DNA of 64,000 nt from positions 930,001 to 994,000 of the forward strand of contig JAZAQT010000221.1 of assembly GCA_036417435.1 (NCBI GenBank), in the 5' to 3' direction. This document shows, piece after piece, positions 1 to 64,000 of the stretch; within the stretch, counting starts at the first letter, position 1, and the number at the start of each line of letters is the position of its first letter. Under the pieces are notes generated by a model. The model was not told the origin of the DNA, made no database searches, and saw only the letters and a list, made by a program, of their open reading frames with translations. Both the position numbers and the translations under genes were made by a program. This DNA is from Inia geoffrensis. Its lineage: Eukaryota; Chordata; Mammalia; Artiodactyla; Iniidae.

Positions 1-59
1 ATGGAAATAATGTATTCATATAAATGCACGTATGTGAAGGGAAGAACCTTTTTTTCTGT

Positions 60-800
60 TTTAATTGTTTTTTAAATTTTGAAATATATTTTAGTTTTTT
101 ATACAGCAGGTTTTTATTGGTTATCTATTTTACACTTGGTTATCTATTTATCTATTGGTTATCTATTTTATACATATAAATGCCAATCTGAATCTCTCAA
201 CTCCTCCCACCACCTAACCCCCACAGCTTTCCCCACTTGATGTCCATATGTTTTTTTCTCTACATCTGTTGCTCTATTTCTGCCTTGCAAACTGGTTCAT
301 CTGCACAATTTTTCTAGGTTCCACATATATGAATTCATATACAATATTTGTTTTTCTCTTTCTGACATACTTCACTCTCTATGACAGTCTCTAGATCCAT
401 TGACATCTCTACAAATGATCCAACTTCATTCATTCTTATGGCTGAGTAATATTCCATTTTATATATGTATCATCTCTTTATGCATTCATGTGTCTGTGGA
501 CATTTAGGTTGCTTCCATTACCTGGCTATTATAGTGATGCAATGAACTTTGTGGTGAAAACCTCCTCTTTATTTTTGTTTTTTTTCTGGATATATGCCCA
601 GGAGTGAGATGGCTGGATCATATGGTAATTTATGGTTAGTTTTTAAGGAACCTCCATGCTGTTCTCTATTGTAACTGTATCAATTTACATTCCCAACAAT
701 AGTGGAAGAGGTTTCCTTTTCTCCACACCATTCGAGCCTTTGTTGTTTGCAGAATTTCTGATAATGCCCATTCTAACAGGTGTGAGGTGATACTTCATTG
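60..800 (-). mobile_element. Antisense LINE-1 3' end (ORF2 C-terminus plus 3' UTR), truncated
   Basis: Read on the minus strand, this matches the end of mammalian L1. The stretch around 440-460 (plus strand atggctgagtaatattcca) is the reverse complement of the well-known ORF2 C-terminal coding segment, and the segment near 590-640 (ggatatatgcccaggagtg, then ctggatcatatggta) is the adjoining ORF2 region. Bases of about 100-400 resemble the cetartiodactyl L1 3' UTR. The element lacks most of ORF2 and everything 5' of it, so it is a fossil with no activity. It abuts satellite at about 800. A short imperfect tandem duplication of a ttggttatctatttt-type motif lies at about 115-172. Confidence 0.85.
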
Positions 801-802
801 TT

Positions 803-3800
803 GAGTTTATTTCTTTGAGCAAGGAGTAGGTCCTGTCTATTACATACTTGGCTTATGGAATGGTTTTTGGGCTAATTTCAATCTCTGGTTTTATGACGCA
901 CCCCAACTCAACTTTCCCCTTAAAAAAAGCATAAGATTGTTTCCTAAAAGTGAGACTCTGTTGTGTTTTGTAATTCAGTTCATGTGTAGCCAAGTTTACA
1001 TTCCCTTTATTAGTGATAACTTATAAGAATTTTCTTTTTCTGTGTGACTTATTTCACATAGAATCATCGTACTGGAATCCATTCATTTTGCTTCTACAGG
1101 CCTGATTACATTAATATCACTGTTGAGTGACATTTCATTATACAAAAGAAGCACAAGGTCTTTATCCATTTTTTTCTGTCCAGGATATATAAGTTGTACT
1201 GTAGTGGACATTGCTGAAAACACAGCAGTCCTAAATATTGGGGTGGCTGTGTCTTCCTCCTTTAAATTTTCCTAAGCTATAGGGCCATAAGTGGAAGTGC
1301 CCTAGGCTCTGTGGCTTTGATTTTTAGATGTTTCAGGAAACACCATACACATCTCCACAGTACTCGTTGGCAATTTACATCCCGCCAATCAGCATAACCA
1401 AGCTCCCTGTACTCCATGGCCAGTCCTGTCTCTCGGGATTTTACACTTTTTTCAGACGACACTTTAAAGCGGTGGGAAGTGAGACTTCATTGTAGTGCAA
1501 ATTTCCATTACAGGCTTGTTTGTTGGCCAAAAAGAGGGTATGCGTTTTTTCTGGAATATATTCAGGAAAAAACACATACGCCCTTTTTGGCTAAGTGTAT
1601 CATTGTCGAAGTGCTGCCTCTTTTCCTTTACTTTCAGAGCAATTTTAATCTACCACCGGATATCTGTTTTCTGCAATTCTGCCTCGCGTTCAAGTCCTCT
1701 TCACAGCCTTCCTTCAATATATTTTTGGATGATAGGGGTCATGTGTAATTGTGCAGGATTGTGAATTACAGTGTTCAAAAAGCTCCTTTTTTCAACTAGC
1801 TTCCTTGTGAGCTGACTGCAAAACCGAAGAATTGCTTCAGGCCCTAACCTGGTTCTGGCAAGGCACGCTGAGCCTTTGGTGAATTCTTCTCCCTGGTGGG
1901 AAATCAGAGTTCAATGTGCCCGTCCAAACACATAGAGATAGTCCCTCATTGGATCTCCTTATTCCTGGTCATCTTCTACAGAAATTACTAACTGTGAAAC
2001 CGTTCATCTGGAGCCGTGTTTATACTCCCGGTGTTAATGATATGTTGTGATGTTTCTTTTTCTGTGTGACTTATTTCACTTAGAAGCATCGTACCTACAT
2101 CCACTCATTATGCTGCTACTGGTCTGTTGCCATTGATTTCGTTGTTGAGTGATATTCCATTGTAGGGATGTACCACAACTTCTATATCCATTTTTCTCTT
2201 TCTGGGCTATTGAAGTTGTACCATAGTCAAGATTCCCGTAAACAGAGCAGCCCCAAGTTTTGGTGTGGCTGTGTCTTTTTCATTTAAATTTTCCGAATCT
2301 ATAGCACCATAAGTGGAAGTGCCCTAGGCTCTCTAGCTTGTTTTCTTCTTTGTTTCAGGAAACACCATCCACTTCTCCAGAGCGGCTGTTGGCAATTTGC
2401 ATCCCACCCATCAGCATAACAAGGCTGCCGGTTCTCCCTGGTCTGTCCTGCTCGTCTGGATTTTACACTTTTTTCGGACGACGCTTTTGAGCGGTGGGAA
2501 GTGACACTTCATTGTAGTGTGGATTTCAGTTACAGGCTTGCTTGGTTGGCCAAAAAGGGCGTATGCCTTTTTTCCTGAATATATTCGGAAAAAACGCACA
2601 AGCAATTTTTGGCCAAGTGTGTCATTGTCGAAGTTCTGCCTCTTTTCCTATTTTTTCAGAGCAATTCCTATTTACCGCCTGAAAACATTTTCCTGCAATT
2701 CTGTCACGTGTTCAGTTCCTCTTCACAGCCTTACTTCAGGATATTTTTGGATGATAGGGTTCATTTGTTACTCTGCAGGTTTGTGAAGTACAGTGGTTTT
2801 AAGTTTTTTTCTCAACTAGCTTTCTCGTGATCTTACCACAATACAGCAGAATTGCTTCAGGCCCTAATCTGGTTTCGGCATGGCATGCTGTGCCTTTGGT
2901 GAATTTTTCTTTCTGGTTGGAAATCAGAGTTCAATGTGCCCGTTCAAACACAGTTAGTTGCTCATTGGTTCTCCCTGTTCCTGTTAACCTTCAGAAGAAA
3001 TTGCGAGCTTTGCCAAACAGGAGGTTAAACATTGTCTCTCATAATGTGGAGAGAGATAGTAAAGCTTATGGAAAGGGGATCCCGAGTAACAGGGGGCAAA
3101 AACTGAGATGAGTGTTAGAAAATTTGCTCGATCACTTGGTTGACCACAATTTGGGTTTCTCATGCATATTTTAACTGAAGGATGAATCCCTTAAACCTGG
3201 AGATTTGAAAGCCATGGAATGGGGACCATGCACTATTCCATCAAAGGGTCTTCATTCGCTCATGAAACCTCAGCAATCCTATCAGCCCCAAGTGTCCAGC
3301 CTTGTATCTCCCCCAGCTGTGTATGTAGAGAGAAATCCAGGTTTCATCACAAGCCCTGAATGAAAGAGTTAAGAATTTCTCTCTATTTCACTGTTTTTGT
3401 GTTTTGTTTTTGCAATTTATTTTTATAATAGGATATAGCTAATTTTCACTGCTGTGTTTGTGCCGCTGTACACACACATGATTCTATTACAGCGACCTAC
3501 AAATACATGGGTTTTAAGTTTCTTCGTGGTCAGGTATATTCCTAGGCAGTGAATACAGGGTGTCAAGTCCATTTCGTTGGGCAAGGTGTAGGTCTTGTCT
3601 AGTATATATTTGGCTTATGGAATGGTATCTGTACTAATTTCAACCTCTGCTCTTATACAGCCTCCCAACTCACCTTTTCCATTAAGCAACCTTAAGTTTC
3701 TTTGGTAAATGTGAGACTATTGTGTTTTGTCATACAGTTCATGTGTAGCCGTGTTTACATTCTGGTATTAGTGATAACTTATGATGTTTCTTTTTCTGTG

Positions 3801-6127
3801 TGACTTATTTCACTTAGAATCATCGTACCTAAACCACTTATTATGCTGCTACGGGCCTGGTGACATTAATTTCATTGCTGAGTAATATTCTATTGTACTT
3901 AAGTACCACAACTTCTATATCTATTTTTTCTCTTTCTGGGCTATTGAAATTGTACCATAGTCGAGGTTCTTGTAAACAGAGCAGCCCCAAACTTTGGGGT
4001 GGCTGTGTCTTTTTCAGTTGAATTTTCCTAATCTGTAGGACCATAAGTGGAAGTGCCCTCGGTTCTGTAGCTTGGTTTTTTATATGTTTCAGAAAACACC
4101 GTATACTTCTCCAGAGTGGCTGTTGGCAATTTACATCCCACCCAACAGCATAAAAAGGCTGCCTGTTCTCCACTTTCTGTCCGGCCTCTCTGGATTTTAC
4201 AATTTTTTCAGACAACTCTTTTGAGCATTGGGACGTGAGACTTCATTGTAGTGCGGATTTCCATTGCAGGCTTTCTTGGTTGGCCAAAAAGGGCGTATGC
4301 ATATTTTCCTGAATATAATCAGGAAAAAATGCATATGCTCTTTTTGGCCATGTGCATCACTGTTGAAGTTGTGCCTCTTTCCCTATGCTTTAAATGTATT
4401 TCCAATCTATCACTTGAAATCGCTTTCCTGCAATTCTCCCTCGCTTTCAAGTCTTCTTCGCATCTTTACTTCTATATATTTCTGGATGATAGCAGTCATT
4501 TGTAACTCTGCTGTTTTGTGAATTACAGTTCCTCTGAGCTCCTTTTTTCAGCTCCCTTTCTTGTGAGCTGACTGAAAAACTGCAAGATTGCTTCAATCCA
4601 TATTCTTGTTTTCAGGCGACTTGCTGAGCCTTTGGTTAATACTTCTTCCTCATGTGAATTGAGAGTGAAATGTGCCCATCAAAGCCCTTACGGCTAATTT
4701 TTCATTGTTTCTCCCTCTTCCCATTGATCCTCTGTACTAATTGCAGACTGTGCAAAACAGGAAATTAAAGGCATTGACTATGCAAGTGGTGTGATTGTTA
4801 GTAAAGCGCTGGAAGGTTGATCCTGTGACCCAGTAGAGGAAAAATGAGGTGCGTTTTAGAAACCTTTCCCAATCACATGGTATACCATCTGTTGGGTTTC
4901 TCATGCATGGTTTCGCTGTAAGAAGATTCCCTTAAACCTGGAGTGTTGTGACCCACGGAATGAGTAGCTTTAATTATTGTATTAGAGGTTCGGCATTTGC
5001 TCACCAAAGCTAACCAATCCTCACAGCCCCATGTGTCCAGCCTTATGTCTTATCCAGCTATGGGTTTCTATGTGATCAATCCACTTTGCATCACAGCCCC
5101 TGAATCAATTTTGTACGAGTGTTTCTCTCTTTCTTTGTCTCTGTGTTTTGTTTTTAAATTTTATTTTTATAATGGTGTTTAGCTGATTATCACTGCTGTG
5201 TTTGTGCCACTCTGCACACACTTGAGTCCCTTATGGAGATATATCAATATATAGGTTTTAAGATTCCTACTACTCACATATATTCCTCTGTGGTGAATAG
5301 GGTGTGTTGAGGCCAGTTCATTGAGCAAGGTGTAGATCTTGTCTATTACGTATTTGGTTTATTGAATGGTATCTGTGTTCATTTCAAACTCTGATTTTAT
5401 GCATCACCCCACCTCACCTTTCCCCTTAAGCTGGCATAAGTGTGTTTTCTAAATGTGAGACACTCTTGTTTTGTAATTCAGTTGTTGTGCAGTCATATTT
5501 ACATTCCCTCTATGAGTGATATCTTATGATATGTTTCTTTTTCTGTGTGACTTAAGTCAAGCAGTATCGTCGAAACTCGATCCACTCTTTATGCTTCTAC
5601 TAGCCTTATTACATTGATTTCATAGTGAAGAGATATTCCATTGTGCGTAAGTACCACACCTTCCTTATCCATTGTTCTCTTTCCTGGGGTATTTAAGGTG
5701 TACTGAAGTCGAGGTTCTTGTAAACAGAGCAGCCCTAAACTTTGCTGTGCCTGTGTCTTTTTGATTTTTAGACTTCCCTAGATATGCTCCTGTGATTGCA
5801 AGTGCCCTATGCTCTGTAGCTCTGCTTTTTAGATGATTTACAAACCAGGATACACTTCTCCAGAGTGCCTCTTCTCAGTTTACACACAGCCCATCAGTGT
5901 ATAAAGGCTGCCTGTTCTCCATGGCCTGTCCTGCATTTCTGCGTTTTACAATTTTTTCAGATGGCCCTTTTGACCGGTGGGAAATGAGACTTCTTTGGTG
6001 TGCAGATTTGCATTGCTTGCTTTCTTGGTTGCCCATAAAGTGCATATGCGTGTTTTCCTGAATATATTCAGGAGAAGATGCATACGCCCTTTTTGGCCAA
6101 CTGCACCATTTTAGAAATCCTGCCGCC
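803..6127. repeat. Degenerate common cetacean satellite block, composite copy 1
   Basis: This holds about three and a half diverged monomers of the same satellite that fills 33.6-64 kb. The monomer palindrome recurs at 1525-1592, 2548-2614, 4282-4349 and 6031-6098, with spacings of 1,023, 1,734 and 1,749 bp. The short first spacing reflects a deletion of about 0.71 kb near 2000-2015, where the first monomer jumps to the segment normally found just before ttagtgatat. These monomers differ from the right-hand array monomers and from one another far more than the unit copies differ from each other, so they were already old when the composite unit was amplified. The block ends a short way past the fourth palindrome. 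Confidence 0.92.
1525..1592. repeat. Satellite palindrome (degenerate)
   Basis: This 68-bp inverted repeat starts ggccaaaaagagggtatg and closes with the mutated end ggct. Its arms pair imperfectly around a central gaatatattc. It is the first of four palindromes in the satellite block of composite copy 1. The other three are at 2548-2614, 4282-4349 and 6031-6098, the last with a mutated left end (gccc). Equivalent sites lie about 10,403 and 20,808 bases downstream in copies 2 and 3. Confidence 0.85.
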
Positions 6128-6240
6128 TTGGGATGTAGGCAGAGTGCGAACTTTAGATGATTGATGCCGTCAGGGTGAGAAGCACTCACCAACGGCTTCC
6201 CTTAGGTTACATTTTAACTGTCATTGATAGATGATGTCAA

Positions 6241-6430
6241 TAAATATATCTATGCTTTTTCAGATTTTTTCCCCTTACACGTTATTGCAAAATATTGAGT
6301 GTAGTTCCCTATGCTATATAGTAGTTCCTTGTTGATGATCTACTTTATACATAACAGTGTGTATGTGTTAATCCCAAACTGTTAATTTATCCCTCCTCCC
6401 ACTTTCCCCTTTGGTAATAATAAATTATAA
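6241..6430 (-). mobile_element. Second antisense L1 3'-UTR fragment
   Basis: On the plus strand this reads from a ctttttcagattttttcccc segment through tattgagtgtagttcccta to the run ccctcctcccactttcccc. That order is the antisense of a cetartiodactyl L1 3' UTR end. It is closer to ordinary L1 than the related part of the satellite monomer, which has ttgagtccatttggttgag at the equivalent place, so it appears to be an independent L1 remnant rather than satellite. Between it and the satellite lie about 110 bases (6128-6240) in which I recognise nothing. Confidence 0.7.
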
Positions 6431-7799
6431 GATTTTATACTTCTCAGAAATGGGGGAGCTGAAACAGAGGTATAATTTTCAATGGAAAAGCATTTAAAAC
6501 AAGATTGAAGCTTTAACCAAGATTATTAGATGTGCATCCTTGGAAAGAAATCACTTCATTTCTCTAATATTGACCTGACAAATAAGACAAATCTTTTCAC
6601 TGAACTTGCTTATAATAGAATGATGGAAATATAAAATGGAAGTGTTAGAAACATCTTATTTTACCCGAGCCTTATACACTGTTCTATGTTAATTACAGTT
6701 TGGCTCACACATCTGTTTATTGAAGTTACAATGTTATCAATTTCTGTTACTGATCCTCCACAATGGACCCCAACAAGTATCCCCCTGCCCAGTGTCATTG
6801 GAGCCAACAGATCGAGACTGAGTTTGGTTCAGAAGCAAAGGAAACTATATTTTGATCAGAGAATGGAGAAGTGAGAGAATGCGCTACCCCACAGGCTGTG
6901 TGTTGGCCTGCTGTGTACAGGTCCTGTCAGAGTCAGTGGGAGGGAGGGGGCGGAGCTCTCAGAGGCCGGGTTGGATGCAGCTCAGGCTCTATATCTTGGA
7001 GCCTGCACTGGGCCCCAGGAGCTGAAGTGTCGACCCAGCCATTCTGCAGTAGGAAATCTGGTCTAAAGTGCCGGGTGTGGCAGCTCTGCATGCGGGAACC
7101 TAGGAGCACTTGAAATTAGGCAAATCACAAAGGGTAACAAAGGTTAGACTTTATTTTATTGCCCAGATTCTATTTTTATGTCCCAAGGATTTTTAATGGG
7201 CTTTGCTGGTGACAAAGCCCTCCTCTGCCTTTTGTCCCGTTCCTCATTCTTGGAGTGCTGAGTGTGCAGACCCCTCTTCTGTAACTGCTGAGTGCTGAGT
7301 TGGGAGCCCTCATACCCGGGGGTGAGGGTCAGAACTTCTCCCCAGCAGCCTCCAGGTGAGATTCATTGTCCCCAGAGCTGCTGCCTCCCTGCTCGTCCAC
7401 CTGAGTACCAGCATTGGAAGTGTTATAGATTCTAATGACCTTTAAGGGTACAGGAAAGGGATGTGCAGAGACAATGTGGAGGCAGGTTTTACCCCACTGC
7501 ACATTTGTTAGGCCACCTTAGGCTGACCGTTTCTGTCAGCCTAGATGCTCTGACCAGCAGTCTTTGTTTTCTTCAATTAGGCCCCTGAATTAATGTAAAA
7601 ACAGTACCAGGTGTCAGAGCCTTGCCTGCTCAACTCCCAGTCAGTCCAGGGTCAGTGGTGATGCAACACCATGATGGACACTGAGTCAACAGCCTTTTGA
7701 GGTAGCCAGGACTGCAGCTGGTCTTATTGGCCACCACCACCACGGTGGCTGTAGGCTTTTCTATGGTGACAATGTGATATATGGTTCCCCTGCCAAGCT
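6431..7799. other. Unidentified DNA, composite copy 1
   Basis: I recognise no gene or repeat family here. It begins AT-rich (6431-6860) and becomes GC-rich at about 6860-7120, with a short G-rich stretch (gggagggagggggcggagc) near 6940. The longest open frames are 60-80 residues, have no recognisable domain, and look like chance. On the minus strand there is an AATAAA-type signal at about 7150-7160. Part of 7620-7799 may be a continuation of the ERV that follows, but I cannot show that. Confidence 0.5.
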
Positions 7800-9045
7800 T
7801 ATTAGCTCCCCTCTGGGTGCAGTAAGCCCTGAAAGCAGTAGTCTACTCTTTTTTGACACACTCTTGTTGTTTTCTGAGAGAAACTCCAGGTAAAGTGATG
7901 GTTACACGAGTTGCCATGGGGCCCCGTTGCCCCCAGTTGTCTTTCTGGAGGTTGGAGTTGGAGGGTCTCCTCACTCGAGGTCAGTGTGCCCATGGAGCGA
8001 ACCCTGCAACCTCAGGGCATGTTTGGTGGTTAGGATCAACACATGGGGTCCTTTTCCCTTAGGAGGGAGGTGGCCTTTCAGGCTGCTGATTTCCAGGTTT
8101 TTAGATACTGCCAGTATCCTGGCCAGATGTGGTGGTGGACCAAGCCCCTTGGTGACCGTAGTTTATCCTACCTGGTTAGCATTCTTGCGTTGTTCCTTTT
8201 CAAGTGGTCCCGGTTTTTGCACTAATACTCCAATGGCAATTCACCTTTCACCAGGAATGTAAAGGTCAAAGGGTTTAGCTAAATTAGGGAGTTCCAGGTC
8301 AAGGGTCTGAATTGACCGCTCTTTCCATTCTTGAAAGACCACTTCTGGATTCTATTCAAAAGGATCATCATCTTTTCCTTTCAGTGTTTCATATAGAGGC
8401 CCAGCTATTAGACTGTAGTTCGGGATCCAGATGCAGCAAACCCCAGCCTCCCCAGGAACTCCTAAGCTGTCTTCTACTTTTAGAAGGGCTAAGGCTGCAA
8501 ATGGTTTCTTCCCTTTCCTGGGATGGGCTTCTCAGACCTTCTGTGAGAACGAAGCCCAGGCAGGTCACCTTAGTGTGTGATATTTGAGCTTTTTCTTGGA
8601 CAACTTCTATCCTATATTGGCTTGGTAGTTCAGAGGCCTCCTTAGTAGAGCTGGCGATTAGATTGGTGTCTGCATATTGAAGGAGGGTTTCCTTTTCCAG
8701 AGGTAGAACTTTTAGGTCTTTAGCTAAGCTTTCCCAAAGATGGTGTGGGAATTTTTATACCCTTGAGGCGAGGCGGCCCAGCAGTATTATTTTTGTTGTA
8801 TGTTGAGTCCTGCCAGTCACGAGGCAAAATTTCTTGTGACTCTGGGACTAATGGAATGCAAAAGAAGGCATCATTGAAGTCTAATACAGAACACCATGTC
8901 CTGGTGGTTGGTAGAATGACTAGCAGTGTGTAGGAATTAGGAACTACTAGAGGTATACCCTCGGTGGCATAACTGACTGTCCTGACATCCTTTACCAGGT
9001 CCCCAGCGGCCCATTTGTCTCTCGTGGTCAGGCAATTACCAGGAT
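7800..9045 (-). pseudogene. Decayed class I (gamma-like) ERV pol fragment, reverse transcriptase region
   Basis: Read on the minus strand, the start near 8990-8800 encodes a retroviral reverse transcriptase N-terminal block with the motif VLDFNDAFFCIPL (codons around 8890-8852), preceded by VPNSYTLL. The polymerase active-site motif lies at 8653-8682 but reads LQYADTNLIA, so one catalytic aspartate and the usual valine are lost. It is also in a different frame from the first block, so at least one frameshift separates them. A connection-like segment (PFDLYIPG at about 8276-8253) is followed at once by an in-frame stop at 8241-8243. No gag, integrase or env could be recognised. It cannot encode a functional enzyme. 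The gammaretrovirus-like assignment rests on motif spacing and wording only. Confidence 0.75.
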
Positions 9046-9420
9046 ATGGAGCTCACCTGGGCAGGTACCTCACCCCCACCCCAGCTCATTGGGCTCTCCT
9101 GGTCAAGCCCCTCCCAGGATACAGATCTACCCTTGCAGGTACCGTGGCAGGGCTGGGCAAAGAGGAACCGTGCACATAGCCCTCATTGCAGAGCAACCTC
9201 AGCTCACCTGTCTCTCAGAGCTGACACAGAGCACCTCAGAGCAGGACTTGAACTAACAAACAGCAGCTCCGACATGTCTGTGACCCTGGGCATCACTCTG
9301 CAGGGCCTCCCTCTGCCTGGTCTTCCAGACACTTCCACTGCACCCAGGGCACCAAGCCGCTGCCTCCAGCCACCACTCACCTCTCCTCTCCCTGACTTCT
9401 GTGTCCCACTCATTAGGAGA
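9046..9420. other. Unidentified GC-rich DNA between ERV pol and LTR-like element
   Basis: No family recognised. Long overlapping open frames occur on both strands (for example about 128 codons on plus, 9046-9432), but the composition is GC-rich and neither frame has a recognisable domain. The plus-strand frame changes its end between unit copies through small indels (copy 3 reads a different C-terminus), which argues against coding constraint. Confidence 0.4.
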
Positions 9421-9745
9421 CGATTTTCTTGAAGCTATCTCCCACTCATGGGCCAGATAAAATGATTCGAAAACAAGCCAGAGCTGCAGCCCCTTGTGTA
9501 TCCGGACTTTCAAGAGCCTACACCTGTTGCTTGGAGATGGCCCGTTCAGCAAGGTAAATTTTCTGCAACTGTGAGCCCCTGAGTAGTGAGGATTGGCTGA
9601 CCTGTGCAGCCTGACCAATCGGGCCAGCCCTCCCCAGGTGTGCATGTTTTGAGGTCAATATAAACACTGCACCAGGCAGCAAGAGCCCCTGCAGCTCTGC
9701 CTGACACCATATTCTCTGTCCTGTCATTAGTCTCGGGGCTGGGCT
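9420..9745 (+). promoter_or_regulatory. LTR-like promoter segment
   Basis: An inverted CCAAT (attgg, 9592-9596), a direct CCAAT (9615-9619) and a TATA-like box (tataaa, 9659-9664) sit in the order and spacing of a retroviral LTR U3/R region. A downstream ctctgcctgacaccatattc segment resembles an LTR R/U5. The orientation is plus, opposite to the pol fragment, so if it is an LTR it belongs to a different or rearranged element. I found no clear terminal TG...CA pair or target-site duplication. An ordinary unique promoter or chance are alternatives. Confidence 0.4.
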
Positions 9746-10326
9746 GGTGGGAGGGATTGAGAAGCCACGGCTTTGTGAGAGGCCTAGTGTGAGTTGGGCT
9801 CTGCTGGACTTTCTGCAGCAGTTTCCAGGCTGCCACCTGCTAAAGAAGAGGATGTGTCACCTATAACTGCTGCTGGAGTTTCTCCCTGGGCAGAGGTGAG
9901 GGAGGAAAAAAAGCAGTGGGGGCGGGACAGGAGGGGTTTCTCAGGCAGGGAAATGGAAGGCTTCCAGAAGAGCACCCAGGGCCAGGACCATCCTGGCTGG
10001 CCTGCAGGCACCAAGTCGGCCGGCATGCTGTCACTTGTGTGGCTCCACGGCCCTTCCTCTAGGCTTTCAAGTCCTTGCACATATTCAGGTGTTTTACCTG
10101 GGAAGGGTGGGAACAGTTCAGCAGCAGCTGGCCTGGGCCTCAGCTCACGTTTACTCACAGAGGTCTCGGCACAGTCCCCCAGCTTTACAATGAGGACACT
10201 TGTTGCGTGGGGGCTGCTGGTTGAATGGGAGATGATTCCCCTCACTGACCAACTTCAGAATTGTTTACAACTGGAGCAAGTGCCCTGATACGGTTTTCCT
10301 CTGTGTAACTGGTGGGTTCTGTTTAG
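9746..10326. other. Unidentified GC-rich stretch, elevated divergence between copies
   Basis: No repeat family or gene recognised. Open frames of 164 codons (plus, 9794-10288) and 153 codons (minus, 9784-10245) overlap almost completely, as expected of GC-rich stop-poor DNA. Neither shows a domain, a signal peptide or a good boundary. The copies of this stretch in units 1-3 differ at about 2% of positions, more than ten times the rate in the satellite part. Confidence 0.4.
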
Positions 10327-10345
10327 TTTTTTTTTTTTTTTTTTT
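10327..10345 (-). repeat. Poly-T tract (19 T), probable antisense poly-A tail
   Basis: A run of 19 T closes composite copy 1. The same tract is 21 T at 20730-20750 and 22 T at 31133-31154. A poly-A tail of the adjoining antisense L1, whose 3' end lies just to the right, would explain it, but about 120 bases separate the tract from clear L1 sequence. The length variation accounts for most of the 1-2 base difference in unit period. Confidence 0.6.
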
Positions 10346-10462
10346 CTTTATTTTGGGTTCTAGGTAGATTTTATTCCTCTTTTTTGTATTTACAGATATA
10401 AGCATGGAAATAATGTATTCATATAAATGCACGTATGTGAAGGGAAGAACCTTTTTTTCTGT

Positions 10463-11203
10463 TTTAATTGTTTTTTAAATTTTGAAATATATTTTAGTTT
10501 TTTATACAGCAGGTTTTTATTGGTTATCTATTTTACACTTGGTTATCTATTTATCTATTGGTTATCTATTTTATACATATAAATGCCAATCTGAATCTCT
10601 CAACTCCTCCCACCACCTAACCCCCACAGCTTTCCCCACTTGATGTCCATATGTTTTTTTCTCTACATCTGTTGCTCTATTTCTGCCTTGCAAACTGGTT
10701 CATCTGCACAATTTTTCTAGGTTCCACATATATGAATTCATATACAATATTTGTTTTTCTCTTTCTGACATACTTCACTCTCTATGACAGTCTCTAGATC
10801 CATTGACATCTCTACAAATGATCCAACTTCATTCATTCTTATGGCTGAGTAATATTCCATTTTATATATGTATCATCTCTTTATGCATTCATGTGTCTGT
10901 GGACATTTAGGTTGCTTCCATTACCTGGCTATTATAGTGATGCAATGAACTTTGTGGTGAAAACCTCCTCTTTATTTTTGTTTTTTTTCTGGATATATGC
11001 CCAGGAGTGAGATGGCTGGATCATATGGTAATTTATGGTTAGTTTTTAAGGAACCTCCATGCTGTTCTCTATTGTAACTGTATCAATTTACATTCCCAAC
11101 AATAGTGGAAGAGGTTTCCTTTTCTCCACACCATTCGAGCCTTTGTTGTTTGCAGAATTTCTGATAATGCCCATTCTAACAGGTGTGAGGTGATACTTCA
11201 TTG
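10463..11203 (-). mobile_element. Antisense LINE-1 3' end, composite copy 2
   Basis: Same truncated antisense L1 as at 60-800, with the ORF2 C-terminal antisense signature (atggctgagtaatattcca) near 10,841. It joins the satellite at the same base, so the junction predates unit amplification. Confidence 0.85.
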
Positions 11204-11205
11204 TT

Positions 11206-14200
11206 GAGTTTATTTCTTTGAGCAAGGAGTAGGTCCTGTCTATTACATACTTGGCTTATGGAATGGTTTTTGGGCTAATTTCAATCTCTGGTTTTATGAC
11301 GCACCCCAACTCAACTTTCCCCTTAAAAAAAGCATAAGATTGTTTCCTAAAAGTGAGACTCTGTTGTGTTTTGTAATTCAGTTCATGTGTAGCCAAGTTT
11401 ACATTCCCTTTATTAGTGATAACTTATAAGAATTTTCTTTTTCTGTGTGACTTATTTCACATAGAATCATCGTACTGGAATCCATTCATTTTGCTTCTAC
11501 AGGCCTGATTACATTAATATCACTGTTGAGTGACATTTCATTATACAAAAGAAGCACAAGGTCTTTATCCATTTTTTTCTGTCCAGGATATATAAGTTGT
11601 ACTGTAGTGGACATTGCTGAAAACACAGCAGTCCTAAATATTGGGGTGGCTGTGTCTTCCTCCTTTAAATTTTCCTAAGCTATAGGGCCATAAGTGGAAG
11701 TGCCCTAGGCTCTGTGGCTTTGATTTTTAGATATTTCAGGAAACACCATACACATCTCCACAGTACTCGTTGGCAATTTACATCCCGCCAATCAGCATAA
11801 CCAAGCTCCCTGTACTCCATGGCCAGTCCTGTCTCTCGGGATTTTACACTTTTTTCAGACGACACTTTAAAGCGGTGGGAAGTGAGACTTCATTGTAGTG
11901 CAAATTTCCATTACAGGCTTGTTTGTTGGCCAAAAAGAGGGTATGCGTTTTTTCTGGAATATATTCAGGAAAAAACACATACGCCCTTTTTGGCTAAGTG
12001 TATCATTGTCGAAGTGCTGCCTCTTTTCCTTTACTTTCAGAGCAATTTTAATCTACCACCGGATATCTGTTTTCTGCAATTCTGCCTCGCGTTCAAGTCC
12101 TCTTCACAGCCTTCCTTCAATATATTTTTGGATGATAGGGGTCATGTGTAATTGTGCAGGATTGTGAATTACAGTGTTCAAAAAGCTCCTTTTTTCAACT
12201 AGCTTCCTTGTGAGCTGACTGCAAAACCGAAGAATTGCTTCAGGCCCTAACCTGGTTCTGGCAAGGCACGCTGAGCCTTTGGTGAATTCTTCTCCCTGGT
12301 GGGAAATCAGAGTTCAATGTGCCCGTCCAAACACATAGAGATAGTCCCTCATTGGATCTCCTTATTCCTGGTCATCTTCTACAGAAATTACTAACTGTGA
12401 AACCGTTCATCTGGAGCCGTGTTTATACTCCCGGTGTTAATGATATGTTGTGATGTTTCTTTTTCTGTGTGACTTATTTCACTTAGAAGCATCGTACCTA
12501 CATCCACTCATTATGCTGCTACTGGTCTGTTGCCATTGATTTCGTTGTTGAGTGATATTCCATTGTAGGGATGTACCACAACTTCTATATCCATTTTTCT
12601 CTTTCTGGGCTATTGAAGTTGTACCATAGTCAAGATTCCCGTAAACAGAGCAGCCCCAAGTTTTGGTGTGGCTGTGTCTTTTTCATTTAAATTTTCCGAA
12701 TCTATAGCACCATAAGTGGAAGTGCCCTAGGCTCTCTAGCTTGTTTTCTTCTTTGTTTCAGGAAACACCATCCACTTCTCCAGAGCGGCTGTTGGCAATT
12801 TGCATCCCACCCATCAGCATAACAAGGCTGCCGGTTCTCCCTGGTCTGTCCTGCTCGTCTGGATTTTACACTTTTTTCGGACGACGCTTTTGAGCGGTGG
12901 GAAGTGACACTTCATTGTAGTGTGGATTTCAGTTACAGGCTTGCTTGGTTGGCCAAAAAGGGCGTATGCCTTTTTTCCTGAATATATTCGGAAAAAACGC
13001 ACACGCACTTTTTGGCCAAGTGTGTCATTGTCGAAGTTCTGCCTCTTTTCCTATTTTTTCAGAGCAATTCCTATTTACCGCCTGAAAACATTTTCCTGCA
13101 ATTCTGTCGCGTGTTCAGTTCCTCTTCACAGCCTTACTTCAGGATATTTTTGGATGATAGGGTTCATTTGTTACTCTGCAGGTTTGTGAAGTACAGTGTT
13201 TTTAAGTTTTTTTCTCAACTAGCTTTCTCGTGATCTTACCACAATACAGCAGAATTGCTTCAGGCCCTAATCTGGTTTCGGCATGGCATGCTGTGCCTTT
13301 GGTGAATTTTTCTTTCTGGTTGGAAATCAGAGTTCAATGTGCCCGTTCAAACACAGTTAGTTGCTCATTGGTTCTCCCTGTTCCTGTTAACCTTCAGAAG
13401 AAATTGCGAGCTTTGCCAAACAGGAGGTTAAACATTGTCTCTCATAATGTGGAGAGAGATAGTAAAGCTTATGGAAAGGGGATCCCGAGTAACAGGGGGC
13501 AAAAACTGAGATGAGTGTTAGAAAATTTGCTCGATCACTTGGTTGACCACAATTTGGGTTTCTCATGCATATTTTAACTGAAGGATGAATCCCTTAAACC
13601 TGGAGATTTGAAAGCCATGGAATGGGGACCATGCACTATTCCATCAAAGGGTCTTCATTCGCTCATGAAACCTCAGCAATCCTATCAGCCCCAAGTGTCC
13701 AGCCTTGTATCTCCCCCAGCTGTGTATGTAGAGAGAAATCCAGGTTTCATCACAAGCCCTGAATGAAAGAGTTAAGAATTTCTCTCTATTTCACTGTTTT
13801 TGTGTTTTGTTTTTGCAATTTATTTTTATAATAGGATATAGCTAATTTTCACTGCTGTGTTTGTGCCGCTGTACACACACATGATTCTATTACAGCGACC
13901 TACAAATACATGGGTTTTAAGTTTCTTCGTGGTCAGGTATATTCCTAGGCAGTGAAAACAGGGTGTCAAGTCCATTTCGTTGAGCAAGGTGTAGGTCTTG
14001 TCTAGTATATATTTGGCTTATGGAATGGTATCTGTACTAATTTCAACCTCTGCTCTTATACAGCCTCCCAACTCACCTTTTCCATTAAGCAACCTTAAGT
14101 TTCTTTGGTAAATGTGAGACTATTGTGTTTTGTCATACAGTTCATGTGTAGCCGTGTTTACATTCTGGTATTAGTGATAACTTATGATGTTTCTTTTTCT

Positions 14201-16530
14201 GTGTGACTTATTTCACTTAGAATCATCGTACCTAAACCACTTATTATGCTGCTACGGGCCTGGTGACATTAATTTCATTGCTGAGTAATATTCTATTGTA
14301 CTTAAGTACCACAACTTCTATATCTATTTTTTCTCTTTCTGGGCTATTGAAATTGTACCATAGTCGAGGTTCTTGTAAACAGAGCAGCCCCAAACTTTGG
14401 GGTGGCTGTGTCTTTTTCAGTTGAATTTTCCTAATCTGTAGGACCATAAGTGGAAGTGCCCTCGGTTCTGTAGCTTGGTTTTTTATATGTTTCAGAAAAC
14501 ACCGTATACTTCTCCAGAGTGGCTGTTGGCAATTTACATCCCACCCAACAGCATAAAAAGGCTGCCTGTTCTCCACTTTCTGTCCGGCCTCTCTGGATTT
14601 TACAATTTTTTCAGACAACTCTTTTGAGCATTGGGACGTGAGACTTCATTGTAGTGCGGATTTCCATTGCAGGCTTTCTTGGTTGGCCAAAAAGGGCGTA
14701 TGCATATTTTCCTGAATATAATCAGGAAAAAATGCATATGCTCTTTTTGGCCATGTGCATCACTGTTGAAGTTGTGCCTCTTTCCCTATGCTTTAAATGT
14801 ATTTCCAATCTATCACTTGAAATCGCTTTCCTGCAATTCTCCCTCGCTTTCAAGTCTTCTTCGCATCTTTACTTCTATATATTTCTGGATGATAGCAGTC
14901 ATTTGTAACTCTGCTGTTTTGTGAATTACAGTTCCTCTGAGCTCCTTTTTTCAGCTCCCTTTCTTGTGAGCTGACTGAAAAACTGCAAGATTGCTTCAAT
15001 CCATATTCTTGTTTTCAGGCGACTTGCTGAGCCTTTGGTTAATACTTCTTCCTCATGTGAATTGAGAGTGAAATGTGCCCATCAAAGCCCTTACGGCTAA
15101 TTTTTCATTGTTTCTCCCTCTTCCCATTGATCCTCTGTACTAATTGCAGACTGTGCAAAACAGGAAATTAAAGGCATTGACTATGCAAGTGGTGTGATTG
15201 TTAGTAAAGCGCTGGAAGGTTGATCCTGTGACCCAGTAGAGGAAAAATGAGGTGCGTTTTAGAAACCTTTCCCAATCACATGGTATACCATCTGTTGGGT
15301 TTCTCATGCATGGTTTCGCTGTAAGAAGATTCCCTTAAACCTGGAGTGTTGTGACCCACGGAATGAGTAGCTTTAATTATTGTATTAGAGGTTCGGCATT
15401 TGCTCACCAAAGCTAACCAATCCTCACAGCCCCATGTGTCCAGCCTTATGTCTTATCCAGCTATGGGTTTCTATGTGATCAATCCACTTTGCATCACAGC
15501 CCCTGAATCAATTTTGTACGAGTGTTTCTCTCTTTCTTTGTCTCTGTGTTTTGTTTTTAAATTTTATTTTTATAATGGTGTTTAGCTGATTATCACTGCT
15601 GTGTTTGTGCCACTCTGCACACACTTGAGTCCCTTATGGAGATATATCAATATATAGGTTTTAAGATTCCTACTACTCACATATATTCCTCTGTGGTGAA
15701 TAGGGTGTGTTGAGGCCAGTTCATTGAGCAAGGTGTAGATCTTGTCTATTACGTATTTGGTTTATTGAATGGTATCTGTGTTCATTTCAAACTCTGATTT
15801 TATGCATCACCCCACCTCACCTTTCCCCTTAAGCTGGCATAAGTGTGTTTTCTAAATGTGAGACACTCTTGTTTTGTAATTCAGTTGTTGTGCAGTCATA
15901 TTTACATTCCCTCTATGAGTGATATCTTATGATATGTTTCTTTTTCTGTGTGACTTAAGTCAAGCAGTATCGTCGAAACTCGATCCACTCTTTATGCTTC
16001 TACTAGCCTTATTACATTGATTTCATAGTGAAGAGATATTCCATTGTGCGTAAGTACCACACCTTCCTTATCCATTGTTCTCTTTCCTGGGGTATTTAAG
16101 GTGTACTGAAGTCGAGGTTCTTGTAAACAGAGCAGCCCTAAACTTTGCTGTGCCTGTGTCTTTTTGATTTTTAGACTTCCCTAGATATGCTCCTGTGATT
16201 GCAAGTGCCCTATGCTCTGTAGCTCTGCTTTTTAGATGATTTACAAACCAGGATACACTTCTCCAGAGTGCCTCTTCTCAGTTTACACACAGCCCATCAG
16301 TGTATAAAGGCTGCCTGTTCTCCATGGCCTGTCCTGCATTTCTGCGTTTTACAATTTTTTCAGATGGCCCTTTTGACCGGTGGGAAATGAGACTTCTTTG
16401 GTGTGCAGATTTGCATTGCTTGCTTTCTTGGTTGCCCATAAAGTGCATATGCGTGTTTTCCTGAATATATTCAGGAGAAGATGCATACGCCCTTTTTGGC
16501 CAACTGCACCATTTTAGAAATCCTGCCGCC
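11206..16530. repeat. Degenerate common cetacean satellite block, composite copy 2
   Basis: Copy of 803-6127, with palindromes starting near 11,928, 12,951, 14,685 and 16,434 and the same deletion of about 0.71 kb in the first monomer. Its second palindrome is closer to symmetric (gcacacgcactttttggcc) than that of copy 1, which carries two private changes there. Confidence 0.92.
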
Positions 16531-16643
16531 TTGGGATGTAGGCAGAGTGCGAACTTTAGATGATTGATGCCGTCAGGGTGAGAAGCACTCACCAACGGCT
16601 TCCCTTAGGTTACATTTTAACTGTCATTGATAGATGATGTCAA

Positions 16644-16833
16644 TAAATATATCTATGCTTTTTCAGATTTTTTCCCCTTACACGTTATTGCAAAATATTG
16701 AGTGTAGTTCCCTATGCTATATAGTAGTTCCTTGTTGATGATCTACTTTATACATAACAGTGTGTATGTGTTAATCCCAAACTGTTAATTTATCCCTCCT
16801 CCCACTTTCCCCTTTGGTAATAATAAATTATAA
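16644..16833 (-). mobile_element. Second antisense L1 3'-UTR fragment, composite copy 2
   Basis: Same fragment as 6241-6430, in the same place relative to the satellite end. Confidence 0.7.
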
Positions 16834-18202
16834 GATTTTATACTTCTCAGAAATGGGGGAGCTGAAACAGAGGTATAATTTTCAATGGAAAAGCATTTAA
16901 AACAAGATTGAAGCTTTAACCAAGATTATTAGATGTGCATCCTTGGAAAGAAATCACTTCATTTCTCTAATATTGACCTGACAAATAAGACAAATCTTTT
17001 CACTGAACTTGCTTATAATAGAATGATGGAAATATAAAATGGAAGTGTTAGAAACATCTTATTTTACCCGAGCCTTATACACTGTTCTATGTTAATTACA
17101 GTTTGGCTCACACATCTGTTTATTGAAGTTACAATGTTATCAATTTCTGTTACTGATCCTCCACAATGGACCCCAACAAGTATCCCCCTGCCCAGTGTCA
17201 TTGGAGCCAACAGATCGAGACTGAGTTTGGTTCAGAAGCAAAGGAAACTATATTTTGATCAGAGAATGGAGAAGTGAGAGAATGCGCTACCCCACAGGCT
17301 GTGTGTTGGCCTGCTGTGTACAGGTCCTGTCAGAGTCAGTGGGAGGGAGGGGGCGGAGCTCTCAGAGGCCGGGTTGGATGCAGCTCAGGCTCTATATCTT
17401 TGAGCCTGCACTGGGCCCCAGGAGCTGAAGTGTCGACCCAGCCATTCTGCAGTAGGAAATCTGGTCTAAAGTGCCGGGTGTGGCAGCTCTGCATGCGGGA
17501 ACCTAGGAGCACTTGAAATTAGGCAAATCACAAAGGGTAACAAAGGTTAGGCTTTATTTTATTGCCCAGATTCTATTTTTATGTCCCAAGGATTTTTAAT
17601 GGGCTTTGCTGGTGACAAAGCCCTCCTCTGCCTTTTGTCCCGTTCCTCATTCTTGGAGTGCTGAGTGTGCAGACCCCTCTTCTGTAACTGCTGAGTGCTG
17701 AGTTGGGAGCCCTCATACCCGGGGGTGAGAGTCAGAACTTCTCCCCAGCAGCCTCCAGGTGAGATTCATTGTCCCCAGAGCTGCTGCCTCCCTGCTCGTC
17801 CACCTGAGTACCAGCATTGGAAGTGTTATAGATTCTAATGACCTTTAAGGGTACAGGAAAGGGATGTGCAGAGACAATGTGGAGGCAGGTTTTACCCCAC
17901 CGCACATTTGTTAGGCCACCTTAGGCTGACCGTTTCTGCCAGCCTAGATGCTCTGACCAGCAGTCTTTGTTTTCTTCAATTAGGCCCCTGAATTAATGTA
18001 AAAACAGTACCAGGTGTCAGAGCCTTGCCTGCTCAACTCCCAGTCAGTCCAGGGTCAGTGGTGATGCAACACCATGATGGACACTGAGTCAACAGCCTTT
18101 TGAGGTAGCCAGGACTGCAGCTGGTCTTATTGGCCACCACCACCACGGTGGCTGTAGGCTTTTCTATGGTGACAATGTGATATATGGTTCCCCTGCCAAG
18201 CT
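16834..18202. other. Unidentified DNA, composite copy 2
   Basis: Copy of 6431-7799. Nothing recognised. About five substitutions from copy 1 were seen here, several of them shared with copy 3. Confidence 0.5.
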
Positions 18203-19448
18203 TATTAGCTCCCCTCTGGGTGCAGTAAGCCCTGAAAGCAGTAGTCTACTCTTTTTTGACACACTCTTGTTGTTTTCTGAGAGAAACTCCAGGTAAAGTG
18301 ATGGTTACACGAGTTGCCATGGGGCCCCGTTGCCCCCAGTTGTCTTTCTGGAGGTTGGAGTTGGAGGGTCTCCTCACTCGAGGTCAGTGTGCCCATGGAG
18401 CGAACCCTGCAACCTCAGGGCATGTTTGGTGGTTAGGATCAACACATGGGGTCCTTTTCCCTTAGGAGGGAGGTGGCCTTTCAGGCTGCTGATTTCCAGG
18501 TTTTTAGATACTGCCAGTATCCTGGCCAGATGTGGTGGTGGACCAAGCCCCTTGGTGACCGTAGTTTATCCTACCTGGTTAGCATTCTTGCGTTGTTCCT
18601 TTTCAAGTGGTCCCGGTTTTTGCACTAATACTCCAATGGCAATTCACCTTTCACCAGGAATGTAAAGGTCAAAGGGTTTAGCTAAATTAGGGAGTTCCAG
18701 GTCAAGGGTCTGAATTGACCGCTCTTTCCATTCTTGAAAGACCACTTCTGGATTCTATTCAAAAGGATCATCATCTTTTCCTTTCAGTGTTTCATATAGA
18801 GGCCCAGCTATTAGACTGTAGTTCGGGATCCAGATGCAGCAAACCCCAGCCTCCCCAGGAACTCCTAAGCTGTCTTCTACTTTTAGAAGGGCTAAGGCTG
18901 CAAATGGTTTCTTCCCTTTCCTGGGATGGGCTTCTCAGACCTTCTGTGAGAACGAAGCCCAGGCAGGTCACCTTAGTGTGTGATATTTGAGCTTTTTCTT
19001 GGACAACTTCTATCCTATATTGGCTTGGTAGTTCAGAGGCCTCCTTAGTAGAGCTGGCGATTAGATTGGTGTCTGCATATTGAAGGAGGGTTTCCTTTTC
19101 CAGAGGTAGAACTTTTAGGTCTTTAGCTAAGCTTTCCCAAAGATGGTGTGGGAATTTTTATACCCTTGAGGCGAGGCGGCCCAGCAGTATTATTTTTGTT
19201 GTATGTTGAGTCCTGCCAGTCACGAGGCAAAATTTCTTGTGACTCTGGGACTAATGGAATGCAAAAGAAGGCATCATTGAAGTCTAATACAGAACACCAT
19301 GTCCTGGTGGTTGGTAGAATGACTAGCAGTGTGTAGGAATTAGGAACTACTAGAGGTATACCCTCGGTGGCATAACTGACTGTCCTGACATCCTTTACCA
19401 GGTCCCCAGCGGCCCATTTGTCTCTCGTGGTCAGGCAATTACCAGGAT
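18203..19448 (-). pseudogene. Decayed ERV pol fragment, composite copy 2
   Basis: Copy of 7800-9045, with the same broken active-site motif, the same frameshift and the same in-frame stop. The damage therefore predates amplification of the unit, and the copies carry no independent information about function. Confidence 0.75.
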
Positions 19449-20729
19449 ATGGAGCTCACCTGGGCAGGTACCTCACCCCCACCCCAGCTCATTGGGCTCT
19501 CCTGGTCAAGCCCCTCCCAGGATACAGATCTACCCTTGCAGGTACCGTGGCAGGGCTGGGCAAAGAGGAACCGTGCACATAGCCCTCATTGCAGAGCAAC
19601 CTCAGCTCACCTGTCTCTCAGAGCTGACACAGAGCACCTCAGAGCAGGACTTGAACTAACAAACAGCAGCTCCGACATGTCTGTGACCCTGGGCATCACT
19701 CTGCAGGGCCTCCCTCTGCCTGGTCTTCCAGACACTTCCACTGCACCCAGGGCACCAAGCCGCTGCCTCCAGCCACCACTCACCCCTCCTCTCCCTGACA
19801 TCTGTGTCCCTCTCATTAGGAGACGATTTTCTTGAAGCTGTCTCCCACTCATGGGCCAGATAAAATGATTCGAAAACAAGCCAGAGCTGCAGCCCCTTGT
19901 GTATCCGGACTTTCAAGAAACTACACCTGTTGCTTGGAGATCGCCCGTTCAGCAAGGTAAATTTTCTGCAACTGTGAGCCCCTGAGTAGTGAGGATTGGC
20001 TGACCTGTGCAGCCTGACCAATCGGGCCAGCCCTCCCCAGGTGTGCATGTTTTGAGGTCAATATAAACACCGCACCAGGCAGCAAGAGCTCCTGCAGCTC
20101 TGCCTGACACCATATTCTCTGTCCTGTCATTAGTCTCGGGGCTGGGCTGGTGGGAGGGATTGAGAAGTCACGGCTTTGTGAGAGGCCTAGTGTGAGTTGG
20201 GCTCTGCTGGACTTTCTGCAGCAGTTTCCAGGCTGCCACCTGCTAAAGAAGAAGATCTGTCACCTATAACTGCTGCTGGAGTTTCTCCCTGGGCAGAGGT
20301 GAGGGAGCAAAAAAAGCAGTGGGGGCGGGACAGGAGGGGTTTCTCAGGCAGGGAAATGGAAGGCTTCCAGAAGATCACCCAGGGCCAGGACCATCCTGGC
20401 TGGCCTGCAGGCACCAAGTCGGCCGGCATGCTGTCGCTTGTTTGGCTCCACGGCCCTTCCTCTAGGCTTTCAAGTCCTTGCACATATTCAGGTGTTTTAC
20501 CTGGGAAGGGTGGGAACAGTTCAGCAGCAGCTGGACTGGGCCTCAGCTCACGTTTACTCACAGAGGTCTCGGCACAGTCCCCCAGCTTTACAATGAGGAC
20601 ACTTGTTGCGTGGGGGCTGCTGGTTGAATGGGAGATGATTCCCCTCACTGACCAACTTCAGAATTGTTTACAACTGGAGCAAGTGTCCTGATACGGTTTT
20701 CCTCTGTGTAACTGGTGGGTTCTGTTTAG
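19449..20729. other. GC-rich stretch with LTR-like promoter, composite copy 2
   Basis: Copy of 9046-10326. The CCAAT and TATA-like boxes are retained at about 20,018 and 20,062. The substitutions separating this copy from copy 1 cluster from about 19,780 onward, including a three-base change (gaaactacacc for gagcctacacc) near 19,917. Confidence 0.45.
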
Positions 20730-20750
20730 TTTTTTTTTTTTTTTTTTTTT
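20730..20750 (-). repeat. Poly-T tract (21 T)
   Basis: Equivalent of 10327-10345, two bases longer. It is followed by ctttactttgggttttagg, where copy 1 has ctttattttgggttctagg. Confidence 0.6.
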
Positions 20751-20867
20751 CTTTACTTTGGGTTTTAGGTAGATTTTATTCCTCTTTTTTGTATTTACAG
20801 ATATAAGCATGGAAATAATGTATTCATATAAATGCACGTATGTGAAGGGAAGAACCTTTTTTTCTGT

Positions 20868-21608
20868 TTTAATTGTTTTTTAAATTTTGAAATATATTTT
20901 AGTTTTTTATACAGCAGGTTTTTATTGGTTATCTATTTTACACTTGGTTATCTATTTATCTATTGGTTATCTATTTTATACATATAAATGCCAATCTGAA
21001 TCTCTCAACTCCTCCCACCACCTAACCCCCACAGCTTTCCCCACTTGATGTCCATATGTTTTTTTCTCTACATCTGTTGCTCTATTTCTGCCTTGCAAAC
21101 TGGTTCATCTGCACAATTTTTCTAGGTTCCACATATATGAATTCATATACAATATTTGTTTTTCTCTTTCTGACATACTTCACTCTCTATGACAGTCTCT
21201 AGATCCATTGACATCTCTACAAATGATCCAACTTCATTCATTCTTATGGCTGAGTAATATTCCATTTTATATATGTATCATCTCTTTATGCATTCATGTG
21301 TCTGTGGACATTTAGGTTGCTTCCATTACCTGGCTATTATAGTGATGCAATGAACTTTGTGGTGAAAACCTCCTCTTTATTTTTGTTTTTTTTCTGGATA
21401 TATGCCCAGGAGTGAGATGGCTGGATCATATGGTAATTTATGGTTAGTTTTTAAGGAACCTCCATGCTGTTCTCTATTGTAACTGTATCAATTTACATTC
21501 CCAACAATAGTGGAAGAGGTTTCCTTTTCTCCACACCATTCGAGCCTTTGTTGTTTGCAGAATTTCTGATAATGCCCATTCTAACAGGTGTGAGGTGATA
21601 CTTCATTG
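20868..21608 (-). mobile_element. Antisense LINE-1 3' end, composite copy 3
   Basis: Same truncated antisense L1 as at 60-800, with an identical junction to the satellite. Confidence 0.85.
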
Positions 21609-21610
21609 TT

Positions 21611-24600
21611 GAGTTTATTTCTTTGAGCAAGGAGTAGGTCCTGTCTATTACATACTTGGCTTATGGAATGGTTTTTGGGCTAATTTCAATCTCTGGTTTT
21701 ATGACGCACCCCAACTCAACTTTCCCCTTAAAAAAAGCATAAGATTGTTTCCTAAAAGTGAGACTCTGTTGTGTTTTGTAATTCAGTTCATGTGTAGCCA
21801 AGTTTACATTCCCTTTATTAGTGATAACTTATAAGAATTTTCTTTTTCTGTGTGACTTATTTCACATAGAATCATCATACTGGAATCCATTCATTTTGCC
21901 TCTACAGGCCTGATTACATTAATATCACTGTTGAGTGACATTTCATTATACAAAAGAAGCACAAGGTCTTTATCCATTTTTTTCTGTCCAGGATATATAA
22001 GTTGTACTGTAGTGGACATTGCTGAAAACACAGCAGTCCTAAATATTGGGGTGGCTGTGTCTTCCTCCTTTAAATTTTCCTAAGCTATAGGGCCATAAGT
22101 GGAAGTGCCCTAGGCTCTGTGGCTTTGATTTTTAGATGTTTCAGGAAACACCATACACATCTCCACAGTACTCGTTGGCAATTTACATCCCGCCAATCAG
22201 CATAACCAAGCTCCCTGTACTCCATGGCCAGTCCTGTCTCTCGGGATTTTACACTTTTTTCAGACGACACTTTAAAGCGGTGGGAAGTGAGACTTCATTG
22301 TAGTGCAAATTTCCATTACAGGCTTGTTTGTTGGCCAAAAAGAGGGTATGCGTTTTTTCTGGAATATATTCAGGAAAAAACACATACGCCCTTTTTGGCT
22401 AAGTGTATCATTGTCGAAGTGCTGCCTCTTTTCCTTTACTTTCAGAGCAATTTTAATCTACCACCGGATATCTGTTTTCTGCAATTCTGCCTCGCGTTCA
22501 AGTCCTCTTCACAGCCTTCCTTCAATATATTTTTGGATGATAGGGGTCATGTGTAATTGTGCAGGATTGTGAATTACAGTGTTCAAAAAGCTCCTTTTTT
22601 CAACTAGCTTCCTTGTGAGCTGACTGCAAAACCGAAGAATTGCTTCAGGCCCTAACCTGGTTCTGGCAAGGCACGCTGAGCCTTTGGTGAATTCTTCTCC
22701 CTGGTGGGAAATCAGAGTTCAATGTGCCCGTCCAAACACATAGAGATAGTCCCTCATTGGATCTCCTTATTCCTGGTCATCTTCTACAGAAATTACTAAC
22801 TGTGAAACCGTTCATCTGGAGCCGTGTTTATACTCCCGGTGTTAATGATATGTTGTGATGTTTCTTTTTCTGTGTGACTTATTTCACTTAGAAGCATTGT
22901 ACCTACATCCACTCATTATGCTGCTACTGGTCTGTTGCCATTGATTTCGTTGTTGAGTGATATTCCATTGTAGGGATGTACCACAACTTCTATATCCATT
23001 TTTCTCTTTCTGGGCTATTGAAGTTGTACCATAGTCAAGATTCCCGTAAACAGAGCAGCCCCAAGTTTTGGTGTGGCTGTGTCTTTTTCATTTAAATTTT
23101 CCGAATCTATAGCACCATAAGTGGAAGTGCCCTAGGCTCTCTAGCTTGTTTTCTTCTTTGTTTCAGGAAACACCATCCACTTCTCCAGAGCGGCTGTTGG
23201 CAATTTGCATCCCACCCATCAGCATAACAAGGCTGCCGGTTCTCCCTGGTCTGTCCTGCTCGTCTGGATTTTACACTTTTTTCGGACGACGCTTTTGAGC
23301 GGTGGGAAGTGACACTTCATTGTAGTGTGGATTTCAGTTACAGGCTTGCTTGGTTGGCCAAAAAGGGCGTATGCCTTTTTTCCTGAATATATTCGGAAAA
23401 AACGCACACGCACTTTTTGGCCAAGTGTGTCATTGTCGAAGTTCTGCCTCTTTTCCTATTTTTTCAGAGCAATTCCTATTTACCGCCTGAAAACATTTTC
23501 CTGCAATTCTGTCGCGTGTTCAGTTCCTCTTCACAGCCTTACTTCAGGATATTTTTGGATGATAGGGTTCATTTGTTACTCTGCAGGTTTGTGAAGTACA
23601 GTGTTTTTAAGTTTTTTTCTCAACTAGCTTTCTCGTGATCTTACCACAATACAGCAGAATTGCTTCAGGCCCTAATCTGGTTTCGGCATGGCATGCTGTG
23701 CCTTTGGTGAATTTTTCTTTCTGGTTGGAAATCAGAGTTCAATGTGCCCGTTCAAACACAGTTAGTTGCTCATTGGTTCTCCCTGTTCCTGTTAACCTTC
23801 AGAAGAAATTGCGAGCTTTGCCAAACAGGAGGTTAAACATTGTCTCTCATAATGTGGAGAGAGATAGTAAAGCTTATGGAAAGGGGATCCCGAGTAACAG
23901 GGGGCAAAAACTGAGATGAGTGTTAGAAAATTTGCTCGATCACTTGGTTGACCACAATTTGGGTTTCTCATGCATATTTTAACTGAAGGATGAATCCCTT
24001 AAACCTGGAGATTTGAAAGCCATGGAATGGGGACCATGCACTATTCCATCAAAGGGTCTTCATTCGCTCATGAAACCTCAGCAATCCTATCAGCCCCAAG
24101 TGTCCAGCCTTGTATCTCCCCCAGCTGTGTATGTAGAGAGAAATCCAGGTTTCATCACAAGCCCTGAATGAAAGAGTTAAGAATTTCTCTCTATTTCACT
24201 GTTTTTGTGTTTTGTTTTTGCAATTTATTTTTATAATAGGATATAGCTAATTTTCACTGCTGTGTTTGTGCCGCTGTACACACACATGATTCTATTACAG
24301 CGACCTACAAATACATGGGTTTTAAGTTTCTTCGTGGTCAGGTATATTCCTAGGCAGTGAAAACAGGGTGTCAAGTCCATTTCGTTGAGCAAGGTGTAGG
24401 TCTTGTCTAGTATATATTTGGCTTATGGAATGGTATCTGTACTAATTTCAACCTCTGCTCTTATACAGCCTCCCAACTCACCTTTTCCATTAAGCAACCT
24501 TAAGTTTCTTTGGTAAATGTGAGACTATTGTGTTTTGTCATACAGTTCATGTGTAGCCGTGTTTACATTCTGGTATTAGTGATAACTTATGATGTTTCTT

Positions 24601-26935
24601 TTTCTGTGTGACTTATTTCACTTAGAATCATCGTACCTAAACCACTTATTATGCTGCTACGGGCCTGGTGACATTAATTTCATTGCTGAGTAATATTCTA
24701 TTGTACTTAAGTACCACAACTTCTATATCTATTTTTTCTCTTTCTGGGCTATTGAAATTGTACCATAGTCGAGGTTCTTGTAAACAGAGCAGCCCCAAAC
24801 TTTGGGGTGGCTGTGTCTTTTTCAGTTGAATTTTCCTAATCTGTAGGACCATAAGTGGAAGTGCCCTCGGTTCTGTAGCTTGGTTTTTTATATGTTTCAG
24901 AAAACACCGTATACTTCTCCAGAGTGGCTGTTGGCAATTTACATCCCACCCAACAGCATAAAAAGGCTGCCTGTTCTCCACTTTCTGTCCGGCCTCTCTG
25001 GATTTTACAATTTTTTCAGACAACTCTTTTGAGCATTGGGACGTGAGACTTCATTGTAGTGCGGATTTCCATTGCAGGCTTTCTTGGTTGGCCAAAAAGG
25101 GCGTATGCATATTTTCCTGAATATAATCAGGAAAAAATGCATATGCTCTTTTTGGCCATGTGCATCACTGTTGAAGTTGTGCCTCTTTCCCTATGCTTTA
25201 AATGTATTTCCAATCTATCACTTGAAATCGCTTTCCTGCAATTCTCCCTCGCTTTCAAGTCTTCTTCGCATCTTTACTTCTATATATTTCTGGATGATAG
25301 CAGTCATTTGTAACTCTGCTGTTTTGTGAATTACAGTTCCTCTGAGCTCCTTTTTTCAGCTCCCTTTCTTGTGAGCTGACTGAAAAACTGCAAGATTGCT
25401 TCAATCCATATTCTTGTTTTCAGGCGACTTGCTGAGCCTTTGGTTAATACTTCTTCCTCATGTGAATTGAGAGTGAAATGTGCCCATCAAAGCCCTTACG
25501 GCTAATTTTTCATTGTTTCTCCCTCTTCCCATTGATCCTCTGTACTAATTGCAGACTGTGCAAAACAGGAAATTAAAGGCATTGACTATGCAAGTGGTGT
25601 GATTGTTAGTAAAGCGCTGGAAGGTTGATCCTGTGACCCAGTAGAGGAAAAATGAGGTGCGTTTTAGAAACCTTTCCCAATCACATGGTATACCATCTGT
25701 TGGGTTTCTCATGCATGGTTTCGCTGTAAGAAGATTCCCTTAAACCTGGAGTGTTGTGACCCACGGAATGAGTAGCTTTAATTATTGTATTAGAGGTTCG
25801 GCATTTGCTCACCAAAGCTAACCAATCCTCACAGCCCCATGTGTCCAGCCTTATGTCTTATCCAGCTATGGGTTTCTATGTGATCAATCCACTTTGCATC
25901 ACAGCCCCTGAATCAATTTTGTACGAGTGTTTCTCTCTTTCTTTGTCTCTGTGTTTTGTTTTTAAATTTTATTTTTATAATGGTGTTTAGCTGATTATCA
26001 CTGCTGTGTTTGTGCCACTCTGCACACACTTGAGTCCCTTATGGAGATATATCAATATATAGGTTTTAAGATTCCTACTACTCACATATATTCCTCTGTG
26101 GTGAATAGGGTGTGTTGAGGCCAGTTCATTGAGCAAGGTGTAGATCTTGTCTATTACGTATTTGGTTTATTGAATGGTATCTGTGTTCATTTCAAACTCT
26201 GATTTTATGCATCACCCCACCTCACCTTTCCCCTTAAGCTGGCATAAGTGTGTTTTCTAAATGTGAGACACTCTTGTTTTGTAATTCAGTTGTTGTGCAG
26301 TCATATTTACATTCCCTCTATGAGTGATATCTTATGATATGTTTCTTTTTCTGTGTGACTTAAGTCAAGCAGTATCGTCGAAACTCGATCCACTCTTTAT
26401 GCTTCTACTAGCCTTATTACATTGATTTCATAGTGAAGAGATATTCCATTGTGCGTAAGTACCACACCTTCCTTATCCATTGTTCTCTTTCCTGGGGTAT
26501 TTAAGGTGTACTGAAGTCGAGGTTCTTGTAAACAGAGCAGCCCTAAACTTTGCTGTGCCTGTGTCTTTTTGATTTTTAGACTTCCCTAGATATGCTCCTG
26601 TGATTGCAAGTGCCCTATGCTCTGTAGCTCTGCTTTTTAGATGATTTACAAACCAGGATACACTTCTCCAGAGTGCCTCTTCTCAGTTTACACACAGCCC
26701 ATCAGTGTATAAAGGCTGCCTGTTCTCCATGGCCTGTCCTGCATTTCTGCGTTTTACAATTTTTTCAGATGGCCCTTTTGACCGGTGGGAAATGAGACTT
26801 CTTTGGTGTGCAGATTTGCATTGCTTGCTTTCTTGGTTGCCCATAAAGTGCATATGCGTGTTTTCCTGAATATATTCAGGAGAAGATGCATACGCCCTTT
26901 TTGGCCAACTGCACCATTTTAGAAATCCTGCCGCC
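21611..26935. repeat. Degenerate common cetacean satellite block, composite copy 3
   Basis: Copy of 803-6127, with palindromes starting near 22,333, 23,356, 25,090 and 26,839. A few private substitutions occur (for example atcatcatactgg near 21,874). Confidence 0.92.
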
Positions 26936-27048
26936 TTGGGATGTAGGCAGAGTGCGAACTTTAGATGATTGATGCCGTCAGGGTCAGAAGCACTCACCAA
27001 CGGCTTCCCTTAGGTTACATTTTAACTGTCATTGATAGATGATGTCAA

Positions 27049-27238
27049 TAAATATATCTATGCTTTTTCAGATTTTTTCCCCTTACACGTTATTGCAAAA
27101 TATTGAGTGTAGTTCCCTATGCTATATAGTAGTTCCTTGTTGATGATCTACTTTATACATAACAGTGTGTATGTGTTAATCCCAAACTGTTAATTTATCC
27201 CTCCTCCCACTTTCCCCTTTGGTAATAATAAATTATAA
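27049..27238 (-). mobile_element. Second antisense L1 3'-UTR fragment, composite copy 3
   Basis: Same fragment as 6241-6430. Confidence 0.7.
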
Positions 27239-28607
27239 GATTTTATACTTCTCAGAAATGGGGGAGCTGAAACAGAGGTATAATTTTCAATGGAAAAGCA
27301 TTTAAAACAAGATTGAAGCTTTAACCAAGATTATTAGATGTGCATCCTTGGAAAGAAATCACTTCATTTCTCTAATATTGACCTGACAAATAAGACAAAT
27401 CTTTTCACTGAACTTGCTTATAATAGAATGATGGAAATATAAAATGGAAGTGTTAGAAACATCTTATTTTACCCGAGCCTTATACACTGTTCTATGTTAA
27501 TTACAGTTTGGCTCACACATCTGTTTATTGAAGTTACAATGTTATCAATTTCTGTTACTGATCCTCCACAATGGACCCCAACAAGTATCCCCCTGCCCAG
27601 TGTCATTGGAGCCAACAGATCGAGACTGAGTTTGGTTCAGAAGCAAAGGAAACTATATTTTGATCAGAGAATGGAGAAGTGAGAGAATGCGCTACCCCAC
27701 AGGCTGTGTGTTGGCCTGCTGTGTACAGGTCCTGTCAGAGTCAGTGGGAGGGAGGGGGCGGAGCTCTCAGAGGCCGGGTTGGATGCAGCTCAGGCTCTAT
27801 ATCTTGGAGCCTGCACTGGGCCCCAGGAGCTGAAGTGTCGACCCAGCCATTCTGCAGTAGGAAATCTGGTCTAAAGTGCCGGGTGTGGCAGCTCTGCATG
27901 CGGGAACCTAGGAGCACTTGAAATTAGGCAAATCACAAAGGGTAACAAAGGTTAGGCTTTATTTTATTGCCCAGATTCTATTTTTATGTCCCAAGGATTT
28001 TTAATGGGCTTTGCTGGTGACAAAGCCCTCCTCTGCCTTTTGTCCCGTTCCTCATTCTTGGAGTGCTGAGTGTGCAGACCCCTCTTCTGTAACTGCTGAG
28101 TGCTGAGTTGGGAGCCCTCATACCCGGGGGTGAGAGTCAGAACTTCTCCCCAGCAGCCTCCAGGTGAGATTCATTGTCCCCAGAGCTGCTGCCTCCCTGC
28201 TCGTCCACCTGAGTACCAGCATTGGAAGTGTTATAGATTCTAATGACCTTTAAGGGTACAGGAAAGGGATGTGCAGAGACAATGTGGAGGCAGGTTTTAC
28301 CCCACCGCACATTTGTTAGGCCACCTTAGGCTGACCGTTTCTGCCAGCCTAGATGCTCTGACCAGCAGTCTTTGTTTTCTTCAATTAGGCCCCTGAATTA
28401 ATGTAAAAACAGTACCAGGTGTCAGAGCCTTGCCTGCTCAACTCCCAGTCAGTCCAGGGTCAGTGGTGATGCAACACCATGATGGACACTGAGTCAACAG
28501 CCTTTTGAGGTAGCCAGGACTGCAGCTGGTCTTATTGGCCACCACCACCACGGTGGCTGTAGGCTTTTCTATGGTGACAATGTGATATATGGTTCCCCTG
28601 CCAAGCT
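27239..28607. other. Unidentified DNA, composite copy 3
   Basis: Copy of 6431-7799. Nothing recognised. Confidence 0.5.
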
Positions 28608-29853
28608 TATTAGCTCCCCTCTGGGTGCAGTAAGCCCTGAAAGCAGTAGTCTACTCTTTTTTGACACACTCTTGTTGTTTTCTGAGAGAAACTCCAGGTA
28701 AAGTGATGGTTACACGAGTTGCCATGGGGCCCCGTTGCCCCCAGTTGTCTTTCTGGAGGTTGGAGTTGGAGGGTCTCCTCACTCGAGGTCAGTGTGCCCA
28801 TGGAGCGAACCCTGCAACCTCAGGGCATGTTTGGTGGTTAGGATCAACACATGGGGTCCTTTTCCCTTAGGAGGGAGGTGGCCTTTCAGGCTGCTGATTT
28901 CCAGGTTTTTAGATACTGCCAGTATCCTGGCCAGATGTGGTGGTGGACCAAGCCCCTTGGTGACCGTAGTTTATCCTACCTGGTTAGCATTCTTGCGTTG
29001 TTCCTTTTCAAGTGGTCCCGGTTTTTGCACTAATACTCCAATGGCAATTCACCTTTCACCAGGAATGTAAAGGTCAAAGGGTTTAGCTAAATTAGGGAGT
29101 TCCAGGTCAAGGGTCTGAATTGACCGCTCTTTCCATTCTTGAAAGACCACTTCTGGATTCTATTCAAAAGGATCATCATCTTTTCCTTTCAGTGTTTCAT
29201 ATAGAGGCCCAGCTATTAGACTGTAGTTCGGGATCCAGATGCAGCAAACCCCAGCCTCCCCAGGAACTCCTAAGCTGTCTTCTACTTTTAGAAGGGCTAA
29301 GGCTGCAAATGGTTTCTTCCCTTTCCTGGGATGGGCTTCTCAGACCTTCTGTGAGAACGAAGCCCAGGCAGGTCACCTTAGTGTGTGATATTTGAGCTTT
29401 TTCTTGGACAACTTCTATCCTATATTGGCTTGGTAGTTCAGAGGCCTCCTTAGTAGAGCTGGCGATTAGATTGGTGTCTGCATATTGAAGGAGGGTTTCC
29501 TTTTCCAGAGGTAGAACTTTTAGGTCTTTAGCTAAGCTTTCCCAAAGATGGTGTGGGAATTTTTATACCCTTGAGGCGAGGCGGCCCAGCAGTATTATTT
29601 TTGTTGTATGTTGAGTCCTGCCAGTCACGAGGCAAAATTTCTTGTGACTCTGGGACTAATGGAATGCAAAAGAAGGCATCATTGAAGTCTAATACAGAAC
29701 ACCATGTCCTGGTGGTTGGTAGAATGACTAGCAGTGTGTAGGAATTAGGAACTACTAGAGGTATACCCTCGGTGGCATAACTGACTGTCCTGACATCCTT
29801 TACCAGGTCCCCAGCGGCCCATTTGTCTCTCGTGGTCAGGCAATTACCAGGAT
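28608..29853 (-). pseudogene. Decayed ERV pol fragment, composite copy 3
   Basis: Copy of 7800-9045, with the same inactivating changes in the active-site motif, the same frameshift and the same stop. Confidence 0.75.
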
Positions 29854-31132
29854 ATGGAGCTCACCTGGGCAGGTACCTCACCCCCACCCCAGCTCATTGG
29901 GCTCTCCTGGTCAAGCCCCTCCCAGGATACAGATCTACCCTTGCAGGTACCGTGGCAGGGCTGGGCAAAGAGGAACCGTGCACATAGCCCTCATTGCAGA
30001 GCAACCTCAGCTCACCTGTCTCTCAGAGCTGACACAGAGCACCTCAGAGCAGGACTTGAACTAACAAACAGCAGCTCCGACATGTCTGTGACCCTGGGCA
30101 TCACTCTGCAGGGCCTCCCTCTGCCTGGTCTTCCAGACACTTCCACTGCACCCAGGGCACCAAGCCGCTGCCTCCAGCCACCACTCACCTCTCCTCTCCC
30201 TGACTTCTGTGTCCTCTCATTAGGAGACGATTTTCTTGAAGCTGTCTCCCACTCATGGGCCAGATAAAATGATTCGAAAACAAGCCAGAGCTGCAGCCCC
30301 TTGTGTATCCGGACTTTCAAGAGCCTACACCTGTTGCTTGGAGATGGCCCGTTCAGCAAGGTCAATTTTCTGCAACTGTGAGCCCCTGAGTAGTGAGGAT
30401 TGGCTGACCTGTGCAGCCTGACCAATCGGGCCAGCCCTCCCCAGGTGTGCATGTTTTGAGGTCAATATAAACACCGCACCAGGCAGCAAGATCCCCTGCA
30501 GCTCTGCCTGACGCCATATTCTCTGTCCTGTCATTAGTCTCGGAGATGGGCTGGTGGGAGGGATTGAGAAGCCACGGCTTTGTGAGAGGCCTAGTGTGAG
30601 TTGGGCTCTGCTGGACTTTCTGCAGCAGTTTCCAGGCTGCCACCTGCTAAAGAAGAAGATCTGTCACCTATAACTGCTGCTGGAGTTTCTCCCTGGGCAG
30701 AGGTGAGGGAGCAAAAAAAGCAGTGGGGGCGGGACAGGAGGGGTTTCTCAGGCAGGGAAATGGAAGGCTTCCAGAAGAGCACCCAGGGCCAGGACCATCC
30801 TGGCTGGCCTGCAGGCACCAAGTCGGCCGGCATGCTGTCGGTTGTGTGGCTCCACGGCCCTTCCTCTAGGCTTTCAAGTCCTTGCACATATTCAGGTGTT
30901 TTACCTGGGAAGGGTGGGAACAGTTCAGCAGCAGCTGGCCTGGGCCTCAGCTCACGTTTACTCACAGAGGTCTCGGCACAGTCCCCCAGCTTTACAATGA
31001 GGACACTTTTGCGTGGGGGCTGCTGGTTGAATGGGAGATGATTCCCCTCACTGACCAACTTCAGAATTGTTTACAACTGGAGCAAGTGCCCTGATACGGT
31101 TTTTCTCTGTGTAACTGGTGGGTTCTGTTTAG
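29854..31132. other. GC-rich stretch with LTR-like promoter, composite copy 3
   Basis: Copy of 9046-10326. Small indels (tgtcctctcattagg near 30,211; cacttttgcg near 31,008) change the reading frames relative to copies 1 and 2. The CCAAT and TATA-like boxes are retained at about 30,421 and 30,465. Confidence 0.45.
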
Positions 31133-31154
31133 TTTTTTTTTTTTTTTTTTTTTT
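31133..31154 (-). repeat. Poly-T tract (22 T)
   Basis: Equivalent of 10327-10345, the longest of the three. Confidence 0.6.
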
Positions 31155-31271
31155 CTTTACTTTGGGTTTTAGGTAGATTTTATTCCTCTTTTTTGTATTT
31201 ACAGATATAAGCATGGAAATAATGTATTCATATAAATGAACGTATGTGAAGGGAAGAACCTTTTTTTCTGT

Positions 31272-32012
31272 TTTAATTGTTTTTTAAATTTTGAAATATA
31301 TTTTAGTTTTTTATACAGCAGGTTTTTATTGGTTATCTATTTTACACTTGGTTATCTATTTATCTATTGGTTATCTATTTTATACATATAAATGCCAATC
31401 TGAATCTGTCAACTCCTTCCACCACCTAACCCCCACAGCTTTCCCCACTTGATGTCCATATGTTTTTTTCTCTACATCTGTTGCTCTATTTCTGCCTTGC
31501 AAACTGGTTCATCTGCACAATTTTTCTAGGTTCCACATATATGAATTCATATACAATATTTGTTTTTCTCTTTCTGACATACTTCACTCTCTATGACAGT
31601 CTCTAGATCCATTGACATCGCTACAAATGATCCAACTTCATTCATTCTTATGGCTGAGTAATATTCCATTTTATATATGTATCATCTCTTTATGCATTCA
31701 TGTGTCTGTGGACATTTAGGTTGCTTCCATTACCTGGCTATTATAGTGATGCAATGAACTTTGTGGTGAAAACCTCCTCTTTATTTTTGTTTTTTTTCTG
31801 GATATATGCCCAGGAGTGAGATGGCTGGATCATATGGTAATTTATGGTTAGTTTTTAAGGAACCTCCATGCTGTTCTCTATTGTAACTGTATCAATTTAC
31901 ATTCCCAACAATAGTGGAAGAGGTTTCCTTTTCTCCACACCATTCGAGCCTTTGTTGTTTGCAGAATTTCTGATAATGCCCATTCTAACAGGTGTGAGGT
32001 AATACTTCACTG
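31272..32012 (-). mobile_element. Antisense LINE-1 3' end, composite copy 4
   Basis: Same truncated antisense L1 as at 60-800, with a slightly higher load of private substitutions. Confidence 0.85.
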
Positions 32013-32664
32013 TTGAGTTTATTTCTTTGAGCAAGTAGTAGGTCCTGTCTATTACATACTTGGCTTATGGAATGGTTTTTGGGCTAATTTCAATCTCTGG
32101 TTTTATGACGCACCCCAACTCAACTTTCCCCTTAAAAAAAGCATAAGATTGTTTCCTAAAAGTGAGACTCTGTTGTGTTTTGTAATTCAGTTCATGTGTA
32201 GCCAAGTTTACATTCCCTTTATTAGTGATAACTTATAAGAATTTTCTTTTTCTGTGTGACTTATTTCACATAGAATCATCGTACTGGAATCCATTCATTT
32301 TGCTTCTACAGGCCTGATTACATTAATATGACTGTTGAGTGATATTTCATTATACAAAAGAAGCACAAGGTCTTTATCCATTTTTTTCTGTCCAGGATAT
32401 ATAAGTTGTACTGTAGTGGACATTGCTGAAAACACAGCAGTCCTAAATATTGGGGTGGCTGTGTCTTCCTCCTTTAAATTTTCCTAAGCTATAGGGCCAT
32501 AAGTGGAAGTGCCCTAGGCTCTGTGGCTTTGATTTTTAGATGTTTCAGGAAACACCATACACATCTCCACAGTACTCGTTGGCAATTTACATCCCGCCAA
32601 TCAGCATAACCAAGCTCCCTGTACTCCATGGCCAGTCCTGTCTCTCGGGATTTTACACTTTTTT

Positions 32665-32678
32665 CAGACGACACTTTA
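32665..32678. repeat. Target-site duplication, left copy
   Basis: The 14 bases cagacgacacttta are repeated at 32,897-32,910. They mark L1-mediated insertion of the SINE and leave no doubt about its borders. Confidence 0.9.
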
Positions 32679-32896
32679 TTTTTTTTATTATTTTTTTTTT
32701 TTTTGCGGTACGCGGGCCTCTCACTGCTGTGGCCCCTCCCGTTGCGGAGCACAGGCTCCGGACGCGCAGGCTCAGCGGCCATGGCTCACGGGCCCAGCCG
32801 CTCCGCGGCATGTGGGAATCTCCCAGACCGGGGCATGAACCTGTGTCCCCTGCATCGGCAGGCGGACTCTCAACCACTGCACCACCAGGGAAGCCC
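32679..32896 (-). mobile_element. tRNA-derived SINE of the cetacean CHR type
   Basis: On the minus strand it begins gggcttccctggtggtgcag, the familiar tRNA-derived head of CHR-type SINEs of whales and hippos. It continues through a GC-rich body and ends in an A-rich tail, seen here as the T-rich run at 32,679-32,704. It is full length and little degraded. A 14-bp target-site duplication, cagacgacacttta, flanks it at 32,665-32,678 and 32,897-32,910. The equivalent sites in composite copies 1-3 are empty, with one copy of that sequence. The insertion accounts for the 232-base offset jump within copy 4. Confidence 0.92.
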
Positions 32897-32910
32897 CAGA
32901 CGACACTTTA
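32897..32910. repeat. Target-site duplication, right copy
   Basis: Second copy of cagacgacacttta, immediately after the SINE head. It is followed by aagcggtggg as in the empty sites of the other copies. Confidence 0.9.
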
Positions 32911-33585
32911 AAGCGGTGGGAAGTGAGACTTCATTGTAGTGCAAATTTCCATTACAGGCTTGTTTGTTGGCCAAAAAGAGGGTATGCGTTTTTTCTGGAA
33001 TATATTCAGGAAAAAACACATACGCCCTTTTTGGCTAAGTGTATCATTGTCGAAGTGCTGCCTCTTTCCCTTTACTTTCAGAGCAATTTTAATCTACCAC
33101 CGGATATCTGTTTTCTGCAATTCTGTCTCGCGTTCAAGTCCTCTTCACAGCCTTCCTTCAATATATTTTTGGATGATAGGGGTCATGTGTAATTGTGCAG
33201 GATTGTGAATTACAGTGTTCAAAAAGCTCCTTTTTTCAACTAGCTTCCTTGTGAGCTGACTGCAAAACCGAAGAATTGCTTCAGGCCCTAACCTGGTTCT
33301 GGCAAGGCACGCTGAGCCTTTCGTGAATTCTTCTCCCTGGTGGGAAATCAGAGTTCAATGTGCCCGTCCAAACACATAGAGATAGTCCCTCATTGGATCT
33401 CCTTATTCCTGGTCATCTTCTACAGAAATTACTACCTGTGAAACCGTTCATCTGGAGCCGTGTTTATACTCCCGGTGTTAGTGATATGTTGTGATGTTTC
33501 TTTTTCTGTGTGACTTATTTCACTTAGAAGCAACGTACCTACATCCACTCATTATGCTGCTACTGGTCTGTTGCCATTGATTTCG

Positions 33586-33655
33586 TTGTTGAGTGATATT
33601 CCATTGTAGGGATGTACCACAACTTCTATATCCATTTTTCTCTTTCTGGGCTATT
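33586..33655. other. Junction of composite array and regular satellite array
   Basis: The last composite-specific base is 33,585 (tttcgttg, where regular monomers have tttcattg). The first base typical of regular monomers 1 and 2 is 33,656 (ctattaaagt, where the composite has ctattgaagt). The roughly 70 bases between are identical in both arrays. The change therefore happened inside homologous satellite and in register, as expected of homologous exchange or break repair. Confidence 0.8.
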
Positions 33656-33990
33656 AAAGTTGTACCATAGTCAAGGTTCCCGTACACAGAGAAGCTCCAG
33701 ACTTTGGTGTAGCTGGGTCTTTTTCATTTAAATTTTTCGAATCTATAGCACCATAAGTGGAAGTGCCCTAGGCTCTCTAGCTTGTTTTCTTCTTTGTTCC
33801 AGGAAACACCATCCACTTCTCCAGAGTGGCTGTTGCCAATTTACATCCCGCCCATGAGCATAACAAGGCTGCCGGTTCTTCATGGCCTGTCCTCCTCTCT
33901 GGATTTTACACTTTTTTCGGACGGCCCTTTTGATCGGTGGGAAGTGAGACTTGCTTGTGGTGCGGATTTCCATTGCAGGCTTGCTTGGCT

Positions 33991-34058
33991 GGCCAAAAAG
34001 GGCGTATGCGTTTTTTCCTGAATATATTCAGGAAAAAACGCATATGCCCTTTTTGGCC
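33991..34058. repeat. 68-bp near-perfect palindrome, type example
   Basis: Two 34-bp arms meet without a spacer at a central tgaatatattca. The left arm begins ggccaaaaagggcgtatgcg, and the right arm mirrors it with a single G/A difference (one G:T wobble in a hairpin). It has the outer TTGGCC-AAAAAG ends and inner TTTTTTCC/GGAAAAAA steps typical of the palindromic mariner-derived MITEs of cattle and whales, as I remember them. That assignment is an inference by eye. Confidence 0.85.
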
Positions 34059-35725
34059 TAGTGCATCACTGTCGAACTGCTGCCTCTTTTCCTATTCTTT
34101 CAGAGCAATTCTTATCTACCCCCTGATATCTTTTTTCTGCAATTCTGTGTCGCGTTCAAGTCCTCTTCACAGCCTGCCTTCAATAAATTTTTGGATGATA
34201 GGGGTCATTTGGAACTCTGCAGTATTGTGACTTACAGTGCCAAAAAACTCCTTTTCTCAACTCGCTTTCTTTTCAGCTGACCACAAACCCGAAGAATTGT
34301 TTCAGGCCCTAATCTCGTTCCGGCATGGCACGCTGACCCTTTGGTGAATTCTTCTTCCTATAGGGAAATCAGAGTTCAATGTGCCCGTCCAAACACATCA
34401 AGTTAGCCGCTCATTGGTTCTCCTTATTCCTGTTCATCTTCCACGGAAATTGCAAACTGTGCCAAACAAGATGTCAAAGGCACTGACTCTCCAAGTGGGG
34501 AGAATGTTAATATTGCATCTGGAAAGGCGAACTCGAGTACCAGGGGGCGAAAATGGCGATGAGTTTTAGAAATTTTGCCTGATCACTTCGTGGACCATAT
34601 TCTGGGTTTTCCATGCATATTTTAGCTGAAGGATAAATCCCTTAAACGTGGAGATTTGGGACCCGTGGAATGGGAACCATGCACCATTACCTCAAAGGGT
34701 CTGCATTCCCTCACCAATAGTATCAGCCCCAAGTGTCCAGCCTTATCTCTCCCCCAGCTGTGGATGTAGAGGTGGTAAATCCAAGATTCCTCACAATCCC
34801 TGAAGGACTTATTTAAGAATTTCTCTCTATTTCACAGTCCTTGTGATTTCTTTTTAAAATTTATTTTTATAAGGGGATTTAGCTACTTTACACTGCTGTG
34901 TGTATGCTGCTGTACACAAATGATTTTCTTATGGAGACCTATAAATGTACGGGTTTTAATTTTCTTCATAGTCAGGTATATTCCTAGGTTTTGAATACAG
35001 GTTGTTGAGTCCATTTGGTAGAGCGAGGAGTAGGTCTTGTCTAATATATATTTGGCTTATGGAATCGTATCTGTCCTAATGTCAGCCTCTGGTTTTATGT
35101 AGCCTCCCCACTCTTCTTTCCCATTAAGCAAGCATAAGTTTCTTTTGTAAATGTGAGACTCTGTTGTGTTTTGTAATGCAGTTCACTCGTAGCCTTGTTT
35201 ACATTCCCGGTATTAGTGATATCTTATGATGTTTCTTTTTCTGTGGGACTTGTTTCACTTAGAATCATCGTAACTAAATCCACTCATTATGCTGCTACTG
35301 GTCTGTTGCAATTGATTTCATTGTTGAGTGATATTCCATTGTAGGGATGTACCACAACTTCTATATCCATTTTTCTCTTTCTGGGCTATTAAAGTTGTAC
35401 CATAGTCAAGGTTCCCGTACACAGAGAAGCTCCAGACTTTGGTGTGGCTGGGTATTTTTCATTTAAATTTTCCGAATCTATAGCACCATAAGTGGAAGTG
35501 CCCTAGGCTCTCTAGCTTGTTTTTTTCTTTGTTCCAGGAAACACCATCCACTTCTCCAGAGTGGCTGTTGGCAATTTACATCCCGCCCATGAGCATAACA
35601 AGGCTGCCGGTTCTCCATGGCCTGTCCTCCTCTCTGGATTTTACACTTTGTTCGGACGGCCCTTTTGATCGGTGTAAAGTGAGACTTCCTTGTGGTGCGG
35701 ATTTCCATTGCAGGCTTGCTTGGTT
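33991..35725. repeat. Common cetacean satellite monomer 1
   Basis: 1,735 bp, phased on the palindrome at 33,991-34,058. In each monomer the palindrome is followed by about 0.7-0.8 kb of unrecognised sequence and then by about 0.9 kb of antisense L1 3'-UTR and ORF2-end sequence, up to the next palindrome. Monomer 1 lies outside the six-monomer repeats. Its upper part resembles monomer 2, and after about 34,646 it matches the sequence downstream of monomer 7. Confidence 0.93.
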
Positions 35726-37461
35726 GGCCAAAAAGGGCGTATGCGTTTTTTCCTGAATATATTCAGGAAAAAACGCATATGCCCTTTATGGCCAAGTGCA
35801 TCACTGTCGAACTGCTGCCTCTTTTCCTATTCTTTCAGAGCAATTCTTATCTACCCCCTGATATCTTTTTTTTGCAATTCTGCGTCGCGTTCAAGTCCTC
35901 TTCACAGCCTTCCTTCAATAAATTTTTTGATGATAGGGGTCATTAGGAACTCTGCAGGATTTTGAGTTACAGTGCCAAAAATCTCCTTTTATCAACTCGC
36001 TTTCTTGTGAGCTGACCGCAAACCCGAAGAATTGCTTCAGGCCCTAATCTCGTTCCGGCATGGCACGCTGAGCCTTTGGTGAATTCTTCTTCCTGTAGGG
36101 AAATCAGAGTTCAATGTGCCCGTCCAAACACATTGAGTTAGCCGCTCATTCATTATCCTTATTCCTGTTCATCTTCCACAGAAATTGCAAACTGTGCCAA
36201 AAAAGAGGTCAAAGGCACTGACTCTCCAAGTGGGGAGAATGTTAATATTGCATCTGGAACGGCGAACTCGAGTACCAGGGGGCTAAAATGGCGATGAGTT
36301 TTAGAAATTTTGCCTGATCACTTCGTGGACCATATTCTGGGTTTTCCATGCATATTTTAGCTGAAGGATAAATCCCTTACACGTGGAGATTTGGGACCCG
36401 TGGAATGGGAACCATGCACCATTACCTCAAAGGGTCTGCATTCCCTCACCAATAGTATCAGCCCCAAGTGTCCAGCCTTATCTCTCCCACAGCTGTGGAT
36501 GTAGAGGTGGTAAATCCAAGATTCCTCAAAAGCCCTGAAGGACTTATTTAAGAATTTGTCTCTATTTCACAGTCCTTGTGTTTTCTTTTTCAAATTTATT
36601 TTTATAAGGGCATTTAGCTTATTTACACTGCTGTGTGTATGCTGCTGTATACAAATGATTTTCTTATGGAGACCTATAAATGTATGGGTTTTAATTTTCT
36701 TCATAGTCACGTATATTCCTAGGTTTTGAATACGGGTTGTTGAGACCATTTGGTTGAGCTATGAGTATGTCTTGTCTAATATATATTTGGCTTATGGAAT
36801 GGTATCTATCCTAATGTCAACCTCTGGTTTTATGCAGCCTCCCCACTCTCCTTTCCCCTTAAGAAAACATAAGTTTCTTTTGTAAATGTGAAACCCTGTT
36901 GTGTTTTGAAATGCAGTTCACGAGTAGCGGTGTTTACATTCCCGGTATTAGTGATATCTTACGATGTTTCTTTTTCTGTGTGACTTATTTCACTTAGAAT
37001 CATCGTAACTAAATCCACTCATTATGCTGCTACTGGTCTGTTGCCATTGATTTCATTGTTGAGTGATATTCCATTTTAGGTATGTACCACAACTTCTATA
37101 TCTCTTTTTCTCTTTCTGGGCTATTGAAGTTGTACCATAGTCAAGATTCCCGTACACAGAGCAGCCCCAAACTTTGGTGTGGCTGTGTCTTTTTCATTTA
37201 AATTTTCCGAATCTATAGCACCATAAGTGGAAGTGCCCTAGGCTCTCTAGCTTGTTTTCTTCTTTGTTCCAGGAAACACCATCCACTTCTCCAGAGTGGC
37301 TGTTGGCAATTTACATCCCGCCCATCAGCATAGCAAGCCTGCCGGTTCTCCATTGCCTGTCCTGCCTCTCTGGATTTTACACTTTTTTTGGACGGCCCTT
37401 TTGATCCGTGGGAAGTGAGACTTCATTTTAGTGCGGATTTCCATTGCAGTCTTGCTTGGTT
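35726..37461. repeat. Satellite monomer 2
   Basis: 1,736 bp. Palindrome 35,726-35,793, with one extra mismatch near its right end (ctttatggcc). Partner of monomer 8, from which it differs at a handful of sites, for example ggtgtaaagtg against ggtggaaagtg just upstream of the palindrome. Confidence 0.93.
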
Positions 37462-39189
37462 GGCCAAAAAGGGCGTATGCCTTTTTTCCTGAATATATTC
37501 AGGATAAAACGCATACGCCATTTTTGGCCAAGTGCATCACTGTCGAACTGCTGCCTCTTTTCCTTCGCTTTCAGAGCAATTCTTATCGACCCCCTGATAT
37601 CTGTTTTCTGCAATTCTGCGTCGCGTTCAAGTCCTCTTCACAGCCTTCCTTCAATAAATTTTTGGATGATAGGGGTCATTTGGAACTCTGCAGGATTGTG
37701 AGTTACAGTGCCACAAATCTTTTCTCAACTCACTTTCTTCTGAGCTGACCTCAAACCCGAAGAATTGCTTCAGTCCCTAATCTCGTTCTGGCATGGTACG
37801 CTGAGCCTTTGTTGTATTCTTCCTGTAGGGAAATTAGAGTTCAATGTGCCCGTCCAAACACTTCGACTTAGCCGTTCATTGGTTCTCCTTATTCCTGATC
37901 ATCTTCCACAGAAATTGCAAACTATGCCAAACAAGAGGTCAAAGTTACTGACTCTCCAAGTGGGGACAATGTTAATATTGCAACTGGAATGGCAAGCTCG
38001 AGTAACAAGGGGCGAAAATGGCAATGAGTTTTAGAAATTTTGCGTGATCACTTCGTGGAAAATATTCTTGGTTTTCCATGCATATTTTAGCTGAAGGATA
38101 AATCTCTTAAACGTGGAGATGTGGGACCCGTGTAATGGGAACCATGCACCATTATCTCAAAGGGTCTGCATTCCCTCACCAATCGTATCAGCCCCAAGTG
38201 TCCAGCCTTATCTCTCCCACAGCTGTGGATGTAGAGGTGGTAATCCAACATTCCTCACAAGCCCTCAAGGACTTATTTGAGAATTTCTCTCTATTTCACA
38301 GTCCTTGTGTTTTCTTTTTCAAATATATTTTTATAAAGGGATTTAGCTTATTTACACTACTGGGTGTATGCTGCTGTACACACATGATTTTCTTAAGGAA
38401 ACCAATAAATGTATGGGTTTTAATTTTCTTCATAGTCAGGTATATTCCTAGGTTTTGAATACGGGGTGTTGAGTCCATTTGGTTGAGCAATGAGTAGGTC
38501 TTGTCTAATATATATTTGGCTTATGGAATGGTATCTGTCCTAATGTCAACCTCTGGTTTTATGCAGCCTCCCCACTCTCCTTTCCCCTTAAGCAAGCATA
38601 AGATTCTTTTGTAAATGTGAGACTCTATTGTGTTTTGCAATGCAGTTCACAGGTAGCCGTGTTTACATTCCCGGTAGTAGTGATATCTTATGTTGTTTCT
38701 TTTTCTGTGTGACTTATTTCACTTAGAATCATCGTAACTAAATCCACTCATTATGCTGCTGCTGGTCTGTTGCCATTGATTTCATTGTTGAGTGATATTC
38801 CATTGTAGGGATGTACCACAACTTCTATATCCATTTTTCCCTTTCTGGGCTATTAAAGTTGTACCATAGTCAAGGTTCCCGTAAAGAGAGCTGCCCCAAA
38901 CTTTGGTGTGGCTCTGTCTTTTTCATTTAAATTTTCCGAATCTATAGCACCATAAGTCGAAGTGCCTTAGGCTCTCTAGCTTGTTTTCTTCTTTGTTCCA
39001 GGAAACACCATCCACTTCTCCAGAGTGGCTGTTGCCAATTTGCATCCAGCCGATGAGCATAAGAAGGCTGCCGGTTCTCCATGGCCTGTCCTCCTCTCTG
39101 GATTTTACACTTTTTTCGGACGGCCCTTTTGATCGGTGGGAAGTGAGACTTCATTTTGGTACGGATTTCCATTGCAGGTTTGCTTGGTT
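37462..39189. repeat. Satellite monomer 3 (short variant)
   Basis: 1,728 bp, 7-8 bases shorter than its neighbours because of small deletions after the palindrome (caaatcttttctcaac; tgtattcttcctgtagg). Palindrome 37,462-37,529 with two arm mismatches (ggataaaacgc; gccatttttggcc). Partner of monomer 9. Confidence 0.93.
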
Positions 39190-40925
39190 GGCCAAAAAGG
39201 GCGTATGCGTTTTTTCCTGAATATATTCAGGAAAAAAACGCATACACACTTTTTGGCCAAGTGCATCACTGTGGATCTGCTGCCTCTTTTCCTACGCTTT
39301 CAGAGCAATTCTTGTCTACCACCTGATATCTCTTTTCTGCCATTCTGCTTCGCGTTCAAGTCCTCTTCACAGCCTTCCTTCAATAAATTTTTGGATGATA
39401 GGGGTCATTTGGAACTCTGCAGGATTGTGAGTTACAGTGCCAAAAATCTCCTTTTCTCAACTCGCTTTGTTGTGAGCTGACCACAAACCCGAAGAATTGC
39501 TTCTGGCCTTAATCTCGTTCCCGCATGGCACGCTGGGCCTTTGGTGAATTCTTCTTCCTGTAGCGAAATCAGAGTTCAATGTGCCCGTCCAAACACATCG
39601 AGTTAGCCGCTCATTGGTTCTCTTTATTCCTGATCATCTTCTAAAGAAACTGCAAACTGTGCGAAACAAGAAGTCAAAGGCAATGACTCTCCAAGTGGGG
39701 AGAATTTTAATATTGCATCTGGAAAGGCGAACTCGAGTACCAGGGGGCGAAAATGGCGATGAGTTTTAGAAATTTTGCCTGATCACTTCGTGGACCATAT
39801 TCTAGATTTTCCATGCGTATTTTAGCTGAAGGATAAATCCCTTAAGGGTGGAGATTCGGGACCCGTGGAATGGGAACCATGCACCATTACCTCAAAGGGT
39901 CTGCATTCCCTCACCAATAGTATCAGACCCAAGTGTCCAGCCTTATCTCTCCCCCAGCTGTGGATGTAGAGGTGGTAAATCCAGGAATCCTCACAAGCCC
40001 TGAAGGACTTTTTTAAGAATTTGTCTCTATTTGACAGTCCTTGTGTATTCTTTTTCAAATTTATTTTTATAAGGGGATTTAGCTTATTTACACTGCTGTG
40101 TGTATGCTGCTGTACACAAATGATTTTCTTATCGAGACCTATTAGTGTATGGGTTTTAATTTTCTTCATAATCAGGTATATTCCTAGGTTTTGAATATGG
40201 GGTGTTGAGTCCATTTGGTTGAGCAAAGTGTAAGTCTTGTCTAATATATATTTGGATTTTGGAATGGTATCTGTCCTAATGTCAACCTCTGGTTTTATGC
40301 AGCCTCCCCACTCTCCTTTCCCCTTAAGCAAGCAGAAGTTTCTTTTGTAAATGTGAGACTCTGTTGTGTTTTGAAATGCAGTTCATGCATAGCCGTGTTT
40401 ACATTCCCGGTAATAGTGATATTTTATGATGCTTCTTTTTCTGTGTGACTTATTTCACTTAGAATCATCGTAACTAAATCCACTCATTATGCTGCTACTG
40501 GTCTGTTGCCATTGATTTCATTGTTGAGTGATATTCCATTGTAGGTAGGTACCACAACTTCTATATCCGTTTTTCTCTTTCTGGGCTATTGAAGTTGTAC
40601 CATAGTCAAATTCACGTACACAGAGCAGTCCCAAACATTGATGTGGCTCTGTCTTTTTCATTTAAATTTTCCGAATCTATAGCACCATAAGTGGAAGTGC
40701 CCCAGGCTCTCTGGCTTGGTTTTTTCTTTGTTCCAGGAAACACCATCCACTTCTCCAGAGTGGCTGTTGGCAATTTACATCCCGCCCATCAGCATAGCAA
40801 GGCTGCCGGTTATCCATTGCCTGTCCTGCCTCTCTGGATTTTACACTTTTTTCGGACGGGCCGTTTGATCGGTGGGAAGTGAGACTTCATTGTAGTGCGG
40901 ATTTCCATTGCAGGCTTGCCTGGTT
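39190..40925. repeat. Satellite monomer 4
   Basis: 1,736 bp. Palindrome 39,190-39,258, 69 bp with one extra A in the right arm. Partner of monomer 10. An antisense open frame of 169 codons (39,822-40,331) is shared with monomer 10 only because the two are recent duplicates. Confidence 0.93.
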
Positions 40926-42660
40926 GGCCAAAAACGGCGTATGTGTTTTTTCCTGAATATATTCAGGAAAAAAAGCTTATGCCCTTTTTGGCGCAGTGCA
41001 TCACTGTCGAACTGCTCCCTCTTTTCCTACACTTTCAGAGCAATTCTTATCTACCACCTGATATCTGTTTTCTGCAATTCTGCGTCACGTTCAAGTCCTC
41101 TTCACAGCCTTCCTTCAATAAATTTTTGGATGATACGGGTCATTTGGAACTCTGCAGGATTGTGACTTACAGTGCCAAAAATCACCTTTTCTCAACTCGC
41201 TTTCTTGTGAGCTGACCGCAAACCCGAAGAATTGCTTCAGGCCCTCATCTCGTTCCGGCATGGCACGCTGACCCTTTGATGAATTCTTCTTCCTGTAGGG
41301 AAATCAGAGTTCAATGTACCCGTCCAAACAAATCGAGTTAGCCGCTCATTGTTTCTCCTTATTCCTGTTCATCTTCCACGGAAATTGCAAACTCTGCCAA
41401 ACAAGATGTCAAAGGCACTGACTCTCCAAGTGGGGAGAATGTTAATATCGCATCTGGAAAGGTGAACTCGAGTACCAGGGGGCGAAAATGGCGATGAGTT
41501 TTAGAAATTTTGCCTGATGACTTCGTGGACCATATTCTGGGCTTTCCATGCATATTTTAGCTGTAGGATAAATCTCTTAAACGTGGAGATTTGGGACCCG
41601 TGGAATGGGAACCATGCACATTTACCTCAAAGGGTCTGCATTCCCTCACCAATAGTATCAGCCCCAAGTGTCCAGCCTTATCTCTCCCACTGCTGTGGAT
41701 GTAGAGTTGGTAAATCCAAGATTCCTCACAATCCCTGAAGGACTTACTTAAGAATTTCTCTCTATTTCACAGTCCTTGTGATTTCTTTTTCAAATTTATT
41801 TTTATAAGGGGATTTAGCTTATTTACACTGCTGTCTGTATGCTGCTGTACACAAATGATTTTCTTATGGAGACCTATAAATGTACGGGTTTTAATTTTCT
41901 TCATAGTCAGGTATATTCCTAGGTTTTGAATACGGGGTGTTGAGTCCATTTGGTAGACCGAGGAGTAGGTCTTGTCTAATATATATTTGGCTTATGGAAT
42001 TGTATCTGTCCTAATGTCAACCTCTGGTTTTATGCAGCCTCCCCACTCTCCTTTCCCCTTAAGCAAGCATAAGTTTCTTTTGTAAATGTGAGACTCTGTT
42101 GTGTTTTGTAATGCAGTTCACACGTAGCCGTGTTTACATTCTCGGTATTAGTGATATCTTATGACGTTTCTTTTTCTGTGTGACTTATTTCACTTAGAAT
42201 CATCGTAACTAAATCCACTCATTATGCTGCTACTGGTCTGTTGCCATTGATTTCATGGTTGAGTGATATTCCATTGTAGGGATGTACCACAACTTCTATA
42301 TCCATTTTTCTCTTTCTGGGCTATTAAAGTTGTACCATAGTCAAGGTTCCCGTACACAGAGAGGCTCCAGACTTTGGTGTGGCTGGGTCTTTTTCATTTA
42401 AATTTTCCGAATCTATAGCACCATAAGTGGAACTGCCCTAGGCTCTCTAGCTTGGTTTTTTCTTTGTTCCAGGAAACACCATTCACTTCTCCAGAGTGGC
42501 TGTTGGCAATTTTCATCCCGCCCATGAGCATAACAAGGCTGCCGGTTCTCCATGGCTTGTCCTCCTCTCTGGATTTTACAATTTTTTCGGACGGCCCTTT
42601 TGATCGGTGGGAAGTGAGACTTCATTGTGGTGAGGATTTCCATTGCAGGCTTGCTTGGTT
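40926..42660. repeat. Satellite monomer 5
   Basis: 1,735 bp. Palindrome about 40,926-40,994, the most decayed of the regular array (ggccaaaaacggcgtatgtg on the left, ggcgc at the right end). Partner of monomer 11. Confidence 0.93.
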
Positions 42661-44395
42661 GGCCAAAAAGGGCGTATGCGTTTTTTCCTGAATATATTCA
42701 GGAAAAAACGCATATGCCCTTTTTGGCCAAGGGCATCACTGTCGAACTGCTGCCTCCTTTCCTATTCTTTCAGAGCAATTCTTATCTACCCCCTGATATC
42801 TTTTTTCTGCAATTCTGCGTCACGTTCAAGTCCTCTTCACAGCCTTCCTTCAATAAATTTTTGGATGATAGGGGTAATTTGGAACTCTGCAGGATTTTGA
42901 GTTACAGTGCCAAAAATCTCCTTTTAACAACTCGCTTTCTTGTGAGCTGACTGCAAACCCGAAGAATTGCTTCAGGCCCTAAACTCGTTCCGGCATGGCA
43001 CGCTGGGCCTTTGGTAAATTCTTCTTCCCGTAGGGAAATCAGAGTTCAATCTGCCCGTCCAAACACTTCGAGTTAACCGCTCATTGGTTCTCCTTATTCC
43101 TGATCATCTTCTACAGAAACTGCAAACTGTGTGAAACAAGAGGTCAAAGGCACTGACTCTCCAAGTGGAGAGAATGTTAATATCGCATCTGGAAAGGCGA
43201 ACTCGAGTACCAGGGGGCGAAAATGGCGATGAGTTTTAGAAATTTTGCCTGATCACTTCGTGGACCATATTCTGGGTTTTCCATGCATATTTTAGCTGAA
43301 GGATAAATCCCTTACACGTGGAGATTTGGGACCCGTGGAATGGGAACCATGCACCATTACCTCAAAGGGTCTGAATTCCCTCACCAATAGTATCAGCCCC
43401 AAGTGTCCAGCCTTATCTCTCCCACAGCTGTGGATGTAGAGGTGGTAATCCAAGATTCCTCACAAGCCCTCAAGGACTTATTTAAGAATTTCTCTCTATT
43501 TAACATTCCTTGTGTTTTCTTTTTCAAATTTATTTTTATAAAGGGATTTAGCTTATTTACACTGCTGGGTGTATGCTGCTGTACACAAATGATTTTCTTA
43601 TGGAAACCAATAAATATATGGGTTTTAATTTTCTTCATAGTCAGGTATATTCCTAGGTTTTGAATACGGGGTGTTGAGTCCATTTGGTTGAGCAATGAGT
43701 AGGTCTTGTCTAATATATATTTGGCTTATGGAATGGTATCTGTCCTAATGTCAACCTCTGGTTTTATGCAGCCTCCCCACTCTCCTTTCCCCTTAAGCAA
43801 GCCTATGTTTCTTTTGTAAATGAGAGACTCTGTTGTGTTTTGAAATGCAGTTCACACGTAGCCGTGTTTACATTCACTGTATTAGTGATATCTTGTGATG
43901 TTTCTTTTTCTGTGTGACTTATTTCACTTAGAATCATCGTAATTAAATCCACTCATTATGCTGCTACTGGTCTGTTGCCATTGATTTCATTGTTGAGTGG
44001 TATTCCATTGTAAGGATGTACCACAACTTCTATATCCATTTTTCTCTTTCTGGGATATTGAATTTGTACCATAGTCAAGGTTTCCGTACACAAAGCAGCC
44101 CCAAACTTTGGTGTTGCTGTGTCTTTGTCATTTAAATTTTACTAATGTACAGCACTATAAGTGGAAGTGCCCTAGGCTCTCTACCTTGTTTTTTTCTTTG
44201 TTCTAGGAAACACCATCTGCTTCTCCAGAGTGGCTGTTGGCAATTTACATCCCGCCCATCAGCATAACAAGGCTGCCTGTACTCCATTGCCTGTTCTGCC
44301 TCTCTGGATTTTACACTTCTTTCTGACGGCCCTTTTGATCAGTGGGAAGTGAGGCTTCATTTTAGTGCGGATTTCCATTGTAGGCTTGATGGGTT
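42661..44395. repeat. Satellite monomer 6
   Basis: 1,735 bp. Palindrome 42,661-42,728 with one mismatch, like monomer 1. It carries ctgaattccc at about 43,371, a variant otherwise seen only at about 55,512 after the register slip. It also has the cttcgagttaaccgctc site at 43,066-43,082. Partner of monomer 12. Confidence 0.93.
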
Positions 44396-46131
44396 GGCCA
44401 AAAAGGGCGTATGCGTTTTTTCCTGAATATATTCAGGAAAAAAACGCATACACTCTTTTTGGGCAAGTGCATCACTGTGGAACTGCTGCCTCTTTTCCTA
44501 CGCTTTCAGAGCAATTCTTGTCTACCACCTGATATCTGTTTTCTGCAATTCTGCGTCGCATTCAATTCCTCTTCACAGCCTTCCTTCAATAAATTTTTGG
44601 ATAATAGGGGTCATTTGGAACTCTACAGGATTGTGAGTTACAGTGCCAAAAATCTCCTTTTCTCAACTCGCTTTCTTGTTAGCTGACCGCAAACCCGAAG
44701 AATTGCTTCAGGCCCTAATCTCGTTCTGGCATGGCACGAGGAGCCTTTGGTGAATTCTTCTTCCTGTAGGGAATTCAGAGTTCAATGTGCCCGTCCAAAC
44801 ACCTCGAGTTAACCGCTCATTTGTTCTCCTTATTCCTGATCATCTTCTACAGAAACTGCAAACTGTGTGAAACAAGAGGTCAAAGGCACTGACTCTCCAA
44901 GTGGAGAGAATGTTAATATCGCATCTGGAAAGGCGAACTCGAGTACCAGGGGGCGAAAATGGCGATGAGTTTTAGAAATTTTGCCTGATCACTTCGTGGA
45001 CCATATTCTGGGATTTCCATGCATATTTTAGCTGAAGGATAAATCCCTTACACGTGGAGATTTGGGACCCGTGGAATGGGAACCATGCACCATTACCTCA
45101 AAGGGTCTGCATTCCCTCACCAATAGTATCAGCCCCAAGTGTCCAGCCTTATCTCTCCCCCAGCTGTGGATGTAGAGGTGGTAAATCCAAGATTCCTCAC
45201 AATCCTTGAAGGACTTATTTAAGAATTTCTCTCTATTTCACAGTCCTTGTGATTTCTTTTTAAAATTTATTTTTATAAGGGGATTTAGCTACTTTACACA
45301 GCTGTGTGTATGCTGCTGTACACAAATGATTTTCTTATGGAGACCTATAAATGTACGGGTTTTAATTTTCTTCATAGTCAGGTATATTCCTAGGTTTTGA
45401 ATACAGGGTGTTGAGTCCATTTGGTAGAGCGAGGAGTAGGTCTTGTCTAATATATATTTGGCTTATGGAATCGTATCTGTCCTAATGTCAGCCTCTGGTT
45501 TTATGTAGCCTCCCCACTCTTCTTTCCCATTAAGCAAGCATAAGTTTCTTTTGTAAATGTGAGACTCTGTTGTGTTTTGTAATGCAGTTCACACGTAGCC
45601 TTGTTTACATTCCCGGTATTAGTGATATCTTATGATGTTTCTTTTTCTGTGGGACTTGTTTCACTTAGAATCATCGTAACTAAATCCACTCATTATGCTG
45701 CTACTGGTCTGTTGCAATTGATTTCATTGTTGAGTGATATTCCATTGTAGGGATGTACCACAACTTCTATATCCATTTTTCTCTTTCTGGGCTATTAAAG
45801 TTGTACCATAGTCAAGGTTCCCGTACACAGAGAAGCTCCAGACTTTGGTGTGGCTGGGTATTTTTCATTTAAATTTTCCGAATCTATAGCACCATAAGTG
45901 GAAGTGCCCTAGGCTCTCTAGCTTGTTTTTTTCTTTGTTCCAGGAAACACCATCCACTTCTCCAGAGTGGCTGTTGGCAATTTACATCCCGCCCATGAGC
46001 ATAACAAGGCTGCCGGTTCTCCATGGCCTGTCCTCCTCTCTGGATTTTACACTTTGTTCGGACGGCCCTTTTGATCGGTGGAAAGTGAGACTTCCTTGTG
46101 GTGCGGATTTCCATTGCAGGCATGCTTGGTT
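44396..46131. repeat. Satellite monomer 7 (gatggg subtype)
   Basis: 1,736 bp. Its palindrome (44,396-44,464, right end mutated to gggc) is preceded by ttgatgggttggcc rather than ttgcttggttggcc, a subtype mark shared with monomers 13-17. Partner of monomer 13. It spans the border of the two higher-order repeat copies. Confidence 0.93.
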
Positions 46132-47867
46132 GGCCAAAAAGGGCGTATGCGTTTTTTCCTGAATATATTCAGGAAAAAACGCATATGCCCTTTATGGCCA
46201 AGTGCATCACTGTCGAACTGCTGCCTCTTTTCCTATTCTTTCAGAGCAATTCTTATCTACCCCCTGATATCTTTTTTCTGCAATTCTGCGTCGCGTTCAA
46301 GTCCTCTTCACAGCCTTCCTTCAATAAATTTTTTGATGATAGGGGTCATTAGGAACTCTGCAGGATTTTGAGTTACAGTGCCAAAAATCTCCTTTTATCA
46401 ACTCGCTTTCTTGTGAGCTGACCGCAAACCCGAAGAATTGCTTCAGGCCCTAATCTCGTTCCGGCATGGCACGCTGAGCCTTTGGTGAATTCTTCTTCCT
46501 GTAGGGAAATCAGAGTTCAATGTGCCCGTCCAAACACATTGAGTTAGCCGCTCATTCATTCTCCTTATTCCTGTTCATCTTCCACAGAAATTGCAAACTG
46601 TGCCAAAAAAGAGGTCAAAGGCACTGACTCTCCAAGTGGGGAGAATGTTAATATTGCATCTGGAACGGCGAACTCGAGTACCAGGGGGCTAAAATGGCGA
46701 TGAGTTTTAGAAATTTTGCCTGATCACTTCGTGGACCATATTCTGGGTTTTCCATGCATATTTTAGCTGAAGGATAAATCCCTTACACGTGGAGATTTGG
46801 GACCCGTGGAATGGGAACCATGCACCATTACCTCAAAGGGTCTGCATTCCCTCACCAATAGTATCAGCCCCAAGAGTCCAGCCTTATCTCTCCCCCAGCT
46901 GTGGATGTAGAGGTGGTAAATCCAAGATTCCTCAAAAGCCCTGAAGGACTTATTTAAGAATTTGTCTCTATTTCACAGTCCTTGTGTTTTCTTTTTCAAA
47001 TTTATTTTTATAAGGGCATTTAGCTTATTTACACTGCTGTGTGTATGCTGCTGTATACAAATGATTTTCTTATGGAGACCTATAAATGTATGGGTTTTAA
47101 TTTTCTTCATAGTCACGTATATTCCTAGGTTTTGAATACGGGTTGTTGAGACCATTTGGTTGAGCTATGAGTATGTCTTGTCTAATATATATTTGGCTTA
47201 TGGAATGGTATCTATCCTAATGTCAACCTCTGGTTTTATGCAGCCTCCCCACTCTCCTTTCCCCTTAAGAAAACATAAGTTTCTTTTGTAAATGTGAAAC
47301 CCTGTTGTGTTTTGAAATGCAGTTCACGAGTAGCGGTGTTTACATTCCCGGTATTAGTGATATCTTACGATGTTTCTTTTTCTGTGTGACTTATTTCACT
47401 TAGAATCATCGTAACTAAATCCACTCATTATGCTGCTACTGGTCTGTTGCCATTGATTTCATTGTTGAGTGATATTCCATTTTAGGTATGTACCACAACT
47501 TCTATATCTCTTTTTCTCTTTCTGGGCTATTGAAGTTGTACCATAGTCAAGATTCCCGTACACAGAGCAGCCCCAAACTTTGGTGTGGCTGTGTCTTTTT
47601 CATTTAAATTTTCCGAATCTATAGCACCATAAGTGGAAGTGCCCTAGGCTCTCTAGCTTGTTTTCTTCTTTGTTCCAGGAAACACCATCCACTTCTCCAG
47701 AGTGGCTGTTGGCAATTTACATCCCGCCCATCAGCATAGCAAGCCTGCCGGTTCTCCATTGCCTGTCCTGCCTCTCTGGATTTTACACTTTTTTTGGACG
47801 GCCCTTTTGATCCGTGGGAAGTGAGACTTCATTTTAGTGCGGATTTCCATTGCAGTCTTGCTTGGTT
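46132..47867. repeat. Satellite monomer 8
   Basis: 1,736 bp. Palindrome 46,132-46,199. Near-identical to monomer 2. Private changes include aggcatgcttgg just before the palindrome and caagagtccag near 46,873. Confidence 0.93.
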
Positions 47868-49594
47868 GGCCAAAAAGGGCGTATGCCTTTTTTCTGAATA
47901 TATTCAGGATAAAACGCATACGCCATTTTTGGCCAAGTGCATCACTGTCGAACTGCTGCCTCTTTTCCTTCGCTTTCAGAGCAATTCTTATCGACCCCCT
48001 GATATCTGTTTTCTGCAATTCTGCGTCGCGTTCAAGTCCTCTTCACAGCCTTCCTTCAATAAATTTTTGGATGATAGGGGTCATTTGGAACTCTGCAGGA
48101 TTGTGAGTTACAGTGCCACAAATCTTTTCTCAACTCACTTTCTTCTGAGCTGACCGCAAACCCGAAGAATTGCTTCAGTCCCTAATCTCGTTCTGGCATG
48201 GTACGCTGAGCCTTTGTTGTATTCTTCCTGTAGGGAAATTAGAGTTCAATGTGCCCGTCCAAACACTTCGACTTAGCCGTTCATTGGTTCTCCTTATTCC
48301 TGATCATCTTCCACAGAAATTGCAAACTATGCCAAACAAGAGGTCAAAGTTACTGACTCTCCAAGTGGGGACAATGTTAATATTGCAACTGGAATGGCAA
48401 GCTCGAGTAACAAGGGGCGAAAATGGCAATGAGTTTTAGAAATTTTGCGTGATCACTTCGTGGAAAATATTCTTGGTTTTCCATGCATATTTTAGCTGAA
48501 GGATAAATCTCTTAAACGTGGAGATGTGGGACCCGTGTAATGGGAACCATGCACCATTATCTCAAAGGGTCTGCATTCCCTCACCAATCGTATCAGCCCC
48601 AAGTGTCCAGCCTTATCTCTCCCACAGCTGTGGATGTAGAGGTGGTAATCCAACATTCCTCACAAGCCCTCAAGGACTTATTTGAGAATTTCTCTCTATT
48701 TCACAGTCCTTGTGTTTTCTTTTTCAAATATATTTTTATAAAGGGATTTAGCTTATTTACACTACTGGGTGTATGCTGCTGTACACACATGATTTTCTTA
48801 AGGAAACCAATAAATGTATGGGTTTTAATTTTCTTCATAGTCAGGTATATTCCTAGGTTTTGAATACGGGGTGTTGAGTCCATTTGGTTGAGCAATGAGT
48901 AGGTCTTGTCTAATATATATTTGGCTTATGGAATGGTATCTGTCCTAATGTCAACCTCTGGTTTTATGCAGCCTCCCCACTCTCCTTTCCCCTTAAGCAA
49001 GCATAAGATTCTTTTGTAAATGTGAGACTCTATTGTGTTTTGCAATGCAGTTCACAGGTAGCCGTGTTTACATTCCCGGTAGTAGTGATATCTTATGTTG
49101 TTTCTTTTTCTGTGTGACTTATTTCACTTAGAATCATCGTAACTAAATCCACTCATTATGCTGCTGCTGGTCTGTTGCCATTGATTTCATTGTTGAGTGA
49201 TATTCCATTGTAGGGATGTACCACAACTTCTATATCCATTTTTCCCTTTCTGGGCTATTAAAGTTGTACCATAGTCAAGGTTCCCGTAAAGAGAGCTGCC
49301 CCAAACTTTGGTGTGGCTCTGTCTTTTTCATTTAAATTTTCCGAATCTATAGCACCATAAGTCGAAGTGCCTTAGGCTCTCTAGCTTGTTTTCTTCTTTG
49401 TTCCAGGAAACACCATCCACTTCTCCAGAGTGGCTGTTGCCAATTTGCATCCAGCCGATGAGCATAAGAAGGCTGCCGGTTCTCCATGGCCTGTCCTCCT
49501 CTCTGGATTTTACACTTTTTTCGGACGGCCCTTTTGATCGGTGGGAAGTGAGACTTCATTTTGGTACGGATTTCCATTGCAGGTTTGCTTGGTT
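47868..49594. repeat. Satellite monomer 9 (short variant)
   Basis: 1,727 bp. Same small deletions as monomer 3, plus one more base lost inside the palindrome (47,868-47,934, 67 bp). Confidence 0.93.
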
Positions 49595-51330
49595 GGCCAA
49601 AAAGGGCGTATGCGTTTTTTCCTGAATATATTCAGGAAAAAAACGCATACACACTTTTTGGCCAAGTGCATCACTGTGGATCTGCTGCCTCTTTTCCTAC
49701 GCTTTCAGAGCAATTCTTGTCTACCACCTGATATCTCTTTTCTGCCATTCTGCTTCGCGTTCAAGTCCTCTTCACAGCCTTCCTTCAATAAATTTTTGGA
49801 TGATAGGGGTCATTTGGAACTCTGCAGGATTGTGAGTTACAGTGCCAAAAATCTCCTTTTCTCAACTCGCTTTGTTGTGAGCTGACCACAAACCCGAAGA
49901 ATTGCTTCTGGCCTTAATCTCGTTCCCGCATGGCACGCTGAGCCTTTGGTGAATTCTTCTTCCTGTAGCGAAATCAGAGTTCAATGTGCCCGTCCAAACA
50001 CATCGAGTTAGCCGCTCATTGGTTCTCTTTATTCCTGATCATCTTCTAAAGAAACTGCAAACTGTGCGAAACAAGAAGTCAAAGGCAATGACTCTCCAAG
50101 TGGGGAGAATTTTAATATTGCATCTGGAAAGGCGAACTCGAGTACCAGGGGGCGAAAATGGCGATGAGTTTTAGAAATTTTGCCTGATCACTTCGTGGAC
50201 CATATTCTAGATTTTCCATGCGTATTTTAGCTGAAGGATAAATCCCTTAAGGGTGGAGATTCGGGACCCGTGGAATGGGAACCATGCACCATTACCTCAA
50301 AGGGTCTGCATTCCCTCACCAATAGTATCAGACCCAAGTGTCCAGCCTTATCTCTCCCCCAGCTGTGGATGTAGAGGTGGTAAATCCAGGAATCCTCACA
50401 AGCCCTGAAGGACTTTTTTAAGAATTTGTCTCTATTTGACAGTCCTTGTGTATTCTTTTTCAAATTTATTTTTATAAGGGGATTTAGCTTATTTACACTG
50501 CTGTGTGTATGCTGCTGTACACAAATGATTTTCTTATCGAGACCTATTAGTGTATGGGTTTTAATTTTCTTCATAATCAGGTATATTCCTAGGTTTTGAA
50601 TATGGGGTGTTGAGTCCATTTGGTTGAGCAAAGTGTAAGTCTTGTCTAATATATATTTGGATTTTGGAATGGTATCTGTCCTAATGTCAACCTCTGGTTT
50701 TATGCAGCCTCCCCACTCTCCTTTCCCCTTAAGCAAGCAGAAGTTTCTTTTGTAAATGTGAGACTCTGTTGTGTTTTGAAATGCAGTTCATGCATAGCCG
50801 TGTTTACATTCCCGGTAATAGTGATATTTTATGATGCTTCTTTTTCTGTGTGACTTATTTCACTTAGAATCATCGTAACTAAATCCACTCATTATGCTGC
50901 TACTGGTCTGTTGCCATTGATTTCATTGTTGAGTGATATTCCATTGTAGGTAGGTACCACAACTTCTATATCCGTTTTTCTCTTTCTGGGCTATTGAAGT
51001 TGTACCATAGTCAAATTCACGTACACAGAGCAGTCCCAAACATTGATGTGGCTCTGTCTTTTTCATTTAAATTTTCCGAATCTATAGCACCATAAGTGGA
51101 AGTGCCCCAGGCTCTCTGGCTTGGTTTTTTCTTTGTTCCAGGAAACACCATCCACTTCTCCAGAGTGGCTGTTGGCAATTTACATCCCGCCCATCAGCAT
51201 AGCAAGGCTGCCGGTTATCCATTGCCTGTCCTGCCTCTCTGGATTTTACACTTTTTTCGGACGGGCCGTTTGATCGGTGAGAAGTGAGACTTCATTGTAG
51301 TGCGGATTTCCATTGCAGGCTTGCCTGGTT
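49595..51330. repeat. Satellite monomer 10
   Basis: 1,736 bp. Palindrome 49,595-49,663. Near-identical to monomer 4 (for example cacgctgagcc where monomer 4 has cacgctgggcc). Confidence 0.93.
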
Positions 51331-53065
51331 GGCCAAAAACGGCGTATGTGTTTTTTCCTGAATATATTCAGGAAAAAAAGCTTATGCCCTTTTTGGCGCA
51401 GTGCATCACTGTCGAACTGCTCCCTCTTTTCCTACACTTTCAGAGCAATTCTTATCTACCACCTGATATCTGTTTTCTGCAATTCTGCGTCACGTTCAAG
51501 TCCTCTTCACAGCCTTCCTTCAATAAATTTTTGGATGATACGGGTCATTTGGAACTCTGCAGGATTGTGACTTACAGTGCCAAAAATCACCTTTTCTCAA
51601 CTCGCTTTCTTGTGAGCTGACCGCAAACCCGAAGAATTGCTTCAGGCCCTCATCTCGTTCCGGCATGGCACGCTGACCCTTTGATGAATTCTTCTTCCTG
51701 TAGGGAAATCAGAGTTCAATGTACCCGTCCAAACAAATCGAGTTAGCCGCTCATTGTTTCTCCTTATTCCTGTTCATCTTCCACGGAAATTGCAAACTCT
51801 GCCAAACAAGATGTCAAAGGCACTGACTCTCCAAGTGGGGAGAATGTTAATATCGCATCTGGAAAGGTGAACTCGAGTACCAGGGGGCGAAAATGGCGAT
51901 GAGTTTTAGAAATTTTGCCTGATGACTTCGTGGACCATATTCTGGGCTTTCCATGCATATTTTAGCTGTAGGATAAATCTCTTAAACGTGGAGATTTGGG
52001 ACCCGTGGAATGGGAACCATGCACATTTACCTCAAAGGGTCTGCATTCCCTCACCAATAGTATCAGCCCCAAGTGTCCAGCCTTATCTCTCCCACTGCTG
52101 TGGATGTAGAGTTGGTAAATCCAAGATTCCTCACAATCCCTGAAGGACTTACTTAAGAATTTCTCTCTATTTCACAGTCCTTGTGATTTCTTTTTCAAAT
52201 TTATTTTTATAAGGGGATTTAGCTTATTTACACTGCTGTCTGTATGCTGCTGTACACAAATGATTTTCTTATGGAGACCTATAAATGTACGGGTTTTAAT
52301 TTTCTTCATAGTCAGGTATATTCCTAGGTTTTGAATACGGGGTGTTGAGTCCATTTGGTAGACCGAGGAGTAGGTCTTGTCTAATATATATTTGGCTTAT
52401 GGAATTGTATCTGTCCTAATGTCAACCTCTGGTTTTATGCAGCCTCCCCACTCTCCTTTCCCCTTAAGCAAGCATAAGTTTCTTTTGTAAATGTGAGACT
52501 CTGTTGTGTTTTGTAATGCAGTTCACACGTAGCCGTGTTTACATTCTCGGTATTAGTGATATCTTATGACGTTTCTTTTTCTGTGTGACTTATTTCACTT
52601 AGAATCATCGTAACTAAATCCACTCATTATGCTGCTACTGGTCTGTTGCCATTGATTTCATGGTTGAGTGATATTCCATTGTAGGGATGTACCACAACTT
52701 CTATATCCATTTTTCTCTTTCTGGGCTATTAAAGTTGTACCATAGTCAAGGTTCCCGTACACAGAGAGGCTCCAGACTTTGGTGTGGCTGGGTCTTTTTC
52801 ATTTAAATTTTCCGAATCTATAGCACCATAAGTGGAACTGCCCTAGGCTCTCTAGCTTGGTTTTTTCTTTGTTCCAGGAAACACCATTCACTTCTCCAGA
52901 GTGGCTGTTGGCAATTTTCATCCCGCCCATGAGCATAACAAGGCTGCCGGTTCTCCATGGCTTGTCCTCCTCTCTGGATTTTACAATTTTTTCGGACGGC
53001 CCTTTTGATCGGTGGGAAGTGAGACTTCATTGTTGTGAGGATTTCCATTGCAGGCTTGCTTGGTT
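51331..53065. repeat. Satellite monomer 11
   Basis: 1,735 bp. Palindrome about 51,331-51,399, decayed in the same way as monomer 5. Confidence 0.93.
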
Positions 53066-54800
53066 GGCCAAAAAGGGCGTATGCGTTTTTTCCTGAATAT
53101 ATTCAGGAAAAAACGCATATGCCCTTTTTGGCCAAGGGCATCACTGTCGAACTGCTGCCTCCTTTCCTATTCTTTCAGAGCAATTCTTATCTACCCCCTG
53201 ATATCTTTTTTCTGCAATTCTGCGTCACGTTCAAGTCCTCTTCACAGCCTTCCTTCAATAAATTTTTGGATGATAGGGGTAATTTGGAACTCTGCAGGAT
53301 TTTGAGTTACAGTGCCAAAAATCTCCTTTTAACAACTCGCTTTCTTGTGAGCTGACTGCAAACCCGAAGAATTGCTTCAGGCCCTAATCTCGTTCCGGCA
53401 TGGCACGCTGGGCCTTTGGTAAATTCTTCTTCCCGTAGGGAAATCAGAGTTCAATCTGCCCGTCCAAACACTTCGAGTTAACCGCTCATTGGTTCTCCTT
53501 ATTCCTGATCATCTTCTACAGAAACTGCAAACTGTGTGAAACAAGAGGTCAAAGGCACTGACTCTCCAAGTGGAGAGAATGTTAATATCGCATCTGGAAA
53601 GGCGAACTCGAGTACCAGGGGGCGAAAATGGCGATGAGTTTTAGAAATTTTGCCTGATCACTTCGTGGACCATATTCTGGGTTTTCCATGCATATTTTAG
53701 CTGAAGGATAAATCCCTTACACGTGGAGATTTGGGACCCGTGGAATGGGAACCATGCACCATTACCTCAAAGGGTCTGCATTCCCTCACCAATAGTATCA
53801 GCCCCAAGTGTCCAGCCTTATCTCTCCCACAGCTGTGGATGTAGAGGTGGTAATCCAAGATTCCTCACAAGCCCTCAAGGACTTATTTAAGAATTTCTCT
53901 CTATTTAACATTCCTTGTGTTTTCTTTTTCAAATTTATTTTTATAAAGGGATTTAGCTTATTTACACTGCTGGGTGTATGCTGCTGTACACAAATGATTT
54001 TCTTATGGAAACCAATAAATATATGGGTTTTAATTTTCTTCATAGTCAGGTATATTCCTAGGTTTTGAATACGGGGTGTTGAGTCCATTTGGTTGAGCAA
54101 TGAGTAGGTCTTGTCTAATATATATTTGGCTTATGGAATGGTATCTGTCCTAATGTCAACCTCTGGTTTTATGCAGCCTCCCCACTCTCCTTTCCCCTTA
54201 AGCAAGCCTATGTTTCTTTTGTAAATGAGAGACTCTGTTGTGTTTTGAAATGCAGTTCACACGTAGCCGTGTTTACATTCACTGTATTAGTGATATCTTG
54301 TGATGTTTCTTTTTCTGTGTGACTTATTTCACTTAGAATCATCGTAATTAAATCCACTCATTATGCTGCTACTGGTCTGTTGCCATTGATTTCATTGTTG
54401 AGTGATATTCCATTGTAAGGATGTACCACAACTTCTATATCCATTTTTCTCTTTCTGGGATATTGAATTTGTACCATAGTCAAGGTTTCCGTACACAAAG
54501 CAGCCCCAAACTTTGGTGTTGCTGTGTCTTTGTCATTTAAATTTTACTAATGTACAGCACTATAAGTGGAAGTGCCCTAGGCTCTCTACCTTGTTTTTTT
54601 CTTTGTTCTAGGAAACACCATCTGCTTCTCCAGAGTGGCTGTTGGCAATTTACATCCCGCCCATCAGCATAACAAGGCTGCCTGTACTCCATGGCCTGTT
54701 CTGCCTCTCTGGATTTTACACTTCTTTCTGACGGCCCTTTTGATCAGTGGGAAGTGAGGCTTCATTTTAGTGCGGATTTCCATTGTAGGCTTGATGGGTT
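53066..54800. repeat. Satellite monomer 12
   Basis: 1,735 bp. Palindrome 53,066-53,133. Near-identical to monomer 6, but with ctgcattccc where monomer 6 has ctgaattccc. The cttcgagttaaccgctc site is at 53,471-53,487. Confidence 0.93.
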
Positions 54801-56536
54801 GGCCAAAAAGGGCGTATGCGTTTTTTCCTGAATATATTCAGGAAAAAAACGCATACACTCTTTTTGGGCAAGTGCATCACTGTGGAACTGCTGCCTCTTT
54901 TCCTACGCTTTCAGAGCAATTCTTGTCTACCACCTGATATCTGTTTTCTGCAATTCTGCGTCGCATTCAATTCCTCTTCACAGCCTTCCTTCAATAAATT
55001 TTTGGATAATAGGGGTCATTTGGAACTCTACAGGATTGTGAGTTACAGTGCCAAAAATCTCCTTTTCTCAACTCGCTTTCTTGTTAGCTGACCGCAAACC
55101 CGAAGAATTGCTTCAGGCCCTAATCTCGTTCTGGCATGGCACGAGGAGCCTTTGGTGAATTCTTCTTCCTGTAGGGAAATCAGAGTTCAATGTGCCCGTC
55201 CAAACACTTCGAGTTAACCGCTCATTGGTTCTCCTTATTCCTGATCATCTTCTACAGAAACTGCAAACTGTGTGAAACAAGAGGTCAAAGGCACTGACTC
55301 TCCAAGTGGAGAGAATGTTAATATCGCATCTGGAAAGGCGAACTCGAGTACCAGGGGGCGAAAATGGCGATGAGTTTTAGAAATGTTGCCTGATCACTTC
55401 GTGGACCATATTCTGGGATTTCCATGCATATTTTAGCTGAAGGATAAATCCCTTACACGTGGAGATTTGGGACCCGTGGAATGGGAACCATGCACCATTA
55501 CCTCAAAGGGTCTGAATTCCCTCACCAATAGTATCAGCCCCAAGTGTCCAGCCTTATCTCTCCCACAGCTGTGGATGTAGAGGTGGTAATCCAAGATTCC
55601 TCACAAGCCCTCAAGGACTTATTTGAGAATTTCTCTCTGTTTCACAGTCCTTGTGTTTTCTTTTTCAAATTTATTTTTATAAAGGGATTTAGCTGATTTA
55701 CACTGCTGGGTGTATGCTGCTGTACACAAATGATTTTCTTATGGAAACCAATAAATATATGGGTTTTAATTTTCTTCATAGTCAGGTATATTCCTAGGTT
55801 TTGAATACGGGGTGTTGAGTCCATTTGGTTGAGCAATGAGTAGGTCTTGTCTAATATATATTTGGCTTATGGAATGGTATCTGTCCTAATGTCAACCTCT
55901 GGTTTTATGCAGCCTCCCCACTCTCCTTTCCCCTTAAGCAAGCCTAGGTTTCTTTTGTAAATGAGAGACTCTGTTGTGTTTTGAAATGCAGTTCACACGT
56001 AGCCGTGTTTACATTCACTGTATTAGTGATATCTTGTGATGTTTCTTTTTCTGTGTGACTTATTTCACTTAGAATCATCGTAACTAAATCCACTCATTAT
56101 GCTGCTACTGGTCTGTTGCCATTGATTTCATTGTTGAGTGATATTCCATTGTAAGGATGTACCAAAACTTCTATATCCATTTTCCTCTTTCTGGGATATT
56201 GAATTTGTACCATAGTCAAGGTTTCCGTACACAAAGCAGCCCCAAACTTTGGTGTTGCTGTGTCTTTGTCATTTAAATTTTACTAATGTACAGCACTATA
56301 AGTGGAAGTGCCCTAGGCTCTCTACCTTGTTTTTTTCTTTGTTCTAGGAAACACCATCTGCTTCTCCAGAGTGGCTGTTGGCAATTTACATCCCGCCCAT
56401 CAGCATAACAAGGCTGCCTGTACTCCATGGCCTGTTCTGCCTCTCTGGATTTTACACTTCTTTCTGACGGCCCTTTTGATCAGTGGGAAGTAAGGCTTCA
56501 TTGTAGTGCGGATTTCCATTGTAGGCTTGATGGGTT
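54801..56536. repeat. Satellite monomer 13 (gatggg subtype, spans the register slip)
   Basis: 1,736 bp. Palindrome 54,801-54,869 with right end gggc, as in monomer 7. Up to about 55,150 it follows monomer 7. From there to about 55,515 it is a patchwork, and afterwards it follows the region downstream of monomer 6. Confidence 0.93.
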
Positions 56537-58272
56537 GGCCAAAAAGGGCGTATGCGTTTTTTCCTGAATATATTCAGGAAAAAAACGCATACGCTCTTTT
56601 TGGCCAAGTGCATCACTGTGGAACTGCTGCCTCTTTTCCTACGCTTTCAGAGCAATTCTTGTCTACCACCTGATATCTGTTTTCTGCAATTCTGCGTCGC
56701 ATTCAATTCCTCTTCACAGCCTTCCTTCAATAAATTTTTGGATAATAGGGGTCATTTGGAACTCTACAGGATTGTGAGTTACAGTGCCAAAAATCTCCTT
56801 TTCTCAACTCGCTTTCTTGTTAGCTGACCGCAAACCCGAAGAATTGCTTCAGGCCCTAATCTCGTTCTGGCATGGCACGAGGAGCCTTTGGTGAATTCTT
56901 CTTCCTGTAGGGAAATCAGAGTTCAATGTGCCCGTCCAAACACATCGAGTTAGCCGCTCATTCGTTCTCCTTATTCCTGTTCATCTTCCACAGAAATTGC
57001 AAACTGTGCCAAACAAGAGGTCAAAGACACTGACTCTCCAAGTGGGGCGAATGTTAATATCGCATCTGGAACGGCGAACTCGAGTACCAGGTGGCCAAAA
57101 TGGCGATAAGTTGTAGAAATTTTGCCTGATCACTTCGTGGACCATATTCTGGGTTTTCCATGCATATTTTAGCTGAAGGATAAATCCCTTAAACGTGGAG
57201 ATTTGGGACCCGTGGAATGGGAACCATGCACCATTACCTCAAAGGGTCTGCATTCCCTCACCAATAGTATCAGCCCCAAGTGTCCAGCCTTATCTCTCCC
57301 ACAGCTGTGGATGTAGAGGTGGTAATCCTAGATTCCTCACAAGCCCTCAAGGACTTATTTGAGAATTTCTCTCTGTTTCACAGTCCTTGTGTTTTCTTTT
57401 TCAAATTTATTTTTATAAAGGGATTTAGCTTATTTACACTGCTGGGTGTATGCTGCTGTACACAAAAGATTTTCTTATGGAAACCAATAAATGTATGGGT
57501 TTTAATTTTCTTCATAGTCAGTTATATTTCTAGGTTTTGAATATGGGGTGTTGAGTCCATCTGGTTGAGCAAGGAGTAGCTCTTGTCTAATATATATTTG
57601 GCTTATGGAATGGTATCTGTCCTAATGTCAACCTCTGGTTTTATGCAGCCTCCCCACTCTCCTTTCCCCTTAAGCAAGCCTAAGTTTCTTTTGTAAATGA
57701 GAGACTCTGTTGTGTTTTGAAATGCAGTTCACGCGTAGCCGTGTTTACATTCCCTGTATTAGTGATATCTTATGATGTTTCTTTTTCTGTGTGACTTATT
57801 TCACTTAGAATCATCGTAACTAAATCCACTCATTATGCTGCTACTGGTCTGTTGCCATTGATTTCATTGTTGAGTGATATTCCATTGTAAGGATGTACCA
57901 CAACTTCTATATCCATTTTTCTCTTTCTGGGATATTGAAGTTGTACCATAGTCAAGGTTTCCGTACACAGAGCAGTCCCAAACTTTGGTGTTGCTGTGTC
58001 TTTGTCATTTAAATTTTCCGAATGTACAGCACTATAAGTGGAAGTGCCCTAGGCTCTCTAGCTTGTTTTTTTCTTTGTTCCAGGAAACACCATCCACTTC
58101 TCCATCGTGGCTGTTGGCAATTTACATCCCGCCCATCAGCATAACAAGGCTGCCGGTACTCCATGGCCTGTTCTGCCTCTCTGGATTTTACACTTCTTTC
58201 TGTCGGCCCTTTTGATCAGTGGGAAGTGAGGCTTCATTGTAGTGCGGATTTCCATTGCAGGCTTGATGGGTT
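56537..58272. repeat. Satellite monomer 14 (gatggg subtype)
   Basis: 1,736 bp. Palindrome 56,537-56,605, with intact ggcc at both ends. Its upstream and first half match monomer 13 and monomer 7 almost exactly. Its downstream part carries new variants (aaagacactgac; accaggtggccaaaatgg) shared with monomers 16 and 17. Confidence 0.93.
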
Positions 58273-60009
58273 GGCCAAAAAGGGCGTATGCGTTTTTTCC
58301 TGAATATATTCAGGAAAAAAACGCATACACACTTTTTGGCCAAGTGCATCACTGTGGAACTGCTGCCTCTTTTCCTACGCTTTCAGAGCAATTCTTGTCT
58401 ACCACCTGATATCTGTTTTCTGCAATTCTGCGTCGCATTCAAGTCCTCTTCACAGCCTTCCTTCAATAAATTTTTGGACGATAGGGATAATTTGGAACTC
58501 TGCAGGATTTTGAGTTACAGTGCCAAAAATCTCCTTTTAACAACTCGCTTTCTTGTGAGCTGACTGCAAATCAGAAAAATTGCTTCAGGCCCTAATCTCG
58601 TTCCAGCATGGCACGCTGAGCCTTTGGTGAATTCTTCTTCCTGTAGGGAAATCAGAGTTCAATGTGCTCGTCCAAACACTTCGAGTTAACCGCTCATTTG
58701 TTCTCCTTATTCCTGATTATCCTCTACAGAAACTGCAAACTGTGCGAAACAAGAGGTCAAAGGCACTGACTCTCCAAGTGGGGAGAATGTTAATATCGCA
58801 TCTGGAAAGGCGAACTCGACTACCAGGGGGCGAAAATGGCGATGAGTTTTAGAAATTTTGCCTGATCGCTTCGTGGACCATATTCTGGGTTTTCCATGCA
58901 TATTTTAGCTGAAGGAGAAATCCCTTAAACGTGGAGATTTGGGACCCGTGGAATGGGAACCATGCACATTTACCTCAAAGGGTCTGCATTCCCTCACCAA
59001 TAGTATCAGCCCCAAGTGTCCAGCCTTATCTCTCCCACAGCTGTGGATGTAGAGTTGGTAAATCCAAGATTCCTCAAAATCCCTGAAGGACTTATTTAAG
59101 AATTTCTCTCTATTTCACAGTCCTTGTGATTTCTTTTTCAAATTTATTTTTATAAGGGGATTTAGCTTATTTACACTGCTGTGTGTATGCTGCTGTACAC
59201 AAATGATTTTCTTATGGAGACCTATAAATGTACGGATTTTAATTTTCTTCATAGTCAGGTATATTCCTAGGTTTTGAATACGGGGTGTTGAGTCCATTTG
59301 GTAGAGCGAGGAGTATGTCTTGTCTAATATATATTTGGCTTATGGAATTGTATCTGTCCTAATGTCAACCTCTGGTTTTATGCAGCCTCCCCACTCTCCT
59401 TTCCCCTTAAGCAAGCCTAAGTTTCTTTTGTAAATGAGAGACTCTGTTGTGTTTTGAAATGCAGTTCACGCGTAGCCGTGTTTTCATTCACTGTATTAGT
59501 GATATCTTATGATGTTTCTTTTTCTGTGTGACTTATTTCACTTAGAATCATCGTAATTAAATCCACTCATTATGCTGCTACTGGTCTGTTGCCATTGATT
59601 TCATTGTTGAGTGATATTCCATTGTAAGGATGTACCACAACTTCTATATCCATTTTTCTCTTTCTGGGATATTGAATTTGTACCATAGTCAAGGTTTCCG
59701 TACACAGAGCAGCCCCAAACTTTGGTGTTGCTGTGTCTTTGTCATTTAAATTTTCCGAATGTACAGCACTATAACTGGAAGTGCCCTAGGCTCTCTACCT
59801 TGTTTTTTTCTTTGTTCCAGGAAACACCATCTGCTTCTCCAGAGTGGCTGTTGGCAATTTACATCCCGCCCATCAGCATAACAAGGCTGCCGGTACTCCA
59901 TGGCCTGTTCTGCCTCTCTGGATTTTACATTTCTTTCTGTCGGCCCTTTTGATCAGTGGGAAGTGAGGCCTCATTGTAGTGCGGATTTCCATTGCAGGCT
60001 TGATGGGTT
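58273..60009. repeat. Satellite monomer 15 (gatggg subtype)
   Basis: 1,737 bp. Palindrome 58,273-58,341. Downstream it has the cttcgagttaaccgctc variant (58,679-58,695) and a segment resembling monomer 5 (gcacatttacctc; gagttggtaaatcc), so it looks mosaic. Confidence 0.93.
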
Positions 60010-61745
60010 GGCCAAAAAGGGCGTATGCGTTTTTTCCTGAATATATTCAGGAAAAAAACGCATACACACTTTTTGGCCAAGTGCATCACTGTGGAACTGC
60101 TGCCTCTTTTCCTACGCTTTCAGAGCAATTCTTGTGTACCACCTGATATCTGTTTTCTGCAATTATGCGTCGCATTCATTTCCTCTTCACAGCCTTCCTT
60201 CAATAAATTTTTGGATAATAGGGGTCATTTGGAACTGTACAGGATTGTGAGTTACAGTGCCAAAAATCTCCTTTTCTCAACTCGCTTTCTTGTAAGCTGA
60301 CCCCAAACCCGAAGAATTGCTTCAGGCCCTAATCTCGTTCTGGCATGGCACGAGGAGCCTTTGGTGAATTCTTCTTCCTGTAGGGAAATCAGAGTTCAAT
60401 GTGCCCGTCCAAACACATCGAGTTAGCCGCTCATTCGTTCTCCTTATTCCTGTTCATCTTCCACAGAAATTGCAAACTGTGCCAAACAAGAGGTCAAAGA
60501 CACTGACTCTCCAAGTGGGGCGAATGTTAATATCGCATCTGGAACGGCGAACTCGAGTACCAGGTGGCCAAAATGGCGATAAGTTTGAGAAATTTTGCCT
60601 GATCACTTCGTGGACCATATTCTGGGTTTTCCATGCATATTTTAGCTGAAGGATAAATCCCTTAAACGTGGAGATTTGGGACCCGTGGAATGGGAACCAT
60701 GCACCATGACCTCAAAGGGTCTGCATTCCCTCACCAATAGTATCAGCCCCAAGTGTGCAGCCTTATCTCTCCCACAGCTGTGGATGTACAGGTGGTAATC
60801 CAAGATTCCTCACAAGCCCTCAAGGACTTATTTGAGAATTTCTCTCTATTTCACAGTCCTTGTGTTTTCTTTTTCAAATTTATTTTTATAAAGGGATTTA
60901 GCTTATTTACACTGCTGGGTGTATGCTGCTGTACACAAATGATTTTCTTATGGAAACCAATAAATATATGGGTTTTAATTTTCTTCATAGTCAGGTATAT
61001 TCCTAGGTTTTGAATACGGGGTGTTGAGTCCATTTGGTTGAGCAATGAGTAGGTCTTGTCTAATATATATATGGCTTATGGAATTGTATCTGTCCTAATG
61101 TCAACCTCTGGTTTTATGCAGCCTCCCCACTCTCCTTTCCCCTTAAGCAAGCCTAAGTTTCTTTTGTAAATGAGAGACTGTGTTGTGTTTTGAAATGCAG
61201 TTCACGCGTAGCCGTGTTTACATTCCCTGTATTAGTGATATCTTATGATGTTTCTTTTTCTGTGTGACTTATTTCACTTAGAATCATCGTAACTAAATCC
61301 ACTCATTATGCTGCTACCGGTCTGTTGCCATTGATTTCATTGTTGAGTGATATTCCATTGTAAGGATTTACCACAACTTCTATATCCATTTTTCTCTTTC
61401 TGGGATATTGAAGCTGTACCATAGTCAAGGTTTCCGTACACAGAGCAGCCCCAAACTTTGGTGTTGCTGTGTCTTTGTCATTTAAATTTTCCGAATGTAC
61501 AGCACTATAAGTGGAAGTGCCCTAGGCTCTCTAGCTTGTTTTTTTCTTTGTTCCAGGAAACACCATCCACTTCTCCAGAGTGGCTGTTGGCAATTTACAT
61601 CCCGCCCATCAGCATAACAAGGCTGCCGGTACTCCATGGCCTGTTCAGCCTCTCTGGATTTTACAATTCTTTCTGACGGCCCTTTTGATCAGTGGGAAGT
61701 GAGGCTTCATTGTAGTGCGGATTTCCATTGCATGCTTGATGGGTT
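60010..61745. repeat. Satellite monomer 16 (gatggg subtype)
   Basis: 1,736 bp. Palindrome 60,010-60,078. Downstream variants match monomers 14 and 17 (aaagacactgac; accaggtggccaaaatgg). Confidence 0.93.
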
Positions 61746-63481
61746 GGCCAAAAAGGGCGTATGCGTTTTTTCCTGAATATATTCAGGAAAAAAACGCATA
61801 CACACTTTTTGGCCAAGTTCATCACTGTGGAACTGCTGCCTCTTTTCCTACGCTTTCAGAGCAATTCTTGTCTACCACCTGATATCTGTTTTCTGCAATT
61901 CTGCGTCACATTCAATTCCTCTTCACAGCCTTCCTTCAATAAATTTTTGGATAATAGGGGTCATTTGGAACTCTACAGGATTGTAAGTTACAGTGCCAAA
62001 AATCTCCTTTTCTCAACTCGCTTTCTTGTTAGCTGACCGCAAACCCAAAGAATTGCTTCAGGCCCTAATCTCGTTCTGGCATGGCACGAGGAGCCTTTGG
62101 TAAATTCTTCTTCCTGTAGGGAAATCAGAGTTCAATGTGCCCGTCCAAATACATCGAGTTAGCCGCTCATTTGTTCTCCTTATTCCTGTTCATCTTCCAA
62201 AGAAATTGCAAACTGTGCCAAACAAGAGGTCAAAGACACTGACTCTCCAAGTGGGGCGAATGTTAATATCGCATCTGGAACGGCGAACTCGAGTACCAGG
62301 TGGCCAAAATGACGATAAGTTTTAGAAATTTTGCCTGATCACTTCGTGGACCATATTCTGGGTTTTCCATGCATATTTTAGCTGAAGGATAAATCCCTTA
62401 AACGTGGAGATTTGGGAACCGTGGAATGGGAACCATGCACCATTACCTCAAAGGGTCTGCATTCCCTCACCAATAGTATCAGCCCCAAGTGTCCAGCCTT
62501 ATCTCTCCCACAGCTGTGGATGTAGAGGTGGTAATCCAAGATTCCTCACAAGCCCTCAAGGACTTATTTGAGAATTTGTCTCTATTTCACAGTCCTTGTG
62601 TTTTCTTTTTCAAATTTATTTTTATAAAGGGATTTAGCTTATTTACACTGCTGGGTGTATGCTGCTGTACACAAAAGATTTTCTTATGGAAACCAATAAA
62701 TGTATGGGTTTTAATTTTCTTCATAGTCAGGTATAGTCCTAGGTTTTGAATACGGGGTGTTGAGTCCATTTGGTTGAGCAATGAGTAGGTCTTGTCTAAT
62801 ATATATTTGGCTTATGGAATGGTATCTGTCCTAATGTCAACCTCTGGTTTTATGCAGCCTCCCCACTCTCCTTTCCCCTTAAGAAAGCCTAAGTTTCTTT
62901 TGTAAATGAGAGACTCTGTTGTGTTTTGAAATGCAGTTCACGCGTAGCCGTGTTTACATTCCCTGTATTAGTGATATCTTATGATGTTTCTTTTTCTGTG
63001 TGACTTATTTCACTTAGAATCATCGTAAATAAATCCACTCATTATGCTGCTACTGGTCTGTTGCCATTGATTTCATTGTTGAGTGATATTCCATTGTAAG
63101 GATGTACCACAACTTCTATATCCATTTTTCTCTTTCTGGGATATTGAAGTTGTACCATAGTCAAGGTTTCCGTACACAGAGGAGCCCCAAACTTTGGTGT
63201 TGCTGTGTCTTTTTCATTTAAATTTTCCGAATCTATAGCACCATAAGTGGAAGTGCCCTAGGCTCTCTAGCTTGTTTTCTTCTTTGTTCTAGGAAACACC
63301 ATCCACTTCTCCAGAGTAGCTGTTGGAAATTTACATCCCGCCCATCAGCATAACAAGGCTGCCGGTTCTCCATGGCCTGTCCTGCCTCTCTGGATTTTAC
63401 ACTTTTTTCGGACGGCCCTTTTGATCGGTGGGAAGTGAGACTTCATTGTAGTGTGGACTTCCACTGCAGTCTTGCTTGGTT
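61746..63481. repeat. Satellite monomer 17 (gatggg subtype)
   Basis: 1,736 bp. Palindrome 61,746-61,814. Closely related to monomers 14 and 16. Confidence 0.93.
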
Positions 63482-64000
63482 GGCCAAAAAGGGCGTATGC
63501 CTTTTTTCCTGAATATAATCAGGAAAAAACGCATACGTCCTTTTTGGCCAAGTGCATCACTGTGGAACTGCTGCCTCTTTTCCTACGCTTTCAGAGCAAT
63601 TCTTGTCTCCCCCTGATATCTGTTTTCTGCAATTCTGGGTCGCATTCAAGTCCTCTTCACAGCCTTCCTTCAATAAATTTTTGGATGATAGGGGTAATTT
63701 GGAACTCTGCAGGATTTTGAGTTACAGTGCCAAAAATCTCCTTTTAACAACTCGCTTTCTTGTGAGCTGACTGCAAACCGCAAGAATTGCTTCAGGCCCT
63801 AATCTCGTTCCGGCATGGCACGCTGAGCTTTTGGTGAGTTCTTCTTCCTGTAGGGAAATCAGAGTTCAATGTGCCCGTCCAAACACTTCGAGTTAACCGC
63901 TCATTGGTTCTCCTTATTCCTGATCATCTTCTACAGAAACTGCAAACTGTGCGAAACAAGAGGTCAAAGGCACTGACTCTCCAAGTGGGGAGAATGTTAA
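63482..64000. repeat. Satellite monomer 18, cut by the window end
   Basis: First 519 bases of a monomer. The flank returns to the cttggttggcc type, and the palindrome (63,482-63,549) has a central gaatataatc. The cttcgagttaaccgctc site is at 63,886-63,902. The array clearly continues past the window. Confidence 0.92.

What the first reader, a model, noticed from the sequence alone, without database searches (positions are those of the whole stretch)
1..33655. A 10.4-kb composite satellite: old satellite, L1, ERV and other DNA amplified as one unit
Three full copies and one partial copy of a unit mix degenerate common cetacean satellite (about 5.3 kb) with about 5.1 kb of other DNA: two L1 remnants, an ERV pol fragment, an LTR-like promoter and unidentified sequence. 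Satellite monomers inside the unit are strongly diverged from one another, yet unit copies are about 0.1-0.2% different over most of their length. So a dead patch of satellite with its insertions was captured and re-amplified recently as a new, larger satellite. I do not know of a description of this composite form.
Basis: partly seen in the sequence, partly recalled or inferred. Interest (0 to 1): 0.78.

Follow-up and report, generated by a model that had tools for sequence, protein, structure and literature searches.

The report
Composite satellite at satellite-array border
A 10.4-kb block made of worn-out satellite DNA plus old mobile-element debris has been copied in tandem and, on eleven sequence contigs examined in this apparently whale genome, starts at the very same base next to a telomere-like satellite, which suggests that blocks of repetitive DNA are traded between chromosomes.

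Summary
Window 1-33,655 carries 3.2 copies of a 10,403-10,405-bp unit: 5,331 bp of diverged ~1,735-bp satellite plus 5,072 bp of other DNA with a decayed antisense gammaretrovirus-like pol and an L1 ORF2 end. Copies differ by 0.12-0.20%, except in a 1.05-kb patch (1.6-1.9%) where gene conversion is likely.

It is not local. In the window's own genome a probe from the non-satellite part gave 1,530 first-look candidates; the 40 scored are full length and ~100% identical, on 19 contigs. The block here has 8 copies. Its left neighbour is a telomere-like 168-bp satellite, its right neighbour the homogeneous 1,735-bp array. On 11 of 11 contigs where the left edge was reached (13 tried) the join is at the same base. 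Copy number runs from 1 to 8; C12 holds a single copy with the structure expected of the founder.

Best reading: one old satellite/satellite border with debris was tandemly amplified by in-phase exchange between satellite monomers and spread between chromosomes. New variant of a known kind (composite satellites; ape subterminal-cap spacers). The unit length equals about six monomers; this is unexplained.

The parts
1..798 (+). Right end of the preceding unit copy (L1-derived part); the block continues left for about 49 kb beyond the window, to contig position 880,674
799..11201 (+). Unit copy c1 (u5 of the block), 10,403 bp
11202..21606 (+). Unit copy c2 (u6), 10,405 bp
21607..32010 (+). Unit copy c3 (u7), 10,404 bp
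32011..33655 (+). Partial copy c4, right edge of the block; identity to the other copies falls at 33,656-33,676 (monomer position ~212)
799..2011 (+). Satellite piece t of c1: monomer positions 1549-1736 then 1-1007; an internal deletion joins position 1007 to about 1716 (read by eye)
2012..3746 (+). Monomer A of c1, chimeric: first ~640 bp array-like; right of 3036 no interior-wide difference from the left-edge (founder-side) copies
   Evidence: with c1-private sites removed
3747..6129 (+). Diverged monomers B (3747-5483) and partial C (5491-6129), 78.5-79% identical to the array consensus
6130..11201 (+). Non-satellite part X of c1 (5,072 bp)
8434..8995 (-). Decayed gammaretrovirus-like reverse transcriptase pieces (ERV pol remnant)
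   Evidence: E 1.2e-11; E 5e-4
9380..10430 (+). Variable patch: 28 of 49 inter-copy SNVs; probably gene conversion
10326..11216 (-). Antisense L1 3' part with poly(T) at its left end; 11133-11216 matches L1 ORF2p residues 1105-1132
32679..32896 (-). 218-bp retroposon (SINE; cetacean CHR type is recalled) in copy 4 and in none of the other copies of this block, with a 14-bp target-site duplication
33656..64000 (+). Right neighbour: homogeneous satellite array, 1,728-1,737-bp monomers, 92-99.9% identical
34607..55515 (+). Two-copy tandem duplication of six monomers inside the array, period 10,405-10,406, 24 differences in 10,496 bp

Best explanation
It is a composite satellite that grew from one border. 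Founder: a telomere-like 168-bp satellite array met an old, decayed stretch of the 1,735-bp satellite that carried a 5-kb debris segment X, followed by the active 1,735-bp array. Step 1 (inferred from the chimeric monomer A): unequal homologous exchange, in monomer phase, between the satellite right of X and the old satellite left of X made a head-to-tail 10.4-kb duplication. Step 2 (outcome shown): copy number drifted to 1-8 per site, with local homogenisation, a two-unit duplication and conversion patches. Step 3 (outcome shown, route inferred): the border was copied to many contigs, most likely by ectopic exchange between heterochromatic blocks, because the same join recurs. No coding or regulatory function is indicated; it behaves as selfish or neutral tandem DNA and possibly as a shared strip of homology for exchange.
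For: Own-genome search: 40 of 40 scored hits full length at ~100%, 19 contigs, neighbouring hits 10.40-10.41 kb or multiples apart. Eight X copies in a row read at this site, steps 10,402-10,405. Left join to the telomere-like satellite at the same unit base (pos 1900) on 11 of 11 contigs reached, 13 tried; on the 10 beyond C362 its place was predicted from unit phase, with one to three candidate places probed per contig. Right switch in the same 60-bp window on 8 of 10 contigs where the right side was reached or bracketed. C12 holds one copy between the two edges, 97.6-100% identical to c1 in 250-bp windows from 3101 on. Interior A differs from the left-edge copies of C362 and C12 at 11 SNV sites and a 2-base gap in 2740-3036 and at none in 3037-3745 (c1-private sites removed), as a crossover near 3037 would leave. 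At C19 the right side has changed to young satellite within 1 bp of phase. At C171:512-522 kb a unit core lies between young satellite on both sides, in phase.
Against: Sites were chosen from the 40 best hits to this window's copy, so diverged versions and other arrangements are under-sampled. Two of ten right sides differ from the common switch: C19, and C10, where a probe 8 kb past an interior-type probe is plain array although X was expected there. At least two places have units inside the 1,735-bp array away from the telomere-like satellite (C171:512-522 kb; C362 near 0.10-0.12 Mb). Except at C362 and C12, copy numbers are computed from edge distances with sampled probes. C362/C171 (99.8% identical 5.7 kb outside the join) and perhaps C2/C12 may be alleles or assembly duplicates, so independent sites are fewer than contigs. 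C12 could be a contraction rather than the founder state. Spread by older duplication rather than ectopic exchange is not excluded.
Confidence: 0.75

Rival explanations
1. Assembly artefact: the tandem copies come from mis-joined reads or from the two haplotypes laid end to end.
For: Divergence between window copies (0.1-0.3%) is of the order of heterozygosity (inference); C362 and C171 are identical over a 600-bp right-edge probe and 99.8% identical 5.7 kb outside the left join. No reads could be examined.
Against: The same period and the same left join recur on many contigs with different copy numbers and outer flanks that mostly differ; copies carry private variants; a retroposon sits in one copy of this block only.
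Confidence: 0.05
2. Independent origins: X, or a mobile unit holding X, was inserted or captured repeatedly into satellite arrays, and each site amplified on its own.
For: Units inside the 1,735-bp array away from the border; variable copy number; C19 and C10 right sides differ.
Against: Same left join to the base on 11 of 11 contigs. The first ~500 bp of interior A are 95-100% identical to the window's in 60-bp windows in 7 of 7 interior probes (C10 two, C6, C191, C218 two, C21), while right edges differ there. The in-array unit at C171 passes into young satellite in phase on both sides, as exchange would do.
Confidence: 0.08
3. End-joining tandem duplication: the unit was closed at one of the X/satellite joins (6129/6130 or 11201/11202) by non-homologous repair, not by exchange between satellite monomers.
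For: Both X borders are abrupt; the X-to-satellite join shares only about 3 bases by eye.
Against: The single-copy site C12 already has both X joins, so they can be older than the tandem state; the only extra junction in interior copies lies inside monomer A.
Confidence: 0.1

Closest known systems
Common cetacean satellite (L1-derived monomer; Kapitonov et al. 1998 as cited in PMC9659126, passages seen; the 1998 paper itself not seen)
   Same: Tandem ~1,735-bp monomer with a stretch weakly colinear with an L1 3' end; the right-hand array is presumably this satellite
   Different: The 10.4-kb unit is half non-satellite; the published monomer was not available for comparison, so the name is inferred
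SD spacers in ape subterminal heterochromatic caps (PMC12758386, abstract and 12 passages seen)
   Same: Satellite blocks with a shared non-satellite segment copied to many chromosomes; nearly identical blocks on non-homologous chromosomes; exchange proposed to run through the spacer
   Different: Ape spacers are ~30-50 kb segmental duplications; here the spacer is itself a 10.4-kb tandem composite, half old satellite, and lies between two different satellites; methylation unknown
Sheep Y centromere composite repeat, 2.51 kb x 47 units (PMC11436988, passages seen)
   Same: Tandem unit mixing LINE, SINE and unidentified DNA in an artiodactyl
   Different: No older satellite in the unit as described in the passages; one chromosome; centromeric
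ACRO 6-kb composite repeat and the gorilla SST1/HSat1A composite (PMC12767296, passages seen)
   Same: A known satellite recombined with other DNA and re-amplified, shared between chromosomes
   Different: Different sequences; no shared join to a second satellite is described in the passages seen
Composite satDNA monomers from 'TE graveyards' (PMC12628747, passages seen)
   Same: Proposes tandem amplification of degraded TE remnants in heterochromatin
   Different: There the monomers carry short TE stretches; here a founder-like structure and its border are still visible

Membership tests
Composite satellite / composite repeat | Unit made of several unrelated components | tested here: met
   Satellite, L1, ERV pol and unidentified DNA
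Composite satellite / composite repeat | Head-to-tail array with a regular period, at more than one genomic site | tested here: met
   8 X copies in a row at C362; 19 contigs among 40 scored hits
Common cetacean satellite (right-hand array) | ~1.7-kb monomer with L1 3'-end homology | tested here: met
   1,728-1,737 bp; weak colinear match (59%, E 5e-21) to the unit's L1 segment, which itself matches L1 ORF2p
Common cetacean satellite (right-hand array) | Sequence identity with the published monomer | not testable with these tools
   No eukaryotic repeat library at hand
Ape-type subterminal cap with spacer | Satellite blocks separated by a shared duplicated spacer on several chromosomes | tested here: met
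   Telomere-like satellite joined to the composite at one base on 11 contigs; 1,735-bp array or its first monomer to the right on C362, C171, C175, C10, C6, C2, C12, C21, C19 and C191
Ape-type subterminal cap with spacer | Location at chromosome ends | tested here: inconclusive
   0.1-1.6 Mb from an end of the large contigs C6, C10, C12, C21, but 21 Mb inside C19; contig ends need not be chromosome ends
Ape-type subterminal cap with spacer | Spacer is hypomethylated | not testable with these tools
   No methylation data
Ape-type subterminal cap with spacer | Ectopic exchange with breakpoints in the spacer | tested here: inconclusive
   Shared join and a likely conversion patch, but no breakpoints mapped between named chromosomes

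The most novel reading that the evidence does not exclude
This genome has an ape-cap-like system that arose independently: a spacer between two satellites serves as the shared homology through which non-homologous heterochromatin blocks exchange. The spacer could amplify because its length is commensurate with the host satellite (about 10,404 bp, six monomers): misaligned arrays stay in register on both sides of it, and the same six-monomer shift then produced the neighbouring array duplication. Prediction: composite units amplified inside satellite arrays have lengths that are whole multiples of the host monomer.
Probability: 0.2. Interest if true: 0.8.

Novelty: new variant of a known kind. 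Interest (0 to 1): 0.62.

Why it matters
Composite satellites are usually seen after the founder is lost. Here one genome appears to hold the whole series: a single-copy border with the structure expected of the founder, two-, three-, four- and eight-copy versions, and units that have moved into the plain array, many of them tagged by one join. That makes the order of events (capture, in-phase exchange, spread) testable by counting. It also offers a possible non-primate case of satellite blocks with a shared spacer, and a concrete length rule (whole multiples of the monomer) that can be checked in other satellite-rich genomes.

Tried and rejected
Local duplication only: dropped after the own-genome search answered. 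Weak 'satellite' match at 346-813 (59%): this is L1 homology shared by the satellite, not satellite. Hypermutation as the cause of the variable patch: little CpG context (4 of 28 SNVs there, against 6 of 21 elsewhere) and Ts/Tv not different from the rest (p 0.77); for it, 22 of 28 SNVs hit C or G (p 0.004) and 4 of the 13 sites that separate u4 and u6 are private to u6. Allele sharing at the other 9 of 13 and 73 of 378 four-gamete failures favour conversion. Across contigs the patch is only about twice as variable as its flanks (1.04% against 0.52%). Homology of the outer telomere-like flank: at 5.7 and 15 kb from the join, identities between contigs are mostly within the range of random pairs inside that satellite (means 85.8-88.0, maxima 96.8-97.8); above it are C362/C171 (99.8%) and, over partial alignments, C2/C12 (98.5% of 339) and C6/C19 (98.3% of 344). 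Pfam on ORF pieces gave only hits below cut-off (BRI3 E 0.008; MLVIN_C E 0.007; two weaker). No Rfam family at its gathering score and no tRNA in the window. TRF found nothing in the window because its longest period is 500. A 30-base satellite palindrome pattern was not found in viral contigs. The first alignment of the array duplication failed in its middle and was redone piecewise.

Not done: a count of all copies and of all left joins in the genome (searches did not complete); the parts of X at about 6431-7799 and 9046-10326 remain unidentified; no other whale assembly could be reached; the second L1 end and the LTR-like promoter were not tested.
Full report
What is in the window. Positions 1-33,655 hold 3.2 copies of a head-to-tail unit of 10,403-10,405 bp, followed to the window end by a regular array of ~1,735-bp monomers. 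Each unit has 5,331 bp of that satellite in diverged form (799-6129 in copy c1) and 5,072 bp of other DNA (X, 6130-11201). The satellite pieces are t (with a deletion that joins monomer position 1007 to about 1716, read by eye), full monomers A and B, and partial C. They are 76-81.5% identical to one another, while monomers of the array are 92-99.9% identical. X contains a decayed antisense reverse transcriptase closest to gammaretroviruses (solved structures, E 1.2e-11 and 5e-4; no Pfam hit) and an antisense L1 end matching L1 ORF2p residues 1105-1132 (E 1.2e-4). A second L1 end near 6250-6420 is recognised from memory only. The 'LTR-like promoter' was not tested. About 2.6 kb of X stays unidentified.

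Differences between copies. Across the three full copies there are 49 SNVs. Pairwise difference is 0.12-0.20% outside 9380-10430 and 1.6-1.9% inside. In 10,000 random placements no 1,050-bp stretch held more than 17 SNVs, against 28 observed. Copies u4 and u6 of the block differ by 0.02% outside the patch but at 13 sites inside it. At 9 of the 13 the u6 allele also occurs in other sampled copies, at 4 it is private, and 73 of 378 pairs of informative sites fail the four-gamete test in 26 sequences. So the patch is best read as a place where copies have swapped short tracts, with some new mutation. The 18 sequences from other contigs were taken from among the 40 best matches to the window's X and are not a random sample; among them and c1-c3 the patch is about twice as variable as its flanks (1.04% against 0.52%).

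Genome scale. The own-genome search answered once. The window is G000:C362:930001-994000 in a 2.75-Gb assembly of 895 contigs. A 1,369-bp piece of X gave 1,530 first-look candidates. Only 40 were scored; all 40 were full length and ~100% identical, on 19 contigs. Neighbouring hits lie 10,403-10,413 bp or multiples apart. The figure 1,530 is not a copy count. At this site the block runs from 880,674 to 963,655 with eight X copies, all read, steps 10,402-10,405. Units u3-u4 were recently duplicated as u5-u6 (0.02% outside the patch).

A border between two satellites. Left of the block lies a satellite of period 168 bp rich in GGGTTA. To the right, all 13 probes between 1.014 and 1.72 Mb hold the 1,735-bp satellite, one of them (1.014 Mb) only in part. 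From the unit phase I predicted where the left join should fall on other contigs if it were shared, and fetched 500-bp probes there (one to three candidate places per contig). On C362, C171, C10, C6, C175, C2, C12, C21, C19, C218 and C191, 11 of 11 contigs where the edge was reached, the telomere-like satellite meets unit position 1900, with a 3-bp overlap in the alignments; on C647 and C177 the two probes each were still inside the block. The right switch from unit to array falls in the same 60-bp window on C362, C171, C175, C6, C2, C12, C21 and C191. Two further right sides differ. On C19 the array begins earlier, inside the copy of t, though its monomer position there (914) is within 1 bp of that expected. 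On C10 an interior-type probe at 111.4414 Mb is followed by plain array at 111.450 Mb, where X was expected. On C218 the probes were still inside the block. So 8 of 10 right sides share the switch. Edge distances give X copy numbers of 1 (C12, C19), 2 (C6, C2, C21), 3 (C175), 4 (C191), 8 (C362, C171), at least 6 (C10) and at least 7 (C218). Only C362 and C12 were read through; the rest are computed from the coordinates.

How the tandem state arose. At C12 a single copy lies between the same two edges: telomere-like satellite, tail of A, B, C, X, t, array; it is 97.6-100% identical to c1 in 250-bp windows from 3101 on. This is the structure expected of the founder, although a contraction back to one copy would look the same. 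In multi-copy sites the only extra junction is inside monomer A. Interior A differs from the left-edge copies of C362 and C12 at 11 SNV sites and a 2-base gap in 2740-3036 and at none in 3037-3745, once four sites private to c1 are set aside; its first ~640 bp are array-like (90-99%). That is what an exchange between satellite right of X and satellite left of X, in monomer phase, would leave. At the differing sites neither side is consistently closer to the array consensus, so the direction is not shown by this alone. In 7 of 7 interior probes on C10, C6, C191, C218 and C21 the first ~500 bp of A match the window's at 95-100% in 60-bp windows, which fits a single origin; the exchange point itself was not read on those contigs. 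A unit core in C171 at 512-522 kb, with young satellite on both sides in phase, shows the same kind of exchange moving X into the plain array. A further block near 0.10-0.12 Mb of C362 also lies between array probes. These are settings other than the border and count against a strict 'border only' reading.

How far the sites are independent. At 5.7 kb outside the left join C362 and C171 are 99.8% identical (94.8% at 15 kb); most other pairs are within the range of random pairs of that satellite, with C2/C12 and C6/C19 just above it over partial alignments. C2 and C12 also carry the same L1 sequence at nearly the same distance beyond the right edge. So C362/C171 and C2/C12 may be alleles or recent copies, and the number of separate sites is below 11; six to eight is my grouping.

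An unexplained number. The unit (10,402-10,405 bp here, up to about 10,413 on other contigs) equals six array monomers (10,404-10,414 bp in this array) although half of it is not satellite; and the array beside it holds a two-copy duplication of that period (34,607-55,515; 24 differences in 10,496 bp). A length drawn at random from 3-20 kb falls within 2 bp of a whole multiple of the mean monomer 0.3% of the time, within 10 bp 1.2%. This is post hoc and rests on one founding event. If real, it suggests that inserts which keep the array in register are the ones that can be amplified by array misalignment.

Comparison with what is known. Composite repeats are a known kind: sheep Y centromere (PMC11436988, passages), ACRO and the gorilla SST1 composite (PMC12767296, passages), and a review that proposes composite monomers from TE graveyards (PMC12628747, passages). 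The nearest parallel in behaviour is the spacer of ape subterminal caps, copied to many chromosome ends and linked with ectopic exchange (PMC12758386, passages). I found no description of the 10.4-kb unit in the open-access library searched (listings only apart from the papers named); most subscription papers are not in it. The telomere-like flank recalls the GC-rich 'heavy' satellite of baleen whales; that is from memory.

Verdict. Observation confirmed, interpretation supported and extended. New variant of a known kind, of good interest because a founder-like state, an amplification series and a shared join can all be seen in one genome.

Noticed in passing
window 34,607-55,515: Two-copy tandem duplication of six monomers in the plain array, with nearly the same period (10,405-10,406) as the composite unit.
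   Followed up: partly
window 9,380-10,430 and equivalents: 1.05-kb patch with about ten times the variation of the rest of the unit between the window's copies; allele sharing suggests gene conversion.
   Followed up: yes
window 32,665-32,910: 218-bp SINE-like insertion with a 14-bp target-site duplication in copy 4 only. Edge distances on C171 and C191 exceed whole units by about 245-255 bp, as if their right edges carried it too; those on C175, C6, C2, C12 and C21 do not (inference).
   Followed up: partly
monomer positions about 535-606 (e.g. window 1523-1594): A ~70-bp near-perfect palindrome found in the monomers mapped, resembling a mariner-derived MITE (recalled); the unit's satellite ends about 30 bp beyond one at 6129.
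   Followed up: no
L137 (C171:512,701-522,074): A unit core (B, C, X, part of t) inside the plain array, passing into young satellite in phase on both sides.
   Followed up: partly
L037 and L134 (C362:100,001-100,500 and 120,001-120,500): Unit sequence (98.4% and 97.6%) between plain-array probes at 90 and 150 kb: a second composite block on the same contig.
   Followed up: no
L122 and L124 (C2 and C12, about 10.4 kb beyond the right edge): The same L1 sequence at nearly the same distance on both contigs, so the two may be alleles or recent copies of one another.
   Followed up: no
window 7,633-7,842 and 7,974-8,162, minus strand: Pfam hints below cut-off of a BRI3-like retropseudogene (E 0.008) and a gammaretroviral integrase end (E 0.007) in X.
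   Followed up: no
L014 and L015 (C362:840-850 and 860-870 kb): Telomere-like satellite of period 168 bp built from GGGTTA-like words, 80-81% match between copies.
   Followed up: partly
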